Virus record (IMG/VR): IMGVR_UViG_3300002494_000025
Span: 62,001 to 126,000 of that record
Length of the DNA: 64,000 nucleotides
Strand: one strand, 5' to 3'
Source of the DNA: a virus
Shown: in pieces, positions 1-64,000 of the stretch
Layout: each line of letters opens with the position of its first letter
How positions within the stretch are numbered: position 1 is the stretch's first letter
The notes under the pieces: generated by a model
Database searches by the model: none
What the model saw: the letters and a program-made list of their open reading frames with translations, nothing else
What the model was told of the DNA's origin: nothing
Position numbers and translations under genes: made by a program

Positions 1-600
1 TATAAGTTGGTACTATATTCTTTTATGTGTTCAAACATAAATTCACCATCCACAGTTTTATAAATTTTATAACATGTACTCTATTAAATAATATTTCATG
101 ATTTACAATCTGACTGTAACTGATATCTGTAATGTGTAACATAATAATTATCAGTTACTAGTATCAGTTATATATATATCTGTAACATGACGATTGTCAG
201 TTATCAGTTGTATTAATATCAACATACATATATTCATAATATGACTATTGTCAGTTATCAGTTGTACTAACACTAATATACATGTATCTGTAATATAACA
301 ATTATCAATTATCAGATCAGCTATATTAATATCAGTATACATACATCTGTAACATAACAACTGTAATATGATATCTATAATATAACTATTGTAACATGAT
401 ATCTGTAATATAACTACTGTAGTATGACACTTATAATATAACTACTGTAATATAATATCTGTAACATAACTACTGTAGTATGACATCTGTAATATAATTA
501 CTGTAATGTAACTACTGTTAGTTATTAGATCAGTTATATATACAATATCTGATACTGACATATATATATGTAACATAACTATAGTCAGTTACTAAGTCAG
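1..600. repeat. AT-rich degenerate repeat region
   Basis: No gene is supported here. The sequence is built from many imperfect copies of short units such as TAACATAACTACTGTA, TCTGTAATATAAC and CAGTTATCAGTT. Similar CAGTTA/AACTGA-type units recur in opposite orientation at about 60957-61200, next to the other arm of the long inverted repeat. A role as an origin, a recombination site or a regulator binding region is possible, but nothing in the sequence decides it. The open frame at 151-360 on the minus strand is made only of these repeats and is not counted as a gene. Confidence 0.7.
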
Positions 601-835
601 TTATGTATATAATATATTATATTATTATCTAGGAGACAGTTAATTTTTCTTTGAATAGTAACATACTATTAACAATAGTAACATGGTGGTAAGTTAATTT
701 ATGTATAAACACTCTCTACCAAGTATTGAATATAAAAGTTTTCTTATAATTTTCATCCTGCCAACTCTAAGTAAAAATTATATTAATTTTTATTTATAAA
801 TATGTTCGCGCGCACACGTCGACTTGGCCGGACCG
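583..835 (+). repeat. Left arm of a ~60 kb-spaced inverted repeat
   Basis: This arm matches the reverse complement of about 60735-60956 in several blocks. Shared blocks include TATCTAGGAGACAGTTAATT with the following TTTCTTTGAATA, then ATTAACAATAGTAACATG, TTGAATATAAAAGTTTT, TCCTGCCAACT and an AAAATTATATTAATTTTT block. The blocks stay in the same order, with small indels. The arm ends next to a short GC-rich patch (808-845) unlike the surrounding DNA; a GC-rich patch with GGCCGG sits at the matching place in the other arm. Confidence 0.85.
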
Positions 836-897
836 GTCGGCATCGTACAATCTATCAATGTTTACGTGTACTTAATTGTCAATCTTGTTATTGTATA

Positions 898-926
898 TAA
901 AGTGTAAACTCGAATATATTATTAAT
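898..926 (+). promoter_or_regulatory. Motif A (early-type) promoter
   Basis: GTGTAAACTCGAATATATTA followed by TTAAT. It matches the family TTGyAAA, short spacer, AAyATATTATTA seen before other early-type genes. It lies about 30 bases before the first gene of the 955-1910 pair. Confidence 0.6.
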
Positions 927-954
927 AGGTACAAATGTATGGGGGTGATTATAA

Positions 955-1353
955 ATGGTTATGTATACAAAAGAAATAACATTACCTATTCCAAGTCCAA
1001 CACGTGATGACCAAGTTGAATATGTAGATGTAGATAATATAAAGTTAGAAACTATTTATAATTTCGAAACACACGAATATGTTGCAATAGTTTGTAAAAT
1101 AAGAAAAAACAATACACATGAGAAACATCGAATATTTTATTTCAAAGTACCATATGAACGTGAATACGGATTTGCAAATTTAAGAAAAATTTTTGAAAAC
1201 ACTCAACTGGATTATGATTACAGTACGTATATTTCCAATCAACACAACAACATTGATTTAATGAACACAATCATAAATTTGTTCGAAACAATACAGAATG
1301 AAATCCAACAATCACAATCATCATTTCAAAATAATAAAACCGATGTAATGTAA
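955..1353 (+). CDS. Hypothetical protein, 132 aa
   Basis: I do not recognise the family. The start is set by a good ribosome binding site (GGGGGTGATTATAA) just before the ATG, and the gene stops at TAA. It has no TAG codon. The middle has alternating hydrophobic and charged stretches (YVAIVCKIRKNN, HRIFYFKVPYE) that suggest beta strands, followed by an acidic/polar helix and a Q/S/N-rich tail. A similar strand pattern appears in the next gene, so the two may be distant paralogues. It sits directly behind a motif A promoter and 29 bases before the next gene, so the two are probably co-transcribed early. Confidence 0.8.
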   Translation: MVMYTKEITLPIPSPTRDDQVEYVDVDNIKLETIYNFETHEYVAIVCKIRKNNTHEKHRIFYFKVPYEREYGFANLRKIFENTQLDYDYSTYISNQHNNIDLMNTIINLFETIQNEIQQSQSSFQNNKTDVM

Positions 1354-1382
1354 ATGTAAAACTTGGGAGGTGGGTGTAAATT

Positions 1383-1910
1383 ATGAGAAATGAAAGTAAT
1401 TTTAATGTTGACAACATGGAGTTCCCAAAAGTTTTAGAACACATCGAATGGCGTTTGGGTTCGATGGTTAGAATCAGACCATCAAAAGAAAAGGTTTTGT
1501 TCAGTTTTATGTTGAGAGACAAGAACAACAAAGATTACGATACGAATAGTAGAGTATTGTTTTCTACAAACATGTCTGAAACATATCAGATTATCAAGTA
1601 TCTCGATACACTCCTAAATACAGATACAGTTACACCATACACCCTAATCCATGTTCCAGATGGTCCAGATGGTACTAAAAATAATTAGGGAATAAAAAAG
1701 ATATTTACAATCATACCTAAACGTGATGAGAAGATGAAGTTACAAACGGTGTATATTTCTTTAATTGTAAACAACAATGGACATGAGATAAAATATATTA
1801 TCAGTTTTACTGATACAGGTGTGTTACGATATTTTGGATTTAAATTAAAATTAATGTACTATTGGTTAACAACAAACACACTAGTTGGATTCACCGAAAA
1901 CTGGATATGA
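1383..1910 (+). CDS. Hypothetical protein, 175 aa, one internal TAG
   Basis: The start follows GGGAGGTGGGTGTAAATT. The frame meets TAG at 1686-1688 (after codon 101) and continues to TGA at 1908-1910, only 12 bases before a clean terminator hairpin. That tight spacing, and the protein-like composition of the second half, favour reading the TAG as sense. The first half (MVRIRPSKEKVLFSFML) and the second half (KIFTIIPKRDEK, then VYISLIVNNNG) have the same strand/loop/strand layout, so this may be an internally duplicated fold. If TAG acted as a stop under early conditions, a 101-residue product would be made instead. Function unknown. Confidence 0.65.
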
Positions 1911-1922
1911 TATGAAAGAATG

Positions 1923-1949
1923 AAACCCACCAAATTTGGTGGGTTTGTT
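1923..1949. terminator. Bidirectional hairpin terminator
   Basis: AACCCACCAAATTTGGTGGG is a perfect stem-loop with T-rich flanks. It lies between the plus-strand 955-1910 genes and the converging minus-strand gene that ends at 1971, so it can serve both. Confidence 0.85.
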
Positions 1950-1970
1950 TTTATTTATTAGTTCGTATTT

Positions 1971-2216
1971 TTATTCATTTTCTGATTTTGTTCTTTGTTC
2001 TTTTTGTTCTTGTTGGTTTTTAACCAACCATTCTTCAATCAAACTATCAAATTGTGATAGTTTTTCCAAAATAACTTGAGTATCAATCTTGTTGTTTTGT
2101 TTTCCTGTGTATAACTTATGTATGTTCTCAAACATTGAGATTACGTTTATTAACGAAACAATCATCTAAGTTGTTAGTATTGACGTCACCAATATAATTG
2201 ACAAATTGTCAAACAT
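1971..2216 (-). CDS. Small membrane protein, 81 aa, one TAG
   Basis: The start chosen is the ATG at 2216, which follows an AGGTG ribosome binding site. The open frame that avoids TAG would begin only at 2165 and has no ribosome binding site. The true frame crosses TAG at codon 17. With alanine there, residues 4-27 form one uninterrupted hydrophobic helix (NLSIILVTSILTT-A-MIVSLIN), typical of a transmembrane segment. The rest is charged (KNQQEQKEQRTKSENE) and probably cytoplasmic. A small one-pass membrane protein could be a holin or spanin-like factor, but there is no specific signature. A motif B promoter lies about 60 bases upstream. Confidence 0.7.
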
Positions 2217-2277
2217 TTAATTCACCTCTATCTATAGATAATGATTAAATGTTTTGAAACTTCACAGTTTTGTAAGT

Positions 2278-2290
2278 CATTATTAAGTTT
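2278..2290 (-). promoter_or_regulatory. Motif B (late-type) promoter
   Basis: Read on the minus strand this is AAACTTAATAATG, the best form of the late-type motif. It faces the TAG-containing gene at 1971-2216. Confidence 0.7.
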
Positions 2291-2314
2291 GTTTTCTTTT
2301 TTTAGTTTTGTACT

Positions 2315-2345
2315 AAAATTGCAAGACTCAATATATTATTATTAG
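2315..2345 (+). promoter_or_regulatory. Motif A (early-type) promoter
   Basis: AAAATTGCAAGACTCAATAT followed by ATTATTATTAG. It faces the TAG-free gene at 2378. Together with the motif B copy at 2278-2290 it makes a divergent early/late pair. Confidence 0.7.
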
Positions 2346-2377
2346 AACGTTGTGTTAAGATGATTGGGGTGGATTGG

Positions 2378-2905
2378 ATGAATGAAAAAACAAATTCAAC
2401 GTTTCAAATCTTATTTTCATTCCTAATGTTTACATCGTACATGTATTCGAACCTTTCAGAATTCATCAAACAACTTAACGAAGTAGTTTTTGAGGGATAC
2501 AAACATACAATCGTAACTAGTAACGATGGGTTGTATATAAAACGAAGTAAAAGTCAAGAACAGATAAAAGATATCATACGTGGTTACGAATATCTAAAGA
2601 GTGGGGGTAATTTACCAGACTCCAATATCGTAGTATTTAATTTAAAAGTAATTGATGTTAAACCAGTCTGTCTTTTTAAATGTAACTGGTTCAAAATTAA
2701 AAACTTGTACAGATACTACGTAAAACTAACAATTGTAGATCATGATTTTCAATTCATGAAGTCGGATGATTCCGTAATTAACTTTGTGATAAAACCGAAC
2801 ATCAGTTATATTTATAGTTACGTTAAACACATAATAAAAGAAACTGATTATGGATATCCGTTCTGGTTCAAACGTGAGGAATTTGAGAAAATTTCAAAAC
2901 TGTAA
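2378..2905 (+). CDS. Hypothetical protein, 175 aa
   Basis: The start at 2378 is preferred over an in-frame ATG at 2360 because GGGGTGG lies between them at the normal distance for a ribosome binding site. No TAG occurs. The N-terminal part contains a hydrophobic stretch (FQILFSFLMFTSYMYS), which could be a buried helix or a membrane segment. The remainder is mixed beta/alpha with a Lys/Tyr-rich middle. Not recognised. It follows a motif A promoter and precedes the SSB and recombinase genes, so an early replication or host-takeover role is possible but not shown. Confidence 0.75.
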   Translation: MNEKTNSTFQILFSFLMFTSYMYSNLSEFIKQLNEVVFEGYKHTIVTSNDGLYIKRSKSQEQIKDIIRGYEYLKSGGNLPDSNIVVFNLKVIDVKPVCLFKCNWFKIKNLYRYYVKLTIVDHDFQFMKSDDSVINFVIKPNISYIYSYVKHIIKETDYGYPFWFKREEFEKISKL

Positions 2906-2924
2906 AACCCAATATATTATTAAG
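2897..2924 (+). promoter_or_regulatory. Motif A (early-type) promoter
   Basis: AACTGTAAAACCCAATATAT followed by TATTAAGG. The motif overlaps the end of the preceding gene and faces the SSB and recombinase genes. Confidence 0.7.
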
Positions 2925-2965
2925 GTTTGATGTATGTAAAAATAAAAAGTATGGAGGTGGATGGT

Positions 2966-3970
2966 ATGGGTATTTTCGATAGTTTAAATCAATTAAGGAT
3001 GGTGAGAAATATGGGTGAGAACAGTGGTAAGAAGACACGATACTATGACATTCTAAATGTTTATAACAATTCGATGATCCACATCGATAGAGATACTGGA
3101 GAAAAACAGATACTTGATAAAACGACTGTAGTTATATTCAACATTGACAAACCAATATATGTTACAAGAGTGATCACAACGTATCCACGTATTGTAACCC
3201 ATGAAATTATTGTAGACTCACTAACGGACGACGGTGGTTTTGAAAATTTGATGTCAAGAGATACGTTTAAGAAGTATTATAGTATCAAAAAGAGATATTT
3301 TAATACGATCCCCAAAGAAAATTGGAAAAAGTTTAATAAATCAGTAAGAACCGAATGGTATATGGTTATACCAGTTATCGTTGTAAAAAAAGGTGTTGAC
3401 AGACCCACATTAATGATTGTTAAGAATCAAAATATTATTAAAGCGTTTACTGGATTGGATTTGGATGAAACAAAATATAATTTGGCACTTGGGAAAAATT
3501 TCGATGGTGTCAAAGCAACACTTCTAATTACACTTGATATTAATGATCCACGTAACTTTTCATATACATATACCCCAAAATATAATGGATTTTTATCAAA
3601 TGTATATAACACAATCTCAACATCATATCCAATAGAATTGTACCAACAATCGTACGATGATTTTATCAGTTATGCAAAGAACAAGACACGTGAGAATAGA
3701 GATGAAATATTAGTTCAACTTGAGTACTATTTGAACGAAATAACAAATATGATGGAGTACGAAATCAAGAGATTCGAACAATCAAAATCAAAAGATGATA
3801 TTTTACAACAAACGGTAACCACAAACAGTAAAAAAGGACAAACTATGAAGATTGGTAATGTAAGTGAAGAAAGAAGAACACAATCTGATGATGAATTTGA
3901 TAAACTCCTTGAATCCTTAAACATTGATGTTTCAGATAATGAAAATGAAGATGATGAAATTCCGTTTTAA
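2966..3970 (+). CDS. Single-stranded DNA-binding protein (SSB-like), 334 aa
   Basis: The start is the ATG at 2966 just behind GGAGGTGGATGGT; an upstream in-frame ATG lacks a ribosome binding site. The strongest clue is the C-terminus. After a Q/S/T-rich linker comes an acidic tail ending in DNENEDDEIPF, the tip by which SSB proteins recruit replication and repair partners (compare DDDIPF of bacterial SSB). The preceding ~230 residues are rich in beta strands, compatible with OB folds, but are longer than bacterial SSB and closer in size to phage gp32-type proteins. The gene is immediately upstream of a RecA/UvsX-like recombinase, as expected for a recombination-replication pair. No TAG codons. 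Transcribed from the motif A site at 2897. Confidence 0.75.
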   Translation: MGIFDSLNQLRMVRNMGENSGKKTRYYDILNVYNNSMIHIDRDTGEKQILDKTTVVIFNIDKPIYVTRVITTYPRIVTHEIIVDSLTDDGGFENLMSRDTFKKYYSIKKRYFNTIPKENWKKFNKSVRTEWYMVIPVIVVKKGVDRPTLMIVKNQNIIKAFTGLDLDETKYNLALGKNFDGVKATLLITLDINDPRNFSYTYTPKYNGFLSNVYNTISTSYPIELYQQSYDDFISYAKNKTRENRDEILVQLEYYLNEITNMMEYEIKRFEQSKSKDDILQQTVTTNSKKGQTMKIGNVSEERRTQSDDEFDKLLESLNIDVSDNENEDDEIPF

Positions 3971-4002
3971 TCATAAACAGGTATGGATGAGGGGTGGTGA
4001 TG

Positions 4003-5187
4003 ATGGCAAGAAAAAAGAGTGAAGTTGAATTGAAAACCCATGAAAACTCTGGAATTTTAAAAATTTTTGAGGAAATAGCCAAAGAAACAAATGTGTCAGA
4101 GACTAATCTTATGGATGATATATTTGATACACCATTGACTGTGTTTAATGAACTCATTGGTGGTATTCCAAAGGGTAGGATTGTTAGTATTGCTTCCGAA
4201 CCAGGTGCAGGTAAAACTACACTACTAGTACAAACCATTTCACATCTACAAAAACACGAAACGTGTAATATTATCTACATAGACACAGAACAAAGTATGA
4301 GTAGGAGAAGATTCACAGAACTTGGACTCGATATTGATAAAATATTGTATGTTCAACCACAAACGTTGGAGGATACTTACACATTCATAATCAAAGTATT
4401 ACAACGAAAACAAGAACTTAATGACATGACACCTTTACTAATAGCATTTGACAGTGTCACTGCAACACCAACGAAAAAAGATATTCAACAATCCGACGAA
4501 ACTGATTTTCAACAACAAGTCGGGTACAGAGCAAGAATCAATTCTAAAGTAATACCGATCATACAAACGTATATATCAAAAACAAACACCACATTTTTGA
4601 TGATTAATCAACTGAGAAAAAATATTAATGTCGGATACAGTAGTTTCTTCACCCCACAAGATGAAATTGTTGGGGGATTGTCATTATTGTATTATTCTGC
4701 AATTGATCTTCGATTGTCGTCATCACTGTCAAATAAGAACAAACTACTAGAATCAAATGAAATAGATGGTAAACTTGTGTGGGCAAAGACAAAAAAGAAT
4801 CGTCTGATGACACCCATGATTGAATTTCCATTATTGTTGGATTACAAAAACGGATTTGACAATGATTTATCAAACCTTGCGTTTTTACTTGAGTTTGATG
4901 AGTACAGTAAAGATTATCTACAGACGGGGAGTTGGTATAGGATAAAAAATATCCTCACTGGTAAGGAGTATTCATTTAGGTTATCAGAGTATAAACAAAT
5001 GTGCACTGACAACCCTGAGTTTAGACAGACCGTTGATGATTTGGTGGTATACATATGTAGAAAAGAATTCAAGGGGTTGAAAGACGAGGTGATTGTTGAT
5101 GAACTTACCAACAGAAAACTTAAAGACACAAGAACAAGAATCAATAACGTAGTTGAAGAGGTTAGAACAGCAAATAATGAAAGTTGA
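4003..5187 (+). CDS. RecA/UvsX-like recombinase, 394 aa
   Basis: An ATP-dependent DNA strand-exchange protein. A Walker A motif (SEPGAGKTT) lies near residue 65, with IIYIDTEQ next and a Walker B-like strand LLIAFDSVTA near residue 150. Then come TFLMINQLRKN, the usual RecA/UvsX L1-L2 region, and DEIVGGLSLLYYSA. The order and length (~390) fit phage UvsX more than bacterial RecA. ATGs at 4000 and 4003 are both possible after GAGGGGTGG; I chose the second for spacing. There are no TAG codons. It lies downstream of the SSB gene, and a small TAG-bearing gene overlaps its last 11 bases. Confidence 0.88.
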   Translation: MARKKSEVELKTHENSGILKIFEEIAKETNVSETNLMDDIFDTPLTVFNELIGGIPKGRIVSIASEPGAGKTTLLVQTISHLQKHETCNIIYIDTEQSMSRRRFTELGLDIDKILYVQPQTLEDTYTFIIKVLQRKQELNDMTPLLIAFDSVTATPTKKDIQQSDETDFQQQVGYRARINSKVIPIIQTYISKTNTTFLMINQLRKNINVGYSSFFTPQDEIVGGLSLLYYSAIDLRLSSSLSNKNKLLESNEIDGKLVWAKTKKNRLMTPMIEFPLLLDYKNGFDNDLSNLAFLLEFDEYSKDYLQTGSWYRIKNILTGKEYSFRLSEYKQMCTDNPEFRQTVDDLVVYICRKEFKGLKDEVIVDELTNRKLKDTRTRINNVVEEVRTANNES

Positions 5188-5545
5188 TGAGTTGATTGAC
5201 AAACTATTGAGTGATATCTATGAAGTTGAAAAAAGAAATGAACCATATCTAAAGGGAGGAATCTTTTCTAAAATTCGACAATTAACGGAAACTAAATTGA
5301 ACCTGATGAACTAGTACAAAATATTAAAAGATGACAAACGATAGGACGAGATAAACAACTTAAAAGTGATAGAATTACAAAAAGAGCTAAATCTTATGGA
5401 CGAACAAAATCAGTCGGAAATAGAAAGGTCCTTGAAAGTAATATTCCCAGTATTGGACGATTTCGCAAGACATAGTAAAGTACATTAGGACTTGGTACGA
5501 GAGTTTATTGACTTTGTCATGAAGAAGCTAACATCATTACAATAA
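5177..5545 (+). CDS. Hypothetical coiled-coil protein, 122 aa, three TAGs
   Basis: This gene is invisible under the standard code. It begins at an ATG overlapping the end of the recombinase gene by 11 bases and reads through TAG three times (after LNLMN, after DDKR and after KVH) to TAA at 5543. The product is charged and helical (MKVDELIDKLLSDIYEVEK, later LQKELNLMDEQNQSEIE), suggesting a coiled coil. Function unknown. Translational coupling to the recombinase is likely from the overlap and from the absence of a strong ribosome binding site. Confidence 0.65.
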
Positions 5546-5592
5546 AAATGATAAAAATGTAAAAAAAATAATAACTGAACAACACAGATTTA

Positions 5593-5606
5593 AAAACTTA
5601 ATAATG
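5593..5606 (+). promoter_or_regulatory. Motif B (late-type) promoter
   Basis: AAAACTTAATAATGA, about 50 bases upstream of the gene at 5656 and of the baseplate gene that follows it. Confidence 0.7.
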
Positions 5607-5655
5607 ACACACCACAATAAACTATACATTTAATTAGGAGGAGGAGTGATTTTTT

Positions 5656-5880
5656 ATGTCGATGGTTTACATATTGTTCATATTTAGATCTGGAAAAGTT
5701 TCAAAAATTAGTGTGGACCCAATACGGGTGGAAAATGTAATCAAACAATTAAGAAATTTCTTCTCCAAAGAACAAACGGGTGATAACAGATACTTGATTA
5801 TTGAAGATGAAAACAAGACATTTTTTGTAGATTTGAGTGATGTTTCTGCGATTGAAGTTATGAAGTATGAAACAAAGTAA
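5656..5880 (+). CDS. Small hypothetical protein, 74 aa
   Basis: The ribosome binding site AGGAGGAGGAGTG precedes the ATG. The product is short, beginning MSMVYILFIFRSGK, with a likely beta-alpha-beta layout. No TAG. It heads a late-type transcription unit that continues with a gp26-like baseplate gene, so a small structural or assembly role is plausible, but no family is recognised. Confidence 0.7.
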   Translation: MSMVYILFIFRSGKVSKISVDPIRVENVIKQLRNFFSKEQTGDNRYLIIEDENKTFFVDLSDVSAIEVMKYETK

Positions 5881-5916
5881 ATAAAAGTAAATAAGTAAAG
5901 AGGGGAGTGATGTAGT

Positions 5917-6723
5917 ATGAAATTTCAAGTCAAAGGATTGGAAACTGAAGTTATCGTTGAGTTACCATCAAAAAATATTTTCTACGGTCTTCCACAAGAT
6001 TTAAGAGTTAAGGTTCGCCCAATGACAGTGAAGGAGCAGAAGACAATGTTGTCTATGAACGGTAACAACGTAGAGGATGTGATAAACTCAATTATATTTG
6101 CATGCTGCAAGTATGAAGATGGACGACCATTACCACAGGATTTGTTAATTGCAGATAGAGACTTTTTACTTAATGAAGTTAGAAAAATCACATACGGTTC
6201 TGATATTCAGTTAACATACACATGTGATAAATGTAATACAGAAAATAAAATACATTATGATCTAAACATGCTTGATACAATATCAATACCCGAAGATTTC
6301 AGAATTGAAGATTTACAATATACATCACAACACATAACAGATGAAGAAGGAAATCCAGTAGTATTCCAATTCATATTCCCCACAATTACAACAGTTAAAC
6401 AACAGAGCATGCTTTCTAAAAATAAACGTGACATTTTGATATATACCAGCATCGTATCGAATATATATGGTATTGTTGTAACTGAAGTTGGTGAGGATGG
6501 AAAGGTCACAAAAACAGTTAAACAGTTGAGTCTTGAAGATAAGAAGAATCTTCTTGAAGTACTTATGCAAACACCTGCAATTGAGATTACGAATATGTTA
6601 ACCTTTATGAAAGAACATTCTTTTGATGGTATACAAAAGTCTGTGTCATTCACATGTTCCAATTGTGGTACTGATAACGATGTTGTCATTATAAATCAAG
6701 ATTACTTTTTTCCTATTAGATGA
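5917..6723 (+). CDS. T4 gp26-like baseplate protein, main part (268 aa)
   Basis: Resembles the T4_baseplate family (gp26-type hub/assembly protein). It opens with LPSKNIFYG and VRPMTVKEQKTM, the usual start of this family, followed by a helical segment with RDFLLNEVRKITYG. Then comes a CxxC zinc-ribbon pair (CDKCNTENK, about residue 108) and a second one at the C-terminus (CSNCGTDND, about residue 252). The frame stops at TGA (6721), but the expected C-terminal helical part of the family is encoded directly after it in the +1 frame (see 6710-6994). No TAG in this part. Start follows GAGGGGAGTGATGTAGT. Confidence 0.75.
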   Translation: MKFQVKGLETEVIVELPSKNIFYGLPQDLRVKVRPMTVKEQKTMLSMNGNNVEDVINSIIFACCKYEDGRPLPQDLLIADRDFLLNEVRKITYGSDIQLTYTCDKCNTENKIHYDLNMLDTISIPEDFRIEDLQYTSQHITDEEGNPVVFQFIFPTITTVKQQSMLSKNKRDILIYTSIVSNIYGIVVTEVGEDGKVTKTVKQLSLEDKKNLLEVLMQTPAIEITNMLTFMKEHSFDGIQKSVSFTCSNCGTDNDVVIINQDYFFPIR

Positions 6724-6994
6724 GAGGAATTCGGAAATATAGGCAAAACAATTTCATGAACTACTTACAATGCAGTTACAGTTGTAGTAGAAATATCATG
6801 TTTAGATTTCAGATACAGATAATATGAGTTTATTCGAATTTCAAACGTTATATAAAATATTTGTTGATTTTGTAAAAGCAGAAGAAGAAGAAATGAAAAA
6901 AGTGGAAAACAAAATTAATCAATCAAACAAGTCAAACAAACTGACACTTACAAATCCGTTACCAACAAAATTATTTGATCGTTTGGAGATGTGA
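6710..6994 (+). CDS. C-terminal part of gp26-like protein in +1 frame
   Basis: This frame has no ATG start near its beginning. It gives a helical segment (AKQFHELLTMQLQL, then MSLFEFQTLYKIFVDFVK) resembling the C-terminal helices that follow the second zinc ribbon in gp26-like proteins. It contains four TAG codons and ends at TGA 6992. A run TTT TTT C at 6706-6712 is a plausible +1 slip site joining it to the upstream gene (TTT to TTC). Alternatives are an assembly error in the T6 run, a non-AUG start, or recent splitting of the gene. A 35-residue ATG frame overlapping the upstream stop codon looks less protein-like. Confidence 0.5.
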
Positions 6995-6998
6995 TGTA

Positions 6999-7178
6999 AT
7001 GTATATCGAAAAGCCACAAGTGTTGAATTATAGATAGTACACTAAAAATATAATTGATAAATCAAACTTATATATGTATTATTTAAAAAAAATTAAGCAA
7101 TAGTCACGTATGAATAATTTGAGTAGTTATGTCAAATATTTGCATCGAAGTGTTGGACAATTATTACGTATTAAATAA
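6999..7178 (+). CDS. Small hypothetical protein, 59 aa, two TAGs
   Basis: The start overlaps closely with the end of the previous frame (TGATGTAATG). The frame crosses TAG twice and ends with TAA at 7176. The product is basic and Tyr/Asn-rich (NLYMYYLKKIKQ). No family is recognised. It is supported mainly by its position in a tightly packed operon and by coding continuity when TAG is sense. Confidence 0.45.
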
Positions 7179-7193
7179 GTGGAGGTGAGTTAA

Positions 7194-7685
7194 ATGGGTA
7201 AAGATTTTAGAAATAAGCTGTGGCGGATACTTGAATCAGACGAAGCCGTTGATGAAGTTGTTGATAAAGAACCAAATGATGTGGATGAAGAAGACAAACT
7301 TGAAGTGTTAACTCAGAAACTTGATGAAATATTGAACAAACTTGAGGAAGTACTTAAACTCGAACAGACAAAAGATGAATCTGAGGAAATTACTGAAGAG
7401 GAAACTACTGAAGAGGAAACTACTGAAGAGGAAACTGATGATGAAAATGAAAAAGAATCTGTACAAGAAATGAGACAAAGAATTAGAGAAAAATTAAGAA
7501 AGAAAATGTTAAGAGAAGCTCTTGAACATGCACTTTTTGAAGCAAAAATGAAAAAGAAGTGGACTGACTTTGAGAAAAAGGTTGAAAAAGTGAATACAAT
7601 AAAGGAAAACCTTGATGACGAAGAATTGGAAGACATTGTAAGAAAACTCAAAAATGAGATCAAAAAAAGATTGAGAAGAAGATAA
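7194..7685 (+). CDS. Acidic/basic coiled-coil protein, 163 aa
   Basis: The start follows GGAGGTGAGTTAA. The first half is strongly acidic and contains a three-fold 15-base repeat encoding EETTE units (about 7395-7440). The second half is a long charged coiled coil ending in a basic tail (IKKRLRRR). No TAG. Charge-segregated coiled coils of this type are common in phage scaffolding and internal head proteins. The converging minus-strand neighbour is the prohead protease, so a prohead core role is possible, but this is inference. The gene ends at a strong bidirectional terminator. Confidence 0.7.
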   Translation: MGKDFRNKLWRILESDEAVDEVVDKEPNDVDEEDKLEVLTQKLDEILNKLEEVLKLEQTKDESEEITEEETTEEETTEEETDDENEKESVQEMRQRIREKLRKKMLREALEHALFEAKMKKKWTDFEKKVEKVNTIKENLDDEELEDIVRKLKNEIKKRLRRR

Positions 7686-7698
7686 AATTGAAAAGTAA

Positions 7699-7737
7699 AA
7701 CACCCCTGGGATAAATTTCTCAGGGGTGTTTTTTTTC
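7699..7737. terminator. Bidirectional hairpin terminator
   Basis: CACCCCTGGG and CAGGGGTG form a stem around a short AT loop, followed by T8. It separates the converging coiled-coil gene and prohead protease gene. Confidence 0.88.
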
Positions 7738-8373
7738 TTATTTATGTTTTAATTTTGAACGTTTTAGTTTCTCAATATATGTTTTTAACACATATTCTTC
7801 AAAACTATTCAGTTTACCACGGTTTTCCAATTTCTTTAAATAATTAACACTTTCAGTAATAACATACTATTTGTCAAATCCCGGAATTGATACTACATCA
7901 AAAGTAATAATATCGAATGTATCAGGAACTACATATATAACACTTTTACCACTTATATATTTTTCTTCAACATCACCTAGAGCTCTCAATGAAATACCAA
8001 CTGATACTTTTGAATTTAACAATTCTTGTAGTATGACACCATTTGGAGTATTAAGTGGAACAAATGATCCATATATTATTTTATCTTTTAATTCCAGATT
8101 CGTAATAAGATGTGATACTTCAGTCAGTTTGATGTACTACATACGATTTGGATCATTTGTTTCTGGATGGTCGAGTTCTCCCATCAGTCTCTTCTATTCA
8201 ATTTCTTTTTGTAATCTTGGATAGTTTCTTGTAAAACATTCTTTTGGATAGTACCTGTTATTGTTATTTACGGTTTCAAGTAACATAAAGATCTATTTAT
8301 ACTTTTTTCCATTTGTTCCATCTATACTTGACTATCCCATGTTTTCAACTATGACAGTGTGTCTGTTTGGCAT
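7738..8373 (-). CDS. Prohead maturation protease (T4 gp21-like), 211 aa, five TAGs
   Basis: Serine protease that cleaves the scaffold and capsid N-termini during head maturation. In order: NNNRYYPKECF (family: NRNGRYYP), KRLMGELDHPE with the catalytic histidine, LTEVSHLIT, IYGSFVPLNTPNG, and VSVGISLRALG with the catalytic serine. The end resembles the PSxxAY segment, here GFDK*YV with TAG at the conserved alanine (7867-7869). Length fits gp21. The start is an ATG 6 bases after GGGGGTG. Under the standard code the gene would break into small pieces. It is the last gene of a minus-strand operon with three baseplate-type genes. Confidence 0.82.
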
Positions 8374-8396
8374 TGGTTACACCCCCAATTGATATA

Positions 8397-10121
8397 TTAT
8401 CTTTGTAAGAACGTTATGTAGTTATTTATATTACTAATGAGTGTTAAATCGAACACTGGAATTTGATATTCTGGTATTCTTACGACTTTTAATGGGTAGT
8501 TAGAAGTATTCGTATGTAAATACAAATCAATTGATTTTATCCCGTTAAGGGATGAATATAGTTGTTTTTGTATATTGTACTATGAAATTTCAATATACTT
8601 TAAGACTTTAGATTTTTGTAATTCCATATTTAAGTTTATCAACAGGTCTGAAATTGTTTTCACCATTTCTTGTTGTTTAACATATTCTGGTATGTATTCT
8701 ATAGTTCCTGTTAAGTACAGTAAGATTTCTTGCTATTCTTGTACAGACACGATAGTTCCAAATGGGACTATTTTTGAGAAATAGTTTTTAATGATTTGTA
8801 TATAATCATTCTTTCTGTTTTGAGAAATGTTATCAATAAACTTTACATATATTGTAATCAGGTTTGAGTATATTGTGTTATCATGTACGATCGTGTATCT
8901 AAAGTTTATATCGTTGAGGAATGTGTTTCCAAGATATTCCATGTGATTGTTGAAGTCGTCTTTAGTAATCTAGTAACCAAATGTACGGTTAACACGAGTT
9001 GCGTTTAGAATGTATGTATCCAAACTTTCTCTGTTTTTTCCATTTGTAATGTCTTCATGTGATATGTACGGTTGGTAGTAATAAATCATATTTGGGATTT
9101 CGGTATCTGTATATGTACCATACAACAAATTGTAAATGTCATTTTTATTTTTATCATTTAAATTTGTATTTACCATGTTATTTTCATCAATATTTACATA
9201 TCTGAAAACACCCTGGTTATCGATGTATTCAATGTACAGATTATACGATATTAGGTTTAACGAGTTTCTTTCAACGTTACCACCAACGCCATATGTAACG
9301 TAGTATGTTATTTCAACAGTGTAATTTTTTGGTTGTTTGTAGTTGAAAATATCCAACTATATTAATGAAAATGTTTCATTACGTTCAGAATAATTAATTA
9401 AAAAGTAATATTTATATTCATTTTCCTTTTTTAATTCCAATTCTTCGTACAATTCAAAAATATTTTTCTATACCTTTGCAGGATACCAGTGTTCGTTATC
9501 GAACGTTACCCGCTAAGTTATTGTATCCGGTAATAGATACTAACCAGTTGGTATTGACTGTATGATTTTTTGTTCCACATAGTTACTACCACTGAATTCG
9601 AAGTAATCAGTTATTTTTTGTATTTGACTAACTGTAACTGGAAATGTGATTGAGTAGTTATTATCAATAATTGTTTGGGAGTCAACGGTGATATCCTATG
9701 TATCAATTTGGGTATATTCGATGTTTTGGTTTTTACTATATGACAACAACAAATTTGATAGTTTGATATTTACATATGAACCCGGGTTAAGGGTAAGTGA
9801 TGATGTTATATCCCCACTGTTGTATAATTGTGGGTTCGGGAAATAAATTGTAACATAGATGTTTGATGTTGGTGGAAACTACCACAATCTATCGTGTGGG
9901 TATAAATCTAGTATAGAATGAACATTTTCGGGATCAGTTGCACTATCGATAAATTGTTCGTTGAACTAAACATCTATGGATTCGTTTAAGAATGTCTATA
10001 GATAAACGATCTATGATACCAATGAATTAATTGCAGATGATTTTGATGTATCTAAATTTGGGTATTGGTTTTTCAATGATACTAAAAGTTCTTCTTTGAT
10101 TTTATCTGGTGTTATATTCAT
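8397..10121 (-). CDS. Baseplate wedge protein (gp6/J-like), 574 aa, ~12 TAGs
   Basis: The start follows GGGGTGAACACA. The N-terminus (MNITPDKIKEELLVSLKNQY, then a helical segment with TAG twice) and NIYVTIYFPNP resemble the opening of gp6/baseplate J proteins. The long remainder is beta-rich with many aromatic and Asn residues. The reading frame is continuous from 10121 to TAA at 8397 only if about a dozen TAGs are sense. The assignment is by overall pattern and position between a spike-like gene and the protease, so the family is moderately certain and the gene boundaries are more certain. Confidence 0.6.
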
Positions 10122-10140
10122 TGTGTTCACCCCTTACATG

Positions 10141-11400
10141 TTATAGTAAATATAATTTTGAATTGGATTGGACAGTAAGTTCATTTATTGTGTTTAATAA
10201 TTGGGTTTTTATTTCATTAGATAAATTAGAATTATTAACCAGGGTTGTTAAAACCGATTTAAGATTGTTAACAAATTCATTCAAATCTTTTTTACGTACA
10301 ATCTAATATTCATTCATTGCATCGTTTAACTTGTTAGTTGTTAACATGAATTTATAATTGTTGTCATTTGAGTAAACTGAAAATTTGTTAACTTTTAGAG
10401 AGTACTCATGTGTATCTATGTATATACAATGCTATTGTTGGTTATAGTTTTCGGATGACATGTTTATAGTGTCCTATGAAATACCAACGGAATTCGTCTA
10501 TTTCATCTAAAAGGTATTTGTTGTAAAACTAACACTTTGAGTATTACTGTTGAGTGTGTTTGTATTGAGAGTAATATTATTTTGCTATTTTATTTCCTAT
10601 GTATTACCGTTTGTTGTTATTGTATTAGATATAAGGTTAATTGAGTTTGTTGATGATAAAGTTTTATCTGTATCGTTGACAATTTTTCTTAATGTTTCCG
10701 TGATATTTTTACTTTGGTCGAAAATAATATCACCTGTAACTTCTAAATTACCATACAACTTTAAGGTGGTATTGTTGGTTTCAATAGATACTTTATTTAA
10801 TGTAAAAGATGCACTGTTGGTATTGACTACAAAAAGATTATTTGCGAACTTATACTTCATCAGTTCATTTTTATCGTCAAATATCAAATTGTGTTTTTGT
10901 GTTCTTAAAGTTAAACCATTCAATTGTATGTTTGGATTGTCATAAATCTATAAATATCTTGTGAATGTAGGATTACCAAAATAATATACACGATTAAAAT
11001 TTTGTTCTACCACGTCTTTACCAAAATCCAAATTGTTGTGAATGTTGTTAATAGTTTTTCCATCAGAAATGAATATATTGAACGGTATGTAATAGAAATC
11101 GTTATCATAGGTAAGTCTCAGTACCACAACATAGTCATTGATTTGTGGAATGGTGATGAGATTACCCAACAATGGTTTAACAAGAATACCGTCGTTTGTG
11201 TTTGAACACAGTTTATGGATATAAACTGTGATACAACCGACACAGTACAATTGTTTGTCAAGGTTATTATTAATAACTCTACCAATGTACACATTGTCGA
11301 TTTTGTAGAATGTACTATCATTAAAAATATTTTTAACATCATCATTAAAGTTGTAGATTTGGTTTATGTAATACTGGAAATCGAAATCCAGATTTGACAT
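10141..11400 (-). CDS. Baseplate spike-like protein with OB-fold start, 419 aa, eight TAGs
   Basis: The N-terminal ~110 residues (YIGRVINNNLDKQLYCVGCI, later LITIPQINDYVVVLRL) look like the OB-fold of gp5/gpV-type baseplate spikes: a strand after GxV, then a PxxGDxV-like turn. The middle is beta-rich, and a helical C-terminus follows after the TAG at about 10309. Spikes pierce the host envelope at the tip of the tail tube. The start is the ATG at 11400 after AAGGTGATATAA. The frame is open to TAA 10141 only with TAG as sense. Family assignment is tentative. Confidence 0.5.
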
Positions 11401-11417
11401 TTATATCACCTTTTACA

Positions 11418-12239
11418 TTATAGTGATATCTTTTTAATATTAACGTTATTAACATTTGTAAACATTTTGGCCATATTGATTATGATATTGAACAACCTAC
11501 TGATGTGTTTAAAGTCGAAGTTTAGTTGTGCGAGATATAAATCGTAGAATACACTGTTTTTCAACATTTTGTTGAGTTCATCTTCGTTTATATCAACGGG
11601 TTTTATATCTGACATATCTGAGTCTTCTTGGTTTAAATTAAAATTAAAATCTGTGTTTGTGTTATAAACATCGGGTGTATTTTGTATATTTTGTTGTGTA
11701 TTTAACTAATCAGTGGATGAAGGATCAATAGAAATACCACCCGGAGTTTCTGTTAATTCCGGTTCATTGACGGTTACATTATCTTTGTTTTTTGTTTCAT
11801 CATCTTCAATGATTATGTTGATTAAATTGTTCATTGCCATGTCAAATTTGATTCTTTCAAGAATGTATTTGTCTATTTGTTTTGGTTTCTTTTTTTCAGT
11901 AGTTGTTTTAACAGTTTGTTTAATGCTTTGTTGAAACAATATTTGTTTATATGATTGATTTAAAATTTTTAAATATGAAATTATATAACCCAAATCATCA
12001 AAATATTTGTTTATTTGGGTTCTGTACAACGATAAAAAAAGAATAGATGATTTGTAACTTAGTAATACTCGTTGTAACATTTCCAAATCTATGATAATGG
12101 TATCAAGGTCATTTGTTAAAAAACACTTGATGAAATCGTACAGTAGTTGTGTTGTTTGTGTTTCATCATTTATGTCGATTTCTAATATTTGTTTAAAAAA
12201 ATCCACTATTGTGTATGTTTGATTGTTTTTTGGTTTCAT
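11418..12239 (-). CDS. Hypothetical structural protein, 273 aa, one TAG
   Basis: The start at 12239 is chosen because GGGAGTGTGACATCG precedes it; an in-frame ATG at 12269 has none. The first 190 residues are mostly helical, then comes a Thr/Pro/Asp-rich linker containing the TAG (about 11704), then a second helical part (DELNKMLKNSVFYDLYLA). It is first in the minus-strand operon of spike, wedge and protease genes and is preceded by a motif B promoter. A tail or baseplate assembly role is likely from context only. Confidence 0.65.
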
Positions 12240-12266
12240 CGATGTCACACTCCCATAAAAAGTTTT

Positions 12267-12279
12267 CAATATTAAGTTT
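12267..12279 (-). promoter_or_regulatory. Motif B (late-type) promoter
   Basis: On the minus strand AAACTTAATATTG, facing the operon 12239-7738. Confidence 0.65.
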
Positions 12280-12292
12280 GAAACAAAATCAT

Positions 12293-12305
12293 AAACTTAA
12301 ATATG
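12293..12305 (+). promoter_or_regulatory. Motif B (late-type) promoter
   Basis: AAACTTAAATATG, facing the plus-strand structural genes from 12333. With the copy at 12267-12279 it forms a divergent late promoter pair. Confidence 0.65.
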
Positions 12306-12332
12306 AAAATAAATACTGATTGGGTGGTGTAA

Positions 12333-12758
12333 ATGGGGTTATTTAAATTTGTTGATCTTTTTGGTAATCAAATAGATGTATTTATGGATAAAATTGAAAA
12401 TGGTATCGATAAATTTGGTAACTATCTGGACAATTTAATAGGTAAACAAATTTTTATAGGACAACAACAAATCTTATCTGAATTGACAACACAACGTTCA
12501 ACAATAAGTAAACAATCAGAAACTGAACTTAAAGCATATATAACCAAAGAATCACAACCTGAAAATGTTACACAATTCGTCGATTCGGAATTTGATAATG
12601 AATTAGAGGAATCATTGAATTATCTGGGTATTCAATTACCAACAACAAACATAAATACACATGATGTTGATGATTATGTCATGCTGGGTGGGGATGAGTA
12701 TGATGAAGATGAAGAAGATGAAAATCAAGACTTTCTTAACTTAATTTTAGGTGAATAA
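12333..12758 (+). CDS. Hypothetical acidic-tailed protein, 141 aa
   Basis: The start is directly behind TGGGTGGTGTAA. The N-terminal part is helical/amphipathic (DLFGNQIDVFMDKIENG), the middle is polar, and the C-terminus is very acidic (DEYDEDEEDENQD). No TAG codons. First gene of a late-type operon of virion proteins. No family recognised; an acidic tail could bind another virion component. Confidence 0.7.
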   Translation: MGLFKFVDLFGNQIDVFMDKIENGIDKFGNYLDNLIGKQIFIGQQQILSELTTQRSTISKQSETELKAYITKESQPENVTQFVDSEFDNELEESLNYLGIQLPTTNINTHDVDDYVMLGGDEYDEDEEDENQDFLNLILGE

Positions 12759-12786
12759 ATTGAGTTATCAATAAGGGGGTTATATA

Positions 12787-14064
12787 ATGTAGAAAGTGTT
12801 AACAAACATAAATAGTATCCAAAATATTGAAAGAACGAATCAAAACGAAATTACCATTACAACAGAATCTTCAAAATCAATACGATACAAATTTAATGTG
12901 GATACAAATAAAATACCCAACGGTAAAACATAGGTTGGGTTGTATCGAGATATTATCGAAAATGTTGAGACGGGGGATGTGGATGTAATTCAGGATCATA
13001 ACGATATTACAGATTTATTTGTAAAACACTTGATATATCGTCTATTTATAAATAACGGTATTACTGAAACTGTTGATTATGACAGATATTTCAACATACC
13101 ATAGGATTCATAGTTTCTTAGTATGATAAAACCATACAAATAGACCTCCGAATCTGAATTTATATTACCACTTTCAAAATATCTTGGTATTCATTCCTGG
13201 GAAGTGGGTATTGGACATGAGAGTTGGGATTCTCCACAAAATTTGTATGGATTTACATATAACGAATATGGTTTTCCAATACGTGTCACAACTGGTTCGG
13301 GTGGTTCTAGTACATATGTACCACATTCCTCCCTTCAAATTTATAAGGATACAATTAAAAAATATCATAGTGTGAATGATTTGTAGTACAATGACACAAA
13401 TATTACACACCATAACTCGTTAATTTGTAGAATTCCACCACAATTGTTACAATATGGAAATTTTTATCAAATTAGTAGTACTCAAAAAACATATTCGTTG
13501 TATTCGTACCGTAAACCAGTTCAGGTATTTTTTGTTTTACCTACACAGTATTTACTTGATGATAATACTGTTGTTACCGATCCAATTACAATTTTAAACA
13601 AACTGAAAACAGGAGAGTATGTTACTGAACGCGTAATTGAGTGGTTACCGTATACGGGAAATAATGTACTCTATGGTATAAGTAATACGTTGATAAATCA
13701 GATGAAGGTCAGTTACATCATACCTGAATTCATAATGGTGCAATAGATTTTTGAACCATTTGAGGCAAACTTTACATGGAGAGAATTTGGTGTATTGGCA
13801 GGATTTAACACATTTGTCAGTACAAGTGGTACTACAAATCTTAACACAATTGAAACGGAAGAAAATGAACCAAATGCAAGTTTGATGGCATGGATGAAAC
13901 ATAACAATGTAAATACGACAATCTCTGAATTCCACCCACTTGTGTATCCAAGAGGTACTTTTATCGATTACAAAGTTCATAAAGCAATAAACAAAACAAG
14001 AAATATGCGAATTACAAGACAAATAATCTTTGGAATTCTCAATATATCGTCACAATTGTTATGA
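12787..14064 (+). CDS. Structural protein, 425 aa, second codon TAG
   Basis: The ribosome binding site AAGGGGG precedes ATG TAG AAA GTG: the second codon is TAG, so the protein starts M-A-K-V. Six more TAGs occur before TGA at 14062. The central part includes HSWEVGIGHESWDS and a beta-rich region (VQVFFVLPTQYLL), and the last 30 residues are basic (KTRNMRITRQ). There is no clear family. Position in the virion operon suggests a tail or neck component. Without TAG decoding, translation would end after one residue, so expression depends completely on the suppressor tRNA. Confidence 0.72.
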
Positions 14065-14085
14065 TTAAAATGGGGGTGTATTAGG

Positions 14086-14877
14086 ATGATAAAGACATAT
14101 TTAGTATCAATGCATGGACAAATTCAGACTCAAGGAGGTGTAAAATATCCTGGTTTGTACAATATAATTGGACAGTCAGGTAACGATGAGGTACTTACTT
14201 CGTTACTAAATGATAATAACCCGCAATCTTTTGTGTCAACACTAAAGTCAATAAATTCCACATTAACTACAAATAGAGGTATATCACCAATAAGATTTAA
14301 GTTATAGGATAACGATGAATACGATTTAAGTTATCCTCTTGCCATACCATCATAGTAGAATGTTACATATTATTCGTTTCGGAAATAGTTGAAACTTTTA
14401 TTTACTTCGGATGTTTAGTCTGAACCACAAACAATCACCATAAAGAATTTAAGATTTTATGTTGATACTGGTTATACGGTAACAGATTCCAGTGGTAGAC
14501 AGATTCAAACTATTGGAGAAGGTATTAAATTACAAGTACGTACGTCTGTAAAATATATTCCACCATCAGTGGATGATGTTACAAACGGGTTAAATACTCA
14601 AGAAGACAACAATACATAGAATCAAACAAGTCCGTTAGAAGACTAGTTGACGTTTACTGTAAATAATCCACTGATGTTAACTAGTAATAATGTTGTATGG
14701 ACAAGTAACAACCTAAATTCACAAGTTACCGGTAACACTGAAAGTGAAAAATTGTAGAGTTTTACTCAGAAATGGTTTGGTACACAACCATATGTTTACT
14801 TAACTGTTGGATTATCGTCAAATGCAACACCAAAAAACTATTCATTTACTATTTACTTTGTATACGATGAAATCTAA
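14086..14877 (+). CDS. Structural protein, 263 aa, eight TAGs
   Basis: A start ATG after GGGGGTGTATTAGG. The frame continues across eight TAGs to TAA 14875. The product is beta-strand rich with many Thr/Asn/Ser, and ends PYVYLTVGLSSN then FTIYFVYDEI. Not recognised. Located between two other virion-type genes with short spacers, so it is probably co-translated with them. Confidence 0.68.
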
Positions 14878-14897
14878 TCGATGGGGGGTATATGATT

Positions 14898-15290
14898 ATG
14901 TCCGATTTTGTAACTTTGTTGTTGACATTCTTAGGTGGGTTTCTATCGACATGGTTTGTCCAAGTCATAATGATAAAATTTTATCCCAAAGCAACATCCT
15001 GGGTTGCAGAAAATGTTACAAATACTTTTGTGAAACAGTTTGGTGATAAAGGTTAGAACGAGATTGTTAATTATATGGGATTGTTCTTTATCAAGTCAGG
15101 TGTTAAACTCATATCCCAAATCCCAGATAGTGAACTTGTTAACTCGTATGTCAAACAGTTGACAGAAATATCTGACAAACTCCAAGATAGTATGGTACAG
15201 AAACAATATATACCCGAATCAGATAAACAGTATCTGAATGAAATTAAAGTTAAAGAAACAGACACAACAAACACACCGTCGGATTTCTAA
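14898..15290 (+). CDS. Membrane-anchored small protein, 130 aa, one TAG
   Basis: GGGGGG is followed by two in-frame ATGs (14892 and 14898); the second has better spacing. Residues 4-27 (FVTLLLTFLGGFLSTWFVQV) form one transmembrane helix. The rest is a soluble helical domain with one TAG near residue 53. A single N-terminal anchor with a soluble tail can occur in holins, antiholins or spanins, but nothing identifies it. Confidence 0.65.
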
Positions 15291-15345
15291 GATCCAAATT
15301 TAAAAGTAATAAAAACAACTATATTAATCTGGAGGTGTATTACGT

Positions 15346-16194
15346 ATGGAAAAAGTAGAAACCGGGGGTAAAAATAGTGGTAAGAAGGTATTATATATAA
15401 CTATACCCGCATATGATGGTAGTATCAACTCATTTTTGGCAATAGAGTTGGTAAAAGCCAAACAATTGATATATACGGATGATAAGTACAAAGATATTGA
15501 TTTACAAATTGAAATCTTAAATTTTGAAAGTCTTGTAACCAGAGCCAGAAACACACTTTTACGTTCATTCTTGGATCATACGGAAGGATATGATGATGCA
15601 GTATGGTTTAGTATCGACAATGATATTGTGTTATCGGCAAATGATATATTGGATATATATGACAAAGTACAGAAGTATAGAGTAATGACATATCCTTATC
15701 GTATTAAAACAAATGACATATTCAAGATAGTTGTGACTGGTTTCAAATACTTCCCGGAAAAATTCATGGATACAAATGAACCCGACTGGGATAAGACAAG
15801 AATCGGTATAGTAGAACATGCAGGAACTGGACTTATGGCACTTCACAAATCTGTCGTCTTGAGACTTGTAGAATGGGCAAAACAAAATAATTTGTATTAT
15901 TACGACGACAATGGAAAAGAATTTTATGACGTTTTTAAAACTGAAGTTGGTGTGATTGAAACACGTAATACAAGAACGTTGTTGTCTGAAGATTGGTATG
16001 TTTGTCATGTTCTTGATAAAATACTCAATCAACCAATATACCTGGATTTATATGTTACATCACACCACATCACTAAAAACTTCTTTTTTACATATACACC
16101 ACAATTGTTGTATCAAGTTCTTTTAAATAAAACTGATGTAAATATGAATCAAGTTGTCAACAATGAACAGGAAATGACGGGTGTGGTGAAATGA
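15346..16194 (+). CDS. GT-A-type glycosyltransferase, 282 aa
   Basis: A nucleotide-sugar glycosyltransferase of the kind many large phages carry to modify DNA, virion or host glycans. Seen: LYITIPAYDGSINSFLA at the N-terminus, the characteristic SLVTRARNTLLRSFLDH near residue 65, and a DxD-type metal site in WFSIDNDIVLSANDI near residue 90. Then follow MTYPYRIK and HAGTGLMALHKSVV near residue 165, matching the acceptor/second-domain region. No TAG. Start follows GGAGGTGTATTACGT. It overlaps the next gene by 4 bases. The substrate cannot be told from sequence. Confidence 0.78.
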   Translation: MEKVETGGKNSGKKVLYITIPAYDGSINSFLAIELVKAKQLIYTDDKYKDIDLQIEILNFESLVTRARNTLLRSFLDHTEGYDDAVWFSIDNDIVLSANDILDIYDKVQKYRVMTYPYRIKTNDIFKIVVTGFKYFPEKFMDTNEPDWDKTRIGIVEHAGTGLMALHKSVVLRLVEWAKQNNLYYYDDNGKEFYDVFKTEVGVIETRNTRTLLSEDWYVCHVLDKILNQPIYLDLYVTSHHITKNFFFTYTPQLLYQVLLNKTDVNMNQVVNNEQEMTGVVK

Positions 16195-16697
16195 AAAATA
16201 GTTTACCATTCTATCTACCAACAATCCGATTAGATTACGATGAAGATAGTTTTGAAAAACTAATGAAAAATGTTGAAAAAATTTTTAGAAACTCCAAATA
16301 TTACAATTTATGGGTATCAATGCAACGTGAAAAAAAATTGAAATGTATTGTTTCTGGTATCGGATTTGATGATGGTGGAGATATAGAATTACATCACTAT
16401 CCATATACACTATTTAGTATTACAAGACGTATATAGATAGATTTAATCAACAAAGAACCAACTACAAGTTTGTTTGTAATTTAGCATTATCTGTAGTATA
16501 TACATGTTATTGATGTTGTACTGTATGTCCCATTGTTGAAAAGTTATCATAGGTTATGGCATGAGAATCCGTGGGAGATTGAACATGAAAAAGTTATTAA
16601 TCATGAATTGATTCCCGTGTGGAATACATTCATGATGAGGAAGTTGGATTTGGATGGATTTTTGTATGAGGTTAAACAAATCAAAAATTCTGAATAA
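16191..16697 (+). CDS. Hypothetical protein with HNH-like CxxSG...HHYPYTL motif, 168 aa
   Basis: The ATG overlaps the glycosyltransferase stop. A central stretch reads CIVSGIGFDDGG then IELHHYPYTLFSI, a cysteine-glycine turn followed by a paired histidine that resembles HNH/His-Me nuclease cores found in many phage genomes. Three TAGs follow (first at 16434), and the frame continues to TAA 16695, just before a terminator. With TAG as stop only 81 residues would be made. The nuclease link is tentative because a full set of catalytic residues is not evident. Confidence 0.6.
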
Positions 16698-16700
16698 AAA

Positions 16701-16745
16701 AAAAAATATAAGGGTAGGTTCATTTTTAACCTACCCTTATTTTTT
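16701..16745. terminator. Bidirectional hairpin terminator
   Basis: TAAGGGTAGGTT pairs with AACCTACCCTTA around a short loop, with A and T runs on both sides. It separates converging operons. Confidence 0.88.
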
Positions 16746-16753
16746 TATCTATT

Positions 16754-17743
16754 TTATTTATTTTGGTTGTCTAAATTTATATCTAACTGATTTATAAATT
16801 GTTCATCCATTATTTCATCAATTATACCATCACTGTTTAAGTCCTCAAACTTTATGACTGTTTCGGCATTGGGGGTAAAGTATTTTCGGAAGTATATTCT
16901 ACTGATGTTGTCTAAGTACTTTGTCAATTTTAAAACATCATTTATTGACATTACCTTTTTTGTGTATTTTCTTTTATATTTAAAAATATGTTTAAATGAC
17001 AAAATTATAAATTTATTGATTGTTAACAGAGTGGTAATTACATATTCACTATCATGTTCAGTGACACTTGTAAGATACCGTGAATATAGCGTTTTAATGA
17101 AATGTATAAAATTTTGTGAGTCGTTGATTTCAAACTGTTCTAAATCATTCATAAGTTGGAATAACGTTTTTCTATCTTTATTTATATTATCAAATTTATA
17201 TAACTGGAGGTAATTATGTTTTTCGTCATCTATTGTTATGTATGTAGAAGGAATACTTGTTACTTTATTGGTTGAATCGTTATGTGTCACAATGATATCT
17301 ATGAGTTCGTCATGTTCGATATCATCGTTGTCTTTTTGTGTTTGTGATAATGAATAAAATGATACTACATAGTTTGTTTCTTTTACAAGATTCTATATTT
17401 TGTATTTAATTATATTTTCTGCAATCTATGTTAGGTATGAAAACAGGTTTTTATTTTTGTTGAATCTTGTTAGCTAACTTAGTTGATTTGTTAAAATATC
17501 ACTTCTTAGTTCTTCTCTCAATTCATATTCGTAAGTTTTATCTACAACCAAATTATATTTGTTCATGTAGTATGGTAATTTTTTGTTTAGTACACCCTCA
17601 TTCAATTGTTGTATATATTTCAACTACTTTTCTTTTTTGGATTTATCATTACTAAACCACAATGACACGATGTACTATTCATTAAAGTAATAATTTTCTC
17701 TATAACTTTTTTTATCATTTTTGTTTTTGTTATCAATACTCAT
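16754..17743 (-). CDS. Sigma-like late transcription factor (gp55-type), 329 aa, five TAGs
   Basis: The start follows GGGGGTGTTTTATTG. The N-terminal third contains ELREELRSDILTNQ and FNKNKNLFSYLT-A-IAEN, then IKYKI. This resembles sigma region 2 as found in T4 gp55 and similar phage factors (F-x-YL-x-x-IA-x-N). A SFYSLSQTQKDNDD linker and a helical C-terminal half follow. If correct, it would direct host RNA polymerase to the motif B promoters. The gene is preceded by a motif A promoter, as expected for a factor made before the late genes, yet it carries five TAGs and so needs the suppressor tRNA. The identification rests on a short motif and is tentative. Confidence 0.5.
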
Positions 17744-17792
17744 CAATAAAACACCCCCATTTCGATTTTTTTTTATATATATGTTACCTTCC

Positions 17793-17821
17793 TTTAATAA
17801 TATGTTGAACTTTACAATTTT
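17793..17821 (-). promoter_or_regulatory. Motif A (early-type) promoter
   Basis: On the minus strand AAATTGTAAAGTTCAACATA then TTATTAAAGG. It faces the sigma-like gene. Confidence 0.7.
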
Positions 17822-17863
17822 CATTAACGAAATGATACTAAATGTTGATGAGTGAATCGATAT

Positions 17864-17897
17864 GAAAAAAGCCCACCAGTATACACACTGGTGGGTT
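17864..17897 (-). terminator. Hairpin terminator
   Basis: CCCACCAGT and ACTGGTGGG form a 9-bp stem; read on the minus strand it is followed by T6. It ends transcription of the Hsp20-like gene. Confidence 0.8.
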
Positions 17898-17961
17898 GTG
17901 ATATTAATGTTTATTCAATTATCAATTGGTAAATATCCCCCGAACCCCCACGGACTTATGC

Positions 17962-18414
17962 TTATTCAAGGATTATTGTTTTCTGTCTTTTCGATTCCTT
18001 TTCATCTGGTTTTTCAAAGTATAATGTAAGTTCAACGTATCCATCCTTTTTTGTAGCTTCATGTTTGATAACTTTACCTGGGAGTATTACATATCTTTCC
18101 TCATCTACACTGATATCATTCCATTCTTTGTGATATACATATACATTTTCACTATCACTATCTTTTATATTTATATTGTGTTTAAATGTTAACTTTTGAA
18201 TATCATTAACATCTTCCAGATAGATTTTTACATCCTGTGGTATTATTTTGAATTTCCAAGTATAATCATCGAGTTTGTAAATATTGAATTTAATATGTTT
18301 ACTATTATCCAAGGACATTTCAACAAACTCTGTCATAGGTCTGTCATCAATCATAAAATCGATGATATCAGTGTAGTTTTTCAATAAATCGTGAATATGT
18401 TTTTTAATATACAT
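17962..18414 (-). CDS. Hsp20-like small heat-shock protein, 150 aa
   Basis: The C-terminal half looks like the end of an alpha-crystallin domain: RYVILPGKVIKHEAT, then KDGYVELTLYFEKP, matching the RxxxLPxxVxxxxxxAxxxxGxLxxxxPK pattern, and a short basic tail. The preceding part (YTWKFKIIPQDVKIYLEDV) fits the first strands of the fold. Hsp20 proteins hold unfolded proteins; cyanophage relatives of T4 carry them. No TAG. Own motif A promoter and ribosome binding site (GGAGGTGGTGTGTT), and a terminator after it, so it is a single-gene early-type unit. A GroES gene in the same window fits a folding-support theme. Confidence 0.5.
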   Translation of the reverse strand: MYIKKHIHDLLKNYTDIIDFMIDDRPMTEFVEMSLDNSKHIKFNIYKLDDYTWKFKIIPQDVKIYLEDVNDIQKLTFKHNINIKDSDSENVYVYHKEWNDISVDEERYVILPGKVIKHEATKKDGYVELTLYFEKPDEKESKRQKTIILE

Positions 18415-18430
18415 AACACACCACCTCCAT

Positions 18431-18458
18431 ATAATAATATGTTTAGATTTGCAATTTT
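18431..18458 (-). promoter_or_regulatory. Motif A (early-type) promoter
   Basis: On the minus strand AAATTGCAAATCTAAACATA then TTATTAT. It faces the Hsp20-like gene. Confidence 0.75.
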
Positions 18459-18465
18459 ATTTGTA

Positions 18466-20577
18466 TCACAAGATATCAATATTATCATCGGTGAATTCTT
18501 CATCTAAAAACACACCATACTATACTTGTATTATGTAAATTGATTGGTTTGTTTGTTCATATTGTTGTATGTATTTTTCGGATTTTTTAACTTTCTATAA
18601 TATCTCTTTTAGTTCGAATTGTATACGTTCTTTTATCTATGACACATCAAATTTATATGTTTTGATACGTGTTGTAACATCGATAACATCGGGTATTTGT
18701 TTAACATTTTCAAGTTGATGTGACTAAGTATCGTACATATCTTTCAAAAATGAACGGATGATTGATAAATCAAATTTATAATCCTTATATTGTTCCGAAA
18801 GTTTTTTAACTAAATTGATTCTATTATCTTTTGTGAATTTAATATCTATTGGTAGTTCTAATTGTTTTAACATTTCAATTCTTTCTTCACTAAATTCTTT
18901 TAATAGGTCTTTTACAATATTGTGCATGTTTTTGTTAATCAATGAAAATTTATCACGGTCGACAAGTTTTACCAATTCATCTGAATTTCCTGTTAGTTTT
19001 CTTAGCACAACACCCTCGATTTCTTGTTGTTTTTCATCTGTGATGATATCGTTGACATACTATATTAAAATATCTTTGATATTCAACATATAGTTACTTC
19101 TAACATAGTTCTATAACATCTCCCGGAGTTCTTTTATTTGTTGTCTATATTCTTTTGGAACTCTGTTTAATTTTATTGTTATCTATTCAAAAACTGTTAA
19201 ATCCTTAAATTGGGTAGGAACTGATATATCAGGTATCTCACTTAGTTTTTTGTTCAAGAATTGTTTCAATTCATTGAGGTGTTTTTCAATTTCAGTTTTA
19301 ACTTTAGAGAGGTATTTGTTAATATCGAAATACTCCACAGTATCAACAGACCAAGTTTCAGAGATTTGTTTCTATACAATATCATCATTTTCAAGATCTG
19401 GTACATACTATGTTACGTTCACTGTTATTGGTTCAGTTGATTTAAGTTCTTCATACAGTGATAATAAATCCTTATCAAGTTCATTAATATCGATGTTACT
19501 ATCTGTAAATCGTGGGAGTGGTCTTAAATAGATTGTTTTTGATGTTGAACTATTGTATTTTATTGTGTTTGTGTATAACGTTGATACCAATTCACACTCC
19601 CATTCGATTTGTTTACCATAATATTTGTTAAGATATTTGTCAAAAATATTTTTATATTTTTGATACAATGTAGTAACAAACTATGTCTAACTTCTAATGG
19701 CGTTATACTGTGGGATTTTAGGTATTTCTTTCCAGTTATACCATGGTATCTATTTACCTCCGAACGATTTACGACGGATTGTATATATTTGTCCATTTGT
19801 ATCGATACCGAAGGAAAGGTTCTAAACACCATCGATTTTGATTGATGTTAATAATGGTTCAGTTTCATACAGTATCTATTCAATATAGTCAATGAATTCA
19901 TTTACTGGGATATCTTCAATATGTGAAATTTCAGTTAATAACTATTCTGACACATTCTATTTAGATACATTTCTTTTTGGTTTTGGTGTGAATATATCAT
20001 CACCATATTCTTGTTTTAGGAAGTTAACATACTCTACAATGAGATCAAACAATTGAAGGACTGGTGTTGCAAGTAATTGTTTCTATGTTTCATAATCACC
20101 ATTAAAGAGTGCATTTCTCAGTTTTGTCTAAGAGATTTCATCGTCTGATTCAACATTTCTTGGAAGTTCTTCAACTTTAATTTTGTCACTAAGATTTACA
20201 CGTTTTAATTGTCCTTCATATGTTTGTTTTCTATCAGTTCCACAGTAAACCTTTACGATTTCAATGTCATCATATTTATTCTTTATGTATTCGCTAATAT
20301 TTGGTATATATCCAACATTGAATACTTCAACGATCTAACTTTTATTGTATTTATGTTTTAAATCGTTTATGATAGCTTTAATAAATAGTGTTCTAAGTTC
20401 CTAGTCAAATGGATTTTTGTAGACATCTTGACTTGTTTTACTACCCTATATTATCTATACAATGACAACATCTATATCATTATCTCGGAATGCAACTTCC
20501 AGTAATTTTTGATGCTATTTTGTAACACCTTGGAATCTACCAAGTATTAGTCCACCTCTAAATATTTTTTTATCCAT
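18466..20577 (-). CDS. NMNAT-like nucleotidyltransferase fused to RNA ligase, 703 aa, ~23 TAGs
   Basis: Two enzymes in one chain. The N-terminal ~170 residues have GLILGRFQGVTK*HQKLLE (the GRFQP-xxx-H nucleotide-binding start), KTSQDVYKNPF and IS*TKLRNAL (family ISxTKxR), as in NadR/NMNAT-type transferases. Further on are ligase motifs in order: motif I SIKIDG (KxDG, the AMP-accepting lysine), EWECELV, motif IV EIEGVVLRK and motif V ELVKLVDRDKF. This fits RNA ligases that repair nicked tRNA or other RNA; the first domain could make NAD or another nucleotide cofactor. Start follows AAGGTGGTG. Under the standard code it would be shattered. It lies directly downstream of the terminase gene. Confidence 0.78.
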
Positions 20578-20614
20578 TTATTGACACCACCTTGATATTA
20601 ATTAATTGATTGTT

Positions 20615-22237
20615 TCAAATTTTCAAAATCCAATCATAGTCATTATTGGTTATGTTTTCAGTCTCATTATTTACTTCTTGTTGTTTGTTTTTATTAATGA
20701 TTTTTTTACTCTCTTTTAAGTTTATTCTGAGTATTGTGTTTTCAATATGTTCAAATGTCTATTTTAAATTAATCCGATTTTGTTCAATCAACTGATTTCT
20801 CTAATAATATGCAAATGACAACTACATTACAAGGTCGTCATTATATCCATGTTTTGCTTGTGGTTTACCACCACGGTATACAAAGACTAGTAACTCACTT
20901 ATAATTCTTTCACTTCTGATATTTTCTGGAAATTCAGTAACGTATTCCTTCATCTATTTCAATATTAATGGTCGGGTAATTGCAGTAGTAATGATACCGT
21001 ATGTACGAGTTTGGGATCGTTTTTCGAGATCTTGTGTGTTGATTTTCTATTCTTCTTTTGTACTGGAGATGTATTTGTCGATGAACAAATTTGAATAACC
21101 TTTTTCACGTAGACGTCTTGCAACCTATAATCCCCATCCACCGGTAACTTCTATCTATATCGACTATGTGTTGTAATATTTACCAATCTCTATTAATACA
21201 TCCTAATATTCAACATCTGATATATGTTTACTTGTAAAATCCTATACAACTTTACCATCTTCGTCAATTACAACGAACTAAGACTAGTCATTTGACATTC
21301 CAGAAGCAACGTCTACGCCTATGATATACTATTTATTTTCCTTCACTTCTTCATACATATAAACTTCCCAACCGTTAATTTCAAATGAACTTATTGGTTT
21401 TTGTTGTGACTTTTGTAATTTTTCTAGTGTTACAGAATCCAAGTATGTGTCATTAGATGAAATGAAATGTAACTCTAATTCTTGCATTATTGCAAGATGG
21501 TCATTACCAAGTATTTCACATTGTTGTTTGTACCATGTATCGTCATAATACGGAATATCTCTCCAGTGGAATCTGAACAATGTATATGGTGGGTTATCTG
21601 AATTTATCTACTATTCATAATATCTATAGTAATCATTATCCACACCATTGGGTGTTGAATTGAGGATAATACCCCATGGAATACCAGAATTCTATATCGT
21701 AGCAAGTGTTGGTGCTAACTATTTTAACTATTCTTCAAGATTTGGGACAAACTACTACTCATCTACAATAACAGTTGACAATCTAAAAGAACGAAACGGG
21801 TTATTCGTATTACCCTATCGGATTACACTACCGTTAGAAAAATGGAGAGACTTTTTAAGAGGTCTCTCCAACTTAGGTAACCATGAAATTTTTGATAATT
21901 CGGAAATCTCATACATTTCTTTTATGTCTTGTAAGAATTGGTTTGCTTTATCTTGTTCAATTGATAAGATACCGATATAGTATCTACTATAAAACAACTA
22001 CAACCACAGTGATAATGCTTGTAATGTAGTGGACATACCTGTTTGTCGTGATTTTAACACCAACATCTTATGTTTTTCCAACCATAGTCGAATAAATTCT
22101 TTTTGTTTTTCAAACATTTTAAATGGTACAACACCCATTCTTTGATTAAAAATTTTTATATAATTTTCAATAAAATAAATGGGGTCTGTTTTACATTTTA
22201 AATATTCTTGTATGTTATCGAGTTTTGTATTTTCCAT
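20615..22237 (-). CDS. Terminase large subunit (T4 gp17-like), 540 aa, ~22 TAGs
   Basis: The DNA-packaging motor. The ATPase part has LKSRQTGMSTT (Walker A, residue ~67), NGSVIR*G, then STVIVDE**FVPN (Walker B, TAGs at 21752-21757, where relatives have DE-AA-F or DE-CA-F), and ILNSTPNG, the coupling motif. The RuvC-like nuclease has IIGVDVASG, VVIDE, EY*DVL, IEVTGG and NDDLVM*L. Order and length fit gp17. Many TAGs stand at conserved alanines. Start follows GAGGGGTATGTCGA; the gene ends with TGA 20615. Confidence 0.92.
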
Positions 22238-22249
22238 TCGACATACCCC

Positions 22250-22663
22250 TCAATCAAAACGTATAACTACAAACATCTCTTCCGGTTCTAAAATTATCTG
22301 TGAGGTAAATTCATATGTTTGATATTTAGTTGTTTCTTTTAACATGTTAATATTCTCTTTATCCCGATATATTGTTATCGTTGGTATATGTTTAGATAGA
22401 TAGTTAAACAAATCAATTAGTGACTGTTCAACTTCACTTTCACTTATATTAGTTGATTTTAATATTCTATTGAGAAACTATTCAGATGTAAGAAACTTTC
22501 TAATTTTTAAAGGTAGAGTAATAGACCAAAATTGTGTTGTAAACAAAACTGATACTGATATAATGTGATAATGTAACAAAATTTTAATAAGTGTGGATAA
22601 AAAAATCTCATAATTTGGTAGGTTGTTCATTTGTATACTGATGTGGACGATTTTTTTCAACAT
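22250..22663 (-). CDS. Hypothetical protein, 137 aa, one TAG
   Basis: Starts at the ATG at 22663 and passes a TAG near residue 62 to TGA 22250, 12 bases before the terminase start. The N-terminal half is hydrophobic (LLHYHIISVSVLFTTQF) and the C-terminal half is mixed (ISESEVEQSLIDLFNYL). It occupies the usual position of a terminase small subunit or head-tail connector, but no DNA-binding motif is evident. Not recognised. Confidence 0.6.
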
Positions 22664-22697
22664 CTCAAAACCATTCCTCTATTAGTATAATGTTTGA

Positions 22698-23060
22698 TTA
22701 TTCAAATTGTATTTCAAGTCTATTTGTCTAATAATGTTTAAGACTAACTGTTTGATTGTTGTTTGAAACGTCAGGAAGTTTAATATTGTTATTCATAATC
22801 TGTTGAATAAATTCTTTTAATAATTGTTTCATATCTTTATCAATTACATTGTTTGATAGATCTACAAGTTTGTGAAAGTCAAATGTTCCCAAATCTCTTA
22901 CTGTTGTGTATGTTGTTCTTTTACCGGTTCTTGGGTCCTCCATATATGAATAGAATTTTACTTCAAACAAAATATTTGTTGTTGGCCGACCTATTGAATC
23001 GTACGTAATCTTTGGTTTTATTTTTATCTCTTTAACTTCAATAAGATTAATTTTGTCCAT
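22698..23060 (-). CDS. Hypothetical protein, 120 aa, one TAG near the end
   Basis: Start after AAGGTGGTGAGTATTA. It contains a beta-rich core (IGRPTTNILFEVKFYSYMED) and a helical end (DMKQLLKEFIQQIMNN). TAG at 22728 is followed by nine more sense codons and TAA 22698. Function unknown. Encoded among small genes upstream of the terminase, where head-completion proteins are common. Confidence 0.62.
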
Positions 23061-23123
23061 TAATACTCACCACCTTGTTATAATGAACATAATTTAGATA
23101 AATTGTTATTTGCATGATTGCGA

Positions 23124-23597
23124 TTAATTGTTTGTATCTATTGTATCTACAGATTTTCTTTTTCTTTTGTTTGTAGTTTGTTGTTCAGATTGTTTTTCTT
23201 TAGTTGTTTCTGTTGTTTCTGTGGTGGGTATTGATTCAGATTGTATTTCAGTGTTGTTAACATTAGATTCAACTGATAGTTCAACGTTTTCTTTAACGGG
23301 TTCTTGTGATTCAGACTGAGGTTCTACTGTTTCAATCACTTCTGTAGTTGTTGGTTCATGATTTTCCTCTGTTTCCACTTTTTCAACCTCGGGTTCAGAT
23401 GGTATTTCTGTAGTGGGTGTTGATTCTACAGATTGGACTGTTGTTGTAAGTAGTTCAAATGCTTCGGGTTTCATTTTATATACGGTCTCATCGATTTCGT
23501 ACTGTTGATTTGCAAAAAATACTAAAACTTTAAACAATCCTTCATCGTTGTAAAATATTTGTGTGTTTTTAGTACACAACACCTTAACATTTGCCAT
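23124..23597 (-). CDS. Low-complexity E/T/S/V-rich protein, 157 aa
   Basis: The start follows a GGGGGGTAATC ribosome binding site. Residues 1-50 form a small ordered domain (MANVKVLCTKNTQIFYNDEG); the rest is a long acidic Glu-Thr-Ser-Val-rich stretch ending in a basic patch (NKRKRKSVD). No TAG, although this could be chance in so biased a composition. Such disordered acidic proteins occur among head decoration and scaffolding proteins. Not recognised. Confidence 0.65.
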   Translation of the reverse strand: MANVKVLCTKNTQIFYNDEGLFKVLVFFANQQYEIDETVYKMKPEAFELLTTTVQSVESTPTTEIPSEPEVEKVETEENHEPTTTEVIETVEPQSESQEPVKENVELSVESNVNNTEIQSESIPTTETTETTKEKQSEQQTTNKRKRKSVDTIDTNN

Positions 23598-23648
23598 ACT
23601 TGATTACCCCCCATCTTATGAATGTTTTAGTTTAGACATTGATATTTA

Positions 23649-23663
23649 CATATTTTTAAGTTT
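23649..23663 (-). promoter_or_regulatory. Motif B (late-type) promoter
   Basis: On the minus strand AAACTTAAAAATATG, just upstream of the gene at 23597 and inside the short gap after the gene ending at 23687. Confidence 0.55.
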
Positions 23664-23686
23664 GTTTTAAATTTGACATTGTGGGT

Positions 23687-24064
23687 TTAAAAAATTACTT
23701 TGTTGAAGTTATTACTTTTAGATACACGTTCGTTTTTGATATCATAATAAATAAACTTACTATCATTAGGATTGGGTTTTTCAACACCAAAAACATAGAA
23801 ATATATATTATCAGAATAGTCGTTTATATTGACACGGTGACGCTTCTAATATTTAAAATTATCACCATGAATTATAGTGAATGGAAAATCAACTGGTCGA
23901 CGATTGTAATAGAAAAATCTCACAATTAAAGACAGACTGTCTCTTTGTGTTAACCAGTATTTTGACAGAAAGTCATCAAGTTCATGAAAGTTTTTGAAAA
24001 TGAATACAAGGTTCTCCTTATCATTTGTTAAATTTGTCTTTACGATAAATTCAACTTTTTCCAT
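23687..24064 (-). CDS. Hypothetical protein, 125 aa, one TAG
   Basis: The start at 24064 (MEKVEFIVK) is preferred to a GTG three codons upstream because of its spacing from GGGGGT. One TAG at 23846 is read through to TAA 23687. Alternating hydrophobic and charged stretches (NLVFIFKNFHELDDFLSKY) suggest an alpha/beta fold. No family recognised. Part of the minus-strand late-type cluster leading to the terminase. Confidence 0.6.
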
Positions 24065-24083
24065 GTAAACCACATACCCCCTA

Positions 24084-24713
24084 TCAATATTTTTGGTTAC
24101 TATCCTGGTTATTGATTTTTTCTAAATATTCAAAAACATCCTCACTGTTAGAAAAATCATATGTTTTATTATATACTTCATTTTCGTCAATATATGTATT
24201 ATTTTCAATTGTAGTCATAGTATTACCAACAAGACCAGTAGATTTGATTTGTTTGTAACCATTTATTAACATTCGTCTCAATAAAGTATCAAAGTCGGTC
24301 TCCAGATTTTCATTTTCGTTTAGAATATCATCTACGACTGTCTTATTTATCACAGTATCATTTGATTGTGTATTTGTAAGTATATATTCGAATAAAATTT
24401 TTAGGTATGTATCATTAAGAACATATAAAACCATAGATTCATTAACTCCATCGAATACAACCTTGGTAAAATGTGAGGAATCCTATTCATCAACACTGTC
24501 CTCACAGTAGTTGTATTTATTTAGTATACTAGTGTCAACCGTGTGTGATTGTATGAATGAATTAATTATGTTAATTAAATTGGGATGTCCAATTATCTAT
24601 TTGTATGTATCCAAAAATTTAAACACAGACTTTTTTAAATTTGTTACATTTTGTAAATACATTTGTTTAATTATATTACACATTGTCTGTATAAATGTAT
24701 TATCTGGTGACAT
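24084..24713 (-). CDS. Hypothetical protein, 209 aa, two TAGs
   Basis: The ATG at 24713 follows GGTGGGATATAGGA. TAGs occur near residues 39 and 77; the frame ends at TGA 24084. The protein is mainly helical with an acidic C-terminal half (NENENLETDFDTLLRRML). A motif B promoter lies about 40 bases upstream, so this is the head of the minus-strand cluster. Not recognised; a terminase small subunit or neck role is possible from its place only. Confidence 0.6.
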
Positions 24714-24753
24714 TCCTATATCCCACCTTTCGATTTTGTCAATAGTTTAAACA

Positions 24754-24766
24754 CATTATTAAGTTT
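24754..24766 (-). promoter_or_regulatory. Motif B (late-type) promoter
   Basis: On the minus strand AAACTTAATAATG, identical to the consensus, facing the gene at 24713. Confidence 0.72.
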
Positions 24767-24795
24767 ATTGTTTTTTAACTGATATTAACATTAAC

Positions 24796-24810
24796 CAAAC
24801 TTATAAACAG
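24796..24810 (+). promoter_or_regulatory. Motif B-like promoter
   Basis: CAAACTTATAAACAG, a weaker form of the motif, facing the tail tube gene. It sits back to back with the copy at 24754-24766. Confidence 0.45.
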
Positions 24811-24826
24811 GTGGTGATGTATAATT

Positions 24827-25318
24827 ATGGCTTTAATTGAAAATATTATTAGTCGGTACAAAACACAGACACTTGAGAATGCAAATAAAAATGTATTATA
24901 CGATTTTCAGGTGGAGATTGATCCCCCACCCTCAAATAAGGTATCTAAAGATATAACAAATTATGTCATATCGATATCTTCCATACCGTCATATTCACTA
25001 AATATGGATAACATAAACATTGGTGGACTATTTGAATTTGTTTTTCCAAAATCTTTGACTGTTACAGGAACATTATCACTTACGATTTTAGATTCACATA
25101 GTTACGATTTCTATAAAAATTATGTATACGATTGTTTCATCAACCAAAAAATTTTTACAATTACTCTTATGATAACAAATTTGGGAAGATATGTGTTTTA
25201 TGGATAGAAAATTTTGAAAATACCAGATCTGTCATTTGAATTGGTTGGTAACGGTCCAAGTCCTCTGCAATATACACTTGATATAGATTACAACAGGTTT
25301 ACCTTTTCGTTTGAATAA
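24827..25318 (+). CDS. Tail tube protein (gp19-like), 163 aa, one TAG
   Basis: Forms the inner tube of contractile tails. The size (163) and the pattern fit gp19-type proteins: a flexible N-terminus, YDFQVEIDPPP, then ISSIPSYSL, a glycine-containing loop, LTVTGTLSLTILDS, and FYKNYVYDCF where relatives have FYxW. TAG at 25205-25207 follows GRYVFYG, and the C-terminus is FTFSFE. The start follows AGGTGGTGATGTATAATT. Identification is by pattern, not by a unique motif. Confidence 0.55.
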
Positions 25319-25348
25319 TAATTTAATACTGTCAACGAGGTGAGGTTG

Positions 25349-28345
25349 ATGTTAACTAAATATAGTATTGACGATAAAGTTGATTTAAGTAAACTCAATG
25401 AGGTAACAACAAAAATAAAAAATACAAAAACACTGATATATAACTTGACCTTCAATAATGTAAAGAAAAATATTGTTATCGATTTTAGTGATGCAATGTT
25501 CGATTATTCAACAAATTGGTTAATTATAAATACAACCATAAAATAGGGTTATATGAAATATCATAACCAATATATTTTTAATAAAGATGATATTGAACTC
25601 AGAATTCCGATTTTTTATCCATCACAGTATCAAATTGAATTATTACTTTTTAACTGGAATCATATAAATAAAATATTGTCCAATACACAATTTGAACAAA
25701 AAATAGACATATATCTATTAAATAAATTGATATTTTACAATGTTCAAAATGAATTAAATTTGTCTTTGAAGTTAATTGACTCACTTTACATGAATAATCA
25801 GTTTGAAGTTATTGATAAACCTGTTCTTTTTGTTGGTGTATATGATCAAAATACTAACTACGGATATGTAGTATTAAACGATAGTAACATATTGACACTC
25901 TACTATAAACGAGATGGTAATATTATACAATTTGACAAACCACTTGATATTTTGAATAGTTTGAAATAGAACAGTACTATTGAACTTTATAATGTTACAT
26001 TTACAAATATGTACACTGATATGAACTTGGGGAATGTGTTCAAAAGCTTTTTTACTACATTAATACAAAAGAAAACAACCAATATGATATTTGGTACCCA
26101 AGATTTTTATAATTAGTTCAGTTTCAAATATACAATTAATGAGTTTGAAGAAATGTTCAAGAACTTCTTTTTAGAAGATGTTATAGATTATTACAATATC
26201 ATGAACTATAACAAACTATCCTTTAACATCTTTTCATTAAATCAACTTGATATATTACACGACATTACTTTTTTACAAATATCTAAACTGTTACAATTAT
26301 TTAGTGATACCCTTGATTCGAGATATTTGTTGGAGTTTTACAAGTTTTACATAAACAACAAGGACTTTATAAACTTTTATATATTGTATCCACAATTTAC
26401 TGAGTTATTTAAAATGTTTGACGATGTCTTTGTAAAATATGGATTTAACTACATCCAATAGCAAAATATCATTGATAATTTGTTGATTAACGATGAATCA
26501 TTTGTTGATGTTATTTCTACATGTGTTTTATATTTCACAAACATGTCCAATCTACGAATTAAATTTACAAGTACTGATATATAGGAATTAACAAATGAAA
26601 CTACATTAAAATCTTTGATTTATGTAAAAAATTTTTTTGGTGAAAATATTCTTGACAATATCAGTCCAGAATTGGCATAGTTACTAACATTGTTTGATAT
26701 TACATACTTTATTAATAATTCAATTCTTTCATATAACGTATTATCTGAAATGGTACTAAAAGACAATGTTGTATCTATAACAAAAAACCCACATGTTAGT
26801 GGTTCATTACATAATAATAATATTTTCAATATGTTGGGATACCCATCATCAATTTGTACTGTTGACATGAATTATACGTCCAAACAATTAACTAGAAAAA
26901 AATTCATTACTAGTATTTTCATTGTAACAAACCCAGTAAACTTACCAACTCCTCTAACAGAAAACAATTTACCAAATCTTGCTTTGTTTTCACCGTATAA
27001 TACTTTGGAAATTAAACCTGATACGTTTATGAAATCACTGGTTGTTGATTTGAATACTCAGATTGTTCAACAATCAAAGAGTTATGTTCTTATTGATATG
27101 AAGTACGTCACAAAAGAAAGTAGACAGGTTTATATACCTGCCTATGAACCATTATCGTTATATAACCAATATAATGTTACTGAAATTACACTTCAAAATA
27201 TGTCAACATTACAGTCAATTCTAAACTTGTTTAAACAGTATAACATGTTGGAAATATTTAAAACATTCTATATGTTCTTTAACAACATGACTATTAAAGT
27301 CAGTCATGTGAGTGATAAAGATAATACTTTTAATAACGTACTACTTCAACTACATAATACAAAAACAAATGATGACTTATATGTACACATTCATAATGAC
27401 CAAGTTTTTGTAAACAATCACCCACTTTCAACGTACGAAAAATCAGATATTAAGTAGATATGTTCATAGATTAGAAGTAATTCACTTAAGTCAGTCTTTA
27501 TACTTGATAATGTAATTGATCCTAATCGTGTTATTGTTGTTTCTATAAATTACAATCTATTATCAAAAGAGTTCAGTATTGAACTTTCAAATGTTGTCAT
27601 ATTCTACAATGAATTTTCAAATGAGGTCTATTATTATTACAAAACATACAAACGAAATGTTAACATAATTGTAATGAATTATAATGTTAAAAACAATCCA
27701 ATACCACATCCACCAGTATAGACATATAGTAATGGTGTATTGGCAACAAATGATGGACTTAATTTAATTGTTGACAAAATATTTGAAAAACCACTTAATG
27801 AGACATCTTTTGGTGTACCGTCTAGAACAAATGAACTTGATATTGTCAGACTTGTAAACACATTGGAAAATATTCTACCAAATAGTGTTTTGAATACACT
27901 AATAACAAATTTCAACCAACTGAAGTACAAGATATTTGATGATTTTACAACTTATAAACAATTGTCCGACATTTTAAACATTTTCACAAGTACACAACGA
28001 CAAACACTATTATAGATTGTAAAAGATATTATTAAAAATACAATTCCAAATTATTCATCTGGTATCGTAATAAATGACAGTTTTGTGAAGGATGTCATTT
28101 TACCATAGGTTTTTAATAACCCAAACCTTGTAAATACACTTACAAGTAATGGGTTTAATGTAAACAACCCAGATGTGATGAACACAATTGTGGAAACAAT
28201 ATTAGTTGAATAGAAAAATTTACAAGACGTAATAAAATAGGCAATTATTTTTAACCAACCCATTGATTCATCACTTCTCAATAACTAGATGTTACTCAAC
28301 ATGTTACTAAATTATTGTGTTGCGTGTTCTGGTAATAACCATTGA
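25349..28345 (+). CDS. Large structural protein, 998 aa, ~14 TAGs
   Basis: The start at 25349 follows GAGGTGAGGTTG. The frame stays open for 999 codons only if about 14 TAGs are sense; it ends in TGA 28343. The protein is rich in Asn, Tyr, Phe and Leu, with helical N-terminal parts (IYLLNKLIFYNVQNELN) and a more beta-rich centre (RQVYIPAYEPLSLYNQ). Not recognised. Encoded between tube and hub-like genes, so a baseplate or tail-tip component is likely. Confidence 0.7.
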
Positions 28346-28356
28346 GGTGATACATA

Positions 28357-29919
28357 ATGTTTGGATTAGTCCTATAGGTTGGAATATAGATTGGTGTCTA
28401 GAAATAGATCTTTGATAAAAAGGGACAACCAAAACCAGTAGTATCATCACAACCACCATCTTCACAACGACCAAAAACACCAAAACTTGATGTAATTAAA
28501 AACGTACGTGATGATGATAATAGACAACGGTATAAATATAGACCAAATCCAATATTTATTCCACGTCAAACCATCAAAAAACCACAATTTTATAATGAAC
28601 TTGATATAAAGGAAAAAATAAGGACGTAGTTCAAAAGAAATCACAGTGTAAATAAACCTATTTTTACATTACCCACAAATAATAAACGTACTTATATTGT
28701 TCCAAAGTTTACACGTAAACCAATTATATCGGTTCGTAACGTTTCTATCAAAAGAACTACTACAGTACCAAAAACTAGTCCAAATGATTACACATACTTT
28801 CTTTTTTCTAAACACCTCACTAACAATACCATTGATGTCAGAATTGAATTTATAGTAAATGACACCAAGTCTATATATGTTGATCCTTTACATATAAAAT
28901 ACTTTAGAGAATATTTGACATTTACAAAATATACAAACACATATATATTACGAATATTGTCACCATCAATGTTTTTGTACCGTGATTTGTTGGACAAGAA
29001 TAACAAAATTAGAATCAAAGTAACAATCTATGATAATAACAATAAAATTTTTGAAAACACTTACATTCCACTCTCAATAGTTTCTAATATCGTAGATGTA
29101 AATAGTATTGATGGCGGGAATAATTCAAATGTCATTTTTGATATTACAATGGTATCTGAACTGTTTTTGAAAATGTACAAAAACTATACATTTAGAAAGT
29201 ATGTCGGTATGACACCGGAAGAAATTTTACACAACTTGTAGAAATCTTATAACTACACTGCCAAAACAACTAATACCACAATTACCACCAACAACATTAT
29301 CTATAAATATTCGAATATGAATGATATTGATTTTTTAAAATACTTATCAAATATTGCAAAATCTGAATCTAACCCAACTGTTACTTCAATATTTGATATA
29401 TATCACTTCTATGTCCATGATAATAGTCTTTTATCTGTTAACACTAATTATTTTAAAAATAATCCAATCATAATCGATAGTTAGTATGTACCATATTTAA
29501 AAACAACAAACTACGTATATAATACAGTTCCCCAATTGAATGAACTGTTAGTATTGTCATATGATGTTGAAAAAATTAATCTGTTAACAAACAACATAAC
29601 CAATCAATCTGATATGTTTGATAATGGACATGTGTATAGAAATAGTTTCGTGATGTTTAATAATAATGATGTACCAATTGAATTGGAAATGATCAAAAAG
29701 AATAGAAAAAAATTTAACATTTTACAAAATACCATGATTGTGGTTATCCCAATTAACATTCCAAATCTTACCGTGTTTAGTTACATTAAAGTGGTTAACG
29801 ACATTTAGATACAAAAACTTGGGTTCCAAGAAGGTATTGTACTAGGTTACTTTGCTGATGTACATAATACAGAAAGTTTGCTTTTTACAACAGTACTGAT
29901 TATACATAAATTGAAATGA
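28357..29919 (+). CDS. Baseplate hub-like protein (gp27/gpD type), 520 aa, eight TAGs
   Basis: The start follows GAGGTGATACATA. The first ~20 residues carry four TAGs; with alanine they read as a hydrophobic helix (MFGLVL-A-VGI-A-IGV-A-K-A-IF), while glutamine would ruin it. A basic, Pro-rich linker follows. Near residue 290 is YVGMTPEEILHNL, then IIYKYSNMNDIDFLKYLSN, resembling the QxxxTDxxFLxxLA region of gpD/gp27 hub proteins. The hub forms the tail-tip platform. Ends at TGA 29917. The hydrophobic start is unusual for a hub and may be a signal anchor or a plug inside the tube. Confidence 0.45.
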
Positions 29920-29991
29920 TTAAGATGACCAATTGGAGAACAAAGTGTATGTAAAACTATATATATGACTTAACCGGGGATTTTACTTTTC

Positions 29992-30004
29992 AAACTTAAA
30001 AATG
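29992..30004 (+). promoter_or_regulatory. Motif B (late-type) promoter
   Basis: AAACTTAAAAATG about 45 bases before the giant fibre gene. Confidence 0.7.
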
Positions 30005-30047
30005 AATTACATCAAAATTAATAAAGTAAAATTGAGGTGATAATAAT

Positions 30048-33000
30048 ATGAAATTAAACAAAACATTGAGATTAAAAACTATTAATTTTATGATGGGTTT
30101 GTTAAAGAAAGACATTAACGAAGTTGATAATATAATTCGTATTGAACTTCAATCAGATGTATACAATCAAATATTATCGGAATTAAGGGCAGGTAAAGTC
30201 ATTAGAATTTTAATAGATCACGAACTGATGAACATTGTAAAGTTTCATCAACAAATTTACCATAATGGAACTACAAATAATTATGTTGCAGAATTTTTTG
30301 TTATACGTGGTGTTGAAAATACACAACCGGTACCACACAAATCATCGAATAATACAGTAGTTAGACAAGTCTTAACATCCGAACTGTTTGAAACATAGTA
30401 CAATAGTACAGAGTTGGACAAAGTTTTATACAATGAATTAGAGTCTTTAAACTAGTTTGTGTAGGATATATCCGGTTCTGGATTTATTAATAATATGTTA
30501 ACAAGCAATGTTCAGATAAATTAGAATGAATATCAAGGTAATTTACTTGTTGTGGATTTTGATGTATTAGAGGAGTATGCCAATACCGGATATAATCCCG
30601 GTTCTATAAATACAAGTGTTAATTCAGTTTTATTTTACCCACGTACAAATCCTTCTGAAAATGATAAACTGTCTCTAAATTCACTTGTCTTATACAAAGA
30701 TACAAATAATATAGTTCATTATTATTACATAACAAATATTATAAAAGATAGTAACAATAAAATCGTTTGTCAACTTTAGGAAATCCCATCAAATAGTGGT
30801 GTACTTCAAAATATTTCCTTTGTATATTCAAAATATCACAAAAGTTTGTTCATGACAAAGGATGGTACACCAACACGGTTATAGTTTGTCAAAGACATAA
30901 TTGACGGTATAAATCGTAATACATAGTAGAATTTGAGTAGAACTCAAGATACCTACTATACTACAAATTAGGAACTGTATAATGTTATCAATAGTAATGG
31001 ACAAAATACAGCACCAGGAAAATATTTCGGATTTTTTAACAATATTGATAGATTGTTAACAGTAACTTACTATCCCAACTCAACCCTTTCATATTCAACA
31101 AACACCTTGAATCCGTATCCTAATAAAATTGTCTCGGATTCCCGTGTACTGTTCGATCTTACAAGAAACAATCTTTATATACACAATAAGGACATTATTG
31201 TTGATTAGGCGAACAATGTTTCATTCTATGGTAATATATCTTTTAAAACTGGGTTAACAATCGATGGTAAATCAGACAACCTGTTCCGGGTATCGTATTC
31301 TACAAATAACAAAACATATATAAATTTTGAAAATAATCCTAATGATGGTGAATAGGACTTAACAATTTCTACTGTCAATAATTTTGATATTCAAACACGT
31401 TATTTTCGAATATCTGACAGAAATACAACACCAAATCAGATTGTAAGTATTGATACTAATACATAGACTGATAGAAAGTTATCAATTTCAAATCTCAATA
31501 GTTTATCAATGAACAGTAACAATATTAGTATCATGTCACCAACGAAAACACAATTAACCGTTGGTGATAAATTAACATTTGAAGCTTTAAAATCAACCAA
31601 TAACCTTGTAGATGTAAATGTCGATTACATCAATACACTCACATTTAAGAATGTATATACGATTAGTATCAGAAATGACGTAACCACAGAAAGTATAAAT
31701 GTTTCATTGTCAAATTAGTTGAATAAAACAATAACACTATCAAACCTTAATAACTTCAGTGTTCTTACAAGTGTAAATAATGTGACTGTAAATCCATATA
31801 ATAACATCCAGTTAACAGCACCAAATATTTCAATTAATAATGTTAATACATTCAATTTGTCATAGAAAATCAATACCAGTGAAAGAACAGTCCTTACGAT
31901 TAAAAATACTGGTATTGATTTGAACGTTAGTGTTATTCTAACCAATGTAAATGTCCTTGATACAGATACAAGTCTTGTAAATATCAATACAAAATCAGTT
32001 ACTATCAAAGATGGAACAAACGAATATATTAAACTTCAAACTGGTACTACAAATACATTAACAATTAACAATTTGTCAAATACAAGTATTATTAGTAATA
32101 TATTTAGTCTAAAAACAGGAACAGTTCTATCACCAACTGAAAAAATAAGTGTCAATACTGATACTATTCTACTTAACAATAGTACACTATTGATAAATGG
32201 TAGTACACTTCAATTCAATACATAGTCAGTACTTACAATTAAAAATGGAACCACCGGGAATAATGTAATCGGAATAAAGGTCAATGGAACAGATAATTAC
32301 CTGGAGACAACTACTAAAAATGTTCGTATATATACAACAAATAATACTAAGATAAATTTAAATGTCTCCGGTATTGAAAAAGAAATTCTCTCAATTGTCA
32401 ACAATAACAACACCTCTGAATTTAATGTAACTGCTAATAAAATATATCTTGAAGGTAGTATAAATACTTCTGTAAATACTAACAAATTTACAATATCTAC
32501 AAACACTACCGAATATCTCAATATTACAAATACCGGAACAGCATAGACACTTACAATATCCAATCTTAGTACAATTGATGTTAATACACAATTGTCTCAA
32601 ACATATAAAATCAATAATAACGAACGTTTGAAAATTGATGATTCCTCAATTACTACAAATGTTACAAATCTATCAATCAAATATAATACAACAACATTTG
32701 TTGATATTAACACGAATACAAATAGTATTAATACTACAGTTAAAAATATTTACACTAAAGTCTCCGATGTCTATAAACTGGGTGTTATATACGATGGAAT
32801 AAATACTACCAATGTCGTATCTGCAACAAATTCAGCATCATCTGTATTACTTACACTTAATGCAAATAATATTACAACAGTCAGTAATACAACAAATATC
32901 AATTTTCATAACATATTTAACATAGGTCTTCCAACAAAAACATATTTAATATTGAAAAATGATGATACACTTAGTGTAAATAATCTGTCAACCACAACAT

Positions 33001-35492
33001 TTGATACATCTACTTCACACCTATTTAAAATTAATGGCGGTAATAGATTATTAATTAATACCACCAATGTTGATATAACAGTTTCAAATCTCAAATAGTC
33101 TGTAACAGATTTCAATGTTGGTAGTGGTACTACATATTTAAATCTCAACACTACCAACAACTTAGTGAATGTTACAACAAAAGACTTTAATGTAACAACA
33201 AGTAATATCACATCAAATGTTGATAATTCATTTATATAGAATGTAAAAAATCAATTCACCGTTAGTGTTAGTGTTAATAATGGTATATCACAAACAATTA
33301 AAAACGTGTTAAGTATTTCTAATTCAAGTAATACATCTAAAGTTTTACTAACTGTAGACAATATTGATACCGATGTCACATCATCACTTATTGTACGTAA
33401 GGGTTCGTATAACTATGTAATAGTAGATACACCCAATAACACACTTACAACACAAGCAAATAATGTGTACGTCAACTCTAATACATTCTATGTAACTACT
33501 TATATTAATAATGGCATACAACAAATAACCACTACTGTTGTAAATATTACAAATACAAATAATAAATAGTCCTTGTATATCACAACTAATAACTTTAATG
33601 TTATATCTGATAATCTAAATACAACAATCAGTAATGTAATAACTAAAGTATCTAATACTTGGACATTGATGAAAAATACGACAGAATATATCAATGTCAA
33701 TTTATTAACTGATACAACAACGTCATTAACAGTCAACAACTTTAACACAATTTCTCTAACATCAAATAACCACTCAATCAAAACAGGTAGTGTTGAACGA
33801 GTTAAAGTAGATAACACCAATGTAACTATCAACACAAATACATTATCAATTATTAATAACGGTAATACATTTGTTACTACAAATATTACACTCGATAAAG
33901 GCACCTATACCTTTGATAGACTCAGTAATTTCATAGTCAAGAAAGTTGGTACAACAAACAATGAACTGTTCAAATTGAGTGAAACAATATTGAGTGTATC
34001 TAACCTGACAACAGTTGATATTAACGTACCAGACATAAAACTTAGTGGTACTAATACCAACATTAACTCAACTAACTTGTATGTTACAAGTGATATAAAC
34101 TTTAAATCAGGTAAAGTAATGATAAACAATGATACACTAAAAGCTTCTGGTCTTATAAACATTGATACAGATGTAAGTAACTATTACTTCAAAGTTGGTG
34201 GTACAAATAGGATTACACTTAACGGTACAGACTTAACTGTGTCATCTCTTAACAATGTAACGTTTACAACAACTAACTTTACAACAAATGTTACTACATT
34301 TATCATCAAAAAAGATTCATTGGAGTATATTAAAGTTACAAATTCTAATACTACATAGTCAACTGCAACATTAACAATTGGTAATGTGAACAACATATTA
34401 GTTAATTAGGTTACTAATACAGAATTGAGGATAAATGATATTACTAAATTGTCACTTACAGCATCCAATCTTGACATTACACAGTCCAATGTTATATAGA
34501 AAACTAACAACTTCAGTGTTTAGACAACTGGTGGTAGTAATATATTCACTGTTGATACAACAGGTAACAACATCAGTGTTAATACATCTACTGTCAACAT
34601 CAATACAAATACACTTACATTTAGAACATATGTTAATACAGGAACATCGACAGTTTAGTCCAATGTATTAACCATACAGAATGTAAATAACACAACACAA
34701 GTAGCTATTAATGTTAGTAATACAAATGGATTTATAGTCAATGGTAATACAGTATTTAACACAAGTTCACTACTTGTAAAAAATAGTACTACAGAATATG
34801 TCAATCTTATCGCGACGGGTACAACCACTCGATTTATTGTAAATAACTTCAACACAACTGAATTCAATACATCCACATCACATACGTTTAAAGTCAATGG
34901 TAATAACCGACTCGAATTGGATATTACCAATGTTAACGTTTATACAAGTGCTACACTCAGACTTGATACACCAACAATGTTAATTACAAGTGGTGGTAAT
35001 ACATTCGTAAATACAACAGTCTCAACAAATACAGTAAGTATAAAAATTAATAAATTAAATACACTAACTATCAATAAAGATACTACGTCAAACAATACTC
35101 TTGTATTACTCAATAGTTCAAAACTATAGATTAATAACTTAACAAATGTGTCCATATCTACGTCTTCTGATATTAACATCACAACACAAAATGTGAATAC
35201 AGAATTTAACGGTTCATACATTGTCAGAAGTACTACTACACCATCTGTAGAGTTTGTTAATATAAATACAACATCAAATAACATTACACTAAAAGGTAAT
35301 ACAATTTCGATACAAAAAACAGATGGTACACAAACTGTAAATATTAATACATAGAATACAGGGACAACAAATCCGACCACACCAACAGTTACTGTAAACG
35401 GCACTATCAAAACAAATGTAATAAATCTTAATGATAAGGTATATATCCAGTTCAATCCAACAACAAATGAATTGGAATTTGTGTTCGTATAA
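30048..35492 (+). CDS. Giant repetitive tail fibre/adhesin-like protein, 1814 aa, ~26 TAGs
   Basis: The start follows TTGAGGTGATAATA. About 26 in-frame TAGs are spread over 1815 codons ending in TAA 35490. After an N-terminal domain of ~450 residues, the rest is a long array of degenerate 20-30 residue units rich in Asn, Thr, Ser, Val and Ile, with pieces such as TNVTINTNTLSI, FKINGGNRLLINTTN and FKVGGTNRITLNGTD. This looks like a beta-helical or beta-solenoid shaft. The C-terminal piece (VYIQFNPTTNELEFVFV) resembles fibre tips that pack as short strands. It is encoded between hub-like and sheath genes, as for baseplate-attached fibres. Receptor specificity cannot be inferred. Confidence 0.72.
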
Positions 35493-35570
35493 TTTATGTA
35501 ACAATAACATGTATTAACAAATTTGTTAACGAGAATTTCACTATTTTACGTTGTCATAATTTTCAAATTA

Positions 35571-35583
35571 AAACTTAATATTG
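35571..35583 (+). promoter_or_regulatory. Motif B (late-type) promoter
   Basis: AAACTTAATATTG about 75 bases before the sheath gene. Confidence 0.7.
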
Positions 35584-35657
35584 AAATCCGTATATTGTAA
35601 TATTCGATTTTATGGATGTAATAATAATTTTTCATAATTGAAGGGGGGAAATATACA

Positions 35658-37526
35658 ATGACTAAAAAATCATCATGGATTTATTTTGAGACATTTGATA
35701 ATTCCGTAGTACCAGAAGAACCATTTGTTACAACAACTACACAAAATGTAGTTCCGTTTGCAATGTATTTTTATTCAAGAAGCGGAACATCCGGACAACC
35801 TGTTCTTGTAAATTTCAAAACGTTTAGTGAAATATTCAATAGAGTTGAACCATACGATCATATTACTAAGAAATCGTTACAACTTCTTTTGAAAACTGGT
35901 AAACAAGCCTATGTAATCAACCTTAACAAAACTGGATATGGATAGTTCTATGTTACCTTAACATCAAATGTGACTAAAATTTTAAATGTTAGTGGACAAG
36001 TACAGAGTATATCAAGAAAACTTATTGGTGGTGGTATTACCGTTTCGAATACATATACACCACAGTCTGTTGTTCAAACAAATCCTGAACAGATTATTAA
36101 TTTAACAACAGGTACTGATCTCACAACACCAAGTCCCGACGGTCAACCCAACACAATAAACAGAACTGCAAATTTTATGTATGTCGAAGCTAAACAACCA
36201 GGTCAGTACTTAAGAGATCTGTAGTTTGAATTCAAATTGAGACGTGTTACCGGTGTGTCTAGTCAACCTGTTTATCACATGTCTATGAATATCTATAAAT
36301 TAGAACCAGTTGATACATATACAAATAGTGGAAATACATATACACACTTTAAACATGGATAGTTGTTAGAATCAATTGGTGGTTTTATATCAAAAGATAT
36401 TGTAGATCAAACTGGAGTTTCACAATATATTGTTGATATTGTAAACAAAAACAGTAAATACATAAATATCTTGATACCAAATACGATTGTTGAACAACTA
36501 AATATTCTTGAAATGGAAGATCAAGAAATAGTTATTCGAACATGGGGGACAACAGATAATAAAGTTGTTTCATCTATTGCAAATACATTACCAGAGTATC
36601 TCAAATCTGACAACACACCAGAATATAGACATCCTGTATTTATAGAAAATTATAACTATGATGTTACAACTTATGATCTCACATCACTTGTTGAAAACTT
36701 TGATGAAGTAACAATATTTAAATACTTTGTTGAAGGTGGGTTATCAAGTCTACTATCTTCATAGAAGTTTAACAACTACATGTCGTATATAACAAAACTG
36801 GCAGAAGAGTTGTTCTTTGTGGTGTATAGAGATATTCCAAATCCATCAACATAGGTTACAAACTTGGAAAATTATATACTTGGATTCACCAGTGATACAA
36901 TTAGTTCATTTGTGTAGTTCTTCTTCCCATGGGTTGTTACAAATAAACCAACCAATTACGGTGACACCATAACAGTTCCACCATCTGTATATGCATAGAT
37001 GATTTCAGACGATATAGATAATACACTTGGTGCACATGTTCCAGCATCTGGTACTACATAGAAAATTAATGATGCGATTGATCTTTCTTACAAAATGAAA
37101 AAAGAACAAAGAGACTTGATTTATGAACATAACGTCAACCCAATCTCAAAAATATTCGATAATGGTATATTTATCTGGGGTAACAAAACTGCATACGATA
37201 AAAACTCCAAACTCAGAAGTCTCAATGTTCGTAGGATGATTAATTTTGATATTGTTCAACCACTTAGAAAGTTCTTAATCAATTATCTGTTTAAACCGTT
37301 CTCACCGGTTTATGTTGTTGAAATACAAAACTATCTTACAGATTTGATAAGAAATTTGAAAAATAGTGGTAAAGTTGAAGATATGATATTCGATGTTAAG
37401 GCAAACACTAATACAAATGAATTAATAGTTAACCTGTACATTAAACCGATTGGTGCAATCGAATATATCTCAATTAACCTGAATATACTTCCAACAAGTG
37501 GTGAAATTACAACAACACAGTAGTGA
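35658..37526 (+). CDS. Tail sheath protein, 622 aa, nine TAGs
   Basis: The contracting outer tube. The C-terminal half has the family order: ISSFV*FFFPWVV (relatives xxxAxYYPW), TVPPSVYA*MISDDIDN, LGAHVPASGTT, NPISKIFDNGIFIWGNKT and LNVRRMINF. The TAG in FV*FFFPW (36915-36917) is at the usual alanine. The N-terminal and middle parts are more variable, as expected. The gene ends CAG TAG TGA: the TAG is read as the last residue and TGA is the stop. Start follows AGGGGGGAAATATACA. Transcribed from a motif B promoter and ended by a hairpin at 37577. Confidence 0.85.
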
Positions 37527-37576
37527 AACATCAAAATTCAAACTCTTTAGATAAATATATTACACATTAATTATCT

Positions 37577-37608
37577 TTGAGGGTGGGTTATCCCATCCTC
37601 TTTTTTTG
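37577..37608 (+). terminator. Hairpin terminator
   Basis: GAGGGTGGG and CCCATCCTC form an imperfect stem followed by T7, 50 bases after the sheath stop. Confidence 0.8.
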
Positions 37609-37630
37609 TATCCAGAAAACAATATTTAAT

Positions 37631-37643
37631 AAACTTATATATG
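37631..37643 (+). promoter_or_regulatory. Motif B-like promoter
   Basis: AAACTTATATATG, one mismatch from the late-type motif, upstream of the neck protein gene. Confidence 0.55.
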
Positions 37644-37698
37644 TGAAAATAAAGTATGAAAAAACTTCTTGATTATACCAAGTAAAGGGGTGTCAACA

Positions 37699-38415
37699 AT
37701 GTATTCAAATGTTGATGAACTTAAAGAATAGATACTTTTTGAATTAGGTTATCCGGTTTTGAGAGTAGAACTTTTACCAGAACAAATTACCTATTGTATT
37801 AACAAATAGATGAAAACCTATGCGACTTATTTACCATTTAGAAAACATACTGTTATTAACCTCCCACAAGAAACGTCCGTATTCGAAATTCATGATGATG
37901 AGAATAGAAACATACTTGGTATCGGGTTAGTCCTTACACAAACAATGATTTCAAATAATATCGTATTTCCACCAGTACTGGTAAATAGAAGTATGTATCA
38001 TACAGGATTGATTGACGATTTAAAAATTAGGATTATTTCATATTAGACATACGAATTGGTAATAGAAGACTTTCTACGTAGAAGATATGAGTTCAGGTTT
38101 AATCAGTCTAATAATACCATCGAATAGAAACCAAGTATAAAAGGTTCGGTTTATATTGAATATTACACTGACTATAAGGTTATAAATGAAATACCACGTT
38201 CTGGACAAGGGTGGGTTTTCAAATACTAGTTATAGTTATGTAAACAGATGATCGGTAGACTACGAAGTAAATATTCTGGTCTAACGACTGCAATTGGAAA
38301 TATTGAAACAGATGGACAGACACTTTTACAAGAATAGCAATCAACATTGGAATAGTTAGAACAGGAGATAAAACTCTCAAGTGAATTGTTACGTGATATC
38401 GAAATCATTGGATAA
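37699..38415 (+). CDS. Neck/head-completion protein, 238 aa, eight TAGs
   Basis: The start follows AAGGGGTGTCAACA. The N-terminus (ELKE*ILFELGYP, then CINK*MKTYATYLP) and the C-terminal third (FKY*L*LCKQMIGRLRSKYSG, then ETDGQTLLQE*) resemble a family of head-completion proteins of large contractile-tailed phages that close the head-tail joint. With alanine the repeated YALAL helix and LLQEAQSTLEALEQ helix are regular. Ends TAA 38413. No catalytic motifs. Confidence 0.55.
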
Positions 38416-38439
38416 TGAACAATAACAGAGGTGTTGTGT

Positions 38440-38775
38440 ATGTAGAATATCATAAACTTATTAAATCTTACGGAGAACAATCGACATAAGAGTGTTTCAA
38501 AGTCACAATTTCCACAAAAAATTATTCGGTTAAATAGATATATTTTTATGAATAACGTTCTTAACAGTCCCACACGTTTGAATATAATGGGTATTGTGAA
38601 TGTACATAATGATAATAGACTTGATAAAATATAGTTTACTCTGAATGATATTGATTATTATTGGGTATTTTATCGGTTGAATTGGTACAAAATGGATTTT
38701 CTATCAATCCCAATCCAACCTTACAATATTGAGTACGATTATAATAAAATCATTCAGAGTGTAATTCAAAAATAA
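38440..38775 (+). CDS. Hypothetical protein, 111 aa, second codon TAG
   Basis: AGAGGTGTTGTGT precedes ATG TAG AAT ATC, so the chain starts M-A-N-I. One more TAG lies near residue 67. The frame ends at TAA 38773, about 20 bases before a perfect terminator hairpin. The product is basic at first (HKSVSKSQFPQKIIRLNRY), then aromatic (DYYWVFYRLNWYKMDF). Its place just after the neck gene suggests a neck or tail-completion protein. Not recognised. Confidence 0.62.
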
Positions 38776-38794
38776 ATAAATTAAAAAAAAATAT

Positions 38795-38822
38795 TAGGTG
38801 GTGACAGTCACCACCTTTTTTC
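38795..38822 (+). terminator. Hairpin terminator
   Basis: AGGTGGTGAC and GTCACCACCT form a 10-bp perfect stem followed by T6-T7; A-run upstream. Confidence 0.88.
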
Positions 38823-38833
38823 TTGTTTTTATT

Positions 38834-38846
38834 TAACTTAAAAATG
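38834..38846 (+). promoter_or_regulatory. Motif B (late-type) promoter
   Basis: TAACTTAAAAATG about 30 bases before the gene at 38876. Confidence 0.6.
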
Positions 38847-38875
38847 ATACATACTTATGAGGAGTTGATAAACAC

Positions 38876-40708
38876 ATGAATAATGAATATTATCGAACAT
38901 CAAGTTCAATAACTACAACATACGTCTCAAAATATATCTTTGATTTCAATGCGTTAAGACAATTTAACAATACATATTGTGAATTTTTCCCAATTTACGA
39001 AGTAAATTATCCACTTTCTGTTGGTGGTATTAAACATTTTCGTGGTCTATATGAACAAATCTTTAACGTGGATTTTATACATAACGTCAATTCAGTAATA
39101 CTAAAAGAAAAATCTATTATTTCATAGTTGTATCTAAACTACTTTAGCATATTGGGTTATATATCTTAGTATGAAATTACTAATTTGTTATCACGAAAAA
39201 AACCATTTATATTAAGTGATCAAGCAACATTATTTGAACGTGTTTATGAAACAGTCGAAATTTCTCCTAATAATTCATTCAACCGGTTAAAAGAGATAAA
39301 GATACCTAAATTTCTGTTTTTTACAGATACATTTAATGTAACAATTGATGGTATAAAAATTGATTTACAAACTATATATCAATACTTATTGTCACACAAT
39401 TTTATTCAATTGTTAAATTCATATAGTCAAAATGTTAAATAGTATCTTAACATCTTTATATATATTACACCATCAATTACACATGAATGGACAAATGAAT
39501 TATTGGTTACAAGAATACCAGATGTTCCAGATGTTACACTTGATGAAATATTACGTAAATCACATACAATTAACTCATCATCAACCAACAGTGTTGATAT
39601 TGAAAATTATACACTTACATATAATATTTTTAATAAGCTTAACCCACAAATCAGATTTTATTCAACAATGAATGTTGATATTATTGCATCAAATAGTACA
39701 CAAATTATTAAACAGTATATTCGTGAACTTACATATGAATTAAAATATCTTTTTAACATATTCATCGATTAGGTTACAAATCCAAATATTGATGCATTAT
39801 CATTAAATAAACAACTTAAATATGTTTATAACATTGTAAATCATTACTATGAGACAGTTTACATATCAATACAAAAAATGTATAGTGTATTAACAAATCC
39901 AAATATCAATGTAGTTGAAACATTTAATGATATTGAACATGTGTTATTAAATTGGAAACTCGATGGTAACAATACACCATAGTTATCACAAACCGATATT
40001 GGAACCACATTTTGGCAAAAATACATAACACGTTCATTCAGTGATCCAAAATTAAATCAGTTCTTAAAATTAGTCGAAGATATCTTGTTTGTGTATTTGA
40101 AAACAAATGAACAATATTATAAACAATACTCAACGTCAATATTCTATTATTTAAAATCATATTTCAATCATTTGATTTTACAGTACACAATATTTAAATC
40201 GGATCAGAATATTACAGAACAGATGTTATTAACAAACATGACCACTACACTACATAGTCTTAGCGATGAATATCAAAACATCTTCACATCGTATGTTAAC
40301 AAAACACTTAATGTAATACTATTCTCAGATATAATACTGAGACAACTAATATTGAAGTTCAATTCAATTGTATAGTACGACACCGATACAAACACTATAA
40401 TTCCAAAATCGTATATTCGGGTGACACCGATTCTTCTCTTTTTACCAAATTCTGATAAATCATAGAACAATTTCGACAACATAATACTCGACGAAATGAC
40501 ACTGACATCAAATGTTACAAGTTCTGGACAGTTGAATAATGAAGTAATATCTTTCAAAAAAGTTAATAATATTCCATAGATTTTTGAATCTACAACAACA
40601 ACTAAATATACAAATAAAACATTCAACAACAAATCGTATTTGATTTTTATTGATGCAATACCAGTTTCTGACTTGATTAATATAATTACTTACACATTAC
40701 AACAATAA
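38876..40708 (+). CDS. Large structural protein, 610 aa, eight TAGs
   Basis: Begins MNNEYYRTSSSITTTYVSKY after GAGGAGTTGATAAACAC. The frame is continuous over eight TAGs to TAA 40706. The composition is Asn/Tyr/Ile/Leu-rich and mostly helical with aromatic clusters (EQYYKQYSTSIFYYLKSYF). Not recognised. It immediately precedes the tape measure gene with a 47-base gap, where tail assembly chaperones or tail-tip proteins usually lie, but it is too long for a classical chaperone. Confidence 0.66.
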
Positions 40709-40755
40709 AAAATAAAGATAATTAACCGTATTGCTGTTAAGAGAGGTGATAATAA

Positions 40756-43700
40756 ATGGCATTCAAATTTGTTCCAAAACAAAACATGACACCTGACGAA
40801 ACCTTGAATAAAATAAGTGAAACACTCGATGATCTTAATCAGACAATTCATCAACATCAAACACAATCATTCACATCAACACAAATTGATTGGGATAAAA
40901 TACAAAAATCGTTAGAAAATATAAGTAACAAATTGGACAAAATTGTTAACACAAGTTTACTAAATAAACAATTGAATAATAATAATAAAACCCCACAAAA
41001 TGTATCTGAACAGATTGTTAAAGAAAGAAAGGATACAATGTTCAGAGATAAACTGATGAAGTCTCTCAATACAATTGGAAATATACTTGGTAGTATATTG
41101 AAGTCTTTTAAACCAATACAGATAATCGTAAATTTATTTGGTAGTTTTTTTAAGGTGTTTAACAAATTATTTAATTTCCTTGATAAATTTATATTCAAAT
41201 CAAAATGGTTCACGTGGATGTTTAAAACAGGACATATTTTACTTGGATGGTTATACAAATACATTTTGTTAAGTATTTTCAAGGGGTTTTTATCATTAGG
41301 TAAATTCATTGCAAAACCATTTACATGGTTAGGTAAATTAATTACACCATTACTTGGATGGTTGGTTAAACCATTGGGATAGTTATTTACACCATTACTG
41401 GGTAAAGTTTTGATTAAACCATTAGAGTGGTTATTTAAACCGTTAGTCGGACTTTTAAAACCAGTATAGTCTTGGATTGTTAAACCATTTAAAAAAGCTG
41501 GTTCTACAATTGGTGGGTGGTTTGGTAACCTATTTAAACGTAAAAAGAAAACTGTTGTAGAAACAGTTGGTAATATGGTAGGTGGGCAATAGACTGGAAA
41601 AGCTTAGGTTGAAACATAGAAACAAGGTGGATTTGGACAAGGATTAGGAATGGTATTTCAAAGTTTATAGAGTGGTTTAACGATGTTGGGAACACCACAA
41701 TAGTTGTTAGGATAGGCAACCGTTGTAGTTTTTTAGATTTAGCTAAGAATTTTACGTCCAATACTTGAAACACTAATTGGTAAAATTTCAGAAGTTGTGA
41801 TTGAAATCGTTCGCTCAATAACCGAATTGACAAAATCAGGATACAATACACTTATCGAAACTTTAAAAATATAGTCAGATTTATAGAAAAAAGGTCCACA
41901 AACTGCGAATAATTTTAAAATCATTGCGGGCGGGATAACGCAACTGTAGACTTAGTTTTCTGAATTTTTTTTGTCTCTTGGTACTTCTAACGTATTAAAC
42001 GCAATTAGTGGTTTTATGAATGTAATAAATCCTGCTTTCTGGTTTAAGGAAACTCGTAAAGTATTACAACAAAATACACCATAGGTTTTGATCGGTAAAT
42101 TCTTTAATGAAATAATATTCCCAATTGGTGATTTGTCAAAAACAATAACTGATTCACAATAGAAAAACTTCGAAGTTTTGTCTAAAAGTATTGAGACAAT
42201 TATAAATAGTATGTCAACTCTGTCAACTACACTTTCAAAAGGACATTGGAAAAGTTTTGTAAACGGTATAAAAAGTTTCTTTACTACCATCTTTGGTGGT
42301 AACAAAAACAAAGAACCACAAGTCATATCACAATTTAGGACTATAGTCAATTTATTATTTGATAATATCTATTCAACAATTAAAAATAAAAATATACAAA
42401 CAGTTGATATGATGAAAATAAATTGGTTTGTTTCAATTGTTAATAAAATGATAAACATGTTAGATACCTTATCAAAATTGACTATCACAGTACAAGATAA
42501 ACTGATAAATAATCTTAAACCACTTAATAACAAAAACACTATCAGTAAACTAATCTCAAACTTGGTTAATTTCTATGATCAGTTAAAACAACAGATTTAC
42601 CCCTTAATCCAATAGTATAAAAGTTTTTACAATGAAGTTTATCAACAAATAATGGGTGACAAATCCATAACAATACCAGTTGATGCTAAACAAAATATTG
42701 TAAATAACCTAACACAAACATTGTCACAAATGTCTACAAACCTAATTGGATTTAAATATGGTGGTTATACTGGTAGTGGTCGAACTGATGAAATATAGGG
42801 TGTCGTCCATAAAGGTGAATATGTTATTCCATAGTAGTTGGTTCCAAAATTCAAAAATGAAATTGATAAAATAGAAAAAGAACGACTAAAACTACTTGGA
42901 ACTAAAAAGTATGTTGAATCATTATTAACATTATTAAAAGCAAATTTGAAAACAACAAACATTATTGGATTTGAAGAAGGTGGTTTTACAGATTTTGGAC
43001 TTGTTTTAACCACAGTACCACAAACACAATCACAAATAAATATCAATATTACACCAGATATTAAAATTTCAGGTAAGGGAATTGATACAAGTATTATTCA
43101 ACAAATCATATTACAACTTTCTACAATGATCCTTAAAATACTGTCTTCCATTAGTGGTACAATTTCCAAAAAATAGGATGTAATAATAAACGAAAACTTT
43201 ATAGAAAAATCCACAACAGATAAATTACAAAGTGTATTTACAAATATAACTGAAAGTATCCTTAAATTACTCACAGATAACTTACTTACAAAAACAATAG
43301 ATAATATACTCCAACACATTACTGAAAAACAAAATTTAGATACCCCCATCCAAACATTACAACAAAATGTAATTACAATCTTTTAGAACATGTTTACAGA
43401 AATATCATCAATGTTAACAAATATTCTACAAAATGTATATAATACAATTTTTAATGGATTAGTTGGGGGATCTATTATATTTGTCATAACCACCTCACTA
43501 ATTAACAAAATAACAGATATAATTACTAACAACATATCAAATGTTGTACAAAGACTTGTTGTAAGTGTTGTACAATTTGTTGGAGATAATATCACCAATA
43601 GTATTGATACAATCATAAAACAAATGTCAAATTTACCAATTCTCCAACAACAACTTGATGAAATCAACAAATAGTTAACATCAGACAAAAATATTAACAA

Positions 43701-46700
43701 GGATGTTAAAACATAGTTAGAAAATCAAAAACTAACCCTTAAAGAACATGAAGAACAAATTGGTTCAACACCCAAGGATATTAAGTCTGTTGTAGAAAAA
43801 GTATCTACACTAAAGGGAACTCTCATTATAACTATTTCTTCAATGTAGAGTATAATCTTAGATTTCATAACATTCTCATTGACTAAACTGAATGAACACA
43901 TATTCAGTAATAATCTAATCAAAACGTTGACTGGATCTGTAACATTAATAAACTTATTACCCACAATCACCAATATCATTATCAAAGATATACCAACTCT
44001 TTTAACATCTGTCATGTCAAGTATCACTTCAAATATTTCAAATATTCTCGATACACAAATAAAGGAACTTACTAATTTACAATTTCAGGACTTAGTAAAA
44101 ATTATACAAGATGTTTTTGGTACTAATGAAACAAAAAAAGAGACACAAGAAGAACAGAAACCACCTAAACAATTATCAGAATAGGTTATCAAATTAAAAA
44201 ACACTACTGTTGATTTAATCTCATCAACTTGGATAACCGTTATGGATATAATTGATTCTATCTTAGGAACATTTAATTTCCTTCTAAACAACTCTGTTAC
44301 AAGAGGTTTATTAAATTTTGTTGGTAATTAGTAGGTAGTATTATCCACCATATATATGGGACTACTTACAACTGTGGTTATACCAAAAATAATCAAATTT
44401 TTTACATCAACTATCCCAAGTATACTTAATGATGCTATTAGTTATGTAACGGATGTCTTACCAAAACAATTCAAAAAGGTATTAATATCTCTTAAAAGTG
44501 GTAAAATCGAAACTAAATCCATTAACATACAAGAAATCATATCAACTATAGTAAATACTGTTTTGGATCTAACTGGTAAGATAATAAAAAACAATTAGCT
44601 TGATACAGATAAATATCAAACGATGATTATGAGTGACAATGACTTTCTTAAATCCATCGGATCCATAATGTTATTTATGACACCGGCATTGTCATTCTTT
44701 GCAATGTCACTTATCAGTAATCTTATGACACCGATTACCGATATGTTAACAACTATATTCAAACCAGAAAACATACAAGGTATTGTGGAAAGTATGACAG
44801 TCTCAGATTTATCCAAGATCGTAACTACTGTAGTAACATCTGTTTTTAACATAATCACATCCGTAATTTCAGCATAGTTCAATATGGTTACAAATATGAA
44901 CATTATTACATCTGATCCCATAACAATGTATATCATGTTGGGATTACAAACAGTACTAATGGTTGAAATGATAGTTCTAATGGATTCTATAAAAGGACAC
45001 GTTAATACAATCTTGTCTTCAATTGGTAGTTTGTTAAGTACAATGTTCAAACCAGAAATTGTAGAAGGCGTAATATTAGACACATCATCAGATAAATTGT
45101 ACGATTTATTCCAAAGTATTGTTACAACAACTGTTACAATGGTTACAAGTTTAACTACTAAAGTGTTTAATTTGTTGTTTGATGATAAAACATCAAATGA
45201 ACTTATAAATAGACTTAACCCATTGAATATGATTACAAATTTGGTTACAAGTCTTGGAAAACTCTTTATCGGTGGATGGTTTGTTATTAGTCTTACAGGT
45301 GTATTCCAAAATATACTATCACAAATCGGTTTGTTGCTAAATAAAATTACTACTGATATAGATGTATCAAGGTTTGATGTTAATAAACTCGATACGTTGA
45401 TTAATACTGTTGTAACCACAACAGTTACAGTTGTGAGTAATATACTTACAATGTCTTTTAGTTATCTTACAGATGAGAAAAGTATAGTTAAAATTCCAAT
45501 AATTAGTGATATACAAAAGTAGATTGTTACATCATTTATATCATCTGTAATAAGTGGTTTATTAGAACCATTCAAATCAATAGTAACATCAATAGTCACA
45601 TTGTTTGGTTGGATGTTTACAGAAAAAAATATTAATAATATGGTTAATAAAATGAGTACTACAACTGTTGATACAATCATAACAGATATTATAAATACCA
45701 CACTGACGATGTTAACCAATTTAATAACAAGTGCGACAAATATACTTACAACAACACTGTTCAATATATCATCGACTGGTGGAATATTCGGATAGCTTAT
45801 GGGTTTAATTATCGATACAATGATAGGTGGATTTATGACATCATTTATAAAAAATATAACAACAAATCTGTCAACTATATTTAACAATATCACAACTCTA
45901 ATAAATAGTCTTATGATTAAACTATCCAGTGATACGACATTATCACAACATGTTGAAGAGAATGGTACAACAGTAATTAATAATATACTTACAGAAGTAG
46001 TAAACACTGTATTTCCAACAATGCAAACAATTATAAGTATTGCATTACAAAGATATCAACAATCAAATAAAGGAATGTTTGAAAGATTACTTAATAATTT
46101 TCTTGGATTTTTGTTCGGTTCTACAAGTGGTTCATGGGATCCAATGAGCGACCTTATCAACAATATAATTGTAAATATACCAACATTGTTTACCCAAATG
46201 AGTACTTTTATAAATAATTTATTCACACAACTGTCAAATGTTGATATACTCAAAACTGTTTTGTCTGAAAATATTGACCTTGTAAAAGATATTATAAAAT
46301 CAATAGTTGACAACATTGTTAGTATTACATTAAAGACCACATTACCAGAAATTGTTAAAATGGGTATGGAAGGTAAAATAAGACGTAAGAAAAAAGATAT
46401 ATCACCAATTGAAGAGTTCTTTAACATCTTTGATAACACTATTGGTACTGAGGATATGTTTATGGAAGATATATAGAAACCAATTTTATCAAACATACCA
46501 ACCATCTTTGGTTATATACAAACATAGTTTAACAACATCTTAGACCCGAAAATTTTGAATTATTCACAAATACTATAGGATAGTGATACTGGAAAAACTA
46601 TTATAATCTCACTGTTTAATGCTGTAATTGATTCAATATTCAAGTCTTTCTTTAGTATGGTGTTTGATAAGGATAATTTAGAGAAAAACATAGAACTTTT

Positions 46701-48270
46701 ATCCGTTAAAAAGAAAACCACACAAACATGGTTCTTTATACCAATTAGTGAAACAATAGAGGAGATAAATCCATTTGTAACATTGACAACAGATTTATTT
46801 AGTAAACTACCAATTCTATTTGATAAAGTCATTAATGGGTTTGATAGTTTAATTACACAACTAGTATCAAGTGATACATTTAAGAATATTGCAACAGATA
46901 ATAAAACGATTATAGAAATGACAAAAATATTATTTTCTTCTGTTCTAGATATGATACTAAAAACTGTAGTTGGTACACTATTGACAAATGCAATTGAAGG
47001 AAAATTGAATGTAATTCAAAAAAGACTTGTTACAGAAACAGTTACTACAACCAATGAATCTGGTAATACTGTAGTACAAACTATACAGAAAGAAGTATCT
47101 GAAAAAATAAACCCATATATTGATACTGTGTTTACACCAATTCTAAGGAGACTACCACAAATATTTGAATTGATTTTTGGTACAACAGATAAACCAGGTG
47201 CGTTTGACAAAATACTTAATAGTATTGATATTACAAAAATCGTAACAAACGACATTACACTACAGACAGAATTTATTAAGAGTATTTTTAATTCAACACT
47301 TGACATGATTTTTAAAACATTATTACCCGGGTTAATTAAAGCAGGTATATCCAGGAAGTTTAGACAAACAACAACAACGACAACCGGGTGGTGGCTCTGG
47401 TAGAAAACTGAAACTAAAACAATGGATAGTTTCGTAGAAAATGTGTAGAAACCAATCTTAGAAAAATTACCAAGTATATTCAATCGTATATCAGGTGTGT
47501 TTGGAACTATACTTGATAATCTGAATGTTAATGATATGTTTAAACAGGATACAGATTTACCTAAAACATTTGTAAAAAGTATTTTCGATAACACAATTGT
47601 TTTTATGTTCAATACTTTAGATAATTTACTCAACACCGAAAGTTCATGGAGTATTGATAGATCGTTATTAGATACCATCAATGCTACAAAAACATCACTT
47701 TTGACAAGTTTTCAAAACATGAGTACTGCAATTGATACTATTATCTCATCAATTAGTACAACAATACAATCTACACAACTTGATACAATACATATTAACA
47801 ATATCGTAAGTAATCTTGTACCAAGTATTTCAAATGTTTTCAATCACATGATTACAATTATTATGGATTCGGGGGTTTTGGATGCATAGATTAACGTAAA
47901 TGTTGTAAACGGACTTTGGAATGTACTTGAATAGTTTGTAGATGAATTATCATCACATGCACCAGATATCGCAGGTTCTCTGTTTGGTTCTTTAACGTTT
48001 AATTTTGATTACGACGAAATGAAACGAAAGTTAACAATGACATTCACTAACATATCTGAAATTACAACGGAGTTCGAACGACAAAAACTCGAACTTATGA
48101 CAGAATAGAATACATATTTATCCCAGATACAATCAGATGTATAGGAAATTAAAATATTACTTAGTCAAATTAAAGATAATATCCTTAACAATAATAACAA
48201 TAATGGTCGACAACAAGTAGTATACCAAAGTAGAGATGTTGTTAACTATATAACATCCGGATTGAGATAA
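40756..48270 (+). CDS. Tail tape measure protein, 2504 aa, several dozen TAGs
   Basis: Sets tail length and fills the tube. The frame runs for 2505 codons from an ATG after AGAGAGGTGATAATA to TAA 48268. Near residue 100-220 there are strong hydrophobic helices (LFGSFFKVFNKLFNFLDKF, KPFTWLGKLITPLLGWL). Near residue 675-700 is YTGSGRTDEI*GVVHKGEYVIP**L, the gly-rich tape-measure motif whose relatives read AGxVHxGExV, so the TAG at 42796 is at a conserved alanine. The remainder is a huge alpha-helical, Ile/Thr/Asn-rich array. In codons 1-208 there are 11 CAA/CAG and only two GCN. It predicts a very long tail if about 1.5 Angstrom per residue applies. Confidence 0.88.
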
Positions 48271-48331
48271 TTATAAATTATGTAAAATATATAAAAACGT
48301 TTAATAATATGTATATTTTATGTATCATAAT

Positions 48332-48345
48332 AAAACTTAATAGTG
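48332..48345 (+). promoter_or_regulatory. Motif B (late-type) promoter
   Basis: AAAACTTAATAGTG about 65 bases before the gene at 48410 and the capsid gene. Confidence 0.65.
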
Positions 48346-48409
48346 TAAAATTGTTTTTCATTTCGTTAAAAATTACAACAATACACTTATAAAGCGGGGT
48401 GATATATCA

Positions 48410-48823
48410 ATGATAATAAATGAAGAAGTTGATAAGGCAATAGAACTAACGTAGGAGATAAATGCAAGAGTTATCGATAGTTATGAAACGAAGATAAGTG
48501 AATTACAAAACGCGTTAATGTTGTAGGTGGAAATTATTGATACATTGTTACAGAAAGTTGAACCAACAGAAACTGAGTTCATCGAGTACCTGAAAGGTAA
48601 GATATCTCAAATTAAATCGGTTCTTGAACCACAACCACTTATCTCTAAACCTACACAAAATGAAAATATTGTTGGTACATCAGTATTTTCAGATGATGTA
48701 CAAACTTAGAAATAGGAAGAAGATAATGGAGATAAAGAGGAAGATGAAGAAGTTGATCACTTTGAAAATGTTAAAAATGAATTAGAAGAGAAGCTGTTAA
48801 AGTGGTTACTAGATAGTAAATAA
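48410..48823 (+). CDS. Acidic helical protein, possible scaffold, 137 aa, four TAGs
   Basis: The start follows AGCGGGGTGATATATCA. Four TAGs are crossed, and the gene ends with TAA 48821, 43 bases before the major capsid gene. The N-terminal half is a long helix (EEVDKAIELT*EINARV), then a Pro-containing linker, then a very acidic region (EEDNGDKEEDEEVDHFE) and a C-terminal helix. Small acidic helical genes just upstream of the capsid gene often encode prohead core or scaffold proteins, which suits the position, but the family is not recognised. Confidence 0.6.
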
Positions 48824-48865
48824 TCTACAAAATCAACTAATTTAGTTAAGAGGGGGTATATAGCA

Positions 48866-50305
48866 ATGACAAAAGATACAGTTGGTTTAATACTTGAAAG
48901 AAATTGGAATACTTACAAAAACGTTATTGTAGAGAGTGCATTCAAAAATTATTATGGTAAACAGACAAATAACGTCCAGAAAGAAGTATTAAAGATATTA
49001 CTTGAAAATACAAAAAGGAACATGATTACTGAAGGTCTTACAACATCTACACAGGCATCTATTGCAGTTCCTGTTATTCTTGGTCTTACAAAGAAATTCT
49101 TCCCAAAACTTATTGCGAACGAGATCGTTTCTGTTCAACCACTTACAAGACCAACTGGTATTGTGAAGTTCAAGAAAATTAGATTCCAGGATGGTCGTGA
49201 GCTTGCAAGTGATAAAACAGATGGTCTTCTCTCAACTGATACATCATTTGGTACTGAACAGTATCAATCACTTACACAACGTGTTTCTGTATCAATTGCA
49301 GGTGGTGCATCAACAACTGTTACATTGAATGGTGTACAACCACCATTTAAGGGTGTACAGATTGGTTCATTTATGGTTAAATTACCAAATGGTATAACAA
49401 TACCTGAAGTAAATGGTACCATAGTTGTAGATGAGTTTAAGATTACAATTAATTACTACACTGGTGTAATTACTGTTCAAAATACGGGTAATAGTACCAC
49501 CCCAGTTAGTAAAACGTTTGATGTTATTTACAACACCGTTGCATTTGAAACGAATTCCCCAGACACAATCGGTAGAGTATTCTTTGACTTTGAAAACATT
49601 CCAGTTAATGCAATAACAAGAAAACTCAAGGCCAGCTGGACATATGAATTCTTAGAAGATATTCAGGCCGAACTTGGTGATCTTATCAATTTTGAGCAGG
49701 AAGCATTTGAAGATGTTTCTGCAATAATTGCTGCTGAAATCAACAGAGAAATAATTATGGATATAATCAGTGGTGTTCTTTCGTATGGTAGTAATATTGT
49801 TGAATGGCACTATAATCCAGCAACATTGAGTGGTAACAACTGGTTAACAGCAGAAGCATACTTCAGAACGCTTATACACAAAATTAATGAGGTTGCTGGT
49901 AAGATCACAAGAGCAACAAAGAGATTTGAACCAAACTTTATAGTCGTTTCACCATACACAAAACAGTTCATAATTAATGGTCTTACACAATATGAATGGA
50001 GACCATCCGAGAATGTTACTGATGCACTTGACTATGCAAAGATTGGATTTGCACTCAGTGGAACAATTTCTGGTAAATGGAATATGTACGTAACACCAAG
50101 TATTCCTGATGGTTATATTATTGTTGGTTATAAGGGTTCTGGTGTTGCAGACAGTGGTTATGTCTATGCACCGTACATTCCATTGAAGGCAGTACCAATC
50201 ACATACGAATCAATTCCTGGTCTCTACTTCTACACAAGGTATGGTAAAACTATGTACTCCCCATGGTACTACGGTCTTGTAAAGATTCCTGAACTTCTTT
50301 CATAA
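48866..50305 (+). CDS. Major capsid protein (T4 gp23-like), 479 aa
   Basis: Forms the icosahedral shell. The diagnostic part is at residues 75-125: ITEGLTTSTQASIAVPVIL, then TKKFFPKLIANEIVSVQPL and RPTGIVKFKKIRF, corresponding to the gp23 segment with PxLIAxxxxxVQPMxxPTG. The central part carries an insertion-like beta domain (GVQPPFKGVQIGSF) and the C-terminus has WYYGLVKIP. Unlike its neighbours it has no TAG at all; its ~28 alanines use GCN codons. Start follows AGAGGGGGTATATAGCA. Preceded by the scaffold-like gene and ended by a strong terminator. Confidence 0.88.
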   Translation: MTKDTVGLILERNWNTYKNVIVESAFKNYYGKQTNNVQKEVLKILLENTKRNMITEGLTTSTQASIAVPVILGLTKKFFPKLIANEIVSVQPLTRPTGIVKFKKIRFQDGRELASDKTDGLLSTDTSFGTEQYQSLTQRVSVSIAGGASTTVTLNGVQPPFKGVQIGSFMVKLPNGITIPEVNGTIVVDEFKITINYYTGVITVQNTGNSTTPVSKTFDVIYNTVAFETNSPDTIGRVFFDFENIPVNAITRKLKASWTYEFLEDIQAELGDLINFEQEAFEDVSAIIAAEINREIIMDIISGVLSYGSNIVEWHYNPATLSGNNWLTAEAYFRTLIHKINEVAGKITRATKRFEPNFIVVSPYTKQFIINGLTQYEWRPSENVTDALDYAKIGFALSGTISGKWNMYVTPSIPDGYIIVGYKGSGVADSGYVYAPYIPLKAVPITYESIPGLYFYTRYGKTMYSPWYYGLVKIPELLS

Positions 50306-50330
50306 TAATTGACACGATTAAATAAAAAAG

Positions 50331-50365
50331 TCCCCCAGGGTCGGTATCCTGGGGGTTTCTTTTTA
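50331..50365 (+). terminator. Hairpin terminator
   Basis: CCCCCAGG and CCTGGGGG form an 8-bp GC-rich stem followed by a T-rich tail, 25 bases after the capsid stop. Confidence 0.88.
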
Positions 50366-50396
50366 TCAAAATTAAGGATATCGATGAACTTTAAAT

Positions 50397-50410
50397 AAAA
50401 CTTAACAATG
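50397..50410 (+). promoter_or_regulatory. Motif B (late-type) promoter
   Basis: AAAACTTAACAATG about 50 bases before the large gene at 50458. Confidence 0.7.
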
Positions 50411-50457
50411 TGTGAAAGAAAGACTAATCATTACTTTGTTATGGGGGTGTCATTCTA

Positions 50458-53400
50458 ATGAATTTTGATGTAAATAAGTATCTGAAAATACTATTTGACA
50501 ATGAAACAACAATAATCGATGAATTAAATGAATCCGGTGATAAAACAGATATTATTACTGAGGATGACGATACAAGTGATGATACATTAACTAATGATTG
50601 GATGAAATATGTTGAGAGTATTGAACTGACAACTAAACCATTTGATGAATTCAAAGATATAGTATAGTGGATATTGGTTAAAACAGCAAATAATAATGTT
50701 ACTGCAATACCAATTGATAAAAGTGAAAAAACATTCGAGTCTGTTTTACAAAAACATTCTAAAGTTTTAAGATCATCAAGTAGTAGTGTAACAGGTGCTA
50801 TAAACACTTTAAAAACACAATTAAATGTCATAGGTTTCATATTACCAACTTACATCAAGATACATTTTAAGGATAAGTTTCTAAAAACTACAAATATAAC
50901 AAAAATACCATTTGATGAATTTAAAACCTTCTACGTGTTTGTCTTGTACAATATAACCGGTATTTCAGTTAAACAAATTAAAGAGTTAATCAAAACTGAG
51001 ATTGATCCAGATGGTAAAATTTTGAATGATAAAAACAATCAAAGAATGTTACATCAATATCACGAATTTCTACTCACATACGGTAATAAAAACAAACCTT
51101 CAATGTTCAACTTCAGTAAATTTGAAATTCCATTTAACTAGGAACTAACACAAGAAGCTGAAAAAACTAGTGACAAAGATGTTGTAACTACAAGTAAACC
51201 CAAAAAATTCACACTTTATCAAAAAACAAAACATTCAATTGTTCCGGATGAAGAGTTTGTAGGTAGTGGTTAGTTATTTGATGATACAAACAAAATTCTA
51301 TAGTACATATTCGAAATGAATTCTAATAACATGTCCCAGGATAGTGTTCAACTCAAAATGTTTAAATAGATATTTAACAGACTGTACAAAATTCAGATTG
51401 TCGATACAAAGGACCAGGAATAGATTGTTTAGTTACTATTCACAATTTTACTTTACATAAGTCGAAAAGATATTGGGATTGAAAATAATACAATTGAACT
51501 ATACAACGTGTTGTCAAATGAAAGAATGGTTATAGATAATATTGGGGGGTTAACTAAATTATCAGATTTACTCAAAGGATTACAGTTCGATTTACTTGTT
51601 CAAGATATAGAAGTATATACAAAAACTAAGAAAGTTGAAAATACAATACTTCTTAGTTTATTATATGAAAATTTCAAAGATAGTAGTTTCTACAACATAT
51701 TACGAAAAGTTTCAAAGTACGTGGACGGTAATGCACCAATTTATGTGATCCAAAATGAAGAGATTATGAAATAGCTTTAGAACGGTAAAATGGATTAGGA
51801 TACATTCTTGAGTAAATACCCAGACGAACAACAAAAGTATTTTATCAGATTGGTACTGGCAAAAAGTGGTGAAACTAAATTTACACCCGATGTGGTTGTT
51901 ATAGTACCATTTAAACAAAATGTAATTAAAACTCAATCAGTAACACCAATTGGTAACTATAATTACTATGTTGTTACTGATGAAATTCAAGACCATGAAC
52001 ATGGAACATTAAAAAATCAATACATTAATAGTTACAACATTAAGTATTCAAACAACACGTCAATAAAACCAGTTGAACTATAGTTCGTTTCTGATAACAA
52101 CACATTATTGTCTAATTCATAGTATGTTGTTAAATTTGAACACGATCTTAATAATGTTGATGATGTTGATGATATGATTGTGGATACAGTTGATAATCCA
52201 TTATTAATTACCGACCTTGATAGAGAAGAAATCGGATTTGGTGGTATATTTGGGTTCTCAATTAAAACAGTTGGTGATGGCGGTGCAAGACTTGGTAGAT
52301 TGTTACATACCGTTGTTGATGAAGATATCCCAACTTTTAATGAAAATCGAAATTATATGACTGACATACTACAGACAATTATCAAAGATAACAGGGATAT
52401 AACTCATAACATACTCCACGAAAATGATAAGAGTATTTTGAAATATATATCATCCAAATAGCTTGATATTATTACTCAGAAATATGGTATTACCGGTGTG
52501 TATAACATTTTTAAAACACTGAGTGAAAGTCTATTTAGAAATAAACAGTATACAAATATATTCTTGGAGACCATGTTACGATAGGTATTAGATGATGATG
52601 TACTCTCAAAAATGATTATTGAGAGTTACAACAACAGTGATATCGATGAGGATATATTCAGTCATTTATTCATTCAAATACTATCAGAACTGTTATTCGA
52701 AAAATGGGTTAAACATGTTATTACAGAAAGTGAAGAGAATATAGTACATGGTGAGATATCTAAAGAGGAGAAACAAACAATTATTAGTAGGGTAAACTCA
52801 TTGTGGAATACATACATATATAAGAGTGTTACAGAGAAAAATTCAAAATATAAATTTTCCTTCTCCGACTTATATAACCCAGATACCATTAAACAACTAT
52901 AGTCTATATTTGTTGAACAATTCCAACAGTTAAATAATCAAAATGAAACCGAAATTGTTAAATCTATAAACTCTATATATGTAGACCTATACAAAGAGTT
53001 GGTCTTACCAGTTTATAACAATACAGGACAGTTCATAAATATGTTTACAGAATTTGTAAAGAAATATGTAGATAATATTAATATCGATGATGTTGACGAG
53101 TTAAACAGACAAATAAAACTGGATATTATTAGTTAGATTAAGTCCATGATTAACAAACATGGTTCAGATTCACAAGTCATAAGGTTACCACAAATTACAG
53201 ATGTTATCTTCAATGATTGTAACCTAACAGAAAATACAGAACTGTACAGTATTATCAAAGGGTTAGTTGGTAAAAACAGTTTGAACATCAAAGAGTTTTC
53301 CACATTTATTTACAATAAAATTCTAAAGAAAATTACATATTTGTTGTTCATAATTAAATTGTACACATGGTACGTCACAAATGTATTGTTACTTCTAACA

Positions 53401-54723
53401 GTCCAAGATTATAATGTGTTTATCAAATCGATATTCATTTAGGGCGCGAAACAATTTAACACAATAAAAGTATTTAATAATGACAATATGAAAACCAGTT
53501 TGGATTACAAATAGTTAATACAACATTAGAAATCATCAAAAGACAAAATATCGTTACATTTTGTCAAACACATAAGAGTTAACATACCACTCTTTACGTT
53601 AAGTATTCAAAGTTCAGAAAAACTGATAAGTTCAATAGAAAAGAACGTTAAACAATTGTAGAAAAAAATAAATATTACAAATCCAGAAACAATTCGACAA
53701 CTTCTGATATCACTTACAAAAAATATGATTAGTGTGGAAATTAAGAAAGTTGGTAGGGGTACTGAAACAGTTGAACACAATACTGACAAAGTTGAGAATA
53801 CAATGAACAAACTATTAAACAAACTTTCTAATAGCCAAGACATATTAAAACTGAGCCAATTGACATCCACCGATATAATTACTATTTTAAACACAGATGA
53901 AAATATTTTTAATAAATATCTGTTATAGAACTTATATACCAATACTGATGTCATTCAAAAACTTACAAACTCTATAGAAAATGCATTGTATGATAAATTG
54001 TCAAATGTAGACCCCAATAAAGTATATATTGTCAAAACATATATGAATGTGAAATATCGTGGACAAGAGGATAATTCATTACCACTTCAGATCAAAGATA
54101 CAAATATTACAATCTTGCAATAGGAAAATGCAAAGTCGATAATAAATGACTTAATATGGGAGTATTATGAACAACTAATTAATGGTAATGCATGTCAATT
54201 ACTATTGTGGTAGAATTTCAATCATATATTTGATATTACATCAGTATCAAGTAAAAGTAATCAAACTGATGATAGAATTACGGTGTCGGTGGTTTATAAT
54301 CAAGCAATACAATTACTGATACAGGCAGAGTCTGATATGTATATAGATTTGAAGTTTGTTGTATATCCACTTGATACAACAAATAGTAGTTTAGAAAATA
54401 CTGATACAATTCAGAAACCATTAGTTATTACATCAAAAAACATACCACAATTGAAAAGTATAAAAATTTCTAAGACACTCATAAATTTTGGAATTGCATT
54501 AACATTAAAATCTGAGATAAGATCGGGTACTTTCGGTTAGGATGAAAATATCAGGGTAGTTGTGAGTAAAATATTTACTGATATGGATTCCGGATTTGAA
54601 CTTGTAATGCCGTTGTACACATCAAAAGTAAAAGTTGATAATTCAGTAACAAAAAATCTTGATAGTAGTATACATGATATACTTGATACAGTTGTAGACT
54701 ATATAACAAGTTATAATATATAA
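50458..54723 (+). CDS. Very large virion-type protein, 1421 aa, ~24 TAGs
   Basis: The start follows GGGGGTGTCATTCTA. Twenty-four or so TAGs are crossed before TAA 54721. The first 100 residues are acidic, then comes a mostly helical chain with IGFGGIFGFSIKTVGDGGA around residue 580 and a membrane-like stretch (YLLFIIKLYTWYVTNVLLLL) around residue 960. No enzyme motif was seen. It is the only gene between the capsid terminator and the next terminator, with its own motif B promoter. Candidates are an internal head protein, an ejection protein or the missing portal fused to other domains. None is supported by a motif. Confidence 0.68.
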
Positions 54724-54746
54724 CAGTTGATATATAATAACAAAAA

Positions 54747-54785
54747 GACCACCCCGAGATATTTCAGGGTGGTCTACTTTTTTTA
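54747..54785. terminator. Bidirectional hairpin terminator
   Basis: GACCACCC and GGGTGGTC form the stem, with A5 upstream and T-rich sequence downstream. It lies between converging genes. Confidence 0.88.
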
Positions 54786-54799
54786 TTAACTAAATATAA

Positions 54800-55162
54800 C
54801 TATTCATCTTTTTTGTTCTTTCTTCTTTTACGACTATTACGTTTTTCTACTTTTGTTTCTATTTCTACATCATCATTTTCTTTTTTCTTTCTTTGTCTTT
54901 GTTGTTTCGTTCTTTTGGTTTTAATATTGATTTTAAACCCTTTCAAGTTCTTTTTCAATTCGTCATATAATATATTATATACATCGTCTGTTGTATTTAG
55001 TGATGGTTCAGTATCTATGTCAACTGCAACTGTTTTTTTATACACGTTTGTATAAATAGTCAGAATCCGGTCGTCGACTTCAGTTTTTGTACATATGTAC
55101 ATCCCATGTTTAAACTTGGAACCCAAAACAATATTTTCAATTATATCCTTGATTTTCCACAT
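54800..55162 (-). CDS. Small protein with basic tail, 120 aa, possible true TAG stop
   Basis: The start at 55162 (MWKIKDIIENIVLG) follows AAAGGAGGATGGTATT. The first 85 residues are a small alpha/beta domain, followed by a strongly basic tail (RKKKEND... NSRKRRKNKKDE). The frame meets TAG at 54800. If that is read, 13 more codons run to a TGA inside the terminator hairpin, which is unusual, so here TAG may be a genuine stop. That would fit an early gene expressed before suppression is effective. Nucleic acid binding is suggested by the tail only. Confidence 0.6.
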   Translation of the reverse strand: MWKIKDIIENIVLGSKFKHGMYICTKTEVDDRILTIYTNVYKKTVAVDIDTEPSLNTTDDVYNILYDELKKNLKGFKINIKTKRTKQQRQRKKKENDDVEIETKVEKRNSRKRRKNKKDE

Positions 55163-55188
55163 AATACCATCCTCCTTTCTTTTAATAT

Positions 55189-55857
55189 TCACTAAATTAG
55201 TGTTGATAATAGTTGTAAGTTTTTCTCAAGTCTATATTTTTTACTGGCTGATAACATATTTTTATACTCAATTGTATGTATATTATTCAACCCGTATTTT
55301 AACAATATATATAAATACTCTTTAATTATCTTCTTGTTTACAATGAGTTTGCTGTCTTCATAATTATTTGTTTTCTTCTTATATTCTTCTAATCTTGTCA
55401 TTAATATATCAACAATTTTCAATATTTGGAAATCGTCAAGTTCCTCATGGTTCCTACTGGGTCCAGTTTCTTCATCATCTTCATTATCACTATTGTTGTT
55501 GGTATAATAATAAACAAAGTCAAGGTATTCTATCATATCATCATCAAATGAGATGAGTGGGATTTCATAATACTTGTATTTTATGTACGAAAATACGAAC
55601 ATTGTGATTAATTTATCCGATATAAATGGGATACGGATTGAAACATAGTTTGATTTTGTTGATTTTGTATTTTTAGAAACTTTTTCAAGTGCCCATGTTA
55701 GTATTTCGCTTACTATGTCTTCGATATCTTCTTTAGGTAGGTTAATATTAATATTATACTTTTTTATTTTTCTATAAATTTTACCATACAATATTTGTCT
55801 AATTTTTTCAACTCCCTCAATTTCTCTTGTTGAGAGATTACTTTCCATAATTTCCAT
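55189..55857 (-). CDS. Sigma/ECF-like protein, 222 aa, tandem TAG-TGA end
   Basis: The start is the ATG at 55857 behind GGGAGGTGTTATT. An N-terminal helical block with NLPKEDIEDIVSEILTWALE resembles sigma region 2 of ECF-type factors (DAEDIVQEVF). An acidic linker (NNNSDNEDDEETG) follows, and then a C-terminal helical block that could be region 4-like. The stop is TAG immediately followed by TGA, so suppression of TAG adds just one residue. It would be the second sigma-like gene in the window. Assignment is tentative. Confidence 0.45.
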
Positions 55858-55904
55858 AATAACACCTCCCATGTTTTAATATTTTTTATTTTCTTCTGAT
55901 GTAC

Positions 55905-56215
55905 CACGGTAATGTCGTAGATGTACCACGGTATCTTTGTAAATACTTCTAAATTTTTCCATCATAAATACTATACTATACTACAATAGTATGGTATATA
56001 CTATACTACTATCTATCTCACCTGATTTCTTCAGGTGAAACTTACACCCTCGTTCTTTTTGATTTTCCTGGTATAAACTAACCAGGTTATATCAATTTGT
56101 AGAGAATTTTGTTGGGGATTTGTTGGGGATTTGTTAGGATTGTTGGGGATTTGTTGGTGAAACTTACACCCTCGTTCTTTTTGATTTTCCTGGTATAAAC
56201 TAACCAGGTTACGTC
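55905..56215. repeat. Non-coding spacer with direct repeats and hairpins
   Basis: About 600 bases (55873-56482) without a gene. It holds TGTACCACGGTA twice (55908 and 55930), a hairpin CACCTGATTTCTTCAGGTG (~56021), and a ~56-base direct repeat at ~56034-56089 and ~56156-56211. That repeat contains GTGAAACTTACACCCTCG and the hairpin CCTGGTATAAACTAACCAGG. Between the copies is TTGTTGGGGATT repeated several times. The paired hairpins may be terminators or binding sites for a regulator upstream of the tRNA cluster. Confidence 0.7.
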
Positions 56216-56434
56216 AATTTATTATAACACTTTTTGTTTTCTTTGTCAAGACAAGACAATAAGCAATAACAATAAGTATAAAATTGTAATAAAATAAAAA
56301 TACAAATTTCAACATTATAGAATGTGTACAATGACAATGTAAAACAATTATGTAACTTAATTGAGATAGTACTATCTTACTGTGGAAAGAAAAACAATGG
56401 AACAACATATTTGTCAAGATCAAAATTAAATAAA

Positions 56435-56460
56435 GATTGCAAATCTCAACATATTATTAT
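56435..56460 (+). promoter_or_regulatory. Motif A (early-type) promoter of tRNA-Ala
   Basis: ATTGCAAATCTCAACATATT followed by ATTAT, 22 bases before the tRNA. The ~80 bases leading into it are repeated before the suppressor tRNA. Confidence 0.78.
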
Positions 56461-56482
56461 ATGAAACGTGTGATATAGATGT

Positions 56483-56558
56483 GGGGCCGTAGCTCAGTTG
56501 GGAGAGCACTACCCTTGCAAGGTAGAGGCCGTGGGTTCAAATCCCATCGGCTCCACCA
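56483..56558 (+). tRNA. tRNA-Ala (anticodon UGC)
   Basis: A 76-base cloverleaf with encoded CCA. The acceptor GGGGCCG pairs with CGGCTCC, including G3:U70, the alanine identity pair. D arm GCTC/GAGC, anticodon arm CTACC-CTTGCAA-GGTAG with anticodon TGC, T arm GTGGG-TTCAAAT-CCCAT. All arms pair. It may help translation of GCA, the main alanine codon of the non-TAG genes. Confidence 0.95.
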
Positions 56559-56686
56559 GATTGAACAACATATTGATACAATGGATATGAACCTTGAGAA
56601 ATAAGGGCTTTTTTGTTTTAAAAAAGAGGTTCTACAAGAGGAAAAAACAATGGAACAATATATTTGTCAAGATCAAAATTGAAATA

Positions 56687-56712
56687 AAAATTGCAAATCT
56701 CAACATATTAAT
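56687..56712 (+). promoter_or_regulatory. Motif A (early-type) promoter of the suppressor tRNA
   Basis: AAATTGCAAATCTCAACATA followed by TTAATTA. The whole upstream block (GGAACAATATATTTGTCAAG onward) is a near copy of that before tRNA-Ala, so the promoter region was duplicated. Confidence 0.75.
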
Positions 56713-56730
56713 TATGGAGTGTGTGATATC

Positions 56731-56806
56731 GGGGGTGTAGCTCAACTGGGAGAGCAGCGGTCTCTAAAACCGTCGGTTGCGGGTTCGAACCCCGTCACCT
56801 CCACCA
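56731..56806 (+). tRNA. Amber suppressor tRNA (anticodon CUA) with alanine identity
   Basis: A 76-base cloverleaf with encoded CCA. Acceptor GGGGGTG pairs with CACCTCC; the third pair is G3:U70 and the discriminator base is A, both alanine-type. The D arm is GCTC-AACTGGGA-GAGC. The anticodon arm GCGGT-CTCTAAA-ACCGT has anticodon CTA, which reads UAG. T arm GCGGG-TTCGAAC-CCCGT. Known rule: G3:U70 is sufficient for charging by alanyl-tRNA synthetase in bacteria, so the prediction is that UAG is decoded as alanine. The stems differ from the neighbouring tRNA-Ala(UGC) in many places, so it is not a recent copy of it. Confidence 0.95.
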
Positions 56807-56812
56807 GATTTT

Positions 56813-57172
56813 GGGGACGAATGGTTTCGACGGAGGTAAGTCCTCTTCGGAAGCGGGTCGAGGTTACCTACCGTCCTCGTAAAAAAACGGTAGGAAAAAA
56901 ATAAGTGCCAACGAATACATTCCTCTTGCTGCCTAATTAACAGGTAGCCATCCACTACAAGGTTGGACCAGTACCTTGTAGTTGGGTGTGACTCAACTGG
57001 TCCGGTAACTCAGACGCGTCTCACGTCTGATGTTACTTTACTCAATGAGACTGGTCAATCAGTAGTTTGTCTGTGGACGACTGATTGATGAGATTTAAAT
57101 CACAGACTGTACCCGGAGATGCCGAGGTGGACTTACTTTCGGACGTGGGTTCGATTCCCACCGTCTCCACCA
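56813..57172 (+). ncRNA. ssrA: tmRNA (ssrA), tag peptide (A)ANEYIPLAA
   Basis: Begins GGGGACGAATGGTTTCGACG, the conserved tmRNA start, and ends with the T arm GTGGG-TTCGATT-CCCAC and acceptor CGTCTCC-ACCA. The acceptor pairs with GGGGACG and contains G3:U70, as in all tmRNAs. The resume codon is GCC at 56907; the tag reads ANEYIPLAA and stops with TAA (56934), not TAG. Pseudoknot-forming stems follow (CTACAAGG/CCTTGTAG, CAGACG/CGTCTG). Function: rescue of stalled ribosomes by trans-translation and tagging for proteolysis. It starts six bases after the suppressor tRNA, so the two are probably one transcript. Confidence 0.95.
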
Positions 57173-57210
57173 GAAAGACAGAAATTATATATGAATTATA
57201 TAGAAATTAC

Positions 57211-57224
57211 ATAACTTAAATATG
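57211..57224 (+). promoter_or_regulatory. Motif B-like promoter
   Basis: ATAACTTAAATATG upstream of the gene at 57266; the same sequence is repeated before its paralogue. Confidence 0.6.
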
Positions 57225-57265
57225 TAATTTTTTAAATGAATTTCAAATGAAACGGGGGTGTTATA

Positions 57266-57757
57266 ATGGTAAAAACAATAAGAGGAAACATTATTTTTAA
57301 AATGGATGTTAATTTTAGTGAATTGCATGATGTGGCTGAATTTTTAGAATTTGAATTCACTCGAGGATTCTAGAAACATGTTGAGATATCAGTTGTATCA
57401 CCAAAGATAGATAGTGTTCTGATGAAGAAATTGGCAAAAACATTAGCACCGTTGAAATCAAAAATAAACATAAAGTGGAATGGAGATACGTTGTTGATCA
57501 CATTTGATGTGAAGCCAATGTACGGATCGTATCCCAAAACATCGATTGATTATCTATATCCATTATTTGATGTAATTGAAGAATTGAAAAATATTGATCC
57601 TGACATTCGTTTTTCTGCTACTGTATCAACATCAAAAAATATGGACATAATAAGTCCTGATATTATAATTGGCTATGCAGAAGATTTACAAAAATATGCA
57701 AAACGTTGGATAGAAAATTGGGAAGTGGTATATCATAAACCATACGGAGCTATCTAA
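57266..57757 (+). CDS. Hypothetical protein, 163 aa, paralogue 1, one TAG
   Basis: The start follows GGGGGTGTTATA. One TAG (after LEFEFTRGF, about 57371) is followed by a long well-conserved region shared with the gene at 57990. An ATG downstream of the TAG (57422) has no ribosome binding site, so the full frame is favoured. The conserved part has IKWNGDTLLITFDVK and LYPLFDVIEELKNIDPDIRF, an alpha/beta fold. Function unknown. Conservation on both sides of the TAG between the two copies supports reading it. Confidence 0.72.
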
Positions 57758-57790
57758 TGATTCCAAAACAGTATTACGTTTGAACATAAA

Positions 57791-57821
57791 AAAGGTGGGA
57801 TTCATTCCCACCTTTATATTT
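57791..57821 (+). terminator. Hairpin terminator
   Basis: AAAGGTGGGA and TCCCACCTTT form the stem, followed by a T-rich tail. Confidence 0.8.
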
Positions 57822-57823
57822 TA

Positions 57824-57909
57824 GATGAGATTTAAATCACAGACTGTACCTGGAAATGTCGAAGAGGACTTACTTTCGGACGTGGGTTCAATTCTCACTG
57901 TCTCCACCA
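57824..57909 (+). pseudogene. tmRNA 3'-end remnant
   Basis: Eighty-six bases matching 57087-57172, the last part of the tmRNA including acceptor 3' strand and CCA, with scattered changes (T arm now GTGGGTTCAATTCTCAC). There is no 5' half nearby, so it cannot fold into a tmRNA. It is the leading edge of a tandem duplication that also copied the following gene. Confidence 0.85.
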
Positions 57910-57948
57910 GAAAGACAAAAATTATATATGAATTATACGGAAGTTATA

Positions 57949-57961
57949 TAACTTAAATATG
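57949..57961 (+). promoter_or_regulatory. Motif B-like promoter
   Basis: TAACTTAAATATG, the duplicated copy of the site at 57211. Confidence 0.6.
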
Positions 57962-57989
57962 TAATTTAGATGAAAACGGAGGTGTTATA

Positions 57990-58460
57990 ATGGCAAACAC
58001 AGTAAGAGGAAAATCTAATTTTAAAGTTGATGTCATTTTTAATGAACTACGTGATGTGATTAATTTTCTATACTTCAGACCTGAATTTTAGAAACATGTC
58101 GAAATAACAATTGTATCACCAAAGATAGATAGTGTTCTGATGAAGAAATTGGCAAAAACATTGGCACCGTTGAAATCAAAAATAAACATAAAGTGGGATG
58201 GAGATACGTTGTTGATCACATTTGATGTGAAAGAAACGTACGGATCGTATCTCAAAACATCGTTTGATTATCTATATCCATTATTTGATGCAATTGAAGA
58301 ATTGAAAAATATTGATCCTGACATTCGTATTTTTGCTACTGCATCAGCATCAAAAAATTCGGATATAGTATATCCTGAAGACATAATTTCGTATGCAGAA
58401 GACTTACGAAGCTATGCAAAACGTTGGTCGAAAAATTGGAAAATAGTATATCATATATAA
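57990..58460 (+). CDS. Hypothetical protein, 156 aa, paralogue 2, one TAG
   Basis: Tandem copy of the gene at 57266. GGAGGTGTTATA precedes ATG GCA AAC. The TAG (after FRPEF, ~58088) is at the same place, before KHVE. The N-terminal ~40 residues have diverged, while residues after KIDSVLMKKLAKT-type sequence are nearly identical until the last 25 residues. Function unknown. Retention of the in-frame TAG in both copies argues that it is translated. Confidence 0.72.
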
Positions 58461-58520
58461 ACCATACTCATACTAAACTATCTAATGAAATGTTAATTAT
58501 AATAAGGGGGGGTATCTATT

Positions 58521-58988
58521 ATGGAATATACAAGTAAAGGCAAAATGATAATGTATTTTGATGATGATTCCAAAACAATATTACATGGTGAACTTGTATT
58601 CAATGGATGGGGTACACTTGAACAATTTATTACAGATGATAATATTATATTTACAGTAGTTGAATCAACAGAATTGTTCGAAAATATCCATTATAGTAAG
58701 ATAGTATTTGATGAAGATTCTGTAACTAAAATACGAAGAAAAAATCCTACACTGTACAAAAAGATTGAGGAATATGTGGATAAAGAGTTTTATCTTGCAC
58801 TCATCGATAAAGCATTGAAATATGTGAGAAAAGAACACCCAGAATTTGAAACAGAAGAATTTGAAGAGGCGGCTGATGAAGTATTGGAAGAGTTAAAGGA
58901 AGAATACAAAGAGTTTGATGTGGTTGATAAAATAAATTATGTCCCAATGGATGTCAAAATAATTGAACTTGAGGATGAAAATAAATAA
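58521..58988 (+). CDS. Hypothetical protein, 155 aa
   Basis: Start after AAGGGGGGGGTATCTATT. The first half is beta-rich (GKMIMYFDDDSKTILHGEL) and the second is a long charged helix (ETEEFEEAADEVLEELKEEY). No TAG; alanines use GCN. Not recognised. Single gene between the paralogue pair and a terminator. Confidence 0.75.
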   Translation: MEYTSKGKMIMYFDDDSKTILHGELVFNGWGTLEQFITDDNIIFTVVESTELFENIHYSKIVFDEDSVTKIRRKNPTLYKKIEEYVDKEFYLALIDKALKYVRKEHPEFETEEFEEAADEVLEELKEEYKEFDVVDKINYVPMDVKIIELEDENK

Positions 58989-59017
58989 AACACACATATG
59001 AATATTTTGAACATAAC

Positions 59018-59050
59018 AAAAGGTGGGGTTTATTCCCACCTTTATATTTT
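59018..59050 (+). terminator. Hairpin terminator
   Basis: AAAGGTGGGG and CCCACCTTT around a short loop with a T-rich tail; same design as 57791-57821. Confidence 0.8.
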
Positions 59051-59077
59051 ATATGTACAATATGTTAAAAAAACTAA

Positions 59078-59103
59078 AAAACTTAAAATCAAACTTGATA
59101 TTG
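59078..59103 (+). promoter_or_regulatory. Two overlapping motif B-like sites
   Basis: AAACTTAAAATC followed by AAACTTGATATTG. Short frames beginning near 59121 follow, with no convincing product. Confidence 0.4.
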
Positions 59104-59217
59104 GGGTGAATTTCAATTGAATGGTTGGGTTGGATATGATATTTCCAAATGGTTCGAAGAATGTGGTGGTATGTGATATTATAAAACATTTTATATGTAT
59201 TGATAGGGTGAGAATGT

Positions 59218-59510
59218 ATGGAATATATAAATTTAGTATATCATGATGAGAATGTTTATCTCTACAATAATAATTTTTTAACTATAGACATGAATGATTG
59301 GATAGGAAGGATTAATCTAATAGTCACATCACCACCATACAATATCAAAAAATCCCCTTGTTATTGTTGTGTATATCTGATAGATCTTATCTGTTATATA
59401 CATTAACGGAACTTTATATGTGTATTCAGAACTTATGTTTATTAATACAACCAAATCTATTTTTCCATTTTTATTACTTGATAAACGTACGTCACTTTTG
59501 AGTGTCAATT
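59218..59510 (+). pseudogene. Degraded DNA methyltransferase remnant
   Basis: An ATG after AGGGTGAGAATGT starts a 62-residue frame with INLIVTSPPYNIKK, the catalytic motif IV (S/D/NPPY) of amino-methyltransferases of the N6-adenine/N4-cytosine type. The frame then breaks at TAA (59403). A shifted frame continues with TELYMCIQNLCLLIQPNLFF, reminiscent of the following ELYRVLKPGG segment. SAM-binding and target-recognition regions are missing. So this looks like a relic, not a working enzyme. The following ~100 bases hold no clear gene. Confidence 0.6.
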
Positions 59511-59515
59511 TTTGT

Positions 59516-59529
59516 AAAACTTAATAATG
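59516..59529 (+). promoter_or_regulatory. Motif B (late-type) promoter
   Basis: AAAACTTAATAATGG, a full match, about 130 bases before the GroES gene. Confidence 0.65.
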
Positions 59530-59656
59530 GGAAGACATATATGATATGGATGTGGAAGTGTTTGTATGAGTATGAAGATTGTACATGGTAGTGAGGTAAG
59601 AAAAACTTTAAAAATATAAAATCATTAATAGAGAATGGATAAGGAGGTGTGTATAT

Positions 59657-59923
59657 ATGAAACCATTGGGTGAGAGACTGTTGATAAAACCAATTAATGA
59701 AGAGAAAAAAACATCGGGTGGACTAATATTACCTTCAAATGATTCTGAGAACTTTATTAAAGGTATTATAGTTGGTGTGGGTGTTATACCGGAAGGATAC
59801 GAATCGGACAATTATACGTTGGGAGATGTTGTAGTATTTAATAAATATAGTGGTGTTGAAATTGTATTGGATGGGGAAACATATTACGTAGTAAATATAA
59901 GAGATGTGTTATTGAGGGTGTAA
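59657..59923 (+). CDS. groES: GroES co-chaperonin (Cpn10), 88 aa
   Basis: The lid of the GroEL chaperonin. Clear family features: MKPLGERLLIKPI at the start, KKTSGGLILP (mobile loop and following strand), GIIVGVGV, LGDVVVFNKYSGVEI and YVVNIRDVLLRV at the end. Full length for the family. Start follows AAGGAGGTGTGTATAT. No TAG. Phages such as T4 (gp31) make their own lid to let host GroEL fold the capsid protein; the same is likely here, with the gp23-like capsid as client. No GroEL gene in the window. Confidence 0.92.
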   Translation: MKPLGERLLIKPINEEKKTSGGLILPSNDSENFIKGIIVGVGVIPEGYESDNYTLGDVVVFNKYSGVEIVLDGETYYVVNIRDVLLRV

Positions 59924-59983
59924 ATTATGTAAATTAACTTGTTAAAATAATATAACTAATAACATAACAAATATTCAAATATT

Positions 59984-60016
59984 GGTGGGTGACAATAACA
60001 CCCACCTTTCTTTTTA
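59984..60016. terminator. Bidirectional hairpin terminator
   Basis: GGTGGGTG and CACCCACC form the stem, followed by T-rich sequence; it lies between the GroES gene and a converging membrane protein gene. Confidence 0.85.
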
Positions 60017-60036
60017 AAAAATTGTTACACTTTGTT

Positions 60037-60597
60037 TTATCCAATTATAACTTTGTTTGAAAATTTGATCACGTTTTTGTCAGATATTAATTCAATTGGT
60101 TTGTTGTTGTAATACGGATAATCAATTGACATTTTTCCTATTAACCAATATGTCTTTGTACCAACTGAACCAGTGACTTTGTATACGTTATATCCAAAAA
60201 ATATTAATACTGGATTTAGATAGTACAACTCTGCTATTGTGAACGTAATGGTTAACAGTAATAACGTTATGATACCTGATGTTACATCGAATATTGTTGA
60301 TATTAGTATTAACATAACATTTACTATTACTGAAAATATCATAGTTTTGTTACTCCATAAATGAACAGTTGTTCCTTTTGGTAGAGAGATTTTGTGGTAC
60401 CACTTATGACATTGAGACAATTTCTTTAATACAATACTTAGTGACAATAATAAAACGACAGATGTTAAAACAAACCAAATCCCGATGACATGTTGAAATA
60501 ATAACAACTGTGTCAATCCAAATGCTAAAAAATAAACTGTAAACATATTTAAACTGAATAAAATTTTTATAAACACATTTACAAGTGTCATTAACAT
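60037..60597 (-). CDS. Multi-pass membrane protein, 186 aa
   Basis: The start at 60597 follows GGAGGTGGGGTT; an upstream in-frame ATG at 60654 overlaps the promoter and has no ribosome binding site. Four hydrophobic segments are seen (for example VFIKILFSLNMFTVYFLAF and IITLLLLTITFTIAELY), with a basic loop between the second and third. The C-terminal ~50 residues are soluble and beta-rich. No TAG. Own motif A promoter, so probably an early membrane function such as superinfection exclusion, but no family is recognised. Confidence 0.72.
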   Translation of the reverse strand: MLMTLVNVFIKILFSLNMFTVYFLAFGLTQLLLFQHVIGIWFVLTSVVLLLSLSIVLKKLSQCHKWYHKISLPKGTTVHLWSNKTMIFSVIVNVMLILISTIFDVTSGIITLLLLTITFTIAELYYLNPVLIFFGYNVYKVTGSVGTKTYWLIGKMSIDYPYYNNKPIELISDKNVIKFSNKVIIG

Positions 60598-60652
60598 AAC
60601 CCCACCTCCTTCATACTTCCTATGTAAACACATATTATTTTTCGTGTCGTAC

Positions 60653-60680
60653 AATAATAATATGTTTGATTTTGCAATAT
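60653..60680 (-). promoter_or_regulatory. Motif A (early-type) promoter
   Basis: On the minus strand TTGCAAAATCAAACATATTA then TTATTGT; it faces the membrane protein gene. Confidence 0.75.
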
Positions 60681-60734
60681 TGGAAGTGTAAATTTTATAT
60701 AGTCTATATGGTTATGAACAATGTAAACATCACA

Positions 60735-60956
60735 TGTTTCGACGAGTGGCCGGCCCACCGACAGACACAAATGTTGAGGTGTAAATAAAAATTAATATAA
60801 TTTTTATTTATAGTTGGCAGGATAAAAACTATAAAAAACTTTTATATTCAATCATGTTACTATTGTTAATAATATGCCATTATTCAAAGAAAAATTAACT
60901 GTCTCCTAGATAATAATATAATATATATTATATATATAACTGGTCTAGTAACTGAC
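60735..60956 (-). repeat. Right arm of the ~60 kb-spaced inverted repeat
   Basis: Reverse complement of about 583-835: TATTCAAAGAAAAATTAACT, then GTCTCCTAGATAATAATA, ATAAAAATTAATATAATTTT and AGTTGGCAGGATAAAAA all match in order. A GC-rich patch (GGCCGGCCCACCGAC) lies at its left end, as in the other arm. No gene is present between 60680 and 61420. Confidence 0.85.
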
Positions 60957-61330
60957 AATTGTCATATCACAGTATATGTACTAGTACTAGATATTATATA
61001 TATATAACTAGTCTAGTAACTGATAAACTGTTATATTACAATGTATATACTTAGCACTAGTATTAATAACTTGGTAAATTGTTATATTACAGATATATAT
61101 AACTAGTACTAGTATCAGTAACTGATAAATTGCCATGTTACATGTTACAGATACATAATTAGTACTATTAACTATTATAGAATAGATAAAATCTATTATA
61201 TATATCAGTTACAGTTATAATCATGATCATGATATGTTTGTTTTTGACGTAGTTAATTAATTATATTAATTAATTGTCAATTGTGTTGTTTATATATATT
61301 ACCAGTTAATATAAATAACATATTATCATT
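60957..61330. repeat. AT-rich degenerate repeats and palindromes
   Basis: Several imperfect copies of ATATATAACTAGTCTAGTAA and CTGATAAATTGTTATATTAC, similar to units at 1-600 but inverted in overall orientation. Small palindromes include ATCATGATCATGAT and TTAATTAATTATATTAATTA. No gene is seen. Confidence 0.65.
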
Positions 61331-61344
61331 TTAGTTGTTTGTTA

Positions 61345-61371
61345 AAATTGTAAAGTTGAACATATTATTTA
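61345..61371 (+). promoter_or_regulatory. Motif A (early-type) promoter
   Basis: AAAATTGTAAAGTTGAACAT then ATTATTT. A motif B-like AAACTTAAATCAATG lies just downstream (about 61386), so the gene at 61421 may be used in both phases. Confidence 0.7.
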
Positions 61372-61420
61372 TGTGGTGTGTGAAAAAACTTAAATCAATG
61401 GTAGAAAGGAGTGGGTTTTT

Positions 61421-62227
61421 ATGATAATTAGGTATGGGATATTTGAAATTATGGTGTCTGAACTAGTAAGTTTACTTTCCAAAACTTTATTGGATGAGAT
61501 TTTAAATAAGATTTCTGATACTAAAACAGTCACATATGAATTAATTCTTGATATCTTGAATGACGTAAACATAGATAACTATGATGAAATTATAAAAAAA
61601 GACATTGAACGTTTAATTAACATTCATCTTGTCATTGATAATAAAGATAGTAGTTATATAGCAATAGATTTTCCACTCATAAAAATGTTGTATGTGACAG
61701 AACCAACCACTTGTGTTCTTGACAAAATAAAAATTGACTTTCCAAATATAAACAATCTCATAAATAATTTCAGGTATATAATTCAACCATTACATTCAAT
61801 TATTAACGACAAATCTCATACTAATGAAGTTAACAAAAAAATTTTAAATCATCCAAATACACAAGAATACTTACTAATTGAGGAACATATGATGAATATC
61901 CTATCTAGGTATCTTTTTAAATATATTAATTATCTGGAGTATCAAATATTGTTGTTAGTGTTGTTTAAATTATCAAAGATAATGATTAATAGTAGTAATA
62001 GTAAGATGTTGGGTATAGTTACTGTTGATGAAGATATTACATGTGACGAAAACAATTCACATATGTGTAAATGGGTCTATGGAATATTTGATGTTTCCAA
62101 ACCAGATCTTGAAAAGGTTATGAAATTACACATTAATTTTTTGTTAAAAAAATACAACAACCACAATACAAAGATACAGTACGAATATATATCCGTTCTT
62201 CCAACTATAACGAAGATGTCAACATGA
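61421..62227 (+). CDS. Hypothetical protein, 268 aa
   Basis: The start follows AAAGGAGTGGGTTTTT. No TAG; stop TGA. Mostly helical and Ile/Leu/Asn-rich, with a pair of cysteines in DEDITCDENNSHMCKWVYG near residue 210, perhaps a metal site with the neighbouring histidine. Not recognised. First gene to the right of the inverted repeat and directly before the AcrIII-1 gene, so an early host-takeover or anti-defence function is possible by association. Confidence 0.75.
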   Translation: MIIRYGIFEIMVSELVSLLSKTLLDEILNKISDTKTVTYELILDILNDVNIDNYDEIIKKDIERLINIHLVIDNKDSSYIAIDFPLIKMLYVTEPTTCVLDKIKIDFPNINNLINNFRYIIQPLHSIINDKSHTNEVNKKILNHPNTQEYLLIEEHMMNILSRYLFKYINYLEYQILLLVLFKLSKIMINSSNSKMLGIVTVDEDITCDENNSHMCKWVYGIFDVSKPDLEKVMKLHINFLLKKYNNHNTKIQYEYISVLPTITKMST

Positions 62228-62232
62228 AACTA

Positions 62233-62260
62233 AAAATTGTAAATTCTAACATATTATTAT
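62233..62260 (+). promoter_or_regulatory. Motif A (early-type) promoter of the ring nuclease gene
   Basis: AAAATTGTAAATTCTAACAT then ATTATTATT, about 75 bases before the gene at 62337. Confidence 0.75.
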
Positions 62261-62336
62261 TGGGTGGTTGGGTAAACGGTCTGTCGGTACGGTATCAATA
62301 AAATAAATCCACAACATGAGAGGAGGTTGATTGGTT

Positions 62337-62687
62337 ATGATAATTATATCGAACAGTTTTTCACCGAATATGTTACCATCAATGGTAGCGGCTAAAGTTA
62401 ATATTGTAGAGGTAACAAGGGAAGAATTTGTGGAACAGGTCAAAAAACTCACTAGTGAGTTGTCCTATCAATCAATCGTCGGTCACAAAGCAACAGCAGA
62501 TGTACTTTCTCAGATACTTGGTTTTCGAGTTGTTGAAAACAGAGTGAATTACACAGTACAAGACGGAGATATTGTTGTGGTTTTCACCCCGGGTATAAGA
62601 TTGGAAGAGGGGAAGGTTTTGTCTGAGGATGAACTTAAAAAATTACCCGGGAGGTACTTCATTGTAACAGTTCGAATTCAGGAATGA
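62337..62687 (+). CDS. AcrIII-1-type viral ring nuclease (DUF1874), 116 aa
   Basis: Degrades cyclic tetra-adenylate (cA4), the alarm molecule of type III CRISPR systems. The sequence follows the family closely: SNSFSPNML at the N-terminus (family NAFSxNML), SIVGHKATADVLSQILG with the catalytic histidine at about residue 49, VVENRVNY, and IRLEEGKVLSEDELKKLPG with the conserved arginine and glutamate. Full length for the family. The start at 62337 follows GAGGAGG with normal spacing. No TAG, motif A promoter: consistent with early expression before the host defence acts. Confidence 0.9.
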   Translation: MIIISNSFSPNMLPSMVAAKVNIVEVTREEFVEQVKKLTSELSYQSIVGHKATADVLSQILGFRVVENRVNYTVQDGDIVVVFTPGIRLEEGKVLSEDELKKLPGRYFIVTVRIQE

Positions 62688-62702
62688 GGAGGTATTTGTT
62701 GT

Positions 62703-62774
62703 ATGAACAGACTTAGTAAATCGAAGAATAGTGAGAAATTAAATGTTAGCAAACAAATTGATCAAAAAGATTAA
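62703..62774 (+). CDS. Possible 23-residue peptide
   Basis: GAGGAGGTATTTGTTGT precedes an ATG and a short basic, polar frame (MNRLSKSKNSEKLNVSKQ) ending at TAA. The ribosome binding site is strong, but the product is too short to judge. It may be a leader peptide or a decayed gene. Confidence 0.3.
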   Translation: MNRLSKSKNSEKLNVSKQIDQKD

Positions 62775-62857
62775 AACAATGTTAAATAGTACACAAAAAA
62801 TGATAATACTCAAAATGAATAATAGAAAATTTTTGTTTTTGTTATAACGTCCCTGGT

Positions 62858-62910
62858 CTACGTACGATACATATGTGTATGTATGAAAATCGTACGTAGA
62901 TTTTTATTTT
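62858..62910 (+). terminator. Hairpin terminator
   Basis: CTACGTACGAT and ATCGTACGTAG form an 11-bp perfect stem with a 20-base loop, followed by a T-rich run. Confidence 0.8.
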
Positions 62911-62920
62911 ATTCTAATCC

Positions 62921-62934
62921 AAACTTAAAAATTG
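62921..62934 (+). promoter_or_regulatory. Motif B (late-type) promoter
   Basis: AAACTTAAAAATTG about 28 bases before the gene at 62962. Confidence 0.6.
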
Positions 62935-62961
62935 TCAGGTCTTCATTATAGAGGTGTTGAT

Positions 62962-63663
62962 ATGGTCGATAAAAAAACAAATCTTATAGTTGTTAATCCA
63001 ACATTAAACAATCTAATTAATGTTGATAATATGAATGTGTTTGTATATGATGTCAATGGTATATTATCATTACTTGACAATAGTAACATTTTTGATTTCA
63101 CAACAATGTACGTTAATGATTATTATATTTAGAGAAAAAATTTACTAATAGATATACTAATAGATAAAGATAAACATAAAATGGATTATGTTAATGTTTT
63201 GTTTATGGAATGGTTGAATATATATGTATATGATAAAAAACATAATAAGACTGTTATTACATTGGATGAGTTTGTCAACAATAATGATATACATTATTTA
63301 CGAAGTATGTTTGGACGATTTGTGACCACCCTAAAAAATATATTCAGAAAATCAGTCTATCTGGTGAGATTACCTGAAAATCTTTTGGATTTACTTGATT
63401 TACTTGAACAACTAAATATGGCCAATAATAATTCTATAGTTTTAGTTAACATAGATAGATATTTTCAACAAATGGCATTTGATATTGTTGATATTGTAAG
63501 GAAATTGATAGAACTGTTTAACAACAATGGATATGATGTACATACAATATACAATATCATTGATGATACGATAAAACTAACTAATCTTGATTTATCAACT
63601 ATGAAAAACAGTTGTATAATAACAAGGGATGGACGAATTTATTATTATTATTATTTTAAATGA
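62962..63663 (+). CDS. Hypothetical protein, 233 aa, one TAG
   Basis: The start at 62962 follows AGAGGTGTTGAT; an in-frame start at 62932 overlaps the promoter. One TAG (63130) after VNDYYI is crossed, and the frame ends TGA 63661. The protein is helical with repeated Leu-Asp pairs (LPENLLDLLDLLEQLNM) and ends in a run of tyrosines (RIYYYYYFK). Motif B upstream agrees with TAG usage. Not recognised. Confidence 0.65.
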
Positions 63664-64000
63664 AAATGAAGGATAGGGTTTGATGTATATGCGTCCGACT
63701 TAAACCCCATAGTAACATTTGGAGGAGTTCTTAGAGAAGATATACAACTTAACCGATGTGTAAATAACAGAGTGGGGAATAGAACACAACGAACAAGGAG
63801 ATAGAGCAGATACGTATATATACTGTAACGAAGTTGTTTGTTCTGAATGTCGATACAAAAACAGTCCTCCTTTTACACGAAAATCAAGATGAAAAAGCTT
63901 TTAACATAGAGGTAAAGTCAAACGCTTCCAAAGACGTGATAGAACAAGTTGAAAAATTAGTGACTATAAAAGACGGTGAAATGTGGTGTCCTCGTAAAGA
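63664..64000. other. Right end without an assignable gene
   Basis: No start with a ribosome binding site opens a convincing frame. The last ~200 bases on the plus strand are open in one frame to the window edge and read as a charged protein-like chain (DEKAFNIEVKSNASKDVIEQ) ending WCPRK. This may be an intact gene with an unusual start, a frameshifted gene, or a relic. The continuation beyond the window is needed. Confidence 0.4.

What the first reader, a model, noticed from the sequence alone, without database searches (positions are those of the whole stretch)
7738..54723. UAG appears reassigned to alanine, not glutamine, in the virion genes
Seen: around twenty large genes are continuous only if TAG is sense, and they end in TAA or TGA. 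TAG falls at positions where families keep alanine or a small residue: terminase Walker B DE**F (21752-21757), terminase nuclease EY*DVL (21203) and DDLVM*L, tape measure EI*GVVHKGEYV (42796), sheath FV*FFFPW (36915), protease GFDK*YV (7867), nucleotidyltransferase IS*TKLR. In the hub-like protein, four TAGs lie inside a hydrophobic N-terminal helix. CAA/CAG are frequent and GCN rare in TAG-rich genes (11 versus 2 in the first 208 tape-measure codons). Established: described TAG-recoded phages mostly use glutamine. Inference: this phage uses TAG for alanine. I cannot say from memory whether UAG-to-Ala has been reported elsewhere.
Basis: partly seen in the sequence, partly recalled or inferred. 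Interest (0 to 1): 0.97.

Follow-up and report, generated by a model that had tools for sequence, protein, structure and literature searches.

The report
Phage reads UAG stop as alanine
This phage, probably of a heat-loving Fervidobacterium-like bacterium, reads the stop codon UAG as alanine with its own specially built tRNA, apparently because its genome avoids the letter pair GC that every normal alanine codon needs, so it shows a possible chemical reason for a genetic-code change.

Summary
In the window 23 ORFs of at least 100 aa carry two or more in-frame TAGs (248 TAGs; one of them, overlapping the RNA cassette, is probably spurious). A Codetta-like column test with independent homologues puts Ala first: TerL and protease +6.7, next Ser -14.1, Gln -31.9. 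All genes combined (46 columns), Ala leads Ser by about 31 nats and Gln by about 55, and wins 99.6% of bootstraps. It lies in a three-RNA cassette (tRNA-Ala-UGC, tRNA-CUA, tmRNA), all three with G3:U70, and its promoter and ends were duplicated from the tRNA-Ala gene. A second new finding: the roughly 103-kb phage genome almost lacks the dinucleotide GpC (567 seen, 2154 expected), in every codon phase and between genes. All four alanine codons contain GpC, so UAG is a GpC-free alanine codon; that causal link is inference. tmRNA and tRNA-Ala point to a Fervidobacteriaceae host. UAG=Ala is reported in green-algal mitochondria; I found no report for a phage or bacterium.

The parts
56731..56806 (+). 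tRNA with anticodon CUA; acceptor stem GGGGGUG/CACCUCC with G3:U70, discriminator A73, G20, encoded CCA: decoder of UAG as alanine
   Evidence: ARAGORN (labelled Pyl from the anticodon alone); Rfam tRNA 67.0 bits; cloverleaf; only copy in the record
56483..56558 (+). tRNA-Ala(UGC), likewise G3:U70; with about 60 nt downstream 91% identical to a Fervidobacteriaceae tRNA-Ala locus
56813..57172 (+). tmRNA, tag ANEYIPLAA*, itself an AlaRS-type acceptor; 82-84% identical over its length to tmRNAs of several genomes in the family of the Fervidobacterium MAG (tag ANEYVPLAA)
56390..56456 (+). leader (promoter region) of tRNA-Ala, first copy
   Evidence: direct repeats of 41 nt (95%) and 35 nt (91%), spacing 253-254
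56643..56710 (+). leader of the CUA tRNA, second copy: the CUA tRNA gene arose in a duplicated tRNA-Ala cassette
20615..22237 (-). terminase large subunit (T4 gp17-like), 22 in-frame TAGs
   Evidence: phrog_2 2e-39; PDB gp17 4e-23; column test
18466..20577 (-). 703-aa nucleotidyltransferase-domain protein, 23 TAGs
   Evidence: phrog_395 2.5e-12; IS*TKLR is Ala in 4 of 4 homologues
7738..8373 (-). head maturation protease, 5 TAGs
   Evidence: phrog_207 4.9e-33; GFDK*YV column Ala 0.79, Ser 0.21
35658..37526 (+). tail sheath, 9 TAGs
   Evidence: phrog_23 1.5e-24; FV*FFFPW column Ala 0.45, Val 0.37, Gly 0.18
37669..38415 (+). head-tail adaptor Ad2, 8 TAGs
   Evidence: phrog_211 5.4e-16; TAG at residue 189: Ala 0.90
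40756..48270 (+). tail tape measure protein, 2504 aa, 41 TAGs
   Evidence: TAG in EI*GVVHKGEYV is Ala in 4 of 4 homologues
30048..35492 (+). 1814-aa protein in the virion gene block, 26 TAGs
   Evidence: no family found
50458..54723 (+). 1421-aa protein in the virion gene block, 24 TAGs
   Evidence: no family found
25340..28345 (+). 1001-aa protein, 14 TAGs
28357..29919 (+). hub-like protein, 8 TAGs, four of them in a hydrophobic N-terminal helix
38876..40708 (+). 610-aa protein, 8 TAGs
8397..10130 (-). 577-aa protein, 12 TAGs
10141..11400 (-). 419-aa protein, 8 TAGs
12787..14064 (+). 425-aa protein, 7 TAGs
14086..14877 (+). 263-aa protein, 8 TAGs
16754..17824 (-). 356-aa protein, 5 TAGs
48866..50305 (+). 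major capsid protein (Gp23), no TAG, 26 GCN alanine codons (5.4%, the highest among recognised core genes): internal contrast
   Evidence: PF07068 170 bits
3994..5187 (+). RecA-like gene, TAG-free
   Evidence: PF00154

Best explanation
A T4-like myovirus (core about 103 kb, 28% GC) that most likely infects a Fervidobacterium-like thermophile reads UAG as alanine. The decoder is a phage-encoded tRNA with anticodon CUA. Its acceptor end (G1:C72, G2:C71, G3:U70, G4:C69, A73) and G20 are those of tRNA-Ala, so host alanyl-tRNA synthetase, which ignores the anticodon, should charge it with alanine; it then competes with host RF1 at UAG in the virion genes. Shown here: the frames, the alanine profile of the TAG columns, the tRNA with its identity elements, its duplicated tRNA-Ala leader and ends, and genome-wide GpC depletion. 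Inferred: aminoacylation and decoding in vivo, and the reason. Alanine is the only amino acid all of whose codons (GCN) contain GpC, so a genome that loses or avoids GpC loses its alanine codons; a CUA tRNA of alanine identity supplies a GpC-free alanine codon, used mainly in virion genes.
For: Column test: Ala best at 24 TerL and protease TAG columns (Ala +6.7, Ser -14.1, Gln -31.9) and in the combined set of 46 columns (Ala +4.3, Ser -26.4, Gln -50.3; 9962 of 10,000 bootstraps). Single columns: Walker B DE**F Ala 0.70 and 0.99, residue 210 Ala 0.96, 332 Ala 0.91, 358 Ala 0.85. At TerL and protease columns where homologues keep at least 50% Ala, the commonest phage codon is TAG (8 of 26; GCN 4; Gln 1). 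tRNA; leader and end duplication from tRNA-Ala. Of 44 IMG/VR CUA tRNAs with a similar D-arm only one (L112) shows a G3:U70-type pair, with an odd T-loop and a U discriminator; no Ala-type CUA tRNA in about 85,000 species genomes. GpC: 567 observed versus 2154 expected in the core; depleted in all three phases and between genes; codon-junction G|C 89 versus 462 +/- 19 expected with protein and codon usage fixed; 370 of 513 coding GpCs are alanine codons; the lowest of 118 other viral loci is 0.68 against 0.26 here. No phage AlaRS or release factor found. Host: tmRNA up to 84% identical, tRNA-Ala with its flank 91%.
Against: No protein or aminoacylation data. Some TAG columns are not alanine in homologues (TerL residue 318 Tyr/Phe, 428 Lys, 80 Met); outside TerL the lead over Gly is small. 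The column test rests mainly on one gene. The GpC link is correlational, from one genome without close relatives. TAG-free genes are just as alanine-poor, so the relief applies only to part of the genome. The anticodon arm of the CUA tRNA is closer to tRNA-Trp than to tRNA-Ala, so its full ancestry is mixed.
Confidence: 0.93

Rival explanations
1. UAG is glutamine (code 15), as in other described TAG-recoded phages.
For: Known in phages and shown by mass spectrometry in crAss-like phages (PMC9523058); phAss-1 was annotated so (PMC10607447).
Against: Gln scores about 39 nats below Ala on TerL and protease and about 55 on all columns, while the CAA/CAG control gives Gln in the same genes. The CUA tRNA carries G3:U70 and A73. 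Gln would put four polar residues in the hydrophobic helix of 28357-29919.
Confidence: 0.01
2. UAG is another small residue (Ser or Gly) or a mixture of small residues.
For: Ser is second in TerL, Gly second in the independent genes.
Against: Ser is 20.8 nats below Ala in TerL and protease; the tRNA identity set is that of alanine, and seryl tRNAs have a long variable arm that this tRNA lacks (established knowledge; one search shows a five-base variable loop).
Confidence: 0.04
3. GpC depletion is real but unrelated to the reassignment; tRNA-Ala simply happened to be the gene that was duplicated and given a CUA anticodon.
For: AlaRS ignores the anticodon, so a tRNA-Ala copy is an easy source of a suppressor. 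TAG-free genes tolerate 1.2% Ala without using TAG.
Confidence: 0.35
4. Cause of the GpC depletion, version A: mutation. The phage's own C5-cytosine methyltransferase methylates GpC, and 5-methylcytosine deaminates fast at the host's high temperature, turning GC into GT/AC.
For: The phage encodes a C5-cytosine DNA methyltransferase (PF00145, 229 bits, record 56572-57723 minus). AC and GT are raised (1.25 each). Depletion is at dinucleotide level in every NGCN context. A different phage on the same record, and host-family DNA, are not depleted.
Against: Target specificity unknown; relatives of the enzyme (about 34-38% identical) sit in phages with normal GpC, 0.98-1.54. Selection against GpC would leave the same transitions.
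Confidence: 0.4
5. Cause of the GpC depletion, version B: selection to escape a GpC-specific DNA or RNA nuclease of the host. GpC is its own reverse complement, so strand bias cannot separate DNA from RNA targeting.
For: Depletion in all codon phases and between genes; GpCs survive in the structured RNA genes (19 in the 690-nt cassette).
Against: The phage segment on the same record (1 to about 25 kb) has GpC 1.2-1.6, although its host need not be the same. I know of no restriction system specific for a bare GpC, apart from relaxed activities.
Confidence: 0.3
6. The in-frame TAGs are pseudogene decay, misassembly or sequencing error.
For: The record is a probable chimera at both ends.
Against: TAGs fill 23 window ORFs with no TAA or TGA, sit on alanine columns, and come with a cognate tRNA. 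Silent GpC sites are far more depleted than alanine codons, which an error process would not produce.
Confidence: 0.01

Closest known systems
TAG-recoded (code 15) phages: crAss-like, Lak, Phassvirus (phAss-1, PMC10607447; PMC7886860; PMC9523058)
   Same: TAG is sense mainly in virion and late genes; a phage-encoded CUA suppressor tRNA; no phage-encoded matching synthetase found.
   Different: Amino acid is Ala, not Gln; the tRNA has alanine identity; T4-like phage of a thermophile; extreme GpC depletion; its own tmRNA next to the suppressor.
UAG=Ala code of Hydrodictyaceae/Neochloris mitochondria (PMC6821328)
   Same: Same codon meaning; a CUA tRNA of alanine type, there phylogenetically closest to tRNA-Ala(UGC).
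   Different: Organelle, where the authors infer mtRF1a has lost UAG recognition; here a phage in a bacterium that should still have RF1; no GpC story there.
Alanine tRNAs recognised through G3:U70 and engineered tRNA-Ala(CUA) amber suppressors (classical work, from memory)
   Same: G3:U70 with A73 and no need for the anticodon; the acceptor end matches E. coli tRNA-Ala (from memory).
   Different: Natural and phage-borne; anticodon arm resembles tRNA-Trp (13 of 17 positions).
T4-like myoviruses (gp17, gp18, gp23)
   Same: TerL matches T4 gp17 (4e-23); Gp23 capsid; sheath.
   Different: TerL only about 31% identical to its best GenBank matches; no close relative found in the IMG/VR scans.
CpG depletion by methylation and deamination in vertebrate genomes
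   Same: Dinucleotide-level depletion with raised transition products.
   Different: GpC instead of CpG, in a phage; enzyme specificity unproven.

Membership tests
Code 15 (TAG to Gln) phages | In-frame TAG in many virion genes, which end in TAA or TGA | tested here: met
Code 15 (TAG to Gln) phages | Cognate CUA suppressor tRNA | tested here: met
Code 15 (TAG to Gln) phages | TAG columns dominated by Gln in homologues | tested here: not met
   Gln about 39 nats below Ala, about 55 combined
Code 15 (TAG to Gln) phages | Suppressor tRNA of Gln isotype | tested here: not met
   G3:U70, A73, G20 of tRNA-Ala; duplicated tRNA-Ala ends
UAG=Ala reassignment | Alanine is the best-supported residue at TAG columns, with working sense-codon controls | tested here: met
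UAG=Ala reassignment | CUA tRNA with alanine identity (G3:U70, A73) | tested here: met
UAG=Ala reassignment | Alanine shown in peptides at UAG | not testable with these tools
   needs mass spectrometry
UAG=Ala reassignment | tRNA charged by AlaRS | not testable with these tools
   needs an aminoacylation assay
Pyrrolysine (UAG=Pyl), suggested by the ARAGORN label | tRNA-Pyl structure and a PylRS gene | tested here: inconclusive
   The RNA is a canonical 76-nt tRNA with a normal D-arm, unlike tRNA-Pyl as known; the label follows the anticodon. PylRS was not searched for by itself.
T4-like myoviruses | gp17-type terminase, gp23-type capsid, gp18-type sheath | tested here: met
GpC-methylating phage | C5-cytosine methyltransferase gene present | tested here: met
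   PF00145 229 bits
GpC-methylating phage | Enzyme specificity GpC | tested here: inconclusive
   relatives of the enzyme do not go with GpC depletion; no methylome

The most novel reading that the evidence does not exclude
A genome-wide ban on the dinucleotide GpC (by methylation and deamination in a hot host, or by a GpC-specific nuclease) removed the alanine codons GCN and thereby drove the reassignment of UAG to alanine: a code change forced by a DNA-level or RNA-level constraint that falls on exactly one amino acid.
Probability: 0.55. Interest if true: 0.97.

Novelty: new variant of a known kind. Interest (0 to 1): 0.93.

Why it matters
Described recoded phages use TAG mainly for Gln and TGA for Trp; a survey of 180 phage suppressor tRNAs predicted Gln, Trp, Ile and Tyr isotypes, none Ala (PMC10879173). 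Alanine widens what phages can do and warns against annotating every TAG-recoded phage with table 15. The tRNA is a natural counterpart of engineered alanine suppressors, and its origin can be read: duplicated tRNA-Ala promoter and ends with an exchanged anticodon arm. Above all, the GpC depletion offers a concrete, testable reason for a particular codon-to-amino-acid choice: alanine is the only amino acid that cannot be written without GpC. Why given codons are reassigned to given amino acids is a long-standing open question.

Tried and rejected
Single-protein IMG/VR scans with TerL, sheath, methyltransferase and capsid found no relative; the DNA polymerase scan found one distant hit, 24%. 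An exact search with a stretch of the CUA tRNA found none. ARAGORN's Pyl label rejected: canonical tRNA, label from the anticodon. Phage-encoded release factor or AlaRS: none. Methyltransferase as proven GpC enzyme: not established, related enzymes sit in GpC-normal phages. Simple descent of the CUA tRNA from one gene: tRNA-Gly and tRNA-Trp of the host family are equally similar overall (59 of 76), Trp better in the anticodon arm, Ala in the ends and leader, so a mosaic. CRISPR spacers against the phage in 20 genomes of the host family, looked for with three 20-kb stretches: beyond the RNA genes only short matches, and no array around the ones looked at. GCN rarity as evidence for TAG=Ala rejected as confounded. 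Tail C-terminal domain: one homologue only, uninformative.
Full report
What was checked. The window is bases 62001-126000 of a 135,374-base IMG/VR record. Under table 11 the virion genes are broken; with TAG as sense they become single frames. In the window 23 ORFs of at least 100 aa hold two or more TAGs, 248 in all; one, overlapping the RNA cassette on the other strand, is probably spurious. A 2504-codon frame without TAA or TGA has a chance probability near e^-147.

Which amino acid. TAG was written as X, so that it could not influence the alignments. For TerL, 91 homologues from IMG/VR and GenBank at about 30% identity were aligned, and 36 for the head protease. A Codetta-like score, summed over 24 TAG columns, gives Ala +6.7, Ser -14.1, Val -24.8, Thr -25.4, Gly -26.1, Gln -31.9; 43 of 49 sense codons with three or more columns are recovered by the same method; Ala wins 98.3% of bootstraps; none of 20,000 random sets of non-TAG columns reaches the Ala score. 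Mean alanine frequency is 0.32 at TAG columns, 0.40 at GCN columns and 0.05 at CAA/CAG columns. The strongest columns are Walker B DE**F (0.70, 0.99), residue 210 (0.96), 332 (0.91) and 358 (0.85). As a separate test, sheath, head-tail adaptor and nucleotidyltransferase (15 columns) rank Ala first (-0.5), Gly second (-2.0), Gln -14.9; all columns together give Ala +4.3, Ser -26.4, Gln -50.3 and 9962 of 10,000 bootstraps. IS*TKLR is Ala in 4 of 4 homologues. In the tape measure EI*GVVHKGEYV the TAG is Ala in 4 of 4 homologues, among them a Marinitoga phage.

The decoder. The phage carries three RNA genes in a row: tRNA-Ala(UGC) 56483-56558, a tRNA with anticodon CUA 56731-56806, and a tmRNA 56813-57172. 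The CUA tRNA has acceptor stem GGGGGUG/CACCUCC, so position 3:70 is G:U; the discriminator is A73 and position 20 is G (read from the sequence). By established knowledge G3:U70 is the main identity element of alanyl-tRNA synthetase, with A73 and G20 contributing, and the enzyme does not read the anticodon. All three RNAs of the cassette have G3:U70, tmRNA being an alanine acceptor too. No AlaRS or release factor is encoded on the record. Among 44 IMG/VR CUA tRNAs with a similar D-arm only one shows a G3:U70-type pair, with an odd T-loop and a U discriminator; a pattern for alanine-type CUA tRNAs finds none in about 85,000 species genomes.

Where the tRNA came from. The leader of tRNA-Ala (56390-56456) is repeated before the CUA tRNA (56643-56710) at 91-95% identity, spacing 253-254, and the first 26 and last 30 bases of the two tRNAs are 85% and 83% alike, including four bases past CCA. 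The anticodon arm instead resembles tRNA-Trp of host-family bacteria (13 of 17 positions, loop CUCCAAA to CUCUAAA). Best reading (inference): a duplicated tRNA-Ala cassette whose anticodon arm was exchanged or rebuilt.

In the core of the record (27,000-130,000) GpC occurs 567 times where 2154 are expected, observed/expected 0.26, against 0.74 for CpG. By phase the ratios are 0.28-0.44 (codon positions 1-2), 0.14-0.17 (2-3), 0.12-0.21 (codon junction) and 0.19 between genes. With protein and codon usage held fixed, G|C at codon junctions occurs 89 times against 462 +/- 19 expected. Of 513 coding GpCs 370 are alanine codons: GpC survives where it must spell alanine. All four alanine codons contain GpC, and no other amino acid has this property. 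GCN alanine is 1.07% in TAG genes and 1.20% in TAG-free genes; the TAG-free beta clamp has none in 422 codons. TAG adds 1.85% to the first class. At TerL and protease columns where homologues keep alanine, TAG is the commonest phage codon (8 of 26, GCN 4). The major capsid protein (Gp23) uses no TAG and 26 GCN (5.4%), as if the most abundant protein could not afford suppression (inference).

Cause of the depletion: open. The phage encodes a C5-cytosine DNA methyltransferase (PF00145, 229 bits; record 56572-57723, minus strand, outside the window). If it methylates GpC, deamination at high temperature would produce the pattern, with AC and GT raised to 1.25. But related enzymes occur in phages of normal GpC, and selection against a GpC-specific DNase or RNase would look the same, because GpC is its own reverse complement. 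I give the two versions similar weight.

Host. The tmRNA is 82-84% identical over its full length to tmRNAs of several genomes in the family of a Fervidobacterium MAG (tag ANEYVPLAA there, ANEYIPLAA here), and tRNA-Ala plus about 60 bases downstream is 91% identical to a tRNA-Ala locus of that family. The 3' end of the record carries an anaerobic ribonucleotide reductase and a MutS that is 75% identical to the same MAG's. A Fervidobacteriaceae host is likely; no CRISPR spacer was found in the parts searched.

The record is probably a chimera. Bases 1 to about 25 kb (mostly 39-46% GC, normal GpC, own TerL, portal and tail genes) belong to another phage, joined within a tail gene whose domain is 85% identical to one at 129.5-130.0 kb; 130.4-135.4 kb looks like host chromosome. 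Neither join lies in the window, and all statements on GpC concern the core.

Comparison with the literature held here. TAG=Gln is established in crAss-like phages (PMC9523058) and assumed elsewhere (PMC10607447, PMC13037316); Cook et al. (PMC11210395) tabulate code 15 and code 4; a survey of 180 phage suppressor tRNAs predicted Gln, Trp, Ile and Tyr isotypes, none Ala (PMC10879173); the Codetta screen reports new codes of arginine codons only (PMC8629427). UAG=Ala is published for Hydrodictyaceae/Neochloris mitochondria (PMC6821328). The library is partial, so absence is not proof.

Verdict. UAG=Ala in this phage: about 0.93-0.95. GpC avoidance as the driver: about 0.55. Shown: frames, columns, tRNA anatomy, duplication, depletion. 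Not shown: peptides, charging, methylation, order of events.

Noticed in passing
record 27000-130000, including the whole window: GpC depleted to 0.26 of expectation (567 of 2154) in all codon phases and between genes; alanine codons near 1% in nearly all genes of the core.
   Followed up: yes
record 56572-57723 minus (window -5428 to -4277), L004:16572-17723: Phage-encoded C5-cytosine DNA methyltransferase, TAG-free, specificity unknown; candidate cause of the GpC loss.
   Followed up: partly
record 1 to about 25000 and 130400-135374: Probable chimeric assembly: another phage at the 5' side (second TerL, portal), Fervidobacterium-like NRDD and MutS at the 3' side; the 5' join is inside a tail gene sharing an 85% identical domain with 129.5-130.0 kb.
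   Followed up: partly
56813-57172: Phage-borne tmRNA, up to 84% identical to tmRNAs of Fervidobacterium-family genomes, directly behind the suppressor tRNA; may rescue ribosomes stalled at UAG (guess).
   Followed up: partly
55189-55872 minus and 54764-55192 minus: The first gene ends TAG followed directly by TGA, the second has a TAG 11 codons before its TGA: the best candidates for TAG still used as a stop, or as a tandem stop.
   Followed up: no
55995-56230: Two copies of a repeat (GGTGAAACTTACACCCTCGTTCTTTTTGATTTTCCTGGTATAAACTAACCAGGTTA) with TTGGGGATTTG repeats between them, upstream of the RNA cassette.
   Followed up: no
62331-62687: STIV B116-like protein (PF08960, 63 bits), a family named after an archaeal virus.
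   Followed up: no
record 57840-59108 minus: Beta-clamp protein of 422 aa without a single alanine codon and without TAG.
   Followed up: no
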